Of a DNA stretch of 40,285 nucleotides, positions 1 through 40,285 are shown piece after piece. Positions within the stretch are counted from its first letter, which is position 1; each line of letters begins with the position of its first letter. This DNA is from Bacteroidaceae bacterium (GTDB taxonomy: Bacteria > Bacteroidota > Bacteroidia > Bacteroidales > Bacteroidaceae). The stretch lies in NCBI GenBank assembly GCA_017651245.1, contig JAGCDQ010000033.1, forward strand, positions 1 through 40,285, written 5' to 3'. The translations under genes and the position numbers were made by a program. The notes under the pieces were generated by a model. It made no database searches and was not told where the DNA came from. It was given only the letters and a program-made list of their open reading frames with translations.

Positions 1-248
1 CCCTTCTGCACCAACGCAAAATGATAACTCACAGGCATCCTGTCCTCATCCGTCTGCGGATCTGCCACATCCACCAACTTCACCCCATTCTCCAAAGTCT
101 TCACCCGAAACCCCTGGGCATACTCCAACGGCATTACCTCAACAGAGTCAGATTCGTTCACTCCCACCTGTCCAGAAGGTGCTTGTTTGCATGCTGTCAT
201 CAGGAAAAGACTGATGATTCCAAACGTCAAAAAAGGAAAATGTTTCAT
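1..248 (-). CDS. Periplasmic substrate-binding lipoprotein of an ABC transporter (5' part only)
   Basis: Only the first 82 codons lie in the window; the gene runs off the left edge. The ATG at 248-246 begins a lipoprotein signal peptide with lipobox LMTAC (Cys20). After a short linker comes YAQGFRV...VKLVDVADPQ, then YHFALVQKG. From memory, this resembles the start of Bacteroidetes solute-binding proteins for iron-siderophore or cobalamin ABC importers (FepB/BtuF type), which would hold ligand at the outer face of the inner membrane. It begins 8 bases after the stop of the TPR gene, so it is probably the last or a late gene of the lptD operon. The lipoprotein call is firm; the substrate-binding call rests on N-terminal resemblance, and the ligand cannot be told. 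Confidence 0.62.
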   Translation of the reverse strand, partial: MKHFPFLTFGIISLFLMTACKQAPSGQVGVNESDSVEVMPLEYAQGFRVKTLENGVKLVDVADPQTDEDRMPVSYHFALVQK

Positions 249-256
249 AACCCGTC

Positions 257-1834
257 TTATTTGTTTTTGATGTTCTGATTTTTCTTGATGATGTTGTAGG
301 CTTGGTAGATGCCGAGTTCGCCTGCTTTGGAGAGGTCGGGGATGGCATGAGGTGTGTCGTCGAGGAGAAGGTAGAGGATGCCGCGGTTGAAGTAGGCTTC
401 GGCAAAGTGGTCGTTCTGCTCGATGACACGGGTGAAGTCTGTGATGGCATCGTTGATGTCGCCTGCCTGGGCTTGTTGGAAAGCTTGCTGGAAGGTGTCG
501 ATGAGGTCGGTCATGCCTGCCTCTCGGTAGATGGCGAGTGTGTTCTCGTTGGGGAGCATGAGCTTGGCTTCTTGCTCGTGGTTCTGCACTCTGCCACGGT
601 ATTCACTTTCGTATTCGGGCTCTTGCTCACGGTTGTCCTCTTCGACGAGCTTCTGGTAGTCGTCGAGATTGACCTGTGACTTCTTGCGAGTCTTGTTCTT
701 CTGGCTGGACGTGGGTGTGGAGTAGCCGTAACGATGGGCAATCTGTTCTTTCAGGATGTGCTCTTCGTCGCGGTTGGCTCCTGCAGTGTCGCCTATCATG
801 CGACGGGCTGCAGCACGGCGTTCGTAGCCGTAGAGGAACTTGGGAAATTCGTTGATGACAGTGGTGTAGTCGCGGATGGCTCCACGGTAGTCGCCTGTGT
901 TCTCGAGCAGGGTGGCACGGTTGAAGGTCGCCATCATGTCGTCGGGGTCGATGGAGAGGATGAAGTTGAAGTCCTCGATGGCGAGATTGTCTTCACCCAC
1001 GTTGGCTCGGAGGAGTCCGCGGTTGTAGTGTCCAACGAAGTTATTGGGTTCGAGTTCGAGGGCACGGTCGTAGTCCGCCATCGCGTCGCGGTAATGGTCG
1101 AGGTGGTAGTGGCATAGGGCACGGTTGATGAGACAGCCTGCCTGCTTGGGATTGAGTCGGAGGGACTCGTCAAACTGCATGATGGCATCTGCATACTGCT
1201 CATGGCTCATGAGGATGTTGGCTTTGGCTGTGATGGCACTGATGTTGTACTTATCCACTTCGATGGCTTTGTCGATGACGACTTCTGCGGCAGCAGTGTC
1301 TTTCTTCTGGAGAAGAATCTGTGCCTTGATGTTGTAGCCGTCAGCCTGTTTCGCCCATTTCCGGATGATGATGTTGCAGATGCTGTCGGCACGTTCGAGG
1401 CTGTCCATCTCAAGGTGGCAGAGGGCAAGGTTGTGCCAGAGGGAGCGGGTGTCTGGCATCATCTCGACGGCGGTCTCGTAGTCGCTGATGGCTTCGGGGA
1501 AGCGTTCGAGGTTGATGTAGGCAAGTCCACGCAGTTCGTAGCTGTTGGGAAAATAGGGATTGCGGCGGATGGTCTCGGTGCAGTCGAGGATGGTGCCTGA
1601 ATAGTCGTCGAGGTAGAATTTCGCCACACCACGGTAGAAGTAGGGTTCGTAGAGGTGCGGCTTGTAGTTGATGACGAGGTTGAAGTAACTGATGGAGAGC
1701 ACGTAGTCATCGTATGCCAGCGCATTGCGGGCAATGTTCATCATGCGGTCGGTGTTGATTTGGGCATAGCCCCCCAGCCCCCAAAGGGGGAGGGTTAACA
1801 CGATGGATAATATGAAACGACGGAATGTGTGCAT
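257..1834 (-). CDS. Exported tetratricopeptide-repeat protein (525 aa)
   Basis: A signal peptide (MHTFRRFILSIVLTLPLWGLGGYAQ) is followed by about nine TPR units recognisable by the A.Y-N/L-A...P pattern (for example YEPYFYRGVAKFYLDDYSGTI and FVGHYNRGLLRANVGEDNLAI), a basic/acidic linker near residues 375-420, and two more TPRs at the C-terminus. TPR arrays are protein-protein scaffolds, so this is probably a periplasmic or envelope-associated adaptor; no catalytic motif is visible. I take the ATG at 1834 rather than an upstream in-frame codon at 1879, because the extra 15 residues overlap the end of def and the signal peptide begins at 1834. The hydrophobic part of the signal peptide is encoded by a GC-rich hairpin repeat. 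It sits downstream of def in the same operon. Confidence 0.8.
   Translation of the reverse strand: MHTFRRFILSIVLTLPLWGLGGYAQINTDRMMNIARNALAYDDYVLSISYFNLVINYKPHLYEPYFYRGVAKFYLDDYSGTILDCTETIRRNPYFPNSYELRGLAYINLERFPEAISDYETAVEMMPDTRSLWHNLALCHLEMDSLERADSICNIIIRKWAKQADGYNIKAQILLQKKDTAAAEVVIDKAIEVDKYNISAITAKANILMSHEQYADAIMQFDESLRLNPKQAGCLINRALCHYHLDHYRDAMADYDRALELEPNNFVGHYNRGLLRANVGEDNLAIEDFNFILSIDPDDMMATFNRATLLENTGDYRGAIRDYTTVINEFPKFLYGYERRAAARRMIGDTAGANRDEEHILKEQIAHRYGYSTPTSSQKNKTRKKSQVNLDDYQKLVEEDNREQEPEYESEYRGRVQNHEQEAKLMLPNENTLAIYREAGMTDLIDTFQQAFQQAQAGDINDAITDFTRVIEQNDHFAEAYFNRGILYLLLDDTPHAIPDLSKAGELGIYQAYNIIKKNQNIKNK
1769..1794. repeat. GC-rich hairpin repeat inside a signal-peptide coding region
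   Basis: CCCCC-AAA-GGGGG (1778-1790), flanked by another C run on the left and AGGG on the right. On the minus strand it reads CTCCCCCTTTGGGGGCTGGG, a motif I recognise from memory as a dispersed element in Prevotella-like genomes. Here it is translated as LPLWGLGG in the TPR protein's signal peptide. No other copy was found in this window. Confidence 0.6.
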
Positions 1835-1835
1835 T

Positions 1836-1863
1836 CTAAGCCCTAAACTCTCAACTCTTAACC
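1836..1863 (-). repeat. Heptad array upstream of the TPR gene
   Basis: Four 7-base units read on the minus strand, GGTTAAG then AGTTGAG, followed by AGTTTAG and GGCTTAG. The array ends one base before the ATG at 1834 and contains the stop codon of def (1858-1860). The period is exact while the units vary. Confidence 0.7.
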
Positions 1864-2418
1864 TCGATTTGGCTTGCACTTGTAATGTGCAGAGAACTTT
1901 CCCTTGCTCATCGCAACGAGCTTGTTCTTGATCATTTGCTTGCGGAAGGGAGAGAGACGGTCCACGAACATCTTGCCGTCTAGGTGGTCGTATTCGTGTT
2001 GGAACACGCGTGCCTCGAAGCCTTCAAGCCAACGCTCCTGCTCCTCGCCATTCTCGTCGAAGTAGTTGACGAGTACTTTGGCAGGACGCTTCACGCTCTC
2101 GTTGATGCCTGGAATGGAGAGACATCCTTCAGACATCGTGACGGTTTCTTCGCTCTCTTCGAGAATCTCAGGATTGATGAATGTATGACGATAGTCCTTG
2201 AACTGTGGCTCATCGTCGGCGAGGGCATCGAGGTCGATGATGAAGAGACGGATGGGCAGACCCACCTGAGGGGCAGCGAGCCCGACGCCTTCGGAACGCT
2301 CGAGGGTCTCAAACATGTTGGCGATTAACTCCTTGAGGTTTGGATATGCCTCGAAGTCAATGTCTTCGGCAACCTTTCTGAGAACGGGTTGCCCGAATAT
2401 GTACATGGGAAGAATCAT
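1858..2418 (-). CDS. def: Peptide deformylase
   Basis: Removes the N-formyl group from the initiator methionine of nascent proteins in the cytoplasm; a metal-dependent hydrolase. All three family motifs are present in order: GVGLAAPQ (residues 44-51), EGCLS (97-101, metal ligand Cys99) and HEYDH (141-145, metal ligands His141 and His145, catalytic Glu142). At 186 aa it has normal length. The start MILPMYIFGQPVLRK matches the usual Bacteroides N-terminus, which supports the ATG at 2418 over the internal Met5. It lies between ruvX and the TPR gene on the same strand. Both its upstream and downstream junctions are built of 7-base tandem repeats, and its stop codon lies inside the downstream array. 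Confidence 0.97.
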   Translation of the reverse strand: MILPMYIFGQPVLRKVAEDIDFEAYPNLKELIANMFETLERSEGVGLAAPQVGLPIRLFIIDLDALADDEPQFKDYRHTFINPEILEESEETVTMSEGCLSIPGINESVKRPAKVLVNYFDENGEEQERWLEGFEARVFQHEYDHLDGKMFVDRLSPFRKQMIKNKLVAMSKGKFSAHYKCKPNRG

Positions 2419-2423
2419 ATCAT

Positions 2424-2458
2424 TTACAATTTGACGATTTACGATTTACAATTTACAA
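2424..2458 (-). repeat. Heptad array between ruvX and def
   Basis: Five 7-base units on the minus strand: two perfect TTGTAAA copies, then TCGTAAA, TCGTCAA and ATTGTAA. It ends 5 bases before the def start codon. The first units also encode the last codons and the stop of ruvX (2446-2448). Confidence 0.75.
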
Positions 2459-2868
2459 TTTTTGCTTTGGAGGAAATCTTCCAAGATAATGGTGGCGCTG
2501 ATCTTGTCGACGAGTGCCTTGTCCTGTCGGGCTTTTTTGCCGATGCCGCTCTGGAGCATGGCCTGATGTGCCAAGACGGAGGTGAAACGCTCGTCGTAAT
2601 AGACAATGTCCTTGCCGGGGAAGAGTTTCTTCAGTCTGTTGAAGAATGGCTCGATGCGCTTCATGTTCTCGCTGTCCTCGCCGTTCATCTGAGTGGGTTT
2701 CCCGACGACGATGGTGCTGACGTCCTCCTTTGCCACATAATCCATGAGGAACTTCTCCAGTTCCTTGGTCTCGATGGTGGCAAGTCCGTTGGCAATCATC
2801 TGCAGGGTGTCGGTCACAGCGATGCCCGTGCGTTTCTTTCCGTAATCTATGGCGAGTATTCTTGACAT
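2446..2868 (-). CDS. ruvX: Putative pre-16S rRNA nuclease / Holliday junction resolvase (YqgF family)
   Basis: A small RNase H-fold nuclease of 140 aa, known for maturing the 5' end of 16S rRNA in E. coli and annotated as a Holliday junction resolvase-like protein. Visible motifs: ILAIDYGKKRTGIAVTD (residues 4-20, with the first catalytic Asp in the IDYG motif), VVGKPTQMNGEDS (mid) and YYDERFTSVLA (near residue 92), the usual YqgF signature order. The ATG at 2868 is the last three bases of a heptad repeat. The C-terminal KNCKL and stop are encoded by a second heptad array, so both ends of this conserved gene touch repeats. It follows lptD and precedes def. Confidence 0.93.
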   Translation of the reverse strand: MSRILAIDYGKKRTGIAVTDTLQMIANGLATIETKELEKFLMDYVAKEDVSTIVVGKPTQMNGEDSENMKRIEPFFNRLKKLFPGKDIVYYDERFTSVLAHQAMLQSGIGKKARQDKALVDKISATIILEDFLQSKNCKL

Positions 2869-2893
2869 AACTCTAAGCTATTAACTCTCAACT
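2866..2893 (-). repeat. Heptad array supplying the ruvX start codon
   Basis: Exactly four 7-base units on the minus strand. The first is AGTTGAG, the second AGTTAAT, the third AGCTTAG and the last AGTTATG, whose final ATG is the ruvX start. It fills nearly the whole gap between the lptD stop (2897-2899) and ruvX. Confidence 0.78.
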
Positions 2894-2896
2894 AAA

Positions 2897-5803
2897 TCAG
2901 TACCATTGGATGGAACTGGAGTAGCTGGATTTCTTGTCGTATTTGAGCGCATCGGTGAGGGTGCTTGCATTGGCACGCAGGGAGATGTGGTAACTGGTGT
3001 AGTTGCCAAACACGAGTCCGCAGGAGATGTTGAAGCAGTGCATGTCGCGTGAGATGTTCACGGTGGTCATGGATATCTTCTTCGTGGTGAAGTCCCATCC
3101 CGATGCAAAGTTGCAGTTCCAGTTGCTTGCCAACTTCAGGTTGCCCGAGAAGTTGAGGTTCTGGGTGAACGAGTAGGGATATCGCATGGTCTTGACGTTG
3201 ATGTCCTTGTTGCGGTCTTCATACATGGTGAGTCCGTAAGAGATGGAGAAGGACCAGGGTATCTGGAACTTCATATAGCCATCTGCATCCAGTCCGTCTT
3301 GAGAATCGTCTCTGTTCTTTCCCTGTTTGCCCGAACTGTCCATATTGGTCTCTAAATCATCCATCTCGTCCTCATCCTCTTCCTTGTTGACGCCATCCTG
3401 CTCGTCTTCGAGGTCTTTCCCTCGTCCAAAGAATCTCATGATACCCTCTTTTATCTTTCTGAACGACTGATTGTTGAAGGTGTAGGAGAGATTCTTCGAC
3501 ATACCTTGGAAACGTCCCCAACGTCCATACGACCATTCCGTGCGGTCGCCCACAACGACGTTGCCGTTTTTGTCAAATTCATAAGCGTAAGTCATGAACA
3601 CAGCACTCATGTTGAATGTGGTCTTTCCCCATTTCAGACGCAAACGTGTGGAGAGGTTTGACCAAGGTTGCCGTTCTGCCGCCATGTTGTAGGAGAGAGA
3701 GGCACCGAGTTCGTCAATGATACTGATTTTCTTGATGGAGTCGTTGCGCGCCTTGATTTTTGCCTCCACGTTGTTGGAGATACTGAAGCTGACTGCCCCT
3801 GTCTTGCCTATGCTGGGAGTTCCGTAGAGAGAACCCGTATAAGGAGAGTAGGGCACTTGGGTGACATTTCCGTCCTCGTCGGTTTTTGTGTAGGTCTTCC
3901 AATAGCCATATCTGCTATCACCGAAGTCTGGTGCATAGCTGAAGCTGACGCTGGGCGTGAAGACGTGACGCACCATCTGGAGTTTCTCTCCGAACACCTT
4001 GGGATTGGGTTTGTAAAAACCATAGAGCTTGGTGTTGGCAGAGAGCGAGAGGTTATAGTCGAACACGCGATTGAAGCCATAGACGGTGTCGCGCACCACC
4101 TGGTTGCGTCCTTCGTCCCAACTCTGAATGACCTTGTTGGTGTACCAACGCTCGGTATAGTTGAGCATCGGGGTGACGTTGATGTATTTCAGGATGTTGA
4201 ATGACGCAGAGATGGGAATGTTGTGCTTCATACCGTTCTTCCAGTCTTTCACCAGCGAGGAATGGAGTAGTTTGTCTTCCTTCGTGGTAATGGAATTGGA
4301 GAGTGTACCCGTGTATTTCATGCTGATTTTCTCATACCAGCGTTCCTTACCCACAACCACCTTGCGTTTGAAGGGATAGAAGGTGGAGAGTGACCACGAC
4401 ATGGACGGAAGAGTCAATGCGATTGTGGAGTCACGCATGTTTTGAGAGATATTCATGGAGCTGGACAGAGAAAGTCCCATTTTGCGGAAATTGTGAGAAT
4501 AGCTGACAGAAGAGGTGCGCGTGCTCTGCGAATAAGAGGTGGGGTTGTAGAGCGACGTGAGATTGTTTTTCTCGTAGGATTGTGTGGCAAAGTTCACACT
4601 GGCGGAGAAAGAACTATTGGGCGATGACTTAGGGTCTGTTCTGTGACTCCATTGCACCTTGAAGTTTTTCTGCACACTATAGTCGGGCATGTTTTTCTCA
4701 CCCTCTTTCGTCACTTGGTAATTGAAGTAGAAGTTGCCAGCATATTTGTAGCGTTTCTTGTAGGTGGTCTGTGTACCGACGCCCCATGAACCTTTGGTGA
4801 AAATCTCGCCGGTCACCTTCAGATCCATGTAATCGCTGATGGCAAAGTAATAGCCACCATCACGCAAATAGAAACCTCGGGTGAACTCATCGCCGTAGGT
4901 GGGCATGATGAAACCGCTGGAATAAGTGCTTGTGATGGGGAAATAGGCGAAGGGTAAAGCCAAAGGAAGTGGCACATCCTCCACCACGAGCCAAGCAGGT
5001 CCCGAGAAGACGCTTTTTCCTGGACGAACTTTGGCACGAGACATACGGATATAGAAGTGGGGGTGCTCCTCGTCGCAAGTGGTGTAAGTACCTCCACGCA
5101 GATAATATACACCTTCAGAGTCTTTCTTGGATTGTTCTGAGGTGAGGAAACCTTCTTCCTGCTCTGTGTAGATATTGGTGATGAAGCCTTTCTTCGTCTT
5201 GAAGTTGTAGGACATCGTTTCGGTCTTGTATTCGTCGCTTCCCTCCCTGAAGATAGGCTTGCCGTACTTGTTGCCGATGGAGTCGAGTCCATAGGTGGCA
5301 TGCACGATGGAGCTGTCCATGTTCATGTTGATGTTCTCTGAAGTGAGGTTGATGTTCTGGTACTTCACATCAGCATTGCCATACAGATAAGCCGTCTTGG
5401 TGCCCATGAAGAATGTCATGGAGTCTTTGGCTGTATAGACCACAGGTGCATCGAGCGCACTCTTCTTTTGTGTCCTGCGAATGGAATCCTCGGCAGCAGC
5501 CACAGAATCGTTCCATTGGATGGCTCTCGACTTGTTTGGCTCTATACCATGTTCGCGGTCAAAACGTGCCTTGAGGGAATCGAGGTTGAGCAGCAAGGAA
5601 TCTGACTCCGATATCGGTGTGGGAGTGCTTGTGCTGTCAGGGGTTTCTACGTCTTGAATGTCAAAGGTGTCCATGTCGGTGCTGTCAACAGCATGATGGT
5701 CGACAACTCGAGGTGATGTGCCGACCAATGGGAAGTTGAAAGCCGTCGTGGATAGTACGGTAATGAGTACGAGAAAAAACGCTATGAACCTTTGACTTCT
5801 CAT
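2897..5803 (-). CDS. lptD: Outer-membrane LPS assembly protein LptD (OstA-like)
   Basis: Inserts lipopolysaccharide into the outer leaflet of the outer membrane with LptE. In the 968 aa product: a hydrophobic export signal (MRSQRFIAFFLVLITVLSTTA), a Ser/Thr/Asp-rich linker (about 35-110), an OstA-type jellyroll (about 120-270, including YLYGNADVKYQNINLTSENI and GFLTSEQSKKDSEGVYYLRGG), then a long beta-barrel domain with alternating aromatic strands to the C-terminus. The FAYFPITSTYSSGFIMPTYG stretch is typical of Bacteroidetes LptD. An acidic low-complexity insert (about 795-838) sits within the barrel, probably in an extracellular loop. The start at 5803 is chosen because a strong promoter covers the twelve codons of the longer frame. 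It is the first gene of the lptD-ruvX-def-TPR operon. Confidence 0.9.
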   Translation of the reverse strand: MRSQRFIAFFLVLITVLSTTAFNFPLVGTSPRVVDHHAVDSTDMDTFDIQDVETPDSTSTPTPISESDSLLLNLDSLKARFDREHGIEPNKSRAIQWNDSVAAAEDSIRRTQKKSALDAPVVYTAKDSMTFFMGTKTAYLYGNADVKYQNINLTSENINMNMDSSIVHATYGLDSIGNKYGKPIFREGSDEYKTETMSYNFKTKKGFITNIYTEQEEGFLTSEQSKKDSEGVYYLRGGTYTTCDEEHPHFYIRMSRAKVRPGKSVFSGPAWLVVEDVPLPLALPFAYFPITSTYSSGFIMPTYGDEFTRGFYLRDGGYYFAISDYMDLKVTGEIFTKGSWGVGTQTTYKKRYKYAGNFYFNYQVTKEGEKNMPDYSVQKNFKVQWSHRTDPKSSPNSSFSASVNFATQSYEKNNLTSLYNPTSYSQSTRTSSVSYSHNFRKMGLSLSSSMNISQNMRDSTIALTLPSMSWSLSTFYPFKRKVVVGKERWYEKISMKYTGTLSNSITTKEDKLLHSSLVKDWKNGMKHNIPISASFNILKYINVTPMLNYTERWYTNKVIQSWDEGRNQVVRDTVYGFNRVFDYNLSLSANTKLYGFYKPNPKVFGEKLQMVRHVFTPSVSFSYAPDFGDSRYGYWKTYTKTDEDGNVTQVPYSPYTGSLYGTPSIGKTGAVSFSISNNVEAKIKARNDSIKKISIIDELGASLSYNMAAERQPWSNLSTRLRLKWGKTTFNMSAVFMTYAYEFDKNGNVVVGDRTEWSYGRWGRFQGMSKNLSYTFNNQSFRKIKEGIMRFFGRGKDLEDEQDGVNKEEDEDEMDDLETNMDSSGKQGKNRDDSQDGLDADGYMKFQIPWSFSISYGLTMYEDRNKDINVKTMRYPYSFTQNLNFSGNLKLASNWNCNFASGWDFTTKKISMTTVNISRDMHCFNISCGLVFGNYTSYHISLRANASTLTDALKYDKKSSYSSSIQWY

Positions 5804-5813
5804 AAAACGGGTG

Positions 5814-5844
5814 CAAAGGTACGAATAAGTGAGCACAATACAAA
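5814..5844 (-). promoter_or_regulatory. Promoter of the lptD operon
   Basis: On the minus strand TTTG (5844-5841), a 19-base spacer, then TAccTTTG (5821-5814), a full Bacteroidetes sigma-factor consensus. Transcription would start within a few bases of 5807, giving a nearly leaderless mRNA and fixing the lptD start at 5803. Confidence 0.85.
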
Positions 5845-5889
5845 GTAAAACTTGAAGTTTTAACTTTTATTGTCGAGCGAGAGTGCATT

Positions 5890-6426
5890 CTATCCAAACC
5901 TTTTAGACCATTTCACAAATCGTTCCACGCCATCGTCGCCAAATTTGGAAAGGGAATGGATGGCTTGCTCCAGCGTCTTTTCTGTGGTGAGTTTGGTCTT
6001 CGAGAAGAATTTGTCGGCATAGCAGATGATTTGTTCCTCAATGGTTTCAGGCAACAAATCCTGATGAGGAACAGGTAGGTTCTGTTTCTCGATTTCTTGC
6101 AAGGAAAGTCCCGCGCCCGTATGTCTCTCACACACTCTGGCGTGACGAGGGAAACCCTCAGCACGAAGCAATTCCGCACCAATGGGACCATGACAAATGT
6201 AAGGTTCTGTGCCAAAGCAATAGATGCCGGCTGCATCGCATCGGAAAATGCCGATGTCATGCAACATCGATGCTTCTTCCACAAATTGACGGTCGGCATT
6301 CAGTTCGGGGTGCTGATCTACAATGGCAAGTGCCTTGTCTGCTACTTTTCGGCTGTGCACCATCAAGATGTGCTTCAGCTCGTTGTCTTCAGGGTAATAT
6401 TTGTCGATGATGGCTTGATAGTTCAT
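5890..6426 (-). CDS. HD-domain phosphohydrolase
   Basis: 178 aa soluble protein of the HD superfamily of metal-dependent phosphohydrolases. Visible metal-binding residues: an early His in HILMVHSRKVAD (about residue 24), the paired His-Asp in MLHDIGIF (56-57), a further His in YICHGPIGAEL (about 79) and a late Asp in ICYADKFFSK (about 137), the expected H...HD...H...D order. The substrate is unknown; family members act on nucleotides, cyclic dinucleotides or related phosphoesters. It overlaps the end of trmN6 by four bases (ATGA), so the two are translationally coupled. It ends before the lptD promoter. The family call is firm; a specific function cannot be given. Confidence 0.85.
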   Translation of the reverse strand: MNYQAIIDKYYPEDNELKHILMVHSRKVADKALAIVDQHPELNADRQFVEEASMLHDIGIFRCDAAGIYCFGTEPYICHGPIGAELLRAEGFPRHARVCERHTGAGLSLQEIEKQNLPVPHQDLLPETIEEQIICYADKFFSKTKLTTEKTLEQAIHSLSKFGDDGVERFVKWSKRFG

Positions 6427-7142
6427 AGATAGAAGTCTTGCGTTAATTGTGCGTATTCAGGAGAACGGTTGTTGTTGGCATCGTAGAGCGTCAGCGTGTT
6501 GGTCTCAGAAGGCTGCATCTTCGTGCTGAACTCCAGTAGTACCCGATTGAAGGATTTCCTTTCTGTGGAACGAATGTTCAGCCGACGAGTTAGGTAGAGT
6601 CTGTTCGCTACACAAATGCTGATGAAATCGGCAGCACTTTGGTGAGGAATGATGACAGAAAAAAGTCCTTCTTCCGTCAATAATTTTGTAGCATTTTCGA
6701 CCAAGATTTCGAAGGGTAAAGAGGTGGTGTGACGAGCCTTGTCTCTCGCCTGATTACCTCCTAAAGTGTCTTCTGTATAAAATGGTGGGTTTGAAACGAT
6801 TAAATCAAATTGTCTAGAGAAAGAGTTGATGTCTGAAAAATCTTGTTTCTCTATCGAAATTCGTGTCTTGAAAGGTGTGCTTTCCACGTTCTCTTTTGCC
6901 TGCTCCAGAGAAGCCTCGTCAATGTCAATTCCCACGATGTTGGCAGCAGGAAATCTTTGTGCCAGCATCAGGGCAATCAACCCTGTTCCTGTACCCACAT
7001 CCAGTATCCTGAATGGGGTGGAAATCGTGTTGAAATTCGAGCCTGCCCACGCCCCAAGCAACACACCATCCGTCCCGACCTTCATGGCAGAACGGTCGTG
7101 GCGAATGGTGAATTGTTTGAAACGAAAATCGGGAGTAGCCAA
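6423..7142 (-). CDS. trmN6: tRNA1(Val) A37 N6-methyltransferase (TrmN6/YfiC type)
   Basis: SAM-dependent methyltransferase modifying adenine 37 next to the anticodon of tRNA-Val. Motif I ILDVGTGTGLIALMLA (46-61) binds SAM, an acidic GIDIDE follows (71-76), and the catalytic NPPF of N6-adenine methylases is at 118-121 in LIVSNPPFYTED. The start appears to be TTG at 7142: the conserved family N-terminus FRFKQFTIRHDRSAMKVGTDG begins at residue 6, and the next Met is inside it. Just upstream lie three heptad repeats. It follows uxaC by 32 bases and overlaps the HD gene by ATGA. A TTG start after a repeat array may keep its translation low. Confidence 0.9.
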   Translation of the reverse strand: MATPDFRFKQFTIRHDRSAMKVGTDGVLLGAWAGSNFNTISTPFRILDVGTGTGLIALMLAQRFPAANIVGIDIDEASLEQAKENVESTPFKTRISIEKQDFSDINSFSRQFDLIVSNPPFYTEDTLGGNQARDKARHTTSLPFEILVENATKLLTEEGLFSVIIPHQSAADFISICVANRLYLTRRLNIRSTERKSFNRVLLEFSTKMQPSETNTLTLYDANNNRSPEYAQLTQDFYL

Positions 7143-7147
7143 GTGCG

Positions 7148-7168
7148 TTTACTGTTTACAGTTTAGTG
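7148..7168 (-). repeat. Heptad array upstream of trmN6
   Basis: Three 7-base units on the minus strand, CACTAAA then CTGTAAA then CAGTAAA, ending 5 bases before the TTG start of trmN6 and filling most of the uxaC-trmN6 gap. Confidence 0.65.
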
Positions 7169-7174
7169 GGCTGG

Positions 7175-8593
7175 TTAGAACTGGAAATAGTTCTTGGCGT
7201 TGTTGTAGGAGATGTCCTCAATCATCTGGTTGACACGCTCAGCCTCATAGCCCACGTAAGGCACTTCGCCGTTCTCGATGTCTGTAGCAACGAGGTTGCA
7301 GAGAATACGACGGAAATACTCGTGACGAGGGTAGGAGAGGAAAGAGCGGGAGTCTGTGAGCATACCCACGAAACGACTCAGCAATCCAAGCAATGAAAGG
7401 GCATTCATCTGCTTCGTCATGCCGTCCTTCTGGTCGAGGAACCACCAACCTGAACCCCACTGAATCTTGCCAGGGATAGAACCATCTTGGAAGTTGCCCA
7501 ACATCGTGGCAAGCACCTCGTTGGCACAAGGATTGAGGTTGTAGAGGATGGTCTTTGCCAGTTTCCCTTCCGCATTCAGACGGTCGAGGAACTTTGAGCA
7601 CTTCTTGGCAGTGTTGAACTCGCCGATGGAATCGAAGCCCGTGTCAGGACCTATCAGCTTGAACATCTTAGAGTTGTTGTCGCGGATGGCGCCATAGTGG
7701 AACTGCTGTGCCCATCCTGCCTCAGCATCCTGAACGCCAAAGATGAACATCATCGCAGACTTGAACCTCAGGATTTCCTCTTGGGTCAGTTCCTTGCCAC
7801 CATACACCTTGTCGAAGATGGCCTTGATTTCAGCTTCCGTGTAGTCTTCTGCATAGAACTCTTCGATGCCGTGGTCGGAGAGTTTGCAACCCATTGACGC
7901 AAAGAAATCGTGACGTGCCTGGATGGCATCGATGTAGTCGTTGAAGTTATTGATGGACTTACCACTCACTTCAGAGAGCTTGTCCACGTATGCCTTGAAG
8001 TTGGCTGGCACTTCCACTGCCATTGCCTTGTCTGGACGCCATGTGGGGAGCATCTTGGTTTCCATCGTGGGGTCAGCAGCCACCTGCTTGTGGTATTCCA
8101 ATGAATCCACAGGGTCATCTGTTGTGCAGACCACCTTCACGTTGTAGTGCTTCATCAAGCCGCGTGGCGTGAACTTGGGATCATTCTTGATTTGTTCGTT
8201 ACATTCATCGTAAATCTCACGGGCATTCTCTGGATTCAAGGTCTTGTCAATGCCAAAAGCAGTCTTCAATTCCAGGTGAGTCCAGTGATAGAGCGGATTG
8301 CGGAACGTGTAGGGAACGGTCTCTGCCCACTTCTCGAACTTCTCCCAGTCAGAAGTGTCCTTGCCTGTGCAGAAACGCTCAGCCACACCATTGCTGCGCA
8401 TGGCTCTCCACTTGTAGTGGTCGCCACCCAGCCAAATCTGCGTGATGGATTCAAAACGCTTGTTCTCAGCCACCATCTGTGGCACCAAATGACAATGATA
8501 GTCGATGATCGGCATCTTTGCCGCATGTTCGTGATACAACTTCTGTGCAGTTTCACTCTGCAACAGGAAGTTTTCGTCCATAAAAGGTTTCAT
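7175..8593 (-). CDS. uxaC: Glucuronate (uronate) isomerase
   Basis: Converts D-glucuronate to D-fructuronate and D-galacturonate to D-tagaturonate, the first cytoplasmic step of hexuronate breakdown from pectin and glucuronoxylan. 472 aa, the usual family length. The amidohydrolase-like metal motif DYHCHLVP is at residues 31-38 (His33, His35), with CTTDDPVDSLEYH and LNPCANEVLATMLGNFQDG further on and SFLSYPRHEYFRRILCN near the C-terminus, all typical of UxaC. No other uronate gene is nearby; downstream are trmN6 and an HD protein, probably co-transcribed. Start ATG at 8593; a second Met at residue 5 is also possible. Two promoters appear upstream. Confidence 0.96.
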   Translation of the reverse strand: MKPFMDENFLLQSETAQKLYHEHAAKMPIIDYHCHLVPQMVAENKRFESITQIWLGGDHYKWRAMRSNGVAERFCTGKDTSDWEKFEKWAETVPYTFRNPLYHWTHLELKTAFGIDKTLNPENAREIYDECNEQIKNDPKFTPRGLMKHYNVKVVCTTDDPVDSLEYHKQVAADPTMETKMLPTWRPDKAMAVEVPANFKAYVDKLSEVSGKSINNFNDYIDAIQARHDFFASMGCKLSDHGIEEFYAEDYTEAEIKAIFDKVYGGKELTQEEILRFKSAMMFIFGVQDAEAGWAQQFHYGAIRDNNSKMFKLIGPDTGFDSIGEFNTAKKCSKFLDRLNAEGKLAKTILYNLNPCANEVLATMLGNFQDGSIPGKIQWGSGWWFLDQKDGMTKQMNALSLLGLLSRFVGMLTDSRSFLSYPRHEYFRRILCNLVATDIENGEVPYVGYEAERVNQMIEDISYNNAKNYFQF

Positions 8594-8629
8594 GAATGAT
8601 AAATTGTTTGGTTAAATGTTTTGTTGTTG

Positions 8630-8661
8630 CAAATGTAGGGATTATTTTCTCGCCTCGCAAA
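8630..8661 (-). promoter_or_regulatory. Proximal promoter of uxaC
   Basis: On the minus strand TTTG (8661-8658), a 20-base spacer, TAcaTTTG (8637-8630). It gives a leader of about 30 bases before the ATG at 8593. Confidence 0.78.
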
Positions 8662-8702
8662 AAAATGGGCAAAAACCTTCTCCAATGGGCTGTAAAAGCA
8701 TG

Positions 8703-8734
8703 GAAGGCGCCTCATTTCACAATGAGACGCCTTC
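8703..8734. other. Strong hairpin between uxaC and glnS promoters
   Basis: GAAGGCG-C-CTCATT pairs with AATGAG-A-CGCCTTC: 13 base pairs with one mismatch and a 4-base loop. On the plus strand it is followed by ATTTTCCTTT, like a terminator, but no gene precedes it on that strand. On the minus strand it would lie in the leader of a transcript from the upstream promoter at 8795-8824. Within the 426-base uxaC-glnS gap this hairpin and the promoters are all I see; no credible gene. Confidence 0.7.
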
Positions 8735-8794
8735 ATTTTCCTTTAGTAGGTACTAGTTTCTAAGGTAAAAAGATTGTTTTCAGGATAACGATGG

Positions 8795-8824
8795 CAAAGT
8801 TAGGGCTTATTTTTGAATAAACAA
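8795..8824 (-). promoter_or_regulatory. Second, distal promoter pointing at uxaC (or at a small RNA)
   Basis: On the minus strand TTG (8824-8822), a 19-base spacer, TAacTTTG (8802-8795). Transcription would start near 8788 and run through the hairpin at 8703-8734 towards uxaC. It could be a distal uxaC promoter with a structured leader of about 190 bases, or drive a short non-coding RNA. Confidence 0.55.
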
Positions 8825-8910
8825 GTTTTAATAAATGTGTTTTTCAACATAAATCACGTTTTTTCGCCATTTTTATGGGAGAACATGATGGAAACAAGGA
8901 AAATTTGTAG

Positions 8911-8918
8911 TAATTTTG
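8911..8918 (+). promoter_or_regulatory. Probable -7 box of glnS
   Basis: TAatTTTG followed by C; no convincing -33 element at the usual distance. The leader would be about 95 bases and carries a short hairpin at 8971-8990 (ACGTGGG pairing with CCCGCGT, one G-T pair) 30 bases before the start codon. Confidence 0.5.
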
Positions 8919-9019
8919 CAGCCAATAAGGAAGTGGATGACACATCTTTTATATTTAAAGAACAGAAATGACGTGGGAATACGCCCGCGTAGGAATACAA
9001 TCATTAGAAACAAGTTGAC

Positions 9020-10801
9020 ATGAGTGTAGAAAACACAGAAGAGTTGAAGGTTGATGAGGGCAGGAAAGAGTCCCTCAACTTTATTGAAGAGCAGCTGGTG
9101 AAAGATTTGGCTGAAGGTAAAAATGGAGGAAGGATGCAGACGCGCTTTCCCCCTGAACCTAATGGCTATCTGCATATTGGACACGCCAAGGCAATCGCCC
9201 TGGATTTCGGTTTGGCTCAGAAGCATGGAGGTGTTTGCAACCTCCGTATGGACGACACAAATCCTCAGAAGGAGGACACGGAATACGTGGAAGCCATCAA
9301 GCGCGACATTGAGTGGTTGGGCTTCAAATGGGGCAACATCTACTATGCCAGCGACTATTTTCAGAAACTTTGGGACTTTGCCGTTGCGCTGATCAAGCAG
9401 GGCAAGGCTTATATCGACGAGCAGACCTCTGAGCAGATTGCCGAGCAGAAGGGCACGCCCACACAGCCAGGCACCAATTCGCCATATCGCGACCGTCCTG
9501 TTGAGGAGAGCTTGCGTTTGTTCGAGGAGATGAACTCTGGTAACATGGAGCCTGGCAAGATGGTGCTGCGTGCCAAGATTGACATGGCAAGCCCCAACAT
9601 GCATTTCCGCGACCCCATCTTGTATCGTGTGCTGAATATGCCTCATTGGCGTACAGGCAACAAGTGGAATGCCTATCCCATGTATGACTTCACGCATGGA
9701 CAGTGCGACTATTGGGAGGGCGTGACCCACTCATGGTGCACCCTGGAGTTTGTCAGCCACCGTCCGCTCTACGATCTCTTTGTCGATTGGGCAAAGGAAG
9801 TGGATGGGAACGACCATCCGATGGACGACAACCGTCCTCGTCAGACAGAGTTCAACAAATTGAACCTCACTCATATCTTGCTCTCGAAGCGTAACCTCCT
9901 CATCCTCGTGAAAGAGGGGATTGTCAAGGGTTGGGATGACCCTCGCATGCCGACCATCTGTGGATTCCGTCGTCGTGGCTACAGCCCAGAGGGAATCCTT
10001 GCGTTCATCGACAAGATTGGCTACACCAAGTTCGATGCACTCAACCAGATGTCACTCTTCGAGTCCGCTGTGCGTGACGACCTCAACAAGCGTGCCCTGC
10101 GTGTCAGTGCCGTCATCAATCCTGTGAAATTGGTCATCACCAACTTCCCCGAGGGAGAGATAGAGGTGTATCATGCCATCAACAATCCTGAGAACGAGGC
10201 AGATGGAACGCACGAGATTGAGTTCAGCCGCGAGTTGTGGATTGAGCGTGACGACTTTATGGAGGATGCTCCGAAGAAGTTCTTCCGTCTGGGTCCTGGC
10301 AAACAGGTGCGTCTGAAGAATTCCTACATCATTCAGTGTCCTGAGAACATCGAAGACTGCGTGGTGAAGGATGCCGATGGCAACATCGTGGAGATTCATG
10401 CCGAACTGATTCCTGAAACCAAGACAGGTCAGGCACATAGCGACATGAAGATCAAGGGCAAGACTATCCACTGGGTGAGCTGCAAGCATTGCCTCGAGGC
10501 AGAGGTGCGCAACTACGACCGTCTGTGGATGGTGGAGAATCCTCGTGATGAAGTGGCGAACTATTCCAAGGAACATGGCGACGTGCGTGGAATCGAAGCG
10601 ATGCGTCCGTTCCTCAATCCCAATAGCCTTGACGTCAAGAAAGCATACGTGGAGAAGTGGCTTGCCACCCGCAAGCCGATGGACTACCTGCAGTTCCAGC
10701 GCATTGGCTACTACAATGTCGATATCGATTCCACACCAGAGCACCTTGTGTTCAACCGTACTGTCGGCTTGACGGATGCATGGAAGAAAATCAACAAGTG
10801 A
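9020..10801 (+). CDS. glnS: Glutaminyl-tRNA synthetase
   Basis: Class I aminoacyl-tRNA synthetase that charges tRNA-Gln. 593 aa. RFPPEPNGYLHIGHAKAIALDF (42-63) contains the HIGH ATP site at 52-55; NLRMDDTNPQKEDTEYVEAIKRDIEWLGF follows, as in E. coli GlnRS. The KMSKS loop is the GlnRS-type variant LSKR at 288-291, followed by GWDDPRMPTICGFRRRGYSPEGI. The C-terminal half carries the two anticodon-binding beta-barrels (ending GYYNVDIDST...FNRTVGLTDAW). A roughly 40-residue N-terminal extension precedes the catalytic fold. The presence of GlnRS means glutamine is charged directly here. The next gene starts 6 bases after the stop. Confidence 0.98.
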   Translation: MSVENTEELKVDEGRKESLNFIEEQLVKDLAEGKNGGRMQTRFPPEPNGYLHIGHAKAIALDFGLAQKHGGVCNLRMDDTNPQKEDTEYVEAIKRDIEWLGFKWGNIYYASDYFQKLWDFAVALIKQGKAYIDEQTSEQIAEQKGTPTQPGTNSPYRDRPVEESLRLFEEMNSGNMEPGKMVLRAKIDMASPNMHFRDPILYRVLNMPHWRTGNKWNAYPMYDFTHGQCDYWEGVTHSWCTLEFVSHRPLYDLFVDWAKEVDGNDHPMDDNRPRQTEFNKLNLTHILLSKRNLLILVKEGIVKGWDDPRMPTICGFRRRGYSPEGILAFIDKIGYTKFDALNQMSLFESAVRDDLNKRALRVSAVINPVKLVITNFPEGEIEVYHAINNPENEADGTHEIEFSRELWIERDDFMEDAPKKFFRLGPGKQVRLKNSYIIQCPENIEDCVVKDADGNIVEIHAELIPETKTGQAHSDMKIKGKTIHWVSCKHCLEAEVRNYDRLWMVENPRDEVANYSKEHGDVRGIEAMRPFLNPNSLDVKKAYVEKWLATRKPMDYLQFQRIGYYNVDIDSTPEHLVFNRTVGLTDAWKKINK

Positions 10802-10807
10802 TTCCTC

Positions 10808-12427
10808 ATGGCTAAAGATTATTTTCACTCAAAGGAATTCAAGGATCTGCTCAAGTCATACGAGGCGCAGCGGGACAAGGGGGAAAGCATCTATCTGGAT
10901 GCAGACGACTTTGCCGACATTGCTGACTACTACCTCAGCATGGACAAGCCGAGTCTGGCGATGGATGTGCTTGCCACGGGGCTTGCGATTCATCCCGACG
11001 ATGATGTGCTGCTGATTGTGCGGAGCGCCACATATATTTACCAGCGAGAGTATGACAAGGCGGAGGAGGTGCTGGGAAGTTTGGATCCGTCCAATTCCGA
11101 TGTGAAGTATCAGTTGGCTCAGCTTGAATATGCCAAATATGGAAATGTGACGAAGGCGGAGAAACTCTGGCGCGCATGGATGAAACTAGAGAACGGACCC
11201 AATCCGACGGAGGAACAGCGACGCGAGAGTTACATACATATTATTTCTTCCTTGATTGAACTTCGTGCGAATGAGCGGGGTGAGAGAGAATTCGATGTGG
11301 ATGCCACCCGCCGATGGATTCGTGCATATATCGACACATTCTCTCCATTGGGCAAATACGATGAGGATGTGCAACTGGCGGATATCTGCCGCGACAATGA
11401 TTTGGCAGACTTGATGAGCGAAGTGCTCACCCAGGTGCTGGAGGAGCAGCCCTATCTGCCTAAGGGATGGTCGAATCTGGCATTGGCGCAATATCTGATG
11501 CAGAACTACGAGCAGGCACTCGAATCCTGCGACTTTGCTTTGGCAATCAATCCCGATGATCTCGAGGCACTGCTCACTAAGGCGCATGTCTATCATTCCA
11601 TGGGAGAGAAGAAGGCGTCCAAGCCCGTGTTCAAGGAATATTTGGACAAGGGTGGGGAGGCAGTGCAAATCATTCCCTACGCTGATGCCTTGTTCGTCAG
11701 TGGAGAAAAGGACGTGGCGATATCAGAATTGGAATGGCTGTGCAATTATTTTGAGAACAGAAGGCTGGAAGCAGTCACGAAATACCAGCAGGCACAGGCG
11801 ACGTTGCCTGCCGACAGCGAGGAACTGAAACGGGAGAAGGGGCACTATGACGAGGTGCTTGATCTCTACACGCGCATTCTGACCGATGTCAGCGACCTCT
11901 ATCACCACAATGAATGTTACGAAGAGGGCATCGCCGTGAACCGACGACTCACAGATGTTGACGGACGGAATTCCGAAGCCTATTTCATGTTGGGCATCAA
12001 CAATCTGGCATTGGCTCGCTACGAGGAAGCCTCTAAGAATTTCGCCTTCGCCCTGCAGTGGGCGGAAGACCAGGTGATGATGGGGGTGGATATTGCGCTC
12101 ACGTTTGTGCTCAACAACTTCGACCGGTTTGCGCTGGAGGTGCTCAATGCTGTCAGCCAGATAGCTCCCAACAGCAAAAGCCCATTCGTCAAGAACATTC
12201 CCGCGGCGAAGTCGCTCACCTATCTGAAACTGGGGCACAAGGACCAGTTCCTCAAATACTTCAAGGTGGCTTGCAATGAGACGCCGGAACTCGTCAAGAA
12301 AGTGTATGAAGGCTATTTCCCAAAGACCGTGCCCGTGAATCAGTGGAGTGATTACGCCGTGAAGAACATCGAAACGCTGATGACGAAACTCAAGGGCGAG
12401 AACATTCTTCTGGAAGACTTCACGTAA
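10808..12427 (+). CDS. Cytoplasmic tetratricopeptide-repeat protein (539 aa)
   Basis: No signal peptide or membrane segment. Repeated helix-turn-helix units are visible along the chain: SLAMDVLATGLAIHPDDDVLL (about 52-72), YDKAEEVLGSLDPSNSDVKYQLAQLEY (about 80-106), GWSNLALAQYLMQNYEQALESCDFALAINPDDLEALL (about 220-256) and AYFMLGINNLALARYEEASKNFAFAL (about 395-420). The N-terminal MAKDYFHSKEFKDLLKSYEAQRDKGESIYLDADDFADIADYYL is shared by a Bacteroidales TPR family. The role is unknown; probably a scaffold. It begins 6 bases after glnS and ends 24 bases before dapA, so the three genes form one transcription unit. The acidic, globular composition argues against export. Confidence 0.82.
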   Translation: MAKDYFHSKEFKDLLKSYEAQRDKGESIYLDADDFADIADYYLSMDKPSLAMDVLATGLAIHPDDDVLLIVRSATYIYQREYDKAEEVLGSLDPSNSDVKYQLAQLEYAKYGNVTKAEKLWRAWMKLENGPNPTEEQRRESYIHIISSLIELRANERGEREFDVDATRRWIRAYIDTFSPLGKYDEDVQLADICRDNDLADLMSEVLTQVLEEQPYLPKGWSNLALAQYLMQNYEQALESCDFALAINPDDLEALLTKAHVYHSMGEKKASKPVFKEYLDKGGEAVQIIPYADALFVSGEKDVAISELEWLCNYFENRRLEAVTKYQQAQATLPADSEELKREKGHYDEVLDLYTRILTDVSDLYHHNECYEEGIAVNRRLTDVDGRNSEAYFMLGINNLALARYEEASKNFAFALQWAEDQVMMGVDIALTFVLNNFDRFALEVLNAVSQIAPNSKSPFVKNIPAAKSLTYLKLGHKDQFLKYFKVACNETPELVKKVYEGYFPKTVPVNQWSDYAVKNIETLMTKLKGENILLEDFT

Positions 12428-12451
12428 AGAAAACAAATAACATATATTTAT

Positions 12452-13354
12452 ATGATACGTAACAAATTCAAGGGGTTGGGCATTGCGCTCGTCACTCCTT
12501 TCACAAAAGAAGGTCAGGTGGACTTCACCGCACTCCGCCGCCTGCTCGATTATCAACTCTCCAACGGCATCGACTTCATCTGCCTGTTGGGCACGACGGC
12601 TGAAACCCCAACGCTATCTGCCGAGGAACGCCAGCAGGTGAAAGACCTCGTCGTGGAGAAAGTCAACGGACAGGTGCCAATCCTCATGGGATGCGGCGGC
12701 AACAACACCGCAGCGGTGGTGGAACAAATCCAGACCGGCGACTTCAAGGGCATCGAGGGCATCCTCAGCGTTTGTCCTTACTACAACAAGCCCTCGCAGG
12801 AAGGACTCTATCAGCACTTCAAGGCGATTGCTGCAGCGGCAGCCACGCGCAACCTCTCCGTGGTGCTCTACAATGTGCCTGGACGTGTGGGCGTGAACAT
12901 GACCGCTGAGACCACGCTCCGTCTTGCCAATGAATGCGAGAACATCGTTGCCATCAAGGAGGCTTCGGGCAACTTCACCCAGATTGACGACATCATCAAG
13001 AACAAGCCCGACAACTTCGACGTCATCTCAGGCGACGACGGCATCACCTTCCCGCTCATCACGCTCGGAGCCGTGGGTGTCATCTCCGTCATCGGCAATG
13101 CGCTGCCCAAGGAGTTCAGCCGCATGGTGCGCCTCGCCCTGAATGGTGACTACCAGAACGCCCTCACCATCCACCACAAGTTCACCGAGCTGTTCAAGCT
13201 CCTCTTCGTCGATGGCAACCCTGCCGGCGTGAAGGCGATGCTCAATTCCATGGGACTCATCGAGAACGAACTCCGTCTCCCGCTTGTCCCATCGCGCATC
13301 TCCACTTTCGAGAAGATTTCCGCCATCATCAAGGAACTCAACATCAAGTGCTGA
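12452..13354 (+). CDS. dapA: 4-hydroxy-tetrahydrodipicolinate synthase
   Basis: Condenses pyruvate with aspartate semialdehyde, the committed step to diaminopimelate and lysine, and so feeds peptidoglycan synthesis. 300 aa, a TIM-barrel of the DapA/NAL aldolase family. Key residues: the GTTAE phosphate/carboxylate-binding loop (47-51), YYNKPSQEG (110-118; Tyr111 fits the Tyr that crosses into the partner active site), YNVPGR (140-145, catalytic Tyr140 and substrate-binding Arg145), and the Schiff-base Lys169 in AIKEASGNF. This set favours true DapA over neuraminate lyase. Last gene of the glnS unit, closed by a hairpin terminator. Confidence 0.96.
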   Translation: MIRNKFKGLGIALVTPFTKEGQVDFTALRRLLDYQLSNGIDFICLLGTTAETPTLSAEERQQVKDLVVEKVNGQVPILMGCGGNNTAAVVEQIQTGDFKGIEGILSVCPYYNKPSQEGLYQHFKAIAAAAATRNLSVVLYNVPGRVGVNMTAETTLRLANECENIVAIKEASGNFTQIDDIIKNKPDNFDVISGDDGITFPLITLGAVGVISVIGNALPKEFSRMVRLALNGDYQNALTIHHKFTELFKLLFVDGNPAGVKAMLNSMGLIENELRLPLVPSRISTFEKISAIIKELNIKC

Positions 13355-13383
13355 GGCACGCATCATCCGAAAGGAAAGATACC

Positions 13384-13435
13384 ATCAAGGAGATAAATGA
13401 AGAGCCTGTGCAGCAATCACGTTGCACAGGCTCTT
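13384..13435 (+). terminator. Terminator hairpin after dapA, part of a 49-base duplicated repeat
   Basis: AAGAGCCTGTGCA (13400-13412) pairs with TGCACAGGCTCTT (13423-13435): a perfect 13-bp stem with a 10-base loop, followed by TC-rich sequence. Positions 13384-13432 are identical over 49 bases to 18702-18750, which includes 16 bases upstream of the stem. Confidence 0.85.
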
Positions 13436-13455
13436 TCACCCTTCACCCTTCATTA
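13435..13455 (+). repeat. Heptad array after the dapA terminator
   Basis: Two TTCACCC units then TTCATTA, directly followed by an ATG (13456) that opens a 24-codon frame ending at 13530. The frame has no recognisable product and I do not call it as a gene. The rest of the dapA-13630 gap holds only the promoter at 13569. Confidence 0.6.
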
Positions 13456-13568
13456 ATGGTGATTAAAAACATTGTGAAAGACAATTTGCAGAATAATACC
13501 ACCCATCTCTTTTTAGTTAATTTAGGTTAAATACCAGCTGTGCGTGTTTATGTTTCAAAAATAAACAT

Positions 13569-13576
13569 TACCTTTG
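13569..13576 (+). promoter_or_regulatory. -7 box for the membrane protein/regulator pair
   Basis: TAccTTTG followed by C; a weak GTTTA at the -33 distance. The leader is about 47 bases to the ATG at 13630. Confidence 0.6.
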
Positions 13577-13629
13577 CGAACCATTGTTGAAAAAATAAAC
13601 CTAAAGGTTTTTGAGAATCTTCGCAACCT

Positions 13630-14229
13630 ATGAACACAACTGACGAACTGGATATCATCGCCCATATACGGGGTGAAGTGCAGAGCAGCAAGGAGCTTAC
13701 AGGCGAGAATTTGTTTCTCGCTTGGGGCTACCCTACGGCTTTCTTCCTGTTGGTGGAGTTCGTGGCACTCATCCTGTGGAATAAGAACTGGTGCGAGTGG
13801 ATATGGATGGGCATTCCTCTGGTGGGTGCTCCGCTGATGGTTTACTTCCTGCACAAGGACTACGAGCGCACGGGGAGCCGCACGCTGGAGCAGAACGTCA
13901 TCCTGCGGATGTGGATCTATGTGGGATTTGTCAGCTGCGTGGGTGGCGCTTCCTTGGGCTTTGCAGGCGTGTTCGAGCAATGTTACTGCATGTTCCAGGG
14001 CTTGCTCATCGGCATGGGCTGCTTCCTCACGGGGCTCATCCTTCGTTACCGTGCCAAAGTGGTATGTGGCATCATCGGTTCGGCATTGTCGTTCCTTCCC
14101 CTCTTCTTTCAGGGTGAATACTGGCATTGGCAGCTGCTCATCGCTGCCGGGGTCACCATCATTGCCTTGGTGATTCCTGGACATCTTTTCCGCAACTATG
14201 TAAAACAACAAACGCAAGCAAGCTTATGA
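13630..14229 (+). CDS. Multi-pass inner-membrane protein paired with a regulator
   Basis: 199 aa. After a polar N-terminus (about 1-30) come five or six hydrophobic segments: AFFLLVEFVALILW (about 36-50), IWMGIPLVGAPLMVYFL (about 58-74), MWIYVGFVSCVGGASLGFAGVF (about 95-116), MFQGLLIGMGCFLTGLIL, VVCGIIGSALSFLPLFF and WQLLIAAGVTIIALVIPGHLF. I recognise no domain. Gene pairs of a small membrane protein and a MarR-like winged-helix protein are common in Bacteroidetes, and this one overlaps its regulator by ATGA, so the two are made together. It might be a membrane partner or target of the regulator; that is inference. Confidence 0.7.
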   Translation: MNTTDELDIIAHIRGEVQSSKELTGENLFLAWGYPTAFFLLVEFVALILWNKNWCEWIWMGIPLVGAPLMVYFLHKDYERTGSRTLEQNVILRMWIYVGFVSCVGGASLGFAGVFEQCYCMFQGLLIGMGCFLTGLILRYRAKVVCGIIGSALSFLPLFFQGEYWHWQLLIAAGVTIIALVIPGHLFRNYVKQQTQASL

Positions 14230-14561
14230 GTTTCAAGTTTCAAGTCATCAATCCCCTGCTGCACAGCGACCTTCGTCTGAAGATCATGGTGGCGCTCGAC
14301 TCGCTCGACAGTGCCAACTTCATGTATCTGTGTAAAATTACGGAGTCCACGAGGGGAAATCTCAGTGTCCAAATCAGGATTCTGCAGGAAGCAGGCTATC
14401 TGGAAGTGACCAAGACGGGCATCGGACGGTTTGGCTACACCGTGTGCCGCATCACTTCCAAGGGCAAAGAGGCTCTCCGTGCCTATGAAGACGGGCTTCG
14501 GAAACTCTTTTCACAGGAAGTGCCGGCACAGGAGGAAGAGCCCTTGTCGTCGGCAGGGTGA
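14226..14561 (+). CDS. Winged-helix transcriptional regulator
   Basis: 111 aa. LLHSDLRLKIMVALDSLDSANFMYLCKITESTRGNLSVQIRILQEAGYLEVTKTGIGRFGYTVCRITSKGKEAL is a winged helix-turn-helix of the MarR/ArsR-like 'HTH_34' type: recognition helix near GNLSVQIRILQEAGYL (about 39-54), wing near KTGIGRFGYTVCRIT (about 58-72). It probably binds DNA as a dimer and represses its own promoter or nearby genes; the ligand is unknown. The start at 14226 overlaps the stop of the membrane protein gene (ATGA); a longer frame from 14127 is ruled out because it would lie wholly within that gene. The C-terminal tail is Glu-rich. Confidence 0.85.
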   Translation: MSFKFQVINPLLHSDLRLKIMVALDSLDSANFMYLCKITESTRGNLSVQIRILQEAGYLEVTKTGIGRFGYTVCRITSKGKEALRAYEDGLRKLFSQEVPAQEEEPLSSAG

Positions 14562-14574
14562 CAGCGTGTCACCC
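14556..14574 (+). terminator. Hairpin over the regulator's stop codon
   Basis: GGGTGACA-GCG-TGTCACCC, a perfect 8-bp stem with a 3-base loop, including the TGA stop (14559-14561). There is no T-run after it, so termination would be weak; it may instead protect the mRNA end. Confidence 0.55.
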
Positions 14575-14649
14575 CAAATTCCTCCCCCTCCCTCCCTGAA
14601 CCATTCCAGGAACCCTAATACAATTTATTAATCATCAAAACCTATTATT

Positions 14650-15066
14650 ATGAGAACAAGAAAAGCACTATTGACACTGCTGCTCACCCTCATGGCGATG
14701 AGCGCATGGGCCGACGATTCCAAGATTGTCGTCTGGCTGAAGGACGGGAACAAGACGGAGATCCTGTTCAACAAGACGCCTGAGTTCGTGTATGCCGACG
14801 GCAATGTGTCGGTACAGAACGGCGGCACCACGCTCTCGTGGTCGCTTGCCAATCTGGACAGGTTCACCTTCGAGGATGTGGCGCCATCGGTGCCCACCGA
14901 CGTGAAGGACGTGAAGACCCCGATGCTCGACATCGCGAAGGGGTGTGCAGTCTATGACCTCAGCGGCAAGCTCGTCAAGGAGCAGATCCGCTCACTCTCG
15001 GAACTCCCCAAGGGGACGTATATCTTGAAGGACGGAAGTGTAACGACTAAAGTGGTGAAGCGATGA
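14650..15066 (+). CDS. Small exported protein with a possible type IX-like C-terminal sorting region
   Basis: 138 aa. Signal peptide MRTRKALLTLLLTLMAMSAWA. The body (IVVWLKDGNKTEILFNKTPEFVYADGNVSV...LANLDRFTFED) has the V-W-L-K-DG-N-K pattern often found at the front of Prevotella secreted proteins. The C-terminal 40 residues, VYDLSGKLVKE...LPKGTYILKDGSVTTKVVKR, resemble the T9SS type A sorting domain: a VYDLSG strand, a LPKGTYIL strand and a basic KVVKR end. If that is right, the protein crosses the outer membrane by the Por system and is anchored or released outside. It overlaps the next gene by ATGA. No promoter box is evident just upstream. The function is unknown. Confidence 0.72.
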   Translation: MRTRKALLTLLLTLMAMSAWADDSKIVVWLKDGNKTEILFNKTPEFVYADGNVSVQNGGTTLSWSLANLDRFTFEDVAPSVPTDVKDVKTPMLDIAKGCAVYDLSGKLVKEQIRSLSELPKGTYILKDGSVTTKVVKR

Positions 15067-18000
15067 AGAAACTGATACTTTCCATGTGGCTGCTGATGCT
15101 CAGCATGGCAGTCGCAGCCCAGACATTCGTGATTAAGGACAAGAACGGCAACAAGATCACCTACGATGTCAGCAAGATAGAGCAGATCACGTTCCAGCAG
15201 GACCCTCCTGCCTTCACGGTATATGAGGTGAAGGACGAGGTGCAGAGACCTGAAGAGCCTGGACAGACCCCTGAGGAACCGTCGGAACCTGTGGTGGAGA
15301 CCACCACGTTCGTGTTTGCCGAGGTGGCATCCTTTGCGGGCGACCCCGATTTCCTCTTTGCCCATCCCGACACCGTGTATGTGGGTGCCGACGGGCAGGA
15401 CTTCGCCTTCCAGCTTAGGGCAAACGTGGATTATAACTATAAGTCAAGTGCAGGTTGGTTGCAGTATGGCGATGCCATCGCTTTCACCGATTCCCTTCGT
15501 TTCAATGCAGGGATGAATCCGTTATTCACGGAGCGCACAGCCTATATCGCCTTTGCCAGTACAGACGGACAGATGACCGATACGCTCTGGGTGGTGCAGG
15601 CAGGCAAAACCGATTCACATTATATTTCTATTGACTGGAGTAGCACCACGCTTGACAAATTCAACGAGGAGAGTGGGGAGGCGCAGTTGACTTTCGCAGG
15701 CGATGTTCCCGAAATGGGCGAATATGACGTGGTGTTGCTGCCCAAGGACGACTCTTATGTCATTCGCCTCATTAATGGTGTGCAACAAGCGGAGGGGAGT
15801 AAGACTGTCACTCTTTCCACCCGTCAGGGTTTGATGGGCAACTTGTTCAAGGGCCGGAAGTTTACTCTCGCTACTGAAGCTGGGGCACAGCGGCGTGTTG
15901 CATCCTTGGAATACGACGAATCTCCTGTCTATCTGCCTACGAAGGTGGAGGTGTTTACGGGCGACGAGTATGTGGAAATATATAATGTGGACAAGCTTTC
16001 CGCAAGTGGTCGCCGTAAGGCTCCTATTGGCTATGAGAACGAGTTCTTCAGCTGGGAGTATAATCAAAATGGTGCTGTGCTTTGGGAAAGCGGATTGCAG
16101 TCGCTCTCATGGGACAAACTCAACTTCAGTCTTGGTCTGAAAGGTCTCTTCTCGTTCGACTTTGGCGATATTCCATTCGAGAAGGTACGCATGGGCGACC
16201 TCCAGCATTTGAAGATAGCCCTCGAGGGAGGCTTCGACATGGAGATGGTGCTGAAGTATCTTGTCTCCAGCTCTGTGGAATGGAAGAAGGAATGGACACT
16301 GAAGGAGGATGTATTCCAGGCTAAATACACCTTCATGGTAGGTACTGTGCCTGTCTATATCACGGTTGGTGCCGACCTCATGGCAGAAGTCAGTCTTGGT
16401 GCATCTGGCGAGGCCAGCATTACGTCTGGTATCAAGGCTTCAAATACCGTGACCTACGGAGTGGAGTGGGATGCCAAAGATAATTCAGTCTCGAAGATAG
16501 CAGAATGTGAGAAGAATCTGGAGATGGTAGGTCCTAATGTTGACATCAAGGCACATGCCGAGGCTCGCGCTACCGTTTATCCTCAGATAGAAATAGGTAT
16601 CTACAAGGTGCTCTGTCCGACCATCAGTCCGCAGCCTTACATCAAGGCAGAAGCTGACGGACGCTTGGTGGACAATCAGTATGTGGCTTGGAACGCTGGT
16701 GTCAGCACAGGTGTTGACCTCGGTTTGGGCCTCTCTCTCGACCTCTTCTTCTGGGAGTGGCAACTTGCAGACATCGATCCTATCAACGTGTTCGACATTC
16801 CGCTCGTCAGTCTGCCTGATGAGATTAAGTTGCTCAACGAACCTGAGGAGGAAGTGCTCATCAACGGTAAGCGTGAGGTGAAGTACCACGTCACGAACAA
16901 AATCAACCTGACAGGCAAGACCTACAACGCTCCTGGAGTCCTTGTACATTTCGAAGCAGAGGGTGGTGAACTCGAGGATGAATACGGATATACTGATAAA
17001 GACGGTAATGTAAGTGCTTTCTTCACGCTGAACGACCTGAAGGGTGGTAAGGTAAAGGCTGAGGTGGTTCTTGGTGCAGAAGGCGAGGAACCAGAAGAAG
17101 GAACAGCTGTTGATGAAGAAGATGGCATCAAGGCTGACGACTGGACGGCTCTCGCTATCGACCATCGTCTGACACCTTCGCCTGCTTCTCAGGAAATAGA
17201 GAAGGATGCTACTGCTGCCATCATTTACAAGTTGGAACGCTATACATCAAAGACTGGCGAATGGACAGGCTTCGGTGGACAGACCGTGCAGTTCGAGGCT
17301 ACAGGCGGTACAGTAGCTCCAACGTCTGCAGTGACGGCACAAGATGGTACCGTTGCTATCACCTTCACCCCTGAGGATGAAGCTACAGAAGGCAAAGTCA
17401 CAGGTTCTGCTTCAGGCAAAGATCCCGATCCTTGGGGTAAGGTCAGCTCTGCTACCATTAAGATTAAATCAGATGAGGGTGGAGATGATCTTGTCATCGT
17501 TGACGAAGGTCTGAAGAAGGCTGCAAAGCAGAAACCTAATGTATATGTCGTTGAGAACAAAAAGACTGAAGAGATACAGACCCGCGAATATAAGCCTCAG
17601 TACTCGGAATGGAACAAGGACCAGGATGCTGTCAGCTTCTCGTTGGAAGATGCTGATGACGAAGGTGGTACTCTGGGTATGATATGGGGCTTCATTCCTC
17701 TTACGATGACCGATGTTGTGCTGTCACTCACAGGTGAGCAGTTTGCAAATACCCCTGGCGCTAAATTTGGTTTCGATGTCTACGACGGTATTCAGTTGTC
17801 GGGTGACTTCATGTCTATGACCGATCATACCGAAGGCAACATCCAGCCTCAAAGTAAAATCTTGTTGCGCAAGGTAAGCAGCGCATCAGCTGCTTTAAGG
17901 CGTGCTCCAGGCGAAGAAGAGGAGTACACGGGCGAGTACGAACTGCTGTTCTACCTGGTGTTTAAGAACCGGGCTTATAATCCTGAAACCCAGCAGATGG

Positions 18001-18674
18001 AGGATGGTGACGAGTACGAGGTCTATGGCAAAGGCACGATGAAGATGCATGTGCCTACCATCACCAGTTTCCAGGTCAAAACTGAGAAAGATTGGGTGAA
18101 GGTCGGCGAGAGTACGAAGGTGAACCTGCAGGAGTATTACGAAGAGGAAGCCACCTGGGACTGGGACGACGTGGAAATTAAGGCTCAGGCGACCAATTAC
18201 GAAGATGCGAGGAATGGTGTTGACGACGGTTTTTTCACATGGGATGCCACCACGCAGACCCTCACCTCCGTGAAGTCGAACAACAACAAGGGCGTGTATG
18301 TGCGTCTCGGACTGAAGAGCAACCCTAGCGTCCAGACCACCCTCACGGTCGCCACCGGCGAGGGCTGGAACTACACAATGATTAAGCCGAGTCGGGAAGA
18401 GCATACTTATACAGGCTACGGTTATATGTCATTCAGTTTCGACTTTGCACCGAAGGCCAGTGAGAACGAGAAGTTCGACTACAACTCCCTGGAGATTGAC
18501 CCTGAGACGAACCCCAACGGTTACTTCTCTATCCCAATGACCTATGCCGCACAGGGCTGGCCGTTGTACGTCAACAGCGATACGCCTGCTGGCGAGTACA
18601 CCGTCCGCTTCTGGATCAAGAACAACCATGCTGTCAGTTGCACGGTGAAGGTCATTGCCTATCCGGAAGAATAG
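15063..18674 (+). CDS. Large exported multidomain surface protein with Ig-like domains
   Basis: 1203 aa, not recognised as a named family. Signal peptide at 1-19 (MKKLILSMWLLMLSMAVAA). Residues 20-44 (TFVIKDKNGNKITYDVSKIEQITF) echo the N-terminal region of the preceding 138-aa protein. Then: a Pro/Glu linker (55-78), a BACON-like beta domain (about 85-180, ending LWVVQAGK), a long aromatic beta-rich block (about 340-590), and two invasin-type Ig-like domains (about 610-685, APGVLVHFEAEGGEL...DKDGNVSAFFTL; and about 735-800, GQTVQFEATGGTVAPTSAVTAQDGTVAITF). A beta-rich C-terminal region shows no T9SS tail. Start ATG overlaps the previous stop (ATGA), so the two proteins are probably made in step. 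Likely a cell-surface adhesin or binding protein; ligand unknown. It is closed by the duplicated terminator repeat. Confidence 0.75.
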   Translation: MKKLILSMWLLMLSMAVAAQTFVIKDKNGNKITYDVSKIEQITFQQDPPAFTVYEVKDEVQRPEEPGQTPEEPSEPVVETTTFVFAEVASFAGDPDFLFAHPDTVYVGADGQDFAFQLRANVDYNYKSSAGWLQYGDAIAFTDSLRFNAGMNPLFTERTAYIAFASTDGQMTDTLWVVQAGKTDSHYISIDWSSTTLDKFNEESGEAQLTFAGDVPEMGEYDVVLLPKDDSYVIRLINGVQQAEGSKTVTLSTRQGLMGNLFKGRKFTLATEAGAQRRVASLEYDESPVYLPTKVEVFTGDEYVEIYNVDKLSASGRRKAPIGYENEFFSWEYNQNGAVLWESGLQSLSWDKLNFSLGLKGLFSFDFGDIPFEKVRMGDLQHLKIALEGGFDMEMVLKYLVSSSVEWKKEWTLKEDVFQAKYTFMVGTVPVYITVGADLMAEVSLGASGEASITSGIKASNTVTYGVEWDAKDNSVSKIAECEKNLEMVGPNVDIKAHAEARATVYPQIEIGIYKVLCPTISPQPYIKAEADGRLVDNQYVAWNAGVSTGVDLGLGLSLDLFFWEWQLADIDPINVFDIPLVSLPDEIKLLNEPEEEVLINGKREVKYHVTNKINLTGKTYNAPGVLVHFEAEGGELEDEYGYTDKDGNVSAFFTLNDLKGGKVKAEVVLGAEGEEPEEGTAVDEEDGIKADDWTALAIDHRLTPSPASQEIEKDATAAIIYKLERYTSKTGEWTGFGGQTVQFEATGGTVAPTSAVTAQDGTVAITFTPEDEATEGKVTGSASGKDPDPWGKVSSATIKIKSDEGGDDLVIVDEGLKKAAKQKPNVYVVENKKTEEIQTREYKPQYSEWNKDQDAVSFSLEDADDEGGTLGMIWGFIPLTMTDVVLSLTGEQFANTPGAKFGFDVYDGIQLSGDFMSMTDHTEGNIQPQSKILLRKVSSASAALRRAPGEEEEYTGEYELLFYLVFKNRAYNPETQQMEDGDEYEVYGKGTMKMHVPTITSFQVKTEKDWVKVGESTKVNLQEYYEEEATWDWDDVEIKAQATNYEDARNGVDDGFFTWDATTQTLTSVKSNNNKGVYVRLGLKSNPSVQTTLTVATGEGWNYTMIKPSREEHTYTGYGYMSFSFDFAPKASENEKFDYNSLEIDPETNPNGYFSIPMTYAAQGWPLYVNSDTPAGEYTVRFWIKNNHAVSCTVKVIAYPEE

Positions 18675-18701
18675 GAATCACGTGAACAGATTCTTGATTG
18701 A

Positions 18702-18754
18702 ATCAAGGAGATAAATGAAGAGCCTGTGCAGCAATCACGTTGCACAGGCTTCTT
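18702..18754. terminator. Second copy of the 49-base terminator repeat
   Basis: 18702-18750 is identical to 13384-13432. A one-base insertion after the shared part (GGCTTCTTTC rather than GGCTCTTTC) slightly breaks the base of the stem. It stands between the convergent 1203-aa gene (plus) and the smalltalk gene (minus, stop at 18781) and can serve both. Confidence 0.82.
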
Positions 18755-18780
18755 TCTTTGATGGGACAATAATCCCTCTC

Positions 18781-18891
18781 TTACATCAGACTTCTCATGC
18801 ACGAGGTAGTGCCGAGTGCGGTCAGGAAGGCTGTGAGTGCGGCTACTACGATCTTCACCACAATCTCCAATGCTCTTTGCTTCTTTTCCAT
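18781..18891 (-). CDS. Smalltalk protein (36 aa)
   Basis: A very short frame: a basic N-terminus (MEKKQRALE), one hydrophobic helix (VVKIVVAALTAFLTALG) and the TTSC motif near the C-terminus. This matches my memory of the Bacteroidetes family named 'smalltalk protein', tiny conserved proteins that usually lie between an HU-family DNA-binding protein and a cell-wall amidase. The helix followed by Cys is lipobox-like, so it may be an acylated inner-membrane peptide; the function is unknown. Three 7-base repeats end 3 bases before its ATG. Upstream on the same strand are glycine-rich debris and an M15 peptidase, a plausible stand-in for the usual amidase. Confidence 0.8.
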   Translation of the reverse strand: MEKKQRALEIVVKIVVAALTAFLTALGTTSCMRSLM

Positions 18892-18894
18892 GGT

Positions 18895-18915
18895 CTTTAA
18901 CCTTTAACCGTTAAA
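18895..18915 (-). repeat. Heptad array upstream of the smalltalk gene
   Basis: Three 7-base units (on the plus strand CTTTAAC twice, then CGTTAAA). On the minus strand the array ends 3 bases before the smalltalk ATG. It overlaps the stop of the upstream glycine-rich frame (18911-18913). Confidence 0.65.
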
Positions 18916-19223
18916 TGGTTCCGTCCCCTTGGTCGTCACCGCCACCGTTGTCACCGCCAGTGTTGCCACCCGTGTTGCCACCGTTGTCTCCGCCAGTGTC
19001 TCCGCCAGTGTTGCCACCCGTGTTGCCGCCAGTGTTTTCGTTTTCGTTACCGTTTTCGTTGCCACCACCACCAGACACCCCAACTCCCGACAATCCAACA
19101 CCTGACCCCGACAATGGCGGTGGTGGCGACACGCCAACCCCGACACCCGACCCTGACCCGAACAACGGCGGCGGCGACAATGGCGGAGGAGGAGACAATG
19201 GCGGCGGCGAAGGAGTTTTTTGA
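18911..19223. pseudogene. Glycine-rich coding debris: two protein tails facing each other
   Basis: The left part (about 18911-19075), read on the minus strand, encodes an Asn/Asp/Gly tail (repeats of GGNTGGNTGGD ending QGDGTI, stop at 18911). The right part (about 19066-19223), read on the plus strand, encodes PTPDPDPNNGGGDNGGGGDN ending GEGVF (stop at 19221). Each looks like the low-complexity tail carried by Bacteroidetes HU-family proteins, which commonly precede smalltalk genes, but no HU domain is found on either strand. I read this as remnants joined by rearrangement, though a short functional glycine-rich peptide is not excluded. Confidence 0.4.
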
Positions 19224-19420
19224 ATTGAAAATTGAAAATTATTGCGGCAAGCCGCCGAAGGGAAAATAGGTAAAAATAGGGAAAAATAAATAAAAATCCT
19301 TTTTTTATATCTTTACTTGTTTTTTTTATTTTTTTTCCTTCGGCGCCAACGGCGCAATTAAAGGTCAAAGGCTAATTGAAAATAGAGAATTGAAAATTGA
19401 AGGTCTAAGGACCAAGAGGT
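19223..19420. repeat. MITE-like composite repeat: heptads, hairpin, AT core, hairpin, heptads
   Basis: Left end: AATTGAA heptads (19223-19240) then a hairpin GCGGC-AA-GCCGC (19244-19255) flanked by ATTGC and CGAAGG. Right end: the inverse order, CCTTCGG flanking GCGCC-AAC-GGCGC, then a run of 7-base units through about 19420 (AATTGAA three times, then GGTCTAA, GGACCAA and GAGGTAA). The core (about 19262-19336) is almost pure A/T. The two ends (19241-19261 and 19337-19358) are imperfect inverted repeats. No transposase or credible gene lies inside. Confidence 0.55.
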
Positions 19421-19424
19421 AAGA

Positions 19425-19455
19425 GGAGGGGCATCCGATGGTCGGACGCCCCTCC
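19425..19455 (-). terminator. Terminator of the M15 peptidase gene
   Basis: GGAGGGGC-A-TCCGA / TGG / TCGGA-C-GCCCCTCC: 13 base pairs, one mismatch, a 3-base loop, 23 bases after the peptidase stop codon. Its GGGGCATCCGATG arm is shared with the hairpin after mscL (39382-39416). Confidence 0.75.
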
Positions 19456-19477
19456 TTGTGTGTTTCTTGTGGAAGGA

Positions 19478-20191
19478 TTATTTCTCGAAGTGCTGGTAGT
19501 CCTTCACGGTGCGCCAGGCTCCGCCCCAGCGGAAGCCGTGCTGGATGAAGAGGCGGTAGCAGAGGTCGGAGGTGTTGATGAAGGGCACGGGCACCTTGCG
19601 GCTGGCGGTGCGGTTGGAGGCATAGGCTTTGGCGTTGGCTGGCTCCACCTTGCCGTTGTTGAGGTGGACGTAGGGGTTGTAGAGGGGGTTGATGTCGATG
19701 GCGAGCCCTTGTGCGTGCTTGGAGAGTTTGGTGGTGCCGGAGACGATGCGGAAGTTGAAGCAGGAGGTGTTGTTGACGGACATGCTGCGCTCGTCGTCGG
19801 CGTCGTAGTCGTCAATGAGAACGATGCGCTCAATCTTGTAGTTGGCTTCGTAGAGCTTGCGGAAGATGTCGAGCAGGTCGTTGGCGATGGACTGGTTGCA
19901 GACAATCTCGCCGAGCTGGGTCTTGCCGTCGATGTTGCGATGGAGCACGCGGAGGTAGCGCAGGGTGGTGCGGGGCACGGTGCAGTTCTGCTTGTAGGAC
20001 TTGCCCTGCATGCGGCGGAATATGGCATCGGGGATGGGGTATGAGCGGAAGCAGGAGTCGAGGCTGTATGCCTTCACTGCCTCGTCGCTGACGACGGCGG
20101 CAGGGGTCCATTGGCGGAGGGTCTGCTGCTCATCGGGGGTGGTGAAGGAGCAGAGGGCGAGGAGGAGTAGGATGAGTTGTAAAATCTTCAT
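19478..20191 (-). CDS. Exported M15-family peptidase (VanY/endolysin-like)
   Basis: 237 aa zinc peptidase that should cleave peptidoglycan stem peptides in the periplasm. Signal peptide MKILQLILLLLALCSFTTP. The M15 signature SKHAQGLAIDIN is at 157-168, giving zinc ligands His159 and Asp166; the third ligand is His234 in the C-terminal DYQHFEK, after WGGAW (222-226). The central EANYKIERIVLIDDYDADDERSMSVNNTSCFNFR is typical of the D-Ala-D-Ala carboxypeptidase/L-Ala-D-Glu peptidase branch. Which bond is cut cannot be told. Its own promoter lies upstream, divergent from the V-ATPase operon; downstream are the composite repeat and the smalltalk gene. Confidence 0.87.
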   Translation of the reverse strand: MKILQLILLLLALCSFTTPDEQQTLRQWTPAAVVSDEAVKAYSLDSCFRSYPIPDAIFRRMQGKSYKQNCTVPRTTLRYLRVLHRNIDGKTQLGEIVCNQSIANDLLDIFRKLYEANYKIERIVLIDDYDADDERSMSVNNTSCFNFRIVSGTTKLSKHAQGLAIDINPLYNPYVHLNNGKVEPANAKAYASNRTASRKVPVPFINTSDLCYRLFIQHGFRWGGAWRTVKDYQHFEK

Positions 20192-20219
20192 TTCGGAATC
20201 AATTGTTGTTTTTGATTGG

Positions 20220-20252
20220 CAAATTTACGGAAAAAGAATGATTTTGTGCAAA
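20220..20252 (-). promoter_or_regulatory. Promoter of the M15 peptidase gene
   Basis: On the minus strand TTTG (20252-20249), a 21-base spacer, TAaaTTTG (20227-20220), about 30 bases before the ATG. Confidence 0.7.
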
Positions 20253-20282
20253 TGCTTATGAGAGTATGTGGGATTTTTTTCA

Positions 20283-20290
20283 TAAATTTG
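20283..20290 (+). promoter_or_regulatory. -7 box of the V-ATPase operon
   Basis: TAaaTTTG, 31 bases before the atpE ATG at 20322. No clear -33 element. It diverges from the peptidase promoter; the two -7 boxes are 55 bases apart. Confidence 0.65.
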
Positions 20291-20321
20291 TCCCCCAATA
20301 AGTACAAACACCAATAATAAT

Positions 20322-20912
20322 ATGGAAAATAAGATTCAAGAACTGACAGAGAAGCTCCTGAAGGACGGAGTGGAAAGAGGCAATGCCGAGGCTGAGAAGA
20401 TCATTGCTGCTGCCAATGAGAAGGCGGCTCAGATTGTTGCTGACGCGAAGGCGCAGGCAGAAGAGATCGAGGCTGCTGCGAAGAAAAACACGCAGGGCAT
20501 GGAGGAGAACATGAAGAGCGAAATCAAGATGTATGCTGCTCAGGCGCTGAACGCGCTGAAGAGCGAGGTTGCCAATGTGGTGGGCGACAAGGTGGTGAAG
20601 GAGGCTGCCGCTGAGGTGGCTGGCGACAAGGACTTCATGAACGAGTTCGTGCTGAAGCTTGCTGAGAAGTGGGGCGCGAACGAGGACATCGTCATCAGCA
20701 CAGCGGATGCGAAGAGCCTGAAGGCGCTGTTTGCGAAGAAGGCGAAGGCGCTGCTCGATAAGGGCGTGAGCATCGAGGAGGTGAACGGCAAGAAGACGCT
20801 GTTCACGGTGGCTCCAGCCGACGGTTCTTACAAGGTGAACTTCGGCGAGGCTGAGTTTGAGGAGTATTTCAAGAATTTCTTGCGTCCACAGTTGGTGGAA
20901 ATGATTTTCTAA
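20322..20912 (+). CDS. atpE: V-type ATP synthase subunit E
   Basis: 196 aa peripheral-stalk subunit joining the catalytic head to the membrane sector. The N-terminal two fifths (about 1-80) are a long Ala/Glu/Lys-rich helix (NAEAEKIIAAANEKAAQIVADAKAQAEEIEAAAKKN), typical of the E/G coiled coil. The C-terminal part (about 95-190, KDFMNEFVLKLAEKWG...FGEAEFEEYFKNFLRPQLVEMIF) is the globular head-binding domain. No separate G/H subunit gene is seen. First gene of a seven-gene operon; the next begins 3 bases after its stop. Confidence 0.92.
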   Translation: MENKIQELTEKLLKDGVERGNAEAEKIIAAANEKAAQIVADAKAQAEEIEAAAKKNTQGMEENMKSEIKMYAAQALNALKSEVANVVGDKVVKEAAAEVAGDKDFMNEFVLKLAEKWGANEDIVISTADAKSLKALFAKKAKALLDKGVSIEEVNGKKTLFTVAPADGSYKVNFGEAEFEEYFKNFLRPQLVEMIF

Positions 20913-20915
20913 GGT

Positions 20916-21788
20916 ATGGGAAACTACTATTGTTTAATGGCAGGTCTGCCTGACATCTCGCTGGAGGATACGAAGCGCGGGGTCAGCATGGAGGACTTGA
21001 GGGAAGAGCTGGATGCGGTCTTGTCGGACGGCGACAAGAAGGTGCTCTACTATTTCTTCCTCAAGAACGACTGTGCGAACCTCGTGAAGCTGCTGAAGAA
21101 TCCGCAGGCGGAGATTGATGCGAATGGCAACTTGTCCATGGAACAGTATGTCGACTTGATGACTTCGGCGAAGGAGATGAACTTCAACGTGCATCGTTAT
21201 CCTGCCTTTATGAGTATGTTCGCACGCGAGTACGATTATAATAAAGGTAAGGAGGGCTACTTTGCTGAGGACGACATGCTCTATCAATTCTATCAGTATG
21301 CCATCGAGACGTGCCCGAACAAGATGGTGCGCCAGTGGTATAAGCTGAACCTCGACATCACCAACATCCTCACGGCATTCCTGGCCCGCAAGAACGGCTG
21401 GAATGTGGCTGACTACATCCAGGGTGAGGACGAGGTGACGGAGATGATCCTGACGAACAACACGAAGGACTTCAACCTGACTGCCGAGTATGACTATGTG
21501 GCAGACTTGATGAAGATTGTGGAATGTGAGGATCCCGTGGAGAAGGAGAAGAAGATGGACGCGTTCAAGTGGCTGTGGCTGGAGGAGAAGACTTTCTTCA
21601 ACATCTTCTCTGTCGAAGCTGTCTTCGCCTATCTCTGCAAGCTCGACATGCTGGCTCGCTGGGACAAACTTGATGTGGAACAGGGTAAGGAGACTTTCCG
21701 TCAGATCATCGAGAATCTGAGAGGAGAGGCTCGCGTGCCTGAAGAGTTCCAGGCTAAAGCGGCGCATATAAGAAACTTAATGGAATAA
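20916..21788 (+). CDS. DUF2764 protein, candidate V-ATPase subunit C equivalent
   Basis: 290 aa, soluble and acidic. The start MGNYYCLMAGLPDISLED is characteristic of DUF2764, a family found between subunits E and A in Bacteroidetes, Chlamydia and some spirochaete V-ATPase operons. Two segments resemble the archaeal/bacterial subunit C (d), which caps the rotor: YKLNLDITNILTAFLARKNGW (about 142-162) and EEKTFFNIFSVEAVFAYLCKLDMLARWDKL (about 223-252). No canonical subunit C gene is in the operon. I infer that it fills the rotor-collar role; this rests on position and weak similarity. Tight spacing (3 bases before, 16 after). Confidence 0.82.
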   Translation: MGNYYCLMAGLPDISLEDTKRGVSMEDLREELDAVLSDGDKKVLYYFFLKNDCANLVKLLKNPQAEIDANGNLSMEQYVDLMTSAKEMNFNVHRYPAFMSMFAREYDYNKGKEGYFAEDDMLYQFYQYAIETCPNKMVRQWYKLNLDITNILTAFLARKNGWNVADYIQGEDEVTEMILTNNTKDFNLTAEYDYVADLMKIVECEDPVEKEKKMDAFKWLWLEEKTFFNIFSVEAVFAYLCKLDMLARWDKLDVEQGKETFRQIIENLRGEARVPEEFQAKAAHIRNLME

Positions 21789-21804
21789 AATCAAAGAACA
21801 AGAT

Positions 21805-23547
21805 ATGACAAAAGGTACAGTTAGTGGCGTTATTGCCAACATGGTGACACTGGCAGTCGATGGTCCTGTGAAGCAAGGTGAAATCTGCTTCATCGAGACT
21901 GGCGGCGACAAGCTGATGAGTGAGGTCATCAAGGTGGTGGGCAGTGACGTGTATGTTCAGGTGTTTGAATCGACACGTGGACTCCGGGTTGGTGCACCAG
22001 CCGAATTTACGGGACACATGCTGGAAGTGCAGTTGGGTCCTGGTATGTTGTCTAAAAACTACGACGGTCTGCAGAACGACCTCGACAAGATGGAGGGCGT
22101 CTTCCTGAAACGTGGTCAATATACTGAGCCTCTTGACAAGGACCGCGAATGGGACTTCGTGCCGCTCGCCAAGGTGGGCGACGTGGTGGAAGGTTCTGCG
22201 TGGCTCGGCGAAGTGGAAGAGAATTCGCAGAAACTCAAGATCATGGCTCCCTTCCAGATGGAGGGTAAGGCAACGGTGAAGAGCATCGTGCCTGCTGGCA
22301 AGTACAAGATTCACGATGTGGTGGCTGTGCTCGAAAAGGAGGATGGCTCTGAGGTGAAGGTGGACATGGTGCAGCACTGGCCTGTGAAGTTTGCCATGAC
22401 GAACTATAAAGAAAAACCACGTCCATTCAAGCTCCTTGAGACGGGCGTGCGCACCATCGACACGTTCAACCCCATCGTGGAAGGTGGAACGGGCTTCATC
22501 CCTGGTCCTCTCGGAACGGGTAAGACGGTGCTCCAGCATGCCATCTCGAAGCAGGCTGAGGCAGACATCGTGATCATCGCTGCCTGTGGTGAGCGTGCCA
22601 ACGAGGTGGTGGAAATCTTCACGGAGTTCCCTGAACTGGACGACCCACACACTGGTCGCAAGCTGATGGAGCGCACCATCATCATCGCCAACACGTCGAA
22701 CATGCCTGTGGCTGCCCGTGAGGCTTCTGTCTATACGGCCATGACGATGGCAGAATACTATCGTTCGATGGGTCTGCGCGTGCTCTTGATGGCTGACTCG
22801 ACTTCTCGTTGGGCACAGGCGTTGCGTGAGATGTCGAACCGTATGGAGGAACTGCCTGGTCCTGACGCGTTCCCGATGGACTTGGGCGCCTTGATCAGTA
22901 ACTTCTACGGTCGTGCAGGATATGTGTATCTGAACAACGGCGAAGTGGGTTCCATCACTTTCATCGGTACGGTGTCGCCTGCAGGTGGTAACCTGAAGGA
23001 GCCTGTGACGGAGAACACGAAGAAGGTGGCGCGCTGTTTCTACGGACTGGAGCAGGATCGTGCCGACAAGAAGCGCTATCCAGCCGTGAACCCAATCGAT
23101 TCTTACTCCAAGTATCTGGAATATCCTGAGTTCGCAGAATATGTGTCGAAGAAAATCAACGACAAGTGGATTCCTAAGGTGCTCGACCTGAAGACTCGCA
23201 TGCAGCGTGGTAAGGAGATTGCCGAGCAGATCAACATCCTCGGTGATGACGGTGTGCCAGTGGATTACCACGTGGTGTTCTGGAAGTCGGAAATCATCGA
23301 CTTCGTGCTCTTGCAGCAGGATGCATTCGACGAGGTGGATGCCGTGACGTCTATCGAGCGTCAGGAGGCAATCCTCAATCTGGTGACAGAGATTTGCGAG
23401 ACGGATTTCCATTTCGACCATTTCGAGGATTGTGTGGCTTATTTCCGCAAACTCATCAACCTCTGCAAGCAGATGAACTACTCGCAGTTCAAGAGCGAAC
23501 AGTATAACGACTTTGTTTCACAGATAAAGGCAATGCTTGCCGCATAA
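21805..23547 (+). CDS. atpA: V-type ATP synthase catalytic subunit A
   Basis: 580 aa nucleotide-hydrolysing or synthesising subunit of the V1/A1 head. Walker A GPLGTGKT at 234-241; the catalytic glutamate is in GERANEVVEIFTEFPEL just after; Walker B LRVLLMADSTSRWAQALREMS. The non-homologous insertion typical of V/A-type A subunits (about 115-200) is present (WDFVPLAKVGDVVEG...HDVVAVLEKEDGSEVKV). The P-loop is GPLGTGKT rather than the more common GAFGSGKT. Full family length. It lies 6 bases before atpB. Confidence 0.97.
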   Translation: MTKGTVSGVIANMVTLAVDGPVKQGEICFIETGGDKLMSEVIKVVGSDVYVQVFESTRGLRVGAPAEFTGHMLEVQLGPGMLSKNYDGLQNDLDKMEGVFLKRGQYTEPLDKDREWDFVPLAKVGDVVEGSAWLGEVEENSQKLKIMAPFQMEGKATVKSIVPAGKYKIHDVVAVLEKEDGSEVKVDMVQHWPVKFAMTNYKEKPRPFKLLETGVRTIDTFNPIVEGGTGFIPGPLGTGKTVLQHAISKQAEADIVIIAACGERANEVVEIFTEFPELDDPHTGRKLMERTIIIANTSNMPVAAREASVYTAMTMAEYYRSMGLRVLLMADSTSRWAQALREMSNRMEELPGPDAFPMDLGALISNFYGRAGYVYLNNGEVGSITFIGTVSPAGGNLKEPVTENTKKVARCFYGLEQDRADKKRYPAVNPIDSYSKYLEYPEFAEYVSKKINDKWIPKVLDLKTRMQRGKEIAEQINILGDDGVPVDYHVVFWKSEIIDFVLLQQDAFDEVDAVTSIERQEAILNLVTEICETDFHFDHFEDCVAYFRKLINLCKQMNYSQFKSEQYNDFVSQIKAMLAA

Positions 23548-23553
23548 TAGATT

Positions 23554-24876
23554 ATGGCTACTGCATTTCAGAAAATATACACAAAGATAGGCCAGATTAC
23601 AAAGGCCACCGTCTCCCTCAAAGCGAAGGGCGTCGGATATGATGAACTTGCGACCATCAACGGCAAACTGGCGCAGGTGGTGAAAATCGCTGGCGATGAC
23701 GTGACATTGCAGGTGTTTGAAGGAACGGGCGGCATCCCTACCAATGCGGAAGTGGTGTTCCTCGGCAAGGCTCCCTCGCTGAAGGTGGGTGAGCAGTTGG
23801 CTGGACGTTTCTTCAACGCTTATGGCAACCCCATCGATGGTGGTCCTGAGATTGAAGGACAAGAAGTGGAAATCGGCGGTCCTTCGGTGAACCCTGTTCG
23901 TCGTAAGCAGCCATCCGAACTGATTGCAACGGGTATTGCAGGTATCGACTTGAACAACACGCTTGTGTCTGGTCAGAAGATTCCTTTCTTCGCTGACCCT
24001 GACCAGCCTTTCAATGAGGTGATGGCATTGGTGGCGCTCCGTGCGAAGGTGGACAAGATCATCCTCGGCGGTATGGGTATGACCAACGACGACTACTACT
24101 TCTTTAAGAACACGTTCTCCAACGCTGGTGCGCTCGACCGCATCATCGCCTTCATGAACACGACGGAAGACCCTGCTGTGGAACGTCTGCTTGTGCCAGA
24201 CATGGCATTGACGGCTGCTGAGTACTTCGCTGTGGAGAAGCACGAGACAGTGCTGGTGCTCTTGACGGACATGACTTCTTACGCAGACTCTCTCTCTATC
24301 GTATCCAACCGTATGGACCAGATTCCTTCGAAGGACTCCATGCCTGGTTCGCTCTATTCCGACTTGGCAAAGATTTACGAGAAGGCTGTGCAGTTCCCAG
24401 AGAGTGCAGGTGGTGGTTCCATCACCATCATCGCTGTGACCACACTGTCGGGTGGTGATATCACACACGCTGTGCCTGACAATACGGGTTACATCACGGA
24501 AGGTCAGCTCTACCTCCGTCGTGACTCTGATATCGGTAAGGTGATTGTGGATCCATTCCGCTCACTTTCACGTCTGAAGCAGCTCGTTTCTGGTAAGAAG
24601 ACACGCAAGGATCACTCGCAGGTGATGAATGCTGCCATCCGTCTTTACTCTGACGCTGCTAATGCGAAGACGAAGATGGAGAATGGTTTCGACTTGACCG
24701 ACTACGACAACCGCTGTCTGGACTTCGCCAAGGAATATGCAGGCAAGCTCCTTGCTATTGATGTCAACCTCGACACAACAGAAATGCTGGATGTTACGTG
24801 GTCTCTCTTCAAGAAATACTTTAAGCTTGAGGAGGTCAACATCAAGAAAGAATTCACCGACATCTATTGGAAGTAA
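23554..24876 (+). CDS. atpB: V-type ATP synthase regulatory subunit B
   Basis: 440 aa non-catalytic partner of subunit A in the hexameric head. The N-terminal beta-barrel (KIGQITKATVSLKAKGVGYDELATI), GRFFNAYGNPIDGGP (about 88-102) and NPVRRKQPSELIATGIAGID are diagnostic. As expected there is no Walker A motif; the matching loop reads VSGQKIPFFADPDQPFNEV. ETVLVLLTDMTSYADSL (about 230-246) is the conserved B-subunit segment. Three bases separate it from atpD. Confidence 0.96.
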   Translation: MATAFQKIYTKIGQITKATVSLKAKGVGYDELATINGKLAQVVKIAGDDVTLQVFEGTGGIPTNAEVVFLGKAPSLKVGEQLAGRFFNAYGNPIDGGPEIEGQEVEIGGPSVNPVRRKQPSELIATGIAGIDLNNTLVSGQKIPFFADPDQPFNEVMALVALRAKVDKIILGGMGMTNDDYYFFKNTFSNAGALDRIIAFMNTTEDPAVERLLVPDMALTAAEYFAVEKHETVLVLLTDMTSYADSLSIVSNRMDQIPSKDSMPGSLYSDLAKIYEKAVQFPESAGGGSITIIAVTTLSGGDITHAVPDNTGYITEGQLYLRRDSDIGKVIVDPFRSLSRLKQLVSGKKTRKDHSQVMNAAIRLYSDAANAKTKMENGFDLTDYDNRCLDFAKEYAGKLLAIDVNLDTTEMLDVTWSLFKKYFKLEEVNIKKEFTDIYWK

Positions 24877-24879
24877 TAT

Positions 24880-25524
24880 ATGGCGATAAAGTTTCAATAT
24901 AACAAGACATCGCTTCAGCAGATTGAGAAGAACCTCAAGATGCGACAGCGCACCTTGCCCATCATCAAGAACAAGGAGACTGCGTTGCGTCTGGAGGTGA
25001 AGAGGAGCAAGCAAGAAGCGGAAGACTTGGAGAAGAAACTGCAAAGTCAAATTGGTGGCTACGAGTCGATGTATGCCCTGTGGGGCGAGTTCGACACGTC
25101 GCTGGTGAGCCTGAAGGATGTTCAGCTCGATGTGAAGAAGGTGGCAGGTGTTCGTGTGCCCGTCCTCCTGAACATTGAACTGGACGTAAAACCTTTCGGA
25201 CTCTTCTCGGCTCCGAAGTGGTACTTCGACGGCATCAATCTGTTGCAGGGACTTGCCAAGACCGCTGTGGAACGTGAGTTCGTGCTTGCGAAACTTGGAC
25301 TTCTCGACCATGCACGTAGAAAGACCACACAGAAGGTCAACCTCTTTGAGAAAGTCCAGATACCTGGCTATCAGGAGGCCATACGCAAGATCAAGCGATT
25401 CATGGAAGATGAGGAGAACCTCTCCAAGTCTTCGCAAAAGATTCTGAAGTCTCTGCAAGAGGCTCGGAAGAAGAAGGAGGAACAGGATGTTGCTCTTGAA
25501 GGAAAGGAGGCTGTTGTGGTATGA
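24880..25524 (+). CDS. atpD: V-type ATP synthase subunit D (central rotor shaft)
   Basis: 214 aa. Two long helices form the shaft: N-terminal YNKTSLQQIEKNLKMRQRTLPIIKNKETALRLEVKRSKQEAEDLEKKLQ (about 5-54) and C-terminal KVNLFEKVQIPGYQEAIRKIKRFMEDEENLSKSSQKILKSLQEARKKKEE. The motif VNLFEKVQIP corresponds to the conserved VNALE...IP of D subunits. No gene for subunit F, its usual partner, is seen in the operon. Its stop overlaps the atpI start by four bases (ATGA). Confidence 0.94.
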   Translation: MAIKFQYNKTSLQQIEKNLKMRQRTLPIIKNKETALRLEVKRSKQEAEDLEKKLQSQIGGYESMYALWGEFDTSLVSLKDVQLDVKKVAGVRVPVLLNIELDVKPFGLFSAPKWYFDGINLLQGLAKTAVEREFVLAKLGLLDHARRKTTQKVNLFEKVQIPGYQEAIRKIKRFMEDEENLSKSSQKILKSLQEARKKKEEQDVALEGKEAVVV

Positions 25525-27404
25525 TACAGGATATGAAGAAACTGACATTCCTCATCACCAATGGGGAATATGACAAATTCATCAACGATATCCGTGAACT
25601 GGGTGTCATCCATGTGGAGGAACTTCAGCAGGGTGCCACCAGCGACGAACTGCAAGCTGGTCTCGACTTAGCTGTGCGCTATAAGGAGGCGCTCAAGGCT
25701 CTTGACTATGCCGCTGATTCTTATGAAACGTCCACTACATACACGCCTCAGCCTGCTGATGCCTCCAAAGGTGTTGCGCTGATTGACACAGTGGAACGCT
25801 TGCTCAAGGAGGAGAACAGCGTGAAGCATGGCATCGACGCTACAGAAGATGCGATTCAGCAGCTGGAACCTTTTGGCGAGTTCAGTTGGGACAGCATCCG
25901 TCAGTTGGAGCAGTCGGGCTATAAGCCTTACTTCTATGCTGTCAATGGTAAGATGTACAAGGCAGAGTGGGGCGAGAAGTATTTTGCCACACCTGTCAAC
26001 GAAATCAATAAGCGAATCTATTTCGTAGCTTTCTCCAATGAGGATCAGGAACCAGAGATTACAGCGGAACGCTTGTTCTTGCCTGAGGAATCTCTCTCAG
26101 TCTATCAGGAGAAGCAGAAAGTGCTCAACGAACAGTTGGCAAGCATCCACGAACAAATGCTTCAAGTGAATGCTGTTGACCGTGCGTCTATTGAGGCAGG
26201 ACAGACCGCCAATGAGAATGACATTCAGCTTTCCAAGGTGCATCTCAGTAATGAAAACATCGCTGACGGAGCGGTGAAGCTGATGATTGGCTGGACACTG
26301 AAAGAAAAGGTGGATGGAGTGGTGGACTACTTGGAGAAGGAACACATCTTCTATGAGTTGGAAGACCCAGCGTTTGATGACAATGTGCCCATCCAAATCA
26401 AGAATGACAAATTCTCTTCGCTTTTTGAACCGATTCTGCGCATGTACTCTCTGCCGAATTATCACGACATAGACCCGCTGCCGTTCTTTGCTCCATTCTT
26501 CATGCTGTTCTTCGGACTCTGCATGGGAGATATGGGTTACGGCTTGCTGATTTTGTGTGCCAGCATTGCCCTGATTTTTGCCAAGCCCAATATGGCGGCT
26601 TATGGTAAACTGGGTGCGTTGCTGGGTGGTATGACCACTATCTGTGGTTTTGTCACAGGCACTTTCTTTGGCATCGATCTTGCCACAGTTGATTGGGAGT
26701 TCATCAAGCCTATTCAACCATACTTCATCAATGATTCCATGAAGGAGAGCTTCTTTGGGTACTCGCCCATGATGGTTATCTCTGTCATCATCGGTCTTGT
26801 GCAAGTGTTGCTTGGCATGACACTGGCAGGTTGCAAGGCTGTGAAGAACTATGGCTTCGTCTATGGCGTGGGCAAGTTCTCGTGGGTGGTGGCATTGCTG
26901 AGTGCAACCCTCCTGTTTGGATTCCCGTTGTTTGGCGTTGAATGGTCGCAGCCTGTGCAATATGTGTTCTATGCACTTATTGCTTTGGCAGCCTTTGGTA
27001 TCTTCTTCCTCAACAATCCTAACGCCTACAAGAAAGACTCGGCTCTTGGCAAGGCACTCGGAGTGGGCAGCAACTTGGGTGGTGGCGTGTGGGCTACTTA
27101 TGGTATGTCCACTGGTCTTCTGGGAGACTTGCTGAGTTATATCCGACTCTTTGCCCTCGGATTGACGGGTGGTGTGTTAGGTTCTGTGTTCAACCAGTTG
27201 GCGATGGAGATGAGTCCTGATATTCCTGTTGTGCATGAGTTGGTGATGGTCATCATCCTGCTCTTCGGTCATGGCATCAATTTCGGTCTCTGTATGATTT
27301 CATCCTTCGTGCATCCAATGCGACTCACATTCGTGGAGTACTTCAAGAATGCCGATTTTGAAGGTAATGGAAAAGAGTATCAACCCTTTCAAGTGAAAGT
27401 TTAA
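25521..27404 (+). CDS. atpI: V-type ATP synthase subunit I (a subunit)
   Basis: 627 aa stator subunit that carries the ion half-channels. The N-terminal half (about 1-300) is cytoplasmic with coiled coils (YQEKQKVLNEQLASIHEQMLQV). The C-terminal half has about seven to eight membrane segments, starting at FFAPFFMLFFGLCMGDMGYGLLILCASIAL (about 319-348). LLGDLLSYIRLFALGLTGGVLGSVFN (about 533-558) carries the essential Arg in SYIRLFALGL, and VMVIILLFGHGINFGLCMISSFVHPMRLTFVEYF closes the membrane domain. All typical of subunit I. It is translationally coupled to atpD. Confidence 0.95.
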   Translation: MIQDMKKLTFLITNGEYDKFINDIRELGVIHVEELQQGATSDELQAGLDLAVRYKEALKALDYAADSYETSTTYTPQPADASKGVALIDTVERLLKEENSVKHGIDATEDAIQQLEPFGEFSWDSIRQLEQSGYKPYFYAVNGKMYKAEWGEKYFATPVNEINKRIYFVAFSNEDQEPEITAERLFLPEESLSVYQEKQKVLNEQLASIHEQMLQVNAVDRASIEAGQTANENDIQLSKVHLSNENIADGAVKLMIGWTLKEKVDGVVDYLEKEHIFYELEDPAFDDNVPIQIKNDKFSSLFEPILRMYSLPNYHDIDPLPFFAPFFMLFFGLCMGDMGYGLLILCASIALIFAKPNMAAYGKLGALLGGMTTICGFVTGTFFGIDLATVDWEFIKPIQPYFINDSMKESFFGYSPMMVISVIIGLVQVLLGMTLAGCKAVKNYGFVYGVGKFSWVVALLSATLLFGFPLFGVEWSQPVQYVFYALIALAAFGIFFLNNPNAYKKDSALGKALGVGSNLGGGVWATYGMSTGLLGDLLSYIRLFALGLTGGVLGSVFNQLAMEMSPDIPVVHELVMVIILLFGHGINFGLCMISSFVHPMRLTFVEYFKNADFEGNGKEYQPFQVKV

Positions 27405-27948
<544 letters not shown>

Positions 27949-27973
27949 TCGAACCAGAAATAAATGCATGATG

Positions 27974-28005
27974 AAGGGGACTGTTTCAAAAACAGCCCCC
28001 TTTCT
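27974..28005 (+). terminator. Terminator of the V-ATPase operon
   Basis: AAGGGG-A-CTGTTT / CAA / AAACAG-C-CCCCTT followed by TCT: 12 base pairs with one mismatch, 25 bases after the atpK stop. It may also serve the convergent minus-strand gene ending at 28029. Confidence 0.85.
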
Positions 28006-28028
28006 ATATGTTTTCACTTTCCCCTGAA

Positions 28029-28907
28029 TCAGTAATAAAGCATTCTTTCCTCTTCCGTCATTTCTCGTTTGGGTTGTAATGACTTCAAGTATTCATATAC
28101 TTTACGAATGTTCTTGCCACCCCAATCGAGTGGTGGGAGATTGTTGCAGTTGAATGAAACATCTGTGAATTTAATGGCCACAGAACCGCTGGGAGCATCA
28201 AGAATGCGCATGGGCTCGTCGTAGTAAGCAGGCATCTTATAGACTTCTCCTTCAATCAGCATCTGACGGATGGTGTCCACCTGTGCTTGTGTGACAGGGA
28301 TGGTGTCGAGTTGGTGAAACTTATAGGTGTCTAATGCCACTAGATAGGTGCCATCTTTCTGACGACGAAGTGTGGCTTCAGCAGCAGGACGATTGATCAT
28401 GCCACCCCCTAAATGATAATAGAAATAAGTGAGTTCGCCCTGTGGAATGGTGAATTTCCGTTGATCCTTTGCTTTGATGATCGGAGTGGCTTCTTTGATG
28501 AGTTGCTGATACATCTGCACAGCTTCTTCAGCGGCTTCGAATCTCTGCTTGGCTTTTTCTATGTCGGTGAAGTATTTGGCAAGATTCTTCTCTGATTTCT
28601 TGGAACCTGGTTGAGGATAGATTTTCTGTTTTAGTTGTAAGATCTGCTGATTCTCTTCATATGATCGTTTGGACAAGTCCACCACCAATTCGAGTTCATA
28701 GGGACAGCGAAGGGGTACAGTCTGGAGATAATGTGAGAACCTGTCGGCATCTTCCATCCATATAACGTGGTTGTAACCAAATTGCCAATCGTTTTCTATC
28801 CGTTTGGCTGTACTTATTATATCTTCTTCGGTCAGTTTGTTTTGAGCATATCCTGATGATATTGTCATCATCAATGTGAGGAGTACGAATGAATATTTTA
28901 CTTTCAT
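28029..28907 (-). CDS. Exported protein of unknown function (292 aa)
   Basis: Signal peptide MKVKYSFVLLTLMMTISSGYAQ, then a mature domain I do not recognise: WQFGYNHVIWMEDADRFSHYL near the start, a Lys/Glu-rich helical stretch with coiled-coil character (about 90-145, SKKSEKNLAKYFTDIEKAKQRFEAAEEAVQMYQQL), then a beta-rich C-terminal half (ELTYFYYHLGGGMINRPAAEATLRRQKDGTYLVALD...VTQAQVDTIRQML). It probably acts in the periplasm. The ATG at 28907 is chosen because the longer frame (to 28943) runs into the promoter. It is transcribed alone and divergently from the nucleoside hydrolase gene. Confidence 0.75.
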   Translation of the reverse strand: MKVKYSFVLLTLMMTISSGYAQNKLTEEDIISTAKRIENDWQFGYNHVIWMEDADRFSHYLQTVPLRCPYELELVVDLSKRSYEENQQILQLKQKIYPQPGSKKSEKNLAKYFTDIEKAKQRFEAAEEAVQMYQQLIKEATPIIKAKDQRKFTIPQGELTYFYYHLGGGMINRPAAEATLRRQKDGTYLVALDTYKFHQLDTIPVTQAQVDTIRQMLIEGEVYKMPAYYDEPMRILDAPSGSVAIKFTDVSFNCNNLPPLDWGGKNIRKVYEYLKSLQPKREMTEEERMLYY

Positions 28908-28940
28908 AACACAATAGGTATTTGGAAAATTAAATGATTG

Positions 28941-28971
28941 CAAAGGTAATACAAATCAGAAGAAGTACAAA
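28941..28971 (-). promoter_or_regulatory. Promoter of the 28029-28907 gene
   Basis: On the minus strand TTTG (28971-28968), a 19-base spacer, TAccTTTG (28948-28941). Full consensus, about 35 bases before the ATG. Confidence 0.82.
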
Positions 28972-28985
28972 ATGATATGTTTGTT

Positions 28986-29016
28986 TTTGTGGTTTCAATG
29001 AAAAATTGTACCTTTG
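28986..29016 (+). promoter_or_regulatory. Promoter of the nucleoside hydrolase gene
   Basis: TTTG (28986-28989), a 19-base spacer, TAccTTTG (29009-29016). Full consensus. Back to back with the promoter at 28941-28971; the two -33 boxes are only 14 bases apart, so polymerases may compete. Confidence 0.85.
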
Positions 29017-29061
29017 TGGTCGCAAAATAACATTCATTTATCAAAAACCTCAATTATAAAT

Positions 29062-30108
29062 ATGATGAAAAAGATTTTTTCAATGTTCGTAGCAGCGCTG
29101 TTCATTTTTTCAGTGGACGCAAGCGCTCAATGTTCATGTTCTGCCAATGGTATGAAGCGTGAGCCAGTCAAGATGATTCTTGATGCAGATTTTGGTAGCT
29201 CAACAGATGACTTGTTTGCTCTGATGATGCTGAATCATTACATCGATGAAGGACGCGTGGATCTTCAAGGTATCATTGTTGACCGTGAAGGCGAGAAGAA
29301 TGCAGGAGTGGTTGACATCTTTAACACTTACTATGGTCATCCTTACATTCCTGTAGGATTGGAGCGTAATGGCGTGAAGAATCCACGTTGTTTTATTCCT
29401 TACAATGGTATCTGTGACTTGAAGGATGCGCAGGGTAATCCACTCTTTAAGCGCACCATTGATGCCAGCAAGTGCATGGATGGTTACAAACTCTATCGCA
29501 AGATTTTAGCTAAGGCTGAAGACAAGTCGATTGTTATTGTAGCTATCGGCTTTGCTACTACGTTGTCACAGTTGATGGAATCTAAGGCTGATGAATACTC
29601 TAAGCTCATTGGTTCCGATCTTTTTGCTCAGAAGGTGAAAGCCGTGTATATTCAGGCAGGTCGATTCGAGGAGGAGGATAGCCTTTCTGGTTACAACATG
29701 CGTGCCGCTTCTAAGCAGTCTGCAGTATTCTTTGACAAGTTGCCTGAGAGTGTTGACATTATCATGTCGCCTAGCAACATTGGTGATGCAATGAACTATT
29801 TGCCAGAAGATGTGATAGCAGACCTTTCATGGACCGAAGTGAATCCTATTAAGGCTGTTTATACAAATTATACTTGTGACACTGGTCAGCGCATGTGGGA
29901 TACCAACTGCCTTGTGAATGCTGTGATGGGTGATTGCCAGTACAATTTGTCTCCACGTGGTTGGGTCACTTTCGTTGACAGAGGCGAAGAATCCGTCATG
30001 CGCTTCAAGGTCGATCCTTATGGTAATGCACGTTATCAGTTGCCTGGCGACACCTTCCAAAGCATGGAGAAATTGATGGATATCCGTCGTCACAATCGTA
30101 TGCGCTAA
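29062..30108 (+). CDS. Exported nucleoside hydrolase-like protein
   Basis: 348 aa, inosine-uridine nucleoside hydrolase fold; would split N-ribosides into base and ribose in the periplasm. Signal peptide MMKKIFSMFVAALFIFSVDASAQ. The Ca2+-binding Asp cluster appears as DADFGSSTDD (41-50), two residues longer than the classical DTDPGxDD, a form I recall from Bacteroidetes paralogues. IVIVAIGFATTLSQLM and IIMSPSNIGDAM are further family blocks. Near the C-terminus MWDTNCLVNAV (278-288) has Trp279 where many hydrolases have the catalytic His of the HD motif, so activity or specificity may differ. The start at 29062 (or the adjacent Met at 29065) is set by the promoter. Single-gene unit with tandem hairpins downstream. 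Confidence 0.83.
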   Translation: MMKKIFSMFVAALFIFSVDASAQCSCSANGMKREPVKMILDADFGSSTDDLFALMMLNHYIDEGRVDLQGIIVDREGEKNAGVVDIFNTYYGHPYIPVGLERNGVKNPRCFIPYNGICDLKDAQGNPLFKRTIDASKCMDGYKLYRKILAKAEDKSIVIVAIGFATTLSQLMESKADEYSKLIGSDLFAQKVKAVYIQAGRFEEEDSLSGYNMRAASKQSAVFFDKLPESVDIIMSPSNIGDAMNYLPEDVIADLSWTEVNPIKAVYTNYTCDTGQRMWDTNCLVNAVMGDCQYNLSPRGWVTFVDRGEESVMRFKVDPYGNARYQLPGDTFQSMEKLMDIRRHNRMR

Positions 30109-30113
30109 TCCAT

Positions 30114-30171
30114 AACACTTTTTAAGTGTTTATTAGAGAGCGAGAAAGTAGTCAATGATTGCTTTCTCGCT
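30114..30171 (+). terminator. Tandem hairpins after the nucleoside hydrolase gene
   Basis: First AACACTT-TTT-AAGTGTT (30114-30130), then AGCGAGAAAG (30139-30148) pairing with CTTTCTCGCT (30162-30171) and followed by TTCTT. The second is the likelier terminator. Confidence 0.8.
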
Positions 30172-30222
30172 TTCTTAAATGTTATATTTTGTTAAATTAT
30201 TATAGAAAGTAATCCTTGTTTA

Positions 30223-30254
30223 TTGATTGTATAAGTAAATAATGTGTATATTTG
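30223..30254 (+). promoter_or_regulatory. Promoter of the LruC lipoprotein gene
   Basis: TTG (30223-30225), a 21-base spacer, TAtaTTTG (30247-30254) followed by C. Leader of about 45 bases. Confidence 0.68.
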
Positions 30255-30306
30255 CAAAACATAAGCACTAATAAACATAATTTAACCTCAAATCCTATAT
30301 CGACGT

Positions 30307-32892
30307 ATGAAAAGAATCAGAATCATATTGCTTTCTTTAAGCACCTTGTTTTTTGTGGGTTGCCAAGACTTTGATTATGGTGACTTGCCAACACCTGTAG
30401 ATGAAGCTGCTATCAATAATGCCATGCTTGCTTTGGGTGTAAGTATTGACACATCTCACGACTGGAGTACAACGAATAGTGGTTCTATTACAATAACGGC
30501 TGATGCAGAGCTTGATGATGTCGCTAAGGTGATGATTTTGACAGAATCGCCATTCTATAACGTTGATGCATGTGTGTTGGCAGAAACTGATGCCACGAAA
30601 GGTCAGACGGTGACGCTTACTTACGATGCTCCAAAGACCAATACTCGTTTGATAGCAGCTTGCCGTAGTAGCAAGGGCGAGTATTATATCAAGGGCTTTG
30701 ATGTAGGTACGGAACAACTTAGTTTTACTAAATCCACTCGAGCTACAGGAGATGTCACTTCTAGTGACATTATTGATGTGACAAAGGTGCAGTTGGAATA
30801 CAAGTATTCAACTCCTTCTTATAATGCGAGACGTACTATCTTGGCAAATGAAGCTGCCGAATCTGATGACGCGGATTTGAAGGAATTTGTAGATAAGAAC
30901 TTTATTAACCTTTGGGAAGGTAAGAAGTGGGAGAAGGAACGTTTGTGGGGTACCTTGAATGGTAATCGTGTAGAGTTAGATGGTGGATGGTATTTTGAGA
31001 ACAGCACGGTTGCTCGTGTAATTGATGATATTGATGAAGATGAGGTTGCTACTTTAAAAGATATTTTTGGTAACTATTTGGGACGTAGCAAGGACTCAAA
31101 AGGAAATAGACAGGACAACATGGAGAAGGTACGTAATAGTGACCAAGTAAGTCTTAATCATAATTACTTGATCAGTACCGGTATGGGACCTATTACGATT
31201 ACTCCGGTGTTAATGGCTTCTAGCGACCTCGATAAATGTAACCTTTACTACTATTACTACAATCCATCTGAAATCCCCGCTGAAATGACGGAGGATGAAT
31301 ATCTGAAGACTTTGCCTAAATTCAGGGCTATCATGTGTCATCACACATTGGCTGCGGCACAGAGATCGGGAAAAATCCCTACGACAAGTGGTAGTGATAC
31401 ATTTTTCAAAGAGCATGAATACATTTTGCCGTATTATGGAGAGCCCAATAAATTGATAGGCGTTGAAGGGGAAATCAAGAACATGTGCAAGACTGATGGT
31501 AAGTTGTATCGTTTCCGTAATGGTCAACAACTCGACAACGAATATTACTATATGACATATCTTGGTCAATCAGGAAACATGTCAGATAAATTAGCCACAA
31601 AATATAATGATGACGCAGACAACGTTGCTAATCAGTTGTGGCAGATTTTTACGGATCCCGATGGGCGTGTTTTGTTGTATAATATTGGTAGCCAGATGTA
31701 TTTGTGTCCAGACCAAAGTAAGACTGTGATGAGTACAGATGTGGAGAAGGCAAAGAGAAATGCTTATATTTTGAACCAATATGGTGATTATTGGCGTTTC
31801 TGGAGTCATAATAGTTGGGATGATAATCAGAACAGCTATATACGTTGTATAGGTACAGATCTCACCAAGAAAAGTGGTAAACGTGTTTCTACAGATAAGA
31901 CTGTTGGAGACGACGAACGTTCAAAGTGGTATCTTGAGCCATATACAGGGCCTAAGGATATAGACAAGAAAGAGGAGTTTGTACACTCTACGACACCTTT
32001 GGTTATCAAAGCTGAAAGTACAATCATTCCTAAGGGTTATAGAATTGGATTTATGCTTAGAAAACAGAGAGGAAGCCAGAATGAAGCAGACAATAGTATC
32101 ATCACGGCTAATAATAATGGTTGCTGCTATGGTGACAGGCGTTTGAATCAAGAAATTAATCAATACCCTGGACATTTTGGTGATGTTACCTCAAAGTATT
32201 CTATGGCAATTGACGATCCTCGTATGGCAGTATTTGAAGCGAATGGTAAGGTTTATCTGACTTTTGAGGATGGTTCTGATTGTAACTTCAGTGATTTGAT
32301 TGTTCAGTTGGGTGGTTTCGTTTCACCTATAGGCTATATTCCTGATGTGTTTGGTCAGGTATATACATTCTGTTTCGAAGACCGCGATGAGGGTGACTAT
32401 GATCTGAATGATGTTGTCATCAAAGCTGTTCGTGTAGATGCGACTCATGTGACATATAGTATTGAGGCGTGTGGTGGTACAGATAAGGTGTATCTGCGCA
32501 ATATTCATGGAGATATCTTAAATGAAGAAAACGAACTTCATTCATTGTTCAATGCCACAGGAACCGTAAATGCAGGTTCATCACATCAAGATGCTGTATC
32601 GGAAACCATAGAAGTCGATCCGTCATTTAGCTTTGTTGACGAAACAAAGATGATTTATATCTATAATGCGACGACTGGTAAAGAGATACGTCTTGCAAAA
32701 CAAGGTGAAGATCCGCATGCTATCATGATACCTGAAGATTTCCGCTATCCTATGGAAGGTGTGTGCATTAAGAATGCATATCCAGCATTTGTCAATTGGG
32801 CAAAGGATAGAACACAAAATCAAAATTGGTATCTTACACCTGAAATGGAGTCTGTCACTTACAAACAATCAGTCTTCCAATTTGAAAAATGA
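30307..32892 (+). CDS. Large LruC-domain surface lipoprotein
   Basis: 861 aa. Lipoprotein signal with lipobox FFVGC (Cys19), followed by QDFDYGDLPTPVDEA; an acidic stretch right after the Cys is typical of Bacteroidetes lipoproteins exported to the surface. A beta-rich domain follows (about 50-130, GSITITADAELDDVAKVMIL). The middle (about 330-560) has aromatic and Asn-rich stretches. The C-terminal LruC/DUF4842-like domain has FEDRDEGDYDLNDVVIKAVRV (690-710), an Asp-rich probable Ca2+ loop, and IPEDFRYPMEGVCIKNAYPAFVNWAKD near the end. Related proteins are surface or matrix components; the ligand is unknown. By eye the gene is clearly richer in A/T than the V-ATPase operon. Own promoter and terminator. 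Confidence 0.8.
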   Translation: MKRIRIILLSLSTLFFVGCQDFDYGDLPTPVDEAAINNAMLALGVSIDTSHDWSTTNSGSITITADAELDDVAKVMILTESPFYNVDACVLAETDATKGQTVTLTYDAPKTNTRLIAACRSSKGEYYIKGFDVGTEQLSFTKSTRATGDVTSSDIIDVTKVQLEYKYSTPSYNARRTILANEAAESDDADLKEFVDKNFINLWEGKKWEKERLWGTLNGNRVELDGGWYFENSTVARVIDDIDEDEVATLKDIFGNYLGRSKDSKGNRQDNMEKVRNSDQVSLNHNYLISTGMGPITITPVLMASSDLDKCNLYYYYYNPSEIPAEMTEDEYLKTLPKFRAIMCHHTLAAAQRSGKIPTTSGSDTFFKEHEYILPYYGEPNKLIGVEGEIKNMCKTDGKLYRFRNGQQLDNEYYYMTYLGQSGNMSDKLATKYNDDADNVANQLWQIFTDPDGRVLLYNIGSQMYLCPDQSKTVMSTDVEKAKRNAYILNQYGDYWRFWSHNSWDDNQNSYIRCIGTDLTKKSGKRVSTDKTVGDDERSKWYLEPYTGPKDIDKKEEFVHSTTPLVIKAESTIIPKGYRIGFMLRKQRGSQNEADNSIITANNNGCCYGDRRLNQEINQYPGHFGDVTSKYSMAIDDPRMAVFEANGKVYLTFEDGSDCNFSDLIVQLGGFVSPIGYIPDVFGQVYTFCFEDRDEGDYDLNDVVIKAVRVDATHVTYSIEACGGTDKVYLRNIHGDILNEENELHSLFNATGTVNAGSSHQDAVSETIEVDPSFSFVDETKMIYIYNATTGKEIRLAKQGEDPHAIMIPEDFRYPMEGVCIKNAYPAFVNWAKDRTQNQNWYLTPEMESVTYKQSVFQFEK

Positions 32893-32907
32893 TCATATAT
32901 GATACTT

Positions 32908-32946
32908 AAAAAAGGATGGCGTTCCGAAAGAATGCCATCCTTTTTT
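32908..32946. terminator. Bidirectional terminator between convergent genes
   Basis: AAAAAAGGATGGC (32908-32920) pairs with GCCATCCTTTTTT (32934-32946), with an inner TTC/GAA stem. A-run on one side and T-run on the other, so it works for the LruC gene (plus) and the peptide transporter gene (minus). Confidence 0.9.
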
Positions 32947-32979
32947 ATTTGGATATAATTGATGTGTCAAGTAATGTTT

Positions 32980-34599
32980 TTATTCCACTCCTTTCATCAT
33001 TTTCTTCAGCAATGGGCAGAGGCAGAAGAGGAGGATTGCTGCTGCTCCGGCCATGACAGCGAAGAGGGTGAAGAAGTCAGTCAAATTGGTGATTTGATAA
33101 CCGAGGAATGAGTGGACGGGTTGCTCGGCTGTTGGTAACAGAGTGGCGAGTTTGCCGGCAAGGATGTTGCTGGCTGCATTGCTCATAAACCATACACCCA
33201 TCAAGAGTGATGCAAGATGGATGGGGGAAAGTTTATTCACCATTGACAGACCGATAGGAGAAAGTGAAAGCTCACCAATCGTGTGGATGAAATAGAGGGC
33301 AAACAGCCACCACATAGATGCTTTCTGACCATCTTCAAGCCCATTTGTGCCGAAAGCAATGATAGCATAGCCAATGGCAAGAAGGAGGAGACCTATTGCT
33401 TGCTTGACGGGTGATGCAGGCTCCAGCTTATGCTTGGCAAGTGTTTCCCAAAGGGTCGCCATGATAGGTGCAAAAGCAACGACAACGATTGGGTTGATAG
33501 ATTGGAACCAAGTTGTAGGCATCTCCCAATTACCAATCATTCTATCACACTGCTGGTCTGCGAAAATAGTCAATGATGAACCTGCTTGTTCGAATGCACT
33601 CCAGAAGAAGATGACGAACACGGCAATGATGTAGATGACGCCAATGCGCTGTTTCTCCACATTAGAAAGTCCCCTGTCTGTAATAATGAAGACGGGAAGA
33701 GCAATAGAAATGGCGTAGATGGCGGCAGAGATATAGTCGTTGAAGTTGTCCACATCCAGCGAGAACACCACGAAAAGGACAATGGCACCCAAGAGGCAAC
33801 CCCAGAGCCGGAGTGGGGAGTTCTTGGTCTTCGTCGCATTCTGAACTGCATTTTCTTCCTCTTTCTGCTGGTCTTTCTGTTGCATCAGCTGACTTTGAGA
33901 GGGTGGCAAACCGATGGCAAGACCTTCTGGCGTATTGAGAAATTTCTTCTTGCCCATCATAAACACGACCACCGATACAATCATGGCAACTCCTGCACAG
34001 AAGAAGCCCCACTTGAAGGCACCTGGATTCATCCAGTTTCCATCGGCGGCAACAGAACCACACACCAATGGGGCAATGAGTGCGCCAGTGTTGATACCCA
34101 TGTAGAAGATGGTGAAGGCAGAATCCTTACGATGATCTTGTGGTGCATAGAGGTCACCCACCATCGTGGAGATGTTTGGCTTAAAGAAGCCATTGCCAAT
34201 GATGAGTGCGCCAAGACCAATGAACATGAGCGTCATTGCCAGCCCGTTGTTCACGGAGTCGCTGATGACACCTCCTGTGGCTGGGTCGGAGAAGATGCTC
34301 TGTTGTACTACACATGCTGAAGCGAACATGAGAAACTGGCCTATTGCCATCACGATTCCGCCAAAGATGATACTACGACGGTTTCCCCAATAGCGGTCAG
34401 CAATGTAGCCACCCAGCAAGGGAGTTAGATAGACAAGTCCCGTGTAAGAACCATAGATCTGACTTGCGTCAGCGCTGTTGAAGAATGCTGCCACGAGGTA
34501 GAGCACGAAGAGTGCCCTCATGCCGTAGTAGCTGAAACGCTCTGCCATTTCTGTCACGAAAAGCAGGTAGAGTCCCTTGGGATGTCCTTGTTGTGCCAT
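32980..34599 (-). CDS. POT-family proton-coupled peptide transporter
   Basis: 539 aa inner-membrane carrier importing di- and tripeptides with protons (MFS superfamily, PTR2/POT). The proton-coupling motif ExxERFxYYG is intact as EMAERFSYYG (17-26). About 12-14 hydrophobic segments, with LTPLLGGYIADRYWGNRRSIIFGGIVMAIGQFLMFA (about 54-90) carrying the MFS loop, and GNGFFKPNISTMVGDLY (about 134-150), the POT FxxPNIxT signature. A polar Gln/Lys/Glu-rich loop (about 230-258) sits between the two halves, as in bacterial members. It starts 9 bases after yidC and is probably co-transcribed with it; its 3' end uses the shared terminator. Confidence 0.95.
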   Translation of the reverse strand: MAQQGHPKGLYLLFVTEMAERFSYYGMRALFVLYLVAAFFNSADASQIYGSYTGLVYLTPLLGGYIADRYWGNRRSIIFGGIVMAIGQFLMFASACVVQQSIFSDPATGGVISDSVNNGLAMTLMFIGLGALIIGNGFFKPNISTMVGDLYAPQDHRKDSAFTIFYMGINTGALIAPLVCGSVAADGNWMNPGAFKWGFFCAGVAMIVSVVVFMMGKKKFLNTPEGLAIGLPPSQSQLMQQKDQQKEEENAVQNATKTKNSPLRLWGCLLGAIVLFVVFSLDVDNFNDYISAAIYAISIALPVFIITDRGLSNVEKQRIGVIYIIAVFVIFFWSAFEQAGSSLTIFADQQCDRMIGNWEMPTTWFQSINPIVVVAFAPIMATLWETLAKHKLEPASPVKQAIGLLLLAIGYAIIAFGTNGLEDGQKASMWWLFALYFIHTIGELSLSPIGLSMVNKLSPIHLASLLMGVWFMSNAASNILAGKLATLLPTAEQPVHSFLGYQITNLTDFFTLFAVMAGAAAILLFCLCPLLKKMMKGVE

Positions 34600-34608
34600 G
34601 ATATGAGG

Positions 34609-36498
34609 TTATTTTTGATTGTTCCGTTCTTGTTGCTGCTTCAGAATCTCCAGTTGCTTTTCCTGCATAGCTTGCAGACGTTCCATGATACTGGAGGTTT
34701 TCTTCTTGTCGCCAGCATTTGCTTTGCGTTCAGCATGACGCAGTTCCAGTTTTCGGAGCAGCTCATCGTCATTCGTTGTCTTGCGCAGGAACCACATCAT
34801 GAGAATGCTAATGAGACCTGAGATGAAATAGTACCAGTTCAGACCTGCGCTATAGCTGTTGAATGAGAAGAAGAAGATAAGAGGCATCAAATAGGTCATC
34901 CACTTCATCATGCTCATCTGTTGTTGCTGCTCAGGAGTCATGGCATATTGCTGCTGACGCTGGGTGATGACTGAGTTTGCCACAGTTGATAGACACCACA
35001 AGATACAGAAGAGTGACAGGTGGTCACCGATGCCCCAAATGTTGAAACCCCAGTTGATGATGTCATCGTAAGTGGAAAGGTCGTCTGCCCAAAGGAATGA
35101 CTCACCACGCATCTCAATATAGTTAGGGATGAAATTGAACAATGCAATCCAGATCGGCATCTGGATGATCATCGGGAGGCAGCCACCCATTGGGCTCACC
35201 CCGTATTCGCTGTACAGCTTCATCACCTCCTGCTGTTTCAGCATGGCGTCTTCTTTCTTTGGATATTTTGCGTTGATTTCGTCCATCTTGGGGCGCAGCA
35301 CACGCATATTGGCTGACGAGAGATAAGATTTCTTCATCAACGGGAACACGATGACTTTCACAATGATCGTGAGCAATAGGAGTACGATACCCATGTTCAG
35401 ACCCAAACCTGTGAGAAAATCGAACGCATAGAGGAAGATGAAACGGTTAATCCATTTGATAACAGGCCAACCCATATACACCAACGACTGGAGGTCGAGG
35501 TCGCCATTCGATGCCAATAACTGTTCGTTGTCCTTCAGCGTCGAGAACTTGTTGGGGCCCATGTATAGATGGAAACTCGTTGGTTTCACACCTTTCGTGT
35601 CGAAATCTGTCGTGAATGTGGTCTTGTATGTTTTCAAGTAGCCAGAACCCTTCTCCAGTTGCTGAGACGACATGTAATTGACAGCAATGGGATAGTCTGC
35701 CACCAGCGTTTGGCTAAAAAACTGAGTCTTATAGGAAATCCACTTTATCCTTTCTTCAAATTCATCTTCTTCCTCATCACCACCAGTTGTGGAAAGTTCA
35801 TGTGTCTCACCCTCCACATCGCGATAGGTTACGGTTGAGTAGCGTGTCTCAAAGTCATATCCTTTCTCTTGCTGCTTCATGTCTTCCGACCACTCAATCT
35901 GCATCGTCTTTGTACTTGAAGGGAAGAAACCCTCCAATCCTGTCGCTTTCACATCCATGTCGAGGATGTATGAATTGGGTTTCAGCGAATAGATAATGTC
36001 CAGAGAACCTCCACCTACAGGCAAATGCATGGTCACACCTGTCTTTGTTACTTCAGTTGGGGTGAAAAACAATTCATCTGTTACGATGTTGGCGGTTTTT
36101 CCATCCAACATGAAACGCATATTTTGTTCTTTGTTCTCGAAGAACACCACATTGCCGCCCTGACGACTCTTGTAGGTGCTGTCCTTCAATTCCACCTTCT
36201 GCATCTGGCCACCTTTGTTCGTGAGCGTGACCTTTAGCAATTCGTTCTCAATGATTGTTGTGCTTGTGTTTCCTTGACGGGCTTCAAATAGCGGATTGAG
36301 CGTGTCTGTCAGTTCTTCCGCTTTCTTGGCTTGTTCCTTTTGTTTTACCTTAGCTTCCTTTTGTGCCTCTACCTGAGCGATGGAATCCAACACCAATTGC
36401 TCTGCTATCTGTTCGCGACGGGCATAATTCTCATATGCCATAAAGCCGAAAACCACTAATGCCATCAGCACAAAAGCCGTTAACGTGTTCTTGTTCAT
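34609..36498 (-). CDS. yidC: Membrane protein insertase YidC
   Basis: 629 aa Oxa1/YidC insertase that helps place proteins in the inner membrane. N-terminal helix at about 5-23 (LTAFVLMALVVFGFMAYENYA), then a large periplasmic beta domain (about 60-345), then the conserved five-helix core: FLTGLGLNMGIVLLLLTIIVKVIVFPLMKKSYLSSANMRVLRPKM (about 365-410), VSPMGGCLPMIIQMPIWIALFNFI, and SLFCILWCLSTVANSVITQRQQQ. The groove Arg of E. coli YidC (Arg366, in IVRGIMYPL) is replaced by Lys in IVKVIVFPL, conserving the charge. The C-terminal tail is Lys/Gln-rich, as expected for ribosome contact. First gene of a two-gene unit. Confidence 0.97.
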   Translation of the reverse strand: MNKNTLTAFVLMALVVFGFMAYENYARREQIAEQLVLDSIAQVEAQKEAKVKQKEQAKKAEELTDTLNPLFEARQGNTSTTIIENELLKVTLTNKGGQMQKVELKDSTYKSRQGGNVVFFENKEQNMRFMLDGKTANIVTDELFFTPTEVTKTGVTMHLPVGGGSLDIIYSLKPNSYILDMDVKATGLEGFFPSSTKTMQIEWSEDMKQQEKGYDFETRYSTVTYRDVEGETHELSTTGGDEEEDEFEERIKWISYKTQFFSQTLVADYPIAVNYMSSQQLEKGSGYLKTYKTTFTTDFDTKGVKPTSFHLYMGPNKFSTLKDNEQLLASNGDLDLQSLVYMGWPVIKWINRFIFLYAFDFLTGLGLNMGIVLLLLTIIVKVIVFPLMKKSYLSSANMRVLRPKMDEINAKYPKKEDAMLKQQEVMKLYSEYGVSPMGGCLPMIIQMPIWIALFNFIPNYIEMRGESFLWADDLSTYDDIINWGFNIWGIGDHLSLFCILWCLSTVANSVITQRQQQYAMTPEQQQQMSMMKWMTYLMPLIFFFSFNSYSAGLNWYYFISGLISILMMWFLRKTTNDDELLRKLELRHAERKANAGDKKKTSSIMERLQAMQEKQLEILKQQQERNNQK

Positions 36499-36547
36499 AT
36501 TTTATTTTATATTTTCGTTTGGAATCTTAAATAATACAAAAATCGTG

Positions 36548-36555
36548 CAAAGATA
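36548..36555 (-). promoter_or_regulatory. -7 box of yidC
   Basis: On the minus strand TAtcTTTG followed by C, about 50 bases before the ATG at 36498. The -33 position falls in the heptad array at 36562-36593. Confidence 0.7.
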
Positions 36556-36561
36556 CGAAAA

Positions 36562-36593
36562 AGTTGGGAGTTGAGAGTTAGGAGTTAGGAGTT
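36562..36593. repeat. Heptad array inside a divergent promoter
   Basis: About 4.6 units of AGTTRRG on the plus strand: AGTTGGG, then AGTTGAG, then AGTTAGG twice, then AGTT. It occupies most of the 44 bases between the yidC -7 box (minus) and the -7 box at 36600 (plus), covering both -33 positions. Confidence 0.85.
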
Positions 36594-36599
36594 TTTTCC

Positions 36600-36607
36600 T
36601 ACCTTTG
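36600..36607 (+). promoter_or_regulatory. -7 box of the DUF1573 gene
   Basis: TAccTTTG followed by C, 27 bases before the ATG at 36635. The -33 position falls in the heptad array. Confidence 0.75.
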
Positions 36608-36634
36608 CATCAAATTTAATAAAAGATAGCAAAT

Positions 36635-37057
36635 ATGAAGACGAAATTATTTGTGCTCATCGCTCTTTTCACGATGGCACTTGGAATGCAGGCAAAGAAA
36701 TACCCTCTCATCAAGTTTGAGAAAACCACTCATGATTTCGGCACATTTTCTATGGATGATCCTGTGCAGAAATGTACTTTCAAGTTCAAGAATGTGGGCG
36801 ATGCCAAGTTGGTCATCACGGCTGTGCATGCCTCTTGTGGATGTACTGTTGCCGACTATCCGAAAGACTTCATTGCTCCAGGCGCTACTGGAGAGATCAC
36901 CGTTACTTACGATGGCTCCAACAAGATGCCAGGACGTTTTAAGAAGAACATCCAAATCTTCTCGAATTGTAAAGAGGATATGGCACGTATCTTTATTCAG
37001 GGCGATATGACTGACGTGCCTGTCAGCAAAAAGACGACAACGAAGAATAGCAATTAG
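36635..37057 (+). CDS. Exported DUF1573 protein
   Basis: 140 aa. Signal peptide MKTKLFVLIALFTMALGMQA. The mature part is one Ig-like beta-sandwich of the DUF1573 family: FEKTTHDFGTFS (28-39), KCTFKFKNVGDAKLVITAVHASCGCTVADYP (46-76) with the hallmark CGCT at Cys68/Cys70, and GEITVTYDGSNKMPGRFKKNIQIFSN. The Lys/Thr-rich end looks disordered. The family is abundant in Bacteroidetes, with no settled biochemical role; it is probably periplasmic or surface exposed. nadA starts 21 bases after the stop and may be co-transcribed. Confidence 0.9.
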   Translation: MKTKLFVLIALFTMALGMQAKKYPLIKFEKTTHDFGTFSMDDPVQKCTFKFKNVGDAKLVITAVHASCGCTVADYPKDFIAPGATGEITVTYDGSNKMPGRFKKNIQIFSNCKEDMARIFIQGDMTDVPVSKKTTTKNSN

Positions 37058-37078
37058 TACAGAATCATTAGGTTGGGA

Positions 37079-38098
37079 ATGAAAGTCAAGGAAACATGGG
37101 TGGAGAAGGGCTATGTGGATGAGCCTATTCCTGAAGGTATTGATTTGAATGCCGAGATTCGTCGCATGTGCAAGGAAAAGAATGCGGTGATCTTGGCGCA
37201 TTACTACACAGATGGAGCCGTGCAGGACATTGCCGATTTTGTTGGCGATTCTTTGGCTTTGGCACAATGGTCAGCCAAGACCGATGCCGACATCATTGTG
37301 ATGTGCGGTGTGCACTTCATGGGTGAGACGAACAAAATACTTTGTCCAAACAAGAAAGTGCTGGTGCTTGATTTGAATGCTGGATGTTCTTTGGCAGACA
37401 GTTGCAAGGCTGAAGACTTGAAGGCATTCGTCGAGGAACATCCTGGCTACAAGGTGGTGAGCTATGTGAACACCACGGCTGCAGTGAAGGCTCTGACCGA
37501 TGTTGTCGTGACCTCAAGCAATGCTAAACTTGTCATTGACTCATTCCCTGAGGATGAGAAACTTATCTTCGGTCCCGACAAGAACTTGGGCAACTATATC
37601 AATTCCGTCACAGGACGCAGTATGCTCCTGTGGGATGGTGGCTGTCACGTGCATGGACAGTTCTCTTTGGAGAAGATTCTTGCCCTCAAGGCAGAGCATC
37701 CTGATGCCAAGATCCTGGTGCATCCTGAGTGTCCGGCACCTATCCAGAAGGTGGCAGACGTGATTGGTTCCACGGCGGGTTTGCTGAACTTCGCCATCAA
37801 GGACGAGGCGACAGAATTTATTGTGGCGACGGAAAGCGGCATCCTGCACGAGATGAAGAAGGCGTGTCCTGACAAACTTTTCATTCCTGCACCACCAGAG
37901 GCGACAGAGACCATCGGATGTTCATGCAATGAATGCGAGTTCATGAAGTTGAACACGCTGAAGAAGCTTTACAACACGCTCAAGTATGAATGGCCCACCA
38001 TCGAGGTGGATGCTGACATTGCCGAGAAAGCGGTGAAACCGATTGACAGGATGCTGGAGATATCAAAGAACATGAAGTCTGCAATGGCAAGCAAATGA
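37079..38098 (+). CDS. nadA: Quinolinate synthase A
   Basis: Condenses iminoaspartate with dihydroxyacetone phosphate to quinolinate, in de novo NAD synthesis; uses an oxygen-sensitive [4Fe-4S] cluster, consistent with an anaerobe. 339 aa from the ATG at 37079; the in-frame TTG at 37073 adds only two residues and is less likely. Probable cluster ligands: Cys103 (in NAGCSLADSC), Cys218 (in HPECPAP) and a Cys in the CSCNEC group (281-286). Other family blocks: ILAHYYTDGAVQDIADFVGDSLALAQ (38-63), GVHFMGETNKIL and WDGGCHVH. No nadB or nadC is nearby. It overlaps mnmA by ATGA. Confidence 0.97.
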   Translation: MKVKETWVEKGYVDEPIPEGIDLNAEIRRMCKEKNAVILAHYYTDGAVQDIADFVGDSLALAQWSAKTDADIIVMCGVHFMGETNKILCPNKKVLVLDLNAGCSLADSCKAEDLKAFVEEHPGYKVVSYVNTTAAVKALTDVVVTSSNAKLVIDSFPEDEKLIFGPDKNLGNYINSVTGRSMLLWDGGCHVHGQFSLEKILALKAEHPDAKILVHPECPAPIQKVADVIGSTAGLLNFAIKDEATEFIVATESGILHEMKKACPDKLFIPAPPEATETIGCSCNECEFMKLNTLKKLYNTLKYEWPTIEVDADIAEKAVKPIDRMLEISKNMKSAMASK

Positions 38099-39177
38099 GT
38101 AAGTCTATTGCAGCATTAGTTTCGGGTGGAGTCGATTCCGCTGTTTCGGTGCATTTGCTGAAAGAGCAGGGAATTGACCCACATCTGTTTTATATCAAGA
38201 TTGGTCCCGACAAGGACACGGAGTGGAACTGCACCTCGGAGGAGGATGTGGAGATTTGTCAGTGGCTGGCACGGAAGTATGGGCTGAAACTTGATGTGAT
38301 TGACCTGCACAAGGAGTATTGGGACAAGGTCGTCGGCTACACGATGGACAAGGCCCGTGTCGGTCTCACCCCAAATCCTGATGTGATGTGCAACAAGCTC
38401 ATCAAGTTCGGTTGCTTCGAAGAGGTGGCAGGCAAGGACTTCGACTATACGGCGACAGGACATTATGCCACCACGACCCAAATCGGTGACACCGTTTGGC
38501 TCTCCACTTCGCCCGATCCTGTGAAAGACCAGACAGATTTCCTTTGCCAGATCAATTCCTTGCAGGTGAGCAAGCTCATGTTTCCGATTGGACATTTGTG
38601 GAAACACGAAGTGCGAGAGATAGCCGAGAAAGCACACTTGCTGAATGCCGAACGCAAAGACAGTCAGGGCATTTGTTTCTTGGGAAATATCGATTTCCGC
38701 GACTACATCAAGGCGCATCTGGGCGAGAATCCCGGCGATGTGCGTGAGATAGAGACAGGACACAAGATAGGGGAGCACCAGGGTTTGTGGTTCTACACCA
38801 TCGGACAGCGCAAGGGCTTGGGCTTTGGCGGTGGTCCTTGGTTTGTGGTGAAGAAGAACATCAAGCGCAACATCCTCTTTGTCTCTCATGGCTACGACCC
38901 CGAGAAGGTGTACAAAGACCATGTAACGATGAACGATTTCCACTTCATCAGCGGCAATCCGTTTGCCGAAGGGTGGGGCGATGCCCAGAAGGGGATGCGA
39001 GTCACCTTCAAGATTCGTCACACGCCCGAATATCTGGGTGGAGTGCTGTCCCGAAAGGACGACGGACGCTGGTTCCTCCAAGCCGATGAAAAAATACATG
39101 GTGTTGCCCCCGGTCAGTTCTGTGTGGTCTATGACCAGGAACATCACCTCTGTTTCGGCAGCGGAGAGATAGATTGA
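38095..39177 (+). CDS. mnmA: tRNA-specific 2-thiouridylase MnmA
   Basis: Thiolates U34 of tRNA-Lys, tRNA-Glu and tRNA-Gln using ATP and a persulfide donor. 360 aa. The N-type ATP pyrophosphatase P-loop SGGVDS is at 10-15. The two catalytic cysteines fit Cys99 (NPDVMCNKLIKFG) and Cys194 (SQGICFLG). FTIGQRKGLG-like text appears as FYTIGQRKGLGFGGG (about 235-249), leading into the C-terminal beta-barrel (GMRVTFKIRHTPEYLGGVLSRKD...PGQFCVVYD). Some Bacteroidetes carry two MnmA paralogues; I cannot tell whether another exists outside the window. The start overlaps the nadA stop. Closed by a terminator 7 bases after the stop. Confidence 0.96.
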   Translation: MSKSIAALVSGGVDSAVSVHLLKEQGIDPHLFYIKIGPDKDTEWNCTSEEDVEICQWLARKYGLKLDVIDLHKEYWDKVVGYTMDKARVGLTPNPDVMCNKLIKFGCFEEVAGKDFDYTATGHYATTTQIGDTVWLSTSPDPVKDQTDFLCQINSLQVSKLMFPIGHLWKHEVREIAEKAHLLNAERKDSQGICFLGNIDFRDYIKAHLGENPGDVREIETGHKIGEHQGLWFYTIGQRKGLGFGGGPWFVVKKNIKRNILFVSHGYDPEKVYKDHVTMNDFHFISGNPFAEGWGDAQKGMRVTFKIRHTPEYLGGVLSRKDDGRWFLQADEKIHGVAPGQFCVVYDQEHHLCFGSGEID

Positions 39178-39184
39178 AAGAAAT

Positions 39185-39212
39185 AAGAGCCTGTGCGATT
39201 GCACGGGCTCTT
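39185..39212. terminator. Terminator of mnmA
   Basis: AAGAGCCTGTGC-GATT-GCACGGGCTCTT: 12 pairs with one G-T. The left arm is identical to the stem arm of the 13400 and 18718 terminators, so this is a shorter relative of that repeat. Confidence 0.85.
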
Positions 39213-39253
39213 CTTAACTATCCCAGTCGTAATAGTAGACATGTGAGATTTCG

Positions 39254-39285
39254 GCTGTCCCTTTGTCCCCTTGTCCCTCTGTCCC
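39254..39285. repeat. Octamer tandem array
   Basis: Four 8-base units ending TGTCCC: GCTGTCCC, then TTTGTCCC, then CTTGTCCC, then TCTGTCCC. Intergenic between mnmA and mscL. On the minus strand it is read through in a 25-codon frame (39214-39291). Confidence 0.75.
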
Positions 39286-39337
39286 CATCATAAACACACC
39301 CCACGCTTATCTTCCAGCAGAGGCAGCTTATTGCTCA

Positions 39338-39374
39338 ATAAGGCAGGGTTATTTGGGGATAAGGTAGGGTTATT
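39338..39374. repeat. Pair of 16-base direct repeats
   Basis: ATAAGGCAGGGTTATT at 39338-39353 and the same with one change (T for C) at 39359-39374, a 21-base period. Just left is the palindrome CTTATT-GCTC-AATAAG. Function unknown. Confidence 0.65.
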
Positions 39375-39381
39375 GAACGAG

Positions 39382-39416
39382 AAGAGGGGACATCCGATGT
39401 GTGGATGCCCCCTCTT
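39382..39416 (-). terminator. Terminator of mscL
   Basis: AAGAGGGG-A-CATCC / 7-base loop / GGATG-C-CCCCTCTT: 13 pairs with one mismatch, 20 bases after the mscL stop. It shares GGGG(A)CATCCGATG with the hairpin at 19425-19455. Confidence 0.75.
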
Positions 39417-39436
39417 GGGTTCGTCTGTGGGGTTGA

Positions 39437-39895
39437 TTACTTCTTCTCCTTGAGCAGGTCGCGGATTTCAGTGAGGAGCACTTCTTCCTTGGTTGGATCT
39501 GGCTCTGGAGCGGCTGCTGCCTCTTCTGCCTCCTTCTTCTTGCGGAGTGAGGAAACCTTGGCGATGGCCTTGATGAGAAGGAACATGGCGATGGCGATGA
39601 TGAAGAAGTCGAGTACATTCTGGATGAATGCGCCGTAGTTCCAAGTGACGGCTTCGATGGCCTCTTCGATGACTTCGCCTGCCTCGTTCACCTTTTCTGG
39701 CACACCGGGCTTGAGCTCAATCTTCAGGTCGCTGACGTTCACGCCCCATGCTGCTGCCACGAGGGGCATGATGAGGTCGCCTACGATGGAAGACACGATT
39801 TTACCAAATGCACCGCCGATGATGACACCGACAGCCATGTCCATCACGTTGCCTTTGAAGGCAAACTCTTTGAATTCTTCGATAAATTTTGCCAT
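39437..39895 (-). CDS. mscL: Large-conductance mechanosensitive channel
   Basis: 152 aa pentameric inner-membrane channel that opens under tension to release solutes on osmotic down-shock. N-terminal amphipathic helix [44 protein letters not shown] (1-44) is the classic MscL start with TM1 and its glycine-rich pore lining. The periplasmic loop (about 45-80) contains an acidic [16 protein letters not shown], and TM2 is [24 protein letters not shown] (about 85-108). The C-terminal part is an Ala/Glu-rich linker plus helix ([14 protein letters not shown]). The ATG at 39895 is taken because the longer frame (to 39991) covers the promoter and has no MscL homology. Confidence 0.97.
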
Positions 39896-39969
39896 AATGT
39901 TGTTTGTTATTATAATAAAATGTAAATAGTTATCGTTATTATGTTCAGTTTGTGACTGAAACATCGGCA

Positions 39970-39977
39970 CAAAGGTA
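39970..39977 (-). promoter_or_regulatory. -7 box of mscL
   Basis: On the minus strand TAccTTTG, about 75 bases before the ATG at 39895. No clear -33 element. Confidence 0.7.
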
Positions 39978-40004
39978 CGAAAAAGAATCAATATAACTGA
40001 AAAA

Positions 40005-40094
40005 ATGAAGAATAAATTTTATTTGTTACTCTCAATGGGCATGTTGTTGCTGCTGGCTGCCTGCTCCACAGCGCATCATTGCAATTGCGGATAA
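40005..40094 (+). CDS. Tiny lipoprotein (29 aa)
   Basis: A 29-codon frame, too short for most gene finders. [20 protein letters not shown] has every mark of a lipoprotein signal: Lys at 2 and 4, a hydrophobic core and lipobox LAAC (Cys20). The mature peptide is only 10 residues, [10 protein letters not shown], with two more Cys and two His, which could bind metal or form a disulfide. The stop is immediately followed by a strong terminator, and an A-rich stretch precedes the ATG. No clear promoter box on this strand. Similar micro-lipoproteins occur in Bacteroidetes but I know no function. Confidence 0.68.
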
Positions 40095-40126
40095 AAAAAG
40101 GGGAAACCGTTTGGCTTCCCCTTTTT
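40095..40126. terminator. Bidirectional terminator
   Basis: A-run, GGGGAA-A-CC / GTTT / GG-C-TTCCCC, T-run. It begins directly at the stop of the tiny lipoprotein and lies 21 bases past the GAPDH stop on the minus strand. Confidence 0.88.
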
Positions 40127-40146
40127 GTTTTATGGTTGAGTGTCTC

Positions 40147-40285
40147 TTATTTGAGCTCAGCGAGGTACTTGATAGTACGAACCATCTGAGAAGTGTAAGA
40201 GTTCTCGTTGTCATACCAAGCAACAACCTGTACGAGAGAGTTGCCGTCGCCCATCTTAGAAACCATAGTCTGGTTAGCGTCGAAG
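40147..40285 (-). CDS. gap: Glyceraldehyde-3-phosphate dehydrogenase (3' end only)
   Basis: The last 45 codons plus stop of a gene that enters from the right edge. The translated end [15 protein letters not shown]...[26 protein letters not shown] is the C-terminus of type I GAPDH: WYDNE followed by the S/T-x-QMVRTI-YLAEL helix that packs against the NAD-binding domain. The enzyme oxidises glyceraldehyde 3-phosphate to 1,3-bisphosphoglycerate in glycolysis. Only one exon-like fragment is visible, so the active-site Cys cannot be checked. It ends before a bidirectional terminator. Confidence 0.95.

Follow-up and report, generated by a model that had tools for sequence, protein, structure and literature searches.

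Tandem arrays of seven-nucleotide units are spread through the 2.83-Mb genome of a rumen Bacteroidales bacterium (G000), and our analysis confirmed that these arrays are real and that period 7 is special in this genome. The period itself, the sharing of units between loci, the lineage-specific amplification of families, copies inside genes, swaps of families at the same site, some exact 7-nt steps in length, the location of small dispersed elements after TT and one empty site were all observed directly. We propose, with a probability of about one half, that the arrays constitute a satellite-like library of dispersed heptamer and some octamer families that is copied into tolerant sites.

Period 7 in the genome

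The sample comprised 41 pieces with a total of 759 kb (27% of the genome). It contains 79 arrays of period 7, compared with 2, 3, 14 and 10 arrays of periods 5, 6, 8 and 9, respectively. Two pieces, L014 and L020, had been chosen since their contigs were already known to hold an array; 64 of the 79 arrays are left once these two and the window, i.e., the whole stretch of 40,285 nucleotides that was analyzed initially, are set aside. Exact runs of at least 11 matches occurred 43 times at period 7; every other period between 2 and 13 had 0 to 7 of them. There were 23 such runs at period 14, which is twice 7, and 13 such runs at period 15. In a single control from a third-order Markov model, every period displayed 0 or 1 of these runs. 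In the window, eight segments score at least 9 at period 7 (mean 0.22, maximum 3, in 100 second-order Markov simulations), and 0, 0, 3, 1, 2, 1, 0 and 3 do so at periods 4, 5, 6, 8, 9, 10, 11 and 12, respectively.

All nine arrays listed in a preliminary description of the window were found at or close to the positions reported there, and the excess of period 7 over periods 5, 6, 8 and 9, the lack of which it had named as one of two refuting outcomes, was confirmed in the 759-kb sample. The "strict" 7-base period that it described is overstated, as 14 octamer and nine 11-mer arrays are present in intergenic regions of the same sample. The period-7 arrays are mainly intergenic (63, with 16 in coding sequences), and by this location and the excess over neighboring periods they resemble heptanucleotide SSR or STRR. 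As a reason for the preference for 7, it has been conjectured that about 7 nt interact with DNA polymerase (Mrazek 2007, as cited in PMC4679880 and PMC4692102).

Unit families and their variation

The 79 arrays represent 30 distinct consensus units, the commonest of which is present in 15 arrays, and include several multi-copy families, as in STRR. Between loci, 187 pairs of identical units were found, compared with 11.6 (maximum 24) for shuffled units. In whole-genome counts, the doublet of GRTTTGA occurs 116 times in G000, 175 times in its sister species G026, 25 times in G001 and at most 7 times in each of the other 38 genomes; the reversed-pattern controls for the heptamer doublets are not neutral because the reversed patterns, of the AGTTTRG and RAGTTRA types, also represent heptamer families. 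The octamer doublet ARTTGAAR, for which the reversed-pattern control was low (0 to 6), was counted 131, 111, 110, 70 and 55 times in G012, G036, G005, G026 and G000, respectively, and is missing from 16 of the 41 genomes. Period 8 was rejected as the main step of the relatives, since octamer arrays outnumbered heptamer arrays only in G036 (10 vs. 4) among the seven relatives sampled; G012 has six heptamer arrays and no octamer array in 90 kb. The earlier suggestion that period-7 sequence arises regardless of content was not borne out, as the units belong to a limited number of families that are shared between loci and specific to lineages. Different families do occupy one site in related genomes.

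In 100 units of the main family, GRTTKGA, the numbers of non-consensus bases per position were 1, 42, 4, 0, 17, 2 and 1, i.e., much variation is seen only at positions 2 and 5, and these two positions are also the free ones in arrays of this family inside genes (18 units from G000 and 13 from G026). The two positions are unlinked (Fisher p 0.78), and neither heterogeneity among the arrays (chi-square 24.9, 33 df) nor a positive correlation between neighboring units of this family was seen. The unit pattern was not fixed beforehand in the position-variation and neighbor tests; it was fixed in the unit-order test, in which 21 main-family arrays gave a summed common stretch of 347, compared with 380 for shuffled order. 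Copying of whole arrays with the order of units kept is thus unsupported and disfavored, because unit order differs between main-family loci. Across all families, nearer units within an array are more alike than in order shuffles (1 of 500 as high), and two of eight G000 families, AGTTGAG and GTTTAGA, lack concentrated variation. AA or TT is present in 79 of 79 G000 units (61.7 when shuffled) and is missing from six of 147 arrays of relatives, so that TT in every unit was discarded as a general rule.

Arrays in the window and in the sister species

On the minus strand, a degenerate array of the AGTTGAG/GTTTAGG type (1836–1863) fills the gap between the def stop and the start of a TPR protein gene; it is nearly unchanged in G026, with a 1-nt gap. 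A TTGTAAA/TCGTAAA array (2422–2461, minus strand) separates ruvX from def, whose start is 5 nt away, and in G026 this junction has an additional GGTTAGC/GGTTAGA stretch of 25–26 nt, which is not a multiple of 7. The lptD-ruvX gap is filled by a degenerate AGTTGAG array (2866–2893, minus strand), which is longer by exactly 7 nt in G026, and other species have different units or octamers at this junction. The arrays at 1836–1863 and 2866–2893 are degenerate, and Tandem Repeats Finder does not list them at score 30. A CAGTAAA/CTGTAAA array (7147–7168, minus strand) between uxaC and a methyltransferase gene is conserved in G026. According to the preliminary description, five minus-strand arrays end 0 to 5 nt from a start codon; this is correct for four, which adjoin the starts of the TPR protein gene (1834), def (2418), ruvX (2868) and the methyltransferase gene (TTG start, 7142), whereas the fifth, an intergenic GGTTAAA-family array (18895–18915, minus strand), has no supported gene behind it.

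The remaining arrays lie on the plus strand. Downstream of the gene at 12452–13354, a TTCACCC array (13435–13455) adjoins a hairpin whose arms were identified by eye (AAGAGCCTGTGC/GCACAGGCTCTT). An AGTTTCA array (14229–14245), absent from the earlier list, is located at the 3' end of the gene at 13630–14229. Two AATTGAA arrays are found at 19223–19240 and 19370–19420 (core 19374–19401), and an AGTTAGG/AGTTGAG array (36562–36593) occupies a divergent gap. The latter is flanked on both sides by outward-pointing motifs, seen by eye, that resemble TAnnTTTG, the Bacteroidetes -7 element.

When 12 G000 arrays were mapped to G026, five were of equal length, two differed by multiples of 7 (28 and -7 nt) and five by -3, -19, 25, -11 and 1177 nt. 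Beyond lptD-ruvX, exact unit steps of 7 nt and of 7 plus 35 nt were found. Clean copy-number differences are multiples of 7, while the remaining length differences are not.

Placement relative to genes

With gene ends taken from a simple gene caller, 15 of the 42 codirectional intergenic arrays have their end no more than 10 nt from a start codon, and six no more than 5 nt; arrays placed at random in these gaps would give 16.6 and 11.9, respectively. The predicted clustering of array ends at start codons was therefore rejected genome-wide, as the observed numbers are not above random placement; instead, the arrays hug upstream stop codons. For 25 of the 42, the distance from the upstream stop codon to the array is at most 10 nt (17.9 expected; 0 of 2000 placements as high). 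In 23 gaps with room to spare, eight arrays lie within 10 nt of stops and three within 10 nt of starts (1.7 expected each).

Arrays inside genes

The 16 in-gene arrays, out of 79, are spread over 14 genes, and RecO, GcvPA, PriA and TruA were compared with their orthologues across the genus. RecO displays a clear net insertion: the array site is spanned by 24 residues in 20 of 30 loci, by 25 in one and by 32–40 in nine, and G000 exceeds G026 by 14 residues (42 nt). The RecO site of G022 is occupied by another heptamer family. In GcvPA, PriA and TruA, where one TruA comparison took in 10 of 30 loci, the array stands in place of a variable stretch of similar length. At one coding loop, G000 and G026 have different families in an alignment that is 98.4% identical, and a loop or junction that carries an array in one sister species can have another family, or no array, in the other.

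Small dispersed elements

Tiny dispersed elements of 19 and 33–34 nt sit within arrays directly after TT. Core 1 was found in 28 and core 3 in 12 of the 41 genomes. In a set of 20 loci, core 1 lies mostly outside heptamers. For core 1, one clean 21-nt empty site was observed among five distinct comparable sites (two shared, two unclear). A part of the 40 core-1 sites was retrieved with a search pattern whose last two letters are TT, so that the downstream TT is partly built in, unlike the upstream TT. At the boundary of core 3, the following G could count as part of the element. The elements agree with the small dispersed repeats (SDR) of Elhai in being very short dispersed multi-copy sequences embedded in heptamer arrays and in having an insertion polymorphism with an empty site in one case (core 1). 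A Y1 transposase, which would point to REP/RAYT, was rejected as the mobilizer, Y1_Tnp giving only 21 bits in G000 (cut-off 23) and no match in G026; this absence is uncertain because the two genomes are only 86–89% complete. SDR are further marked by a common secondary structure that compensatory changes support; in core 3, a CTTGGC/GCCAAG inverted repeat was noticed by eye.

Origin and possible role of the arrays

In the proposed library, a few unit families would be amplified per lineage, and arrays would be copied or rewritten into tolerant places, namely the 3' ends of genes, gaps in operons or between convergent genes, and variable regions of coding sequences, in which only frame-open versions would survive. 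Arrays in place would gain and lose whole 7-nt units, and an array could be replaced by one of another family; the very small elements also lie in arrays after TT. We infer that one array may be copied from another by template switching or ectopic gene conversion, for which short stretches of shared homology would be the seed; in-register exchange would preserve the period. Two-position degeneracy without heterogeneity between arrays requires this library to be well mixed. Against it stand the findings that no donor array was identified for any family swap, that unit order is unshared and that five of the 12 mapped arrays are off multiples of 7.

The preliminary description had favored a single mechanism, either slippage or a templating enzyme. 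A dedicated reverse-transcriptase- or telomerase-like enzyme would add heptamer after heptamer to a TT end, copying a short template in which some positions are read imprecisely. Further families would stem from different templates, and longer products of this process would account for the 19- and 33-nt elements. Such an active writer would differ between species in its template and in its step length (7 or 8) and would rewrite, on site, both intergenic gaps and the variable parts of protein-coding genes. Its units would be independent draws from a degenerate heptamer, and it would be a telomerase- or retroelement-like activity working inside coding genes. Main-family units indeed resemble independent draws from GRTTKGA, and the AA or TT in all G000 units, the TT before both small elements and the rapid rewriting at the same site are also consistent with such an enzyme. 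However, we consider both the enzyme and the writer unlikely given the six arrays of relatives without AA/TT, the AGTTGAG and GTTTAGA families and the greater likeness of neighboring than of distant units in all families; no enzyme or template was found, reverse transcriptases lying outside the searches. Plain replication slippage at each site, in which a local 7-mer is duplicated and then diverges, fits the exact 7-nt copy differences and the likeness of neighboring units, and heptamers are over-represented in many bacteria (cited in PMC4692102). Slippage does not predict the variation of the main family, which is confined to positions 2 and 5 without positive correlation between neighbors; nor does it explain units shared between loci, lineage-specific families or same-site swaps. 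Plain slippage is accordingly already disfavored and rather improbable.

The arrays could also act through their sequence. If each unit were recognized by a DNA- or RNA-binding protein that accepts several bases at some positions, and were under selection, arrays would affect the expression of neighboring genes; fixed and free unit positions and the proximity to gene ends would suit this role, and MacGregor has proposed that TAACTGA arrays are binding sites (PMC4679880). This role is nevertheless doubtful, as in-gene arrays of the main family keep the same two free positions, sister species exchange families at one site and start codons lack array clustering. Furthermore, as 7 and 8 are not multiples of 3, stop-bearing units would terminate translation in every frame. 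Array starts near upstream stop codons agree with such cassettes, as do stops in 23 of 38 units in sense and 25 of 38 in antisense, compared with 0.39 and 0.37 in codirectional-gap 7-mers, a pool in which the filter removing array-bearing gaps did not work properly. However, there is no preference for the sense strand, and shuffled units contain as many stops (23.1 of 38) as the real ones in sense; this most improbable explanation was rejected.

If the library exists, a gut-bacterial group would continually rewrite its intergenic spaces and variable stretches of essential proteins with a few seven-letter words, fast enough for differences between species with nearly identical flanking DNA. This would be a source of novel protein loops and gene spacing invisible to ordinary annotation. 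The arrays also offer a comparative system for the old question of why 7 nt is a preferred tandem step and whether slippage, recombination or a template underlies it, since family swaps, changes in copy number and the degeneracy of each position are countable over dozens of related genomes, some of which also use 8.

Relation to known repeats

The closest known system is that of the cyanobacterial heptamer repeats: Elhai et al. in 2008 and older STRR papers reportedly described heptamer repeats with embedded SDR in Nostoc punctiforme and relatives. Several heptamer families per genome and tiny, sometimes nested, embedded elements are common to both, while phylum and sequences differ. In the Bacteroidales, arrays are furthermore found within many housekeeping genes, octamers are amplified in some relatives, and one family can replace another at orthologous sites. 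Rickettsia palindromic elements are palindromes of defined sequence that are tolerated in frame inside unrelated protein genes; our in-gene arrays may be comparable in-frame inserts, but are short tandem heptamers that swap families.

BrickBuilt, a minisatellite MITE of Porphyromonas gingivalis, also Bacteroidales, likewise combines a tandem repeat with a dispersed element, but has a 23-nt unit, a leader and a tail, and is always intergenic (PMC4596501). The preliminary description knew of no account of start-codon-adjacent arrays of variable unit; heptamer arrays adjacent to start codons had already been published for one fixed unit, TAACTGA, in Beggiatoaceae, Cyanobacteria and five Bacteroidetes (MacGregor 2015, PMC4679880). 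These repeats are mostly intergenic and near genes, with some in open reading frames in the stop-free direction, and in Bacteroidetes other heptamers occur alongside. Most TAACTGA sets lie just upstream of start codons, unlike the G000 arrays, which have 30 consensus units and TAACTGA in none of 79. The GGGAATC and GGGGA(C/T)T heptamers of Xanthomonas and Nostoc are also dispersed, form inverted pairs and vary in length and sequence at shared junctions, but are G-rich and quadruplex-forming (Rehm 2015, PMC4692102), whereas G000 units are A+T-rich with few G runs. Among our arrays, 29 inverted pairs were found; a common loop was rejected, since their loops are mostly dissimilar, and some contain a GGCTRACG...CGCATGG motif.

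Predominance of a Seven-Nucleotide Period

The window genome (G000; 2.83 Mb in 77 contigs, 86% complete) was sampled in 41 pieces totaling 759 kb (27%), two of which were chosen since their contigs were already known to hold an array, while its relatives were read in parts. Coding regions and gene starts were assigned with a simple codon-usage caller, which missed at least one window gene (6423–7142). The first genes of the window are those for a TPR protein, def, ruvX, lptD, a methyltransferase gene and uxaC, and the top RuvX relatives are for the most part rumen and gut Bacteroidales metagenome assemblies.

All nine arrays named in the preliminary description of the window are present, two of them in degenerate form, and one further array had been overlooked. 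Eight period-7 segments of the window score at least 9, compared with 0.22 in simulations. In the 759-kb sample, 43 exact runs were found for period 7 and 0 to 7 for each of the remaining periods between 2 and 13, with 23 for period 14 and 13 for period 15. When mismatches were allowed, periods 4 to 12 yielded 1, 2, 3, 79, 14, 10, 3, 9, and 11 arrays, respectively, which confirms the anticipated excess of period 7 over periods 5, 6, 8, and 9 (79 versus 2, 3, 14, and 10). The step had been described as constant; 7 indeed dominates, but 8 and 11 occur as minor intergenic steps, as seen from the intergenic and coding counts for periods 7 (63 and 16), 8 (14 and 0), 11 (9 and 0), and 12 (0 and 11). 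An octamer tandem repeat, TGTCCCTT, is located at window positions 39256–39286, and one of the nine intergenic period-11 arrays of the sample, TACATCTCCAA, lies at L005:2700–2798.

Among the named relatives in the 84–96% RuvX range (17 loci), 27 intergenic period-7 and 7 period-8 arrays were counted, and in the 63–72% range (63 loci) the numbers were 49 and 21. Across the whole spectrum of seven relatives, octamers outnumbered heptamers in G036 only (10 versus 4 in 117 kb); G012 showed 0 octamers and 6 heptamers in the 90 kb sampled. The ruvX locus of a more distant relative (L100:9892–11430) holds five arrays of octamers, and heptamer arrays scoring at least 11 are lacking there.

Recurrent Unit Families

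A mechanism that generates period 7 regardless of content, as proposed previously, is not supported, given the recurrence of units. The 79 period-7 arrays comprise 30 distinct consensus units, the commonest being AAACCTC (15 arrays), AAATCTC (7), AAAATTG and AAAAGTG (6 each), and AAAGGTT and AAAGGTC (5 each), and 187 pairs of arrays at different loci share the same unit, compared with 11.6 (maximum 24) when the letters were shuffled within units. Heptamer arrays are likewise the source of the commonest 14-mers in the sample. Amplification of the families differs by lineage: GRTTTGA doublets number 175 in the sister genome G026, 116 in G000, and 25 in G001, with no more than 7 in any of the remaining 38 genomes. 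The ARTTGAR doublet, which stands for a heptamer family that most of the genus shares, has matches in 37 of 41 genomes. The octamer doublet ARTTGAAR is most abundant in G012 (131), G036 (111), G005 (110), G026 (70), and G000 (55) and is absent from 16 of the 41.

Work on cyanobacterial SDRs exists. Published accounts include TAACTGA arrays at start codons, including those of five Bacteroidetes, with other heptamers alongside and some sets within reading frames (PMC4679880), GGGAATC heptamers in inverted pairs with variation at shared junctions (PMC4692102), an over-representation of heptamers found in 2007 (as cited in PMC4692102), and a 23-nt minisatellite element of P. gingivalis (PMC4596501). 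Among the matches listed, none described heptamer families of rumen Bacteroidales; this is weak evidence of absence, as these were partly matched on rumen terms alone.

Position of Arrays Relative to Genes

Array density was highest in convergent gaps (1.92 per kb), followed by codirectional (0.92) and divergent gaps (0.53) and coding DNA (0.024). The start-codon adjacency noted for the window did not extend to the sample: among the 42 intergenic arrays between codirectional genes, 15 have their end no more than 10 nt from the following start (16.6 expected), while 25 begin no more than 10 nt after the preceding stop codon (17.9 expected). Where a gap offers 40 nt or more of spare room (23 gaps), the corresponding counts are eight at stops and three at starts, with 1.7 expected for each. 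The operon junctions of the window seem start-adjacent because arrays fill very short gaps. Units containing a stop codon were 23 of 38 on the sense strand (23.1 in shuffled units) and 25 of 38 on the antisense strand (18.0). Neighboring same-family pairs at most 120 nt apart (periods 7 and 8) were inverted in 29 cases and direct in 22, and 27 of the 29 inverted pairs begin with the purine-rich arm. Several of the inverted-pair loops contain a GGCTRACGCGATG...CGCATGG-like motif.

Sixteen arrays lie within 14 called genes, all necessarily in stop-free reading, two of them sharing a single gene of low score (L002). A Pfam comparison of ten of the 14 proteins left one without a match; the other nine matched GDC-P, PseudoU_synth_2, Queuosine_synth, PseudoU_synth_1, PriA domains, ACPS, GH115, an ABC-F-type ABC protein, and RecO_C. 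The RecO site spans 24 residues in 20 of 30 loci, 25 in one, and 32–40 in nine, the G000 locus among these nine; G000 exceeds G026 by 14 residues (42 nt), G022 carries a different heptamer family at this site, and three others carry GC-rich inserts. In GcvPA, an LSALNSQLSSL-type stretch stands in place of the LNDLKTKLAQ type at four of 12 loci, those of highest similarity, and also at the locus of lowest similarity (G001), with a gain of at most one residue. The arrays of PriA and TruA sit in variable stretches of similar length across orthologues. Given insertion in RecO and replacement in GcvPA, PriA, and TruA, the in-gene arrays compared include both insertions and replacements.

Where G000 has its heptamer array, the RecO loops of congeneric species (L223, L224, and L229) contain a GC-rich insert of the CCCCTTGGGGGAGTTGGAGGG type (peptides such as SSLPLGGVGG), and a similar insert is found in the variable TruA loop of L205. 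The TruA of G026 (L219) has an additional in-frame insert of unrelated sequence, RMSSEGHHACMNGRVAREEGVAT, absent from G000. At three in-gene sites (L030:8980; L037, about 11030, minus strand; L300:11257), a TTAACGATAAC module immediately precedes the heptamer array, which suggests composite modules.

Variation of Arrays and Units

Aligned G000–G026 blocks of 162 kb provided 12 arrays per genome with two-sided anchors, the remainder being omitted. Length was unchanged in five of the G000 arrays, differed by multiples of 7 in two (28 nt, as −7 and +35, and −7 nt), and differed otherwise in five (−3, −19, 25, −11, and 1177 nt). Almost every relative compared is a draft metagenome assembly, in which arrays may have been collapsed, or broken at contig ends. 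Another 7-nt difference was found at lptD–ruvX. The PriA linker contains AGTTGAG units in G000 and GGTTTGA units in G026 at equal length. The array within TruA is identical in both genomes, and that upstream of truA is equal in length with four differences, all at unit position 2 or 5.

The same two positions account for most variation in the main family, GGTTTGA: non-consensus bases at positions 1 to 7 number 1, 42, 4, 0, 17, 2, and 1 in G000 (26 arrays, 100 units) and 1, 27, 4, 0, 7, 1, and 2 in G026 (11 arrays, 60 units). In-gene units vary at identical positions (18 units in G000, 13 in G026), and protein selection is not an obvious cause because the reading frame changes from one unit to the next. 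Variation lies chiefly at position 7 in AATTGAA (21 of 46 units), position 1 in AAGTGAA (7 of 27), and positions 6 and 7 in GGTTAAA (16 and 12 of 46), and is not clearly concentrated in AGTTGAG and GTTTAGA of G000.

Slippage, suggested previously as a mechanism, covers the copy steps but leaves the variation of the GGTTTGA family uncovered. In this family, positions 2 and 5 are unlinked (Fisher p 0.78; 0.65 for the two genomes combined), 39 of 111 neighboring unit pairs match at position 2 (48.1 after order shuffling; 28 of 2000 shuffles as low), and no difference in position-2 composition between arrays was found (chi-square 24.9, 33 df). Shared unit order between loci was looked for and not found. 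By contrast, over all families, near units resemble each other more than far ones (slope 0.157; order-shuffle mean 0.079; 1 of 500 as high), in a test that includes arrays changing family along their length, such as L005:194–252. The GGTTTGA-family variation would be covered equally well by a well-mixed library, by a fuzzy template, or by a constrained motif.

Small Dispersed Elements

Core 1, a 19-nt element (GGCTMCGCCGAGCTRAAGG), was detected in 28 of 41 genomes when a single mismatch was tolerated, and its reversed control in 0 of 41. TT precedes and follows it at 40 of 40 distinct sites, the following TT being partly built into the search. At one G026 site, the G000 counterpart is exactly 21 nt shorter and retains one TT. 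Seven of 19 hits were alignable and represent five distinct sites: two shared, one empty in G000, and two otherwise changed. In genomes other than G000 and its kin, most copies of core 1 are not within heptamers. Core 3 (CTTGGCRAGCCAAGCGTGCTAAAGATACGAT(T)AA; 33–34 nt) was found with at most two mismatches in 12 of 41 genomes; it follows TT and precedes G in all 26 distinct contexts, of which at least two are orthologous to each other. On visual inspection, the array around core 3 usually keeps its unit family and its phase on either side of the element, and the families concerned are GGTTTGA, AGTTGAG, the octamer AATTGAAG, TTGTAAA-type, and CAACTGT.

An extra G000–G026 contig pair was chosen since both contain small elements. 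In one coding loop, G000 carries a GGTTTGA array together with core 1 where G026 carries a GTTGACT array, and in both genomes the frame is open across the loop (2,258 alignment columns, 98.4% identity, 21 nt net difference). At a core-3 site elsewhere in this pair, G026 is longer by 89 nt; as 89 is not divisible by 3 and the called frames stop at different points, the 3' end of the gene at that site is uncertain. A separate repeat with GATTTGCTTTCAAATTAGTATCTTT, which we take to resemble a CRISPR repeat, occurs eight times in the G000 sample.
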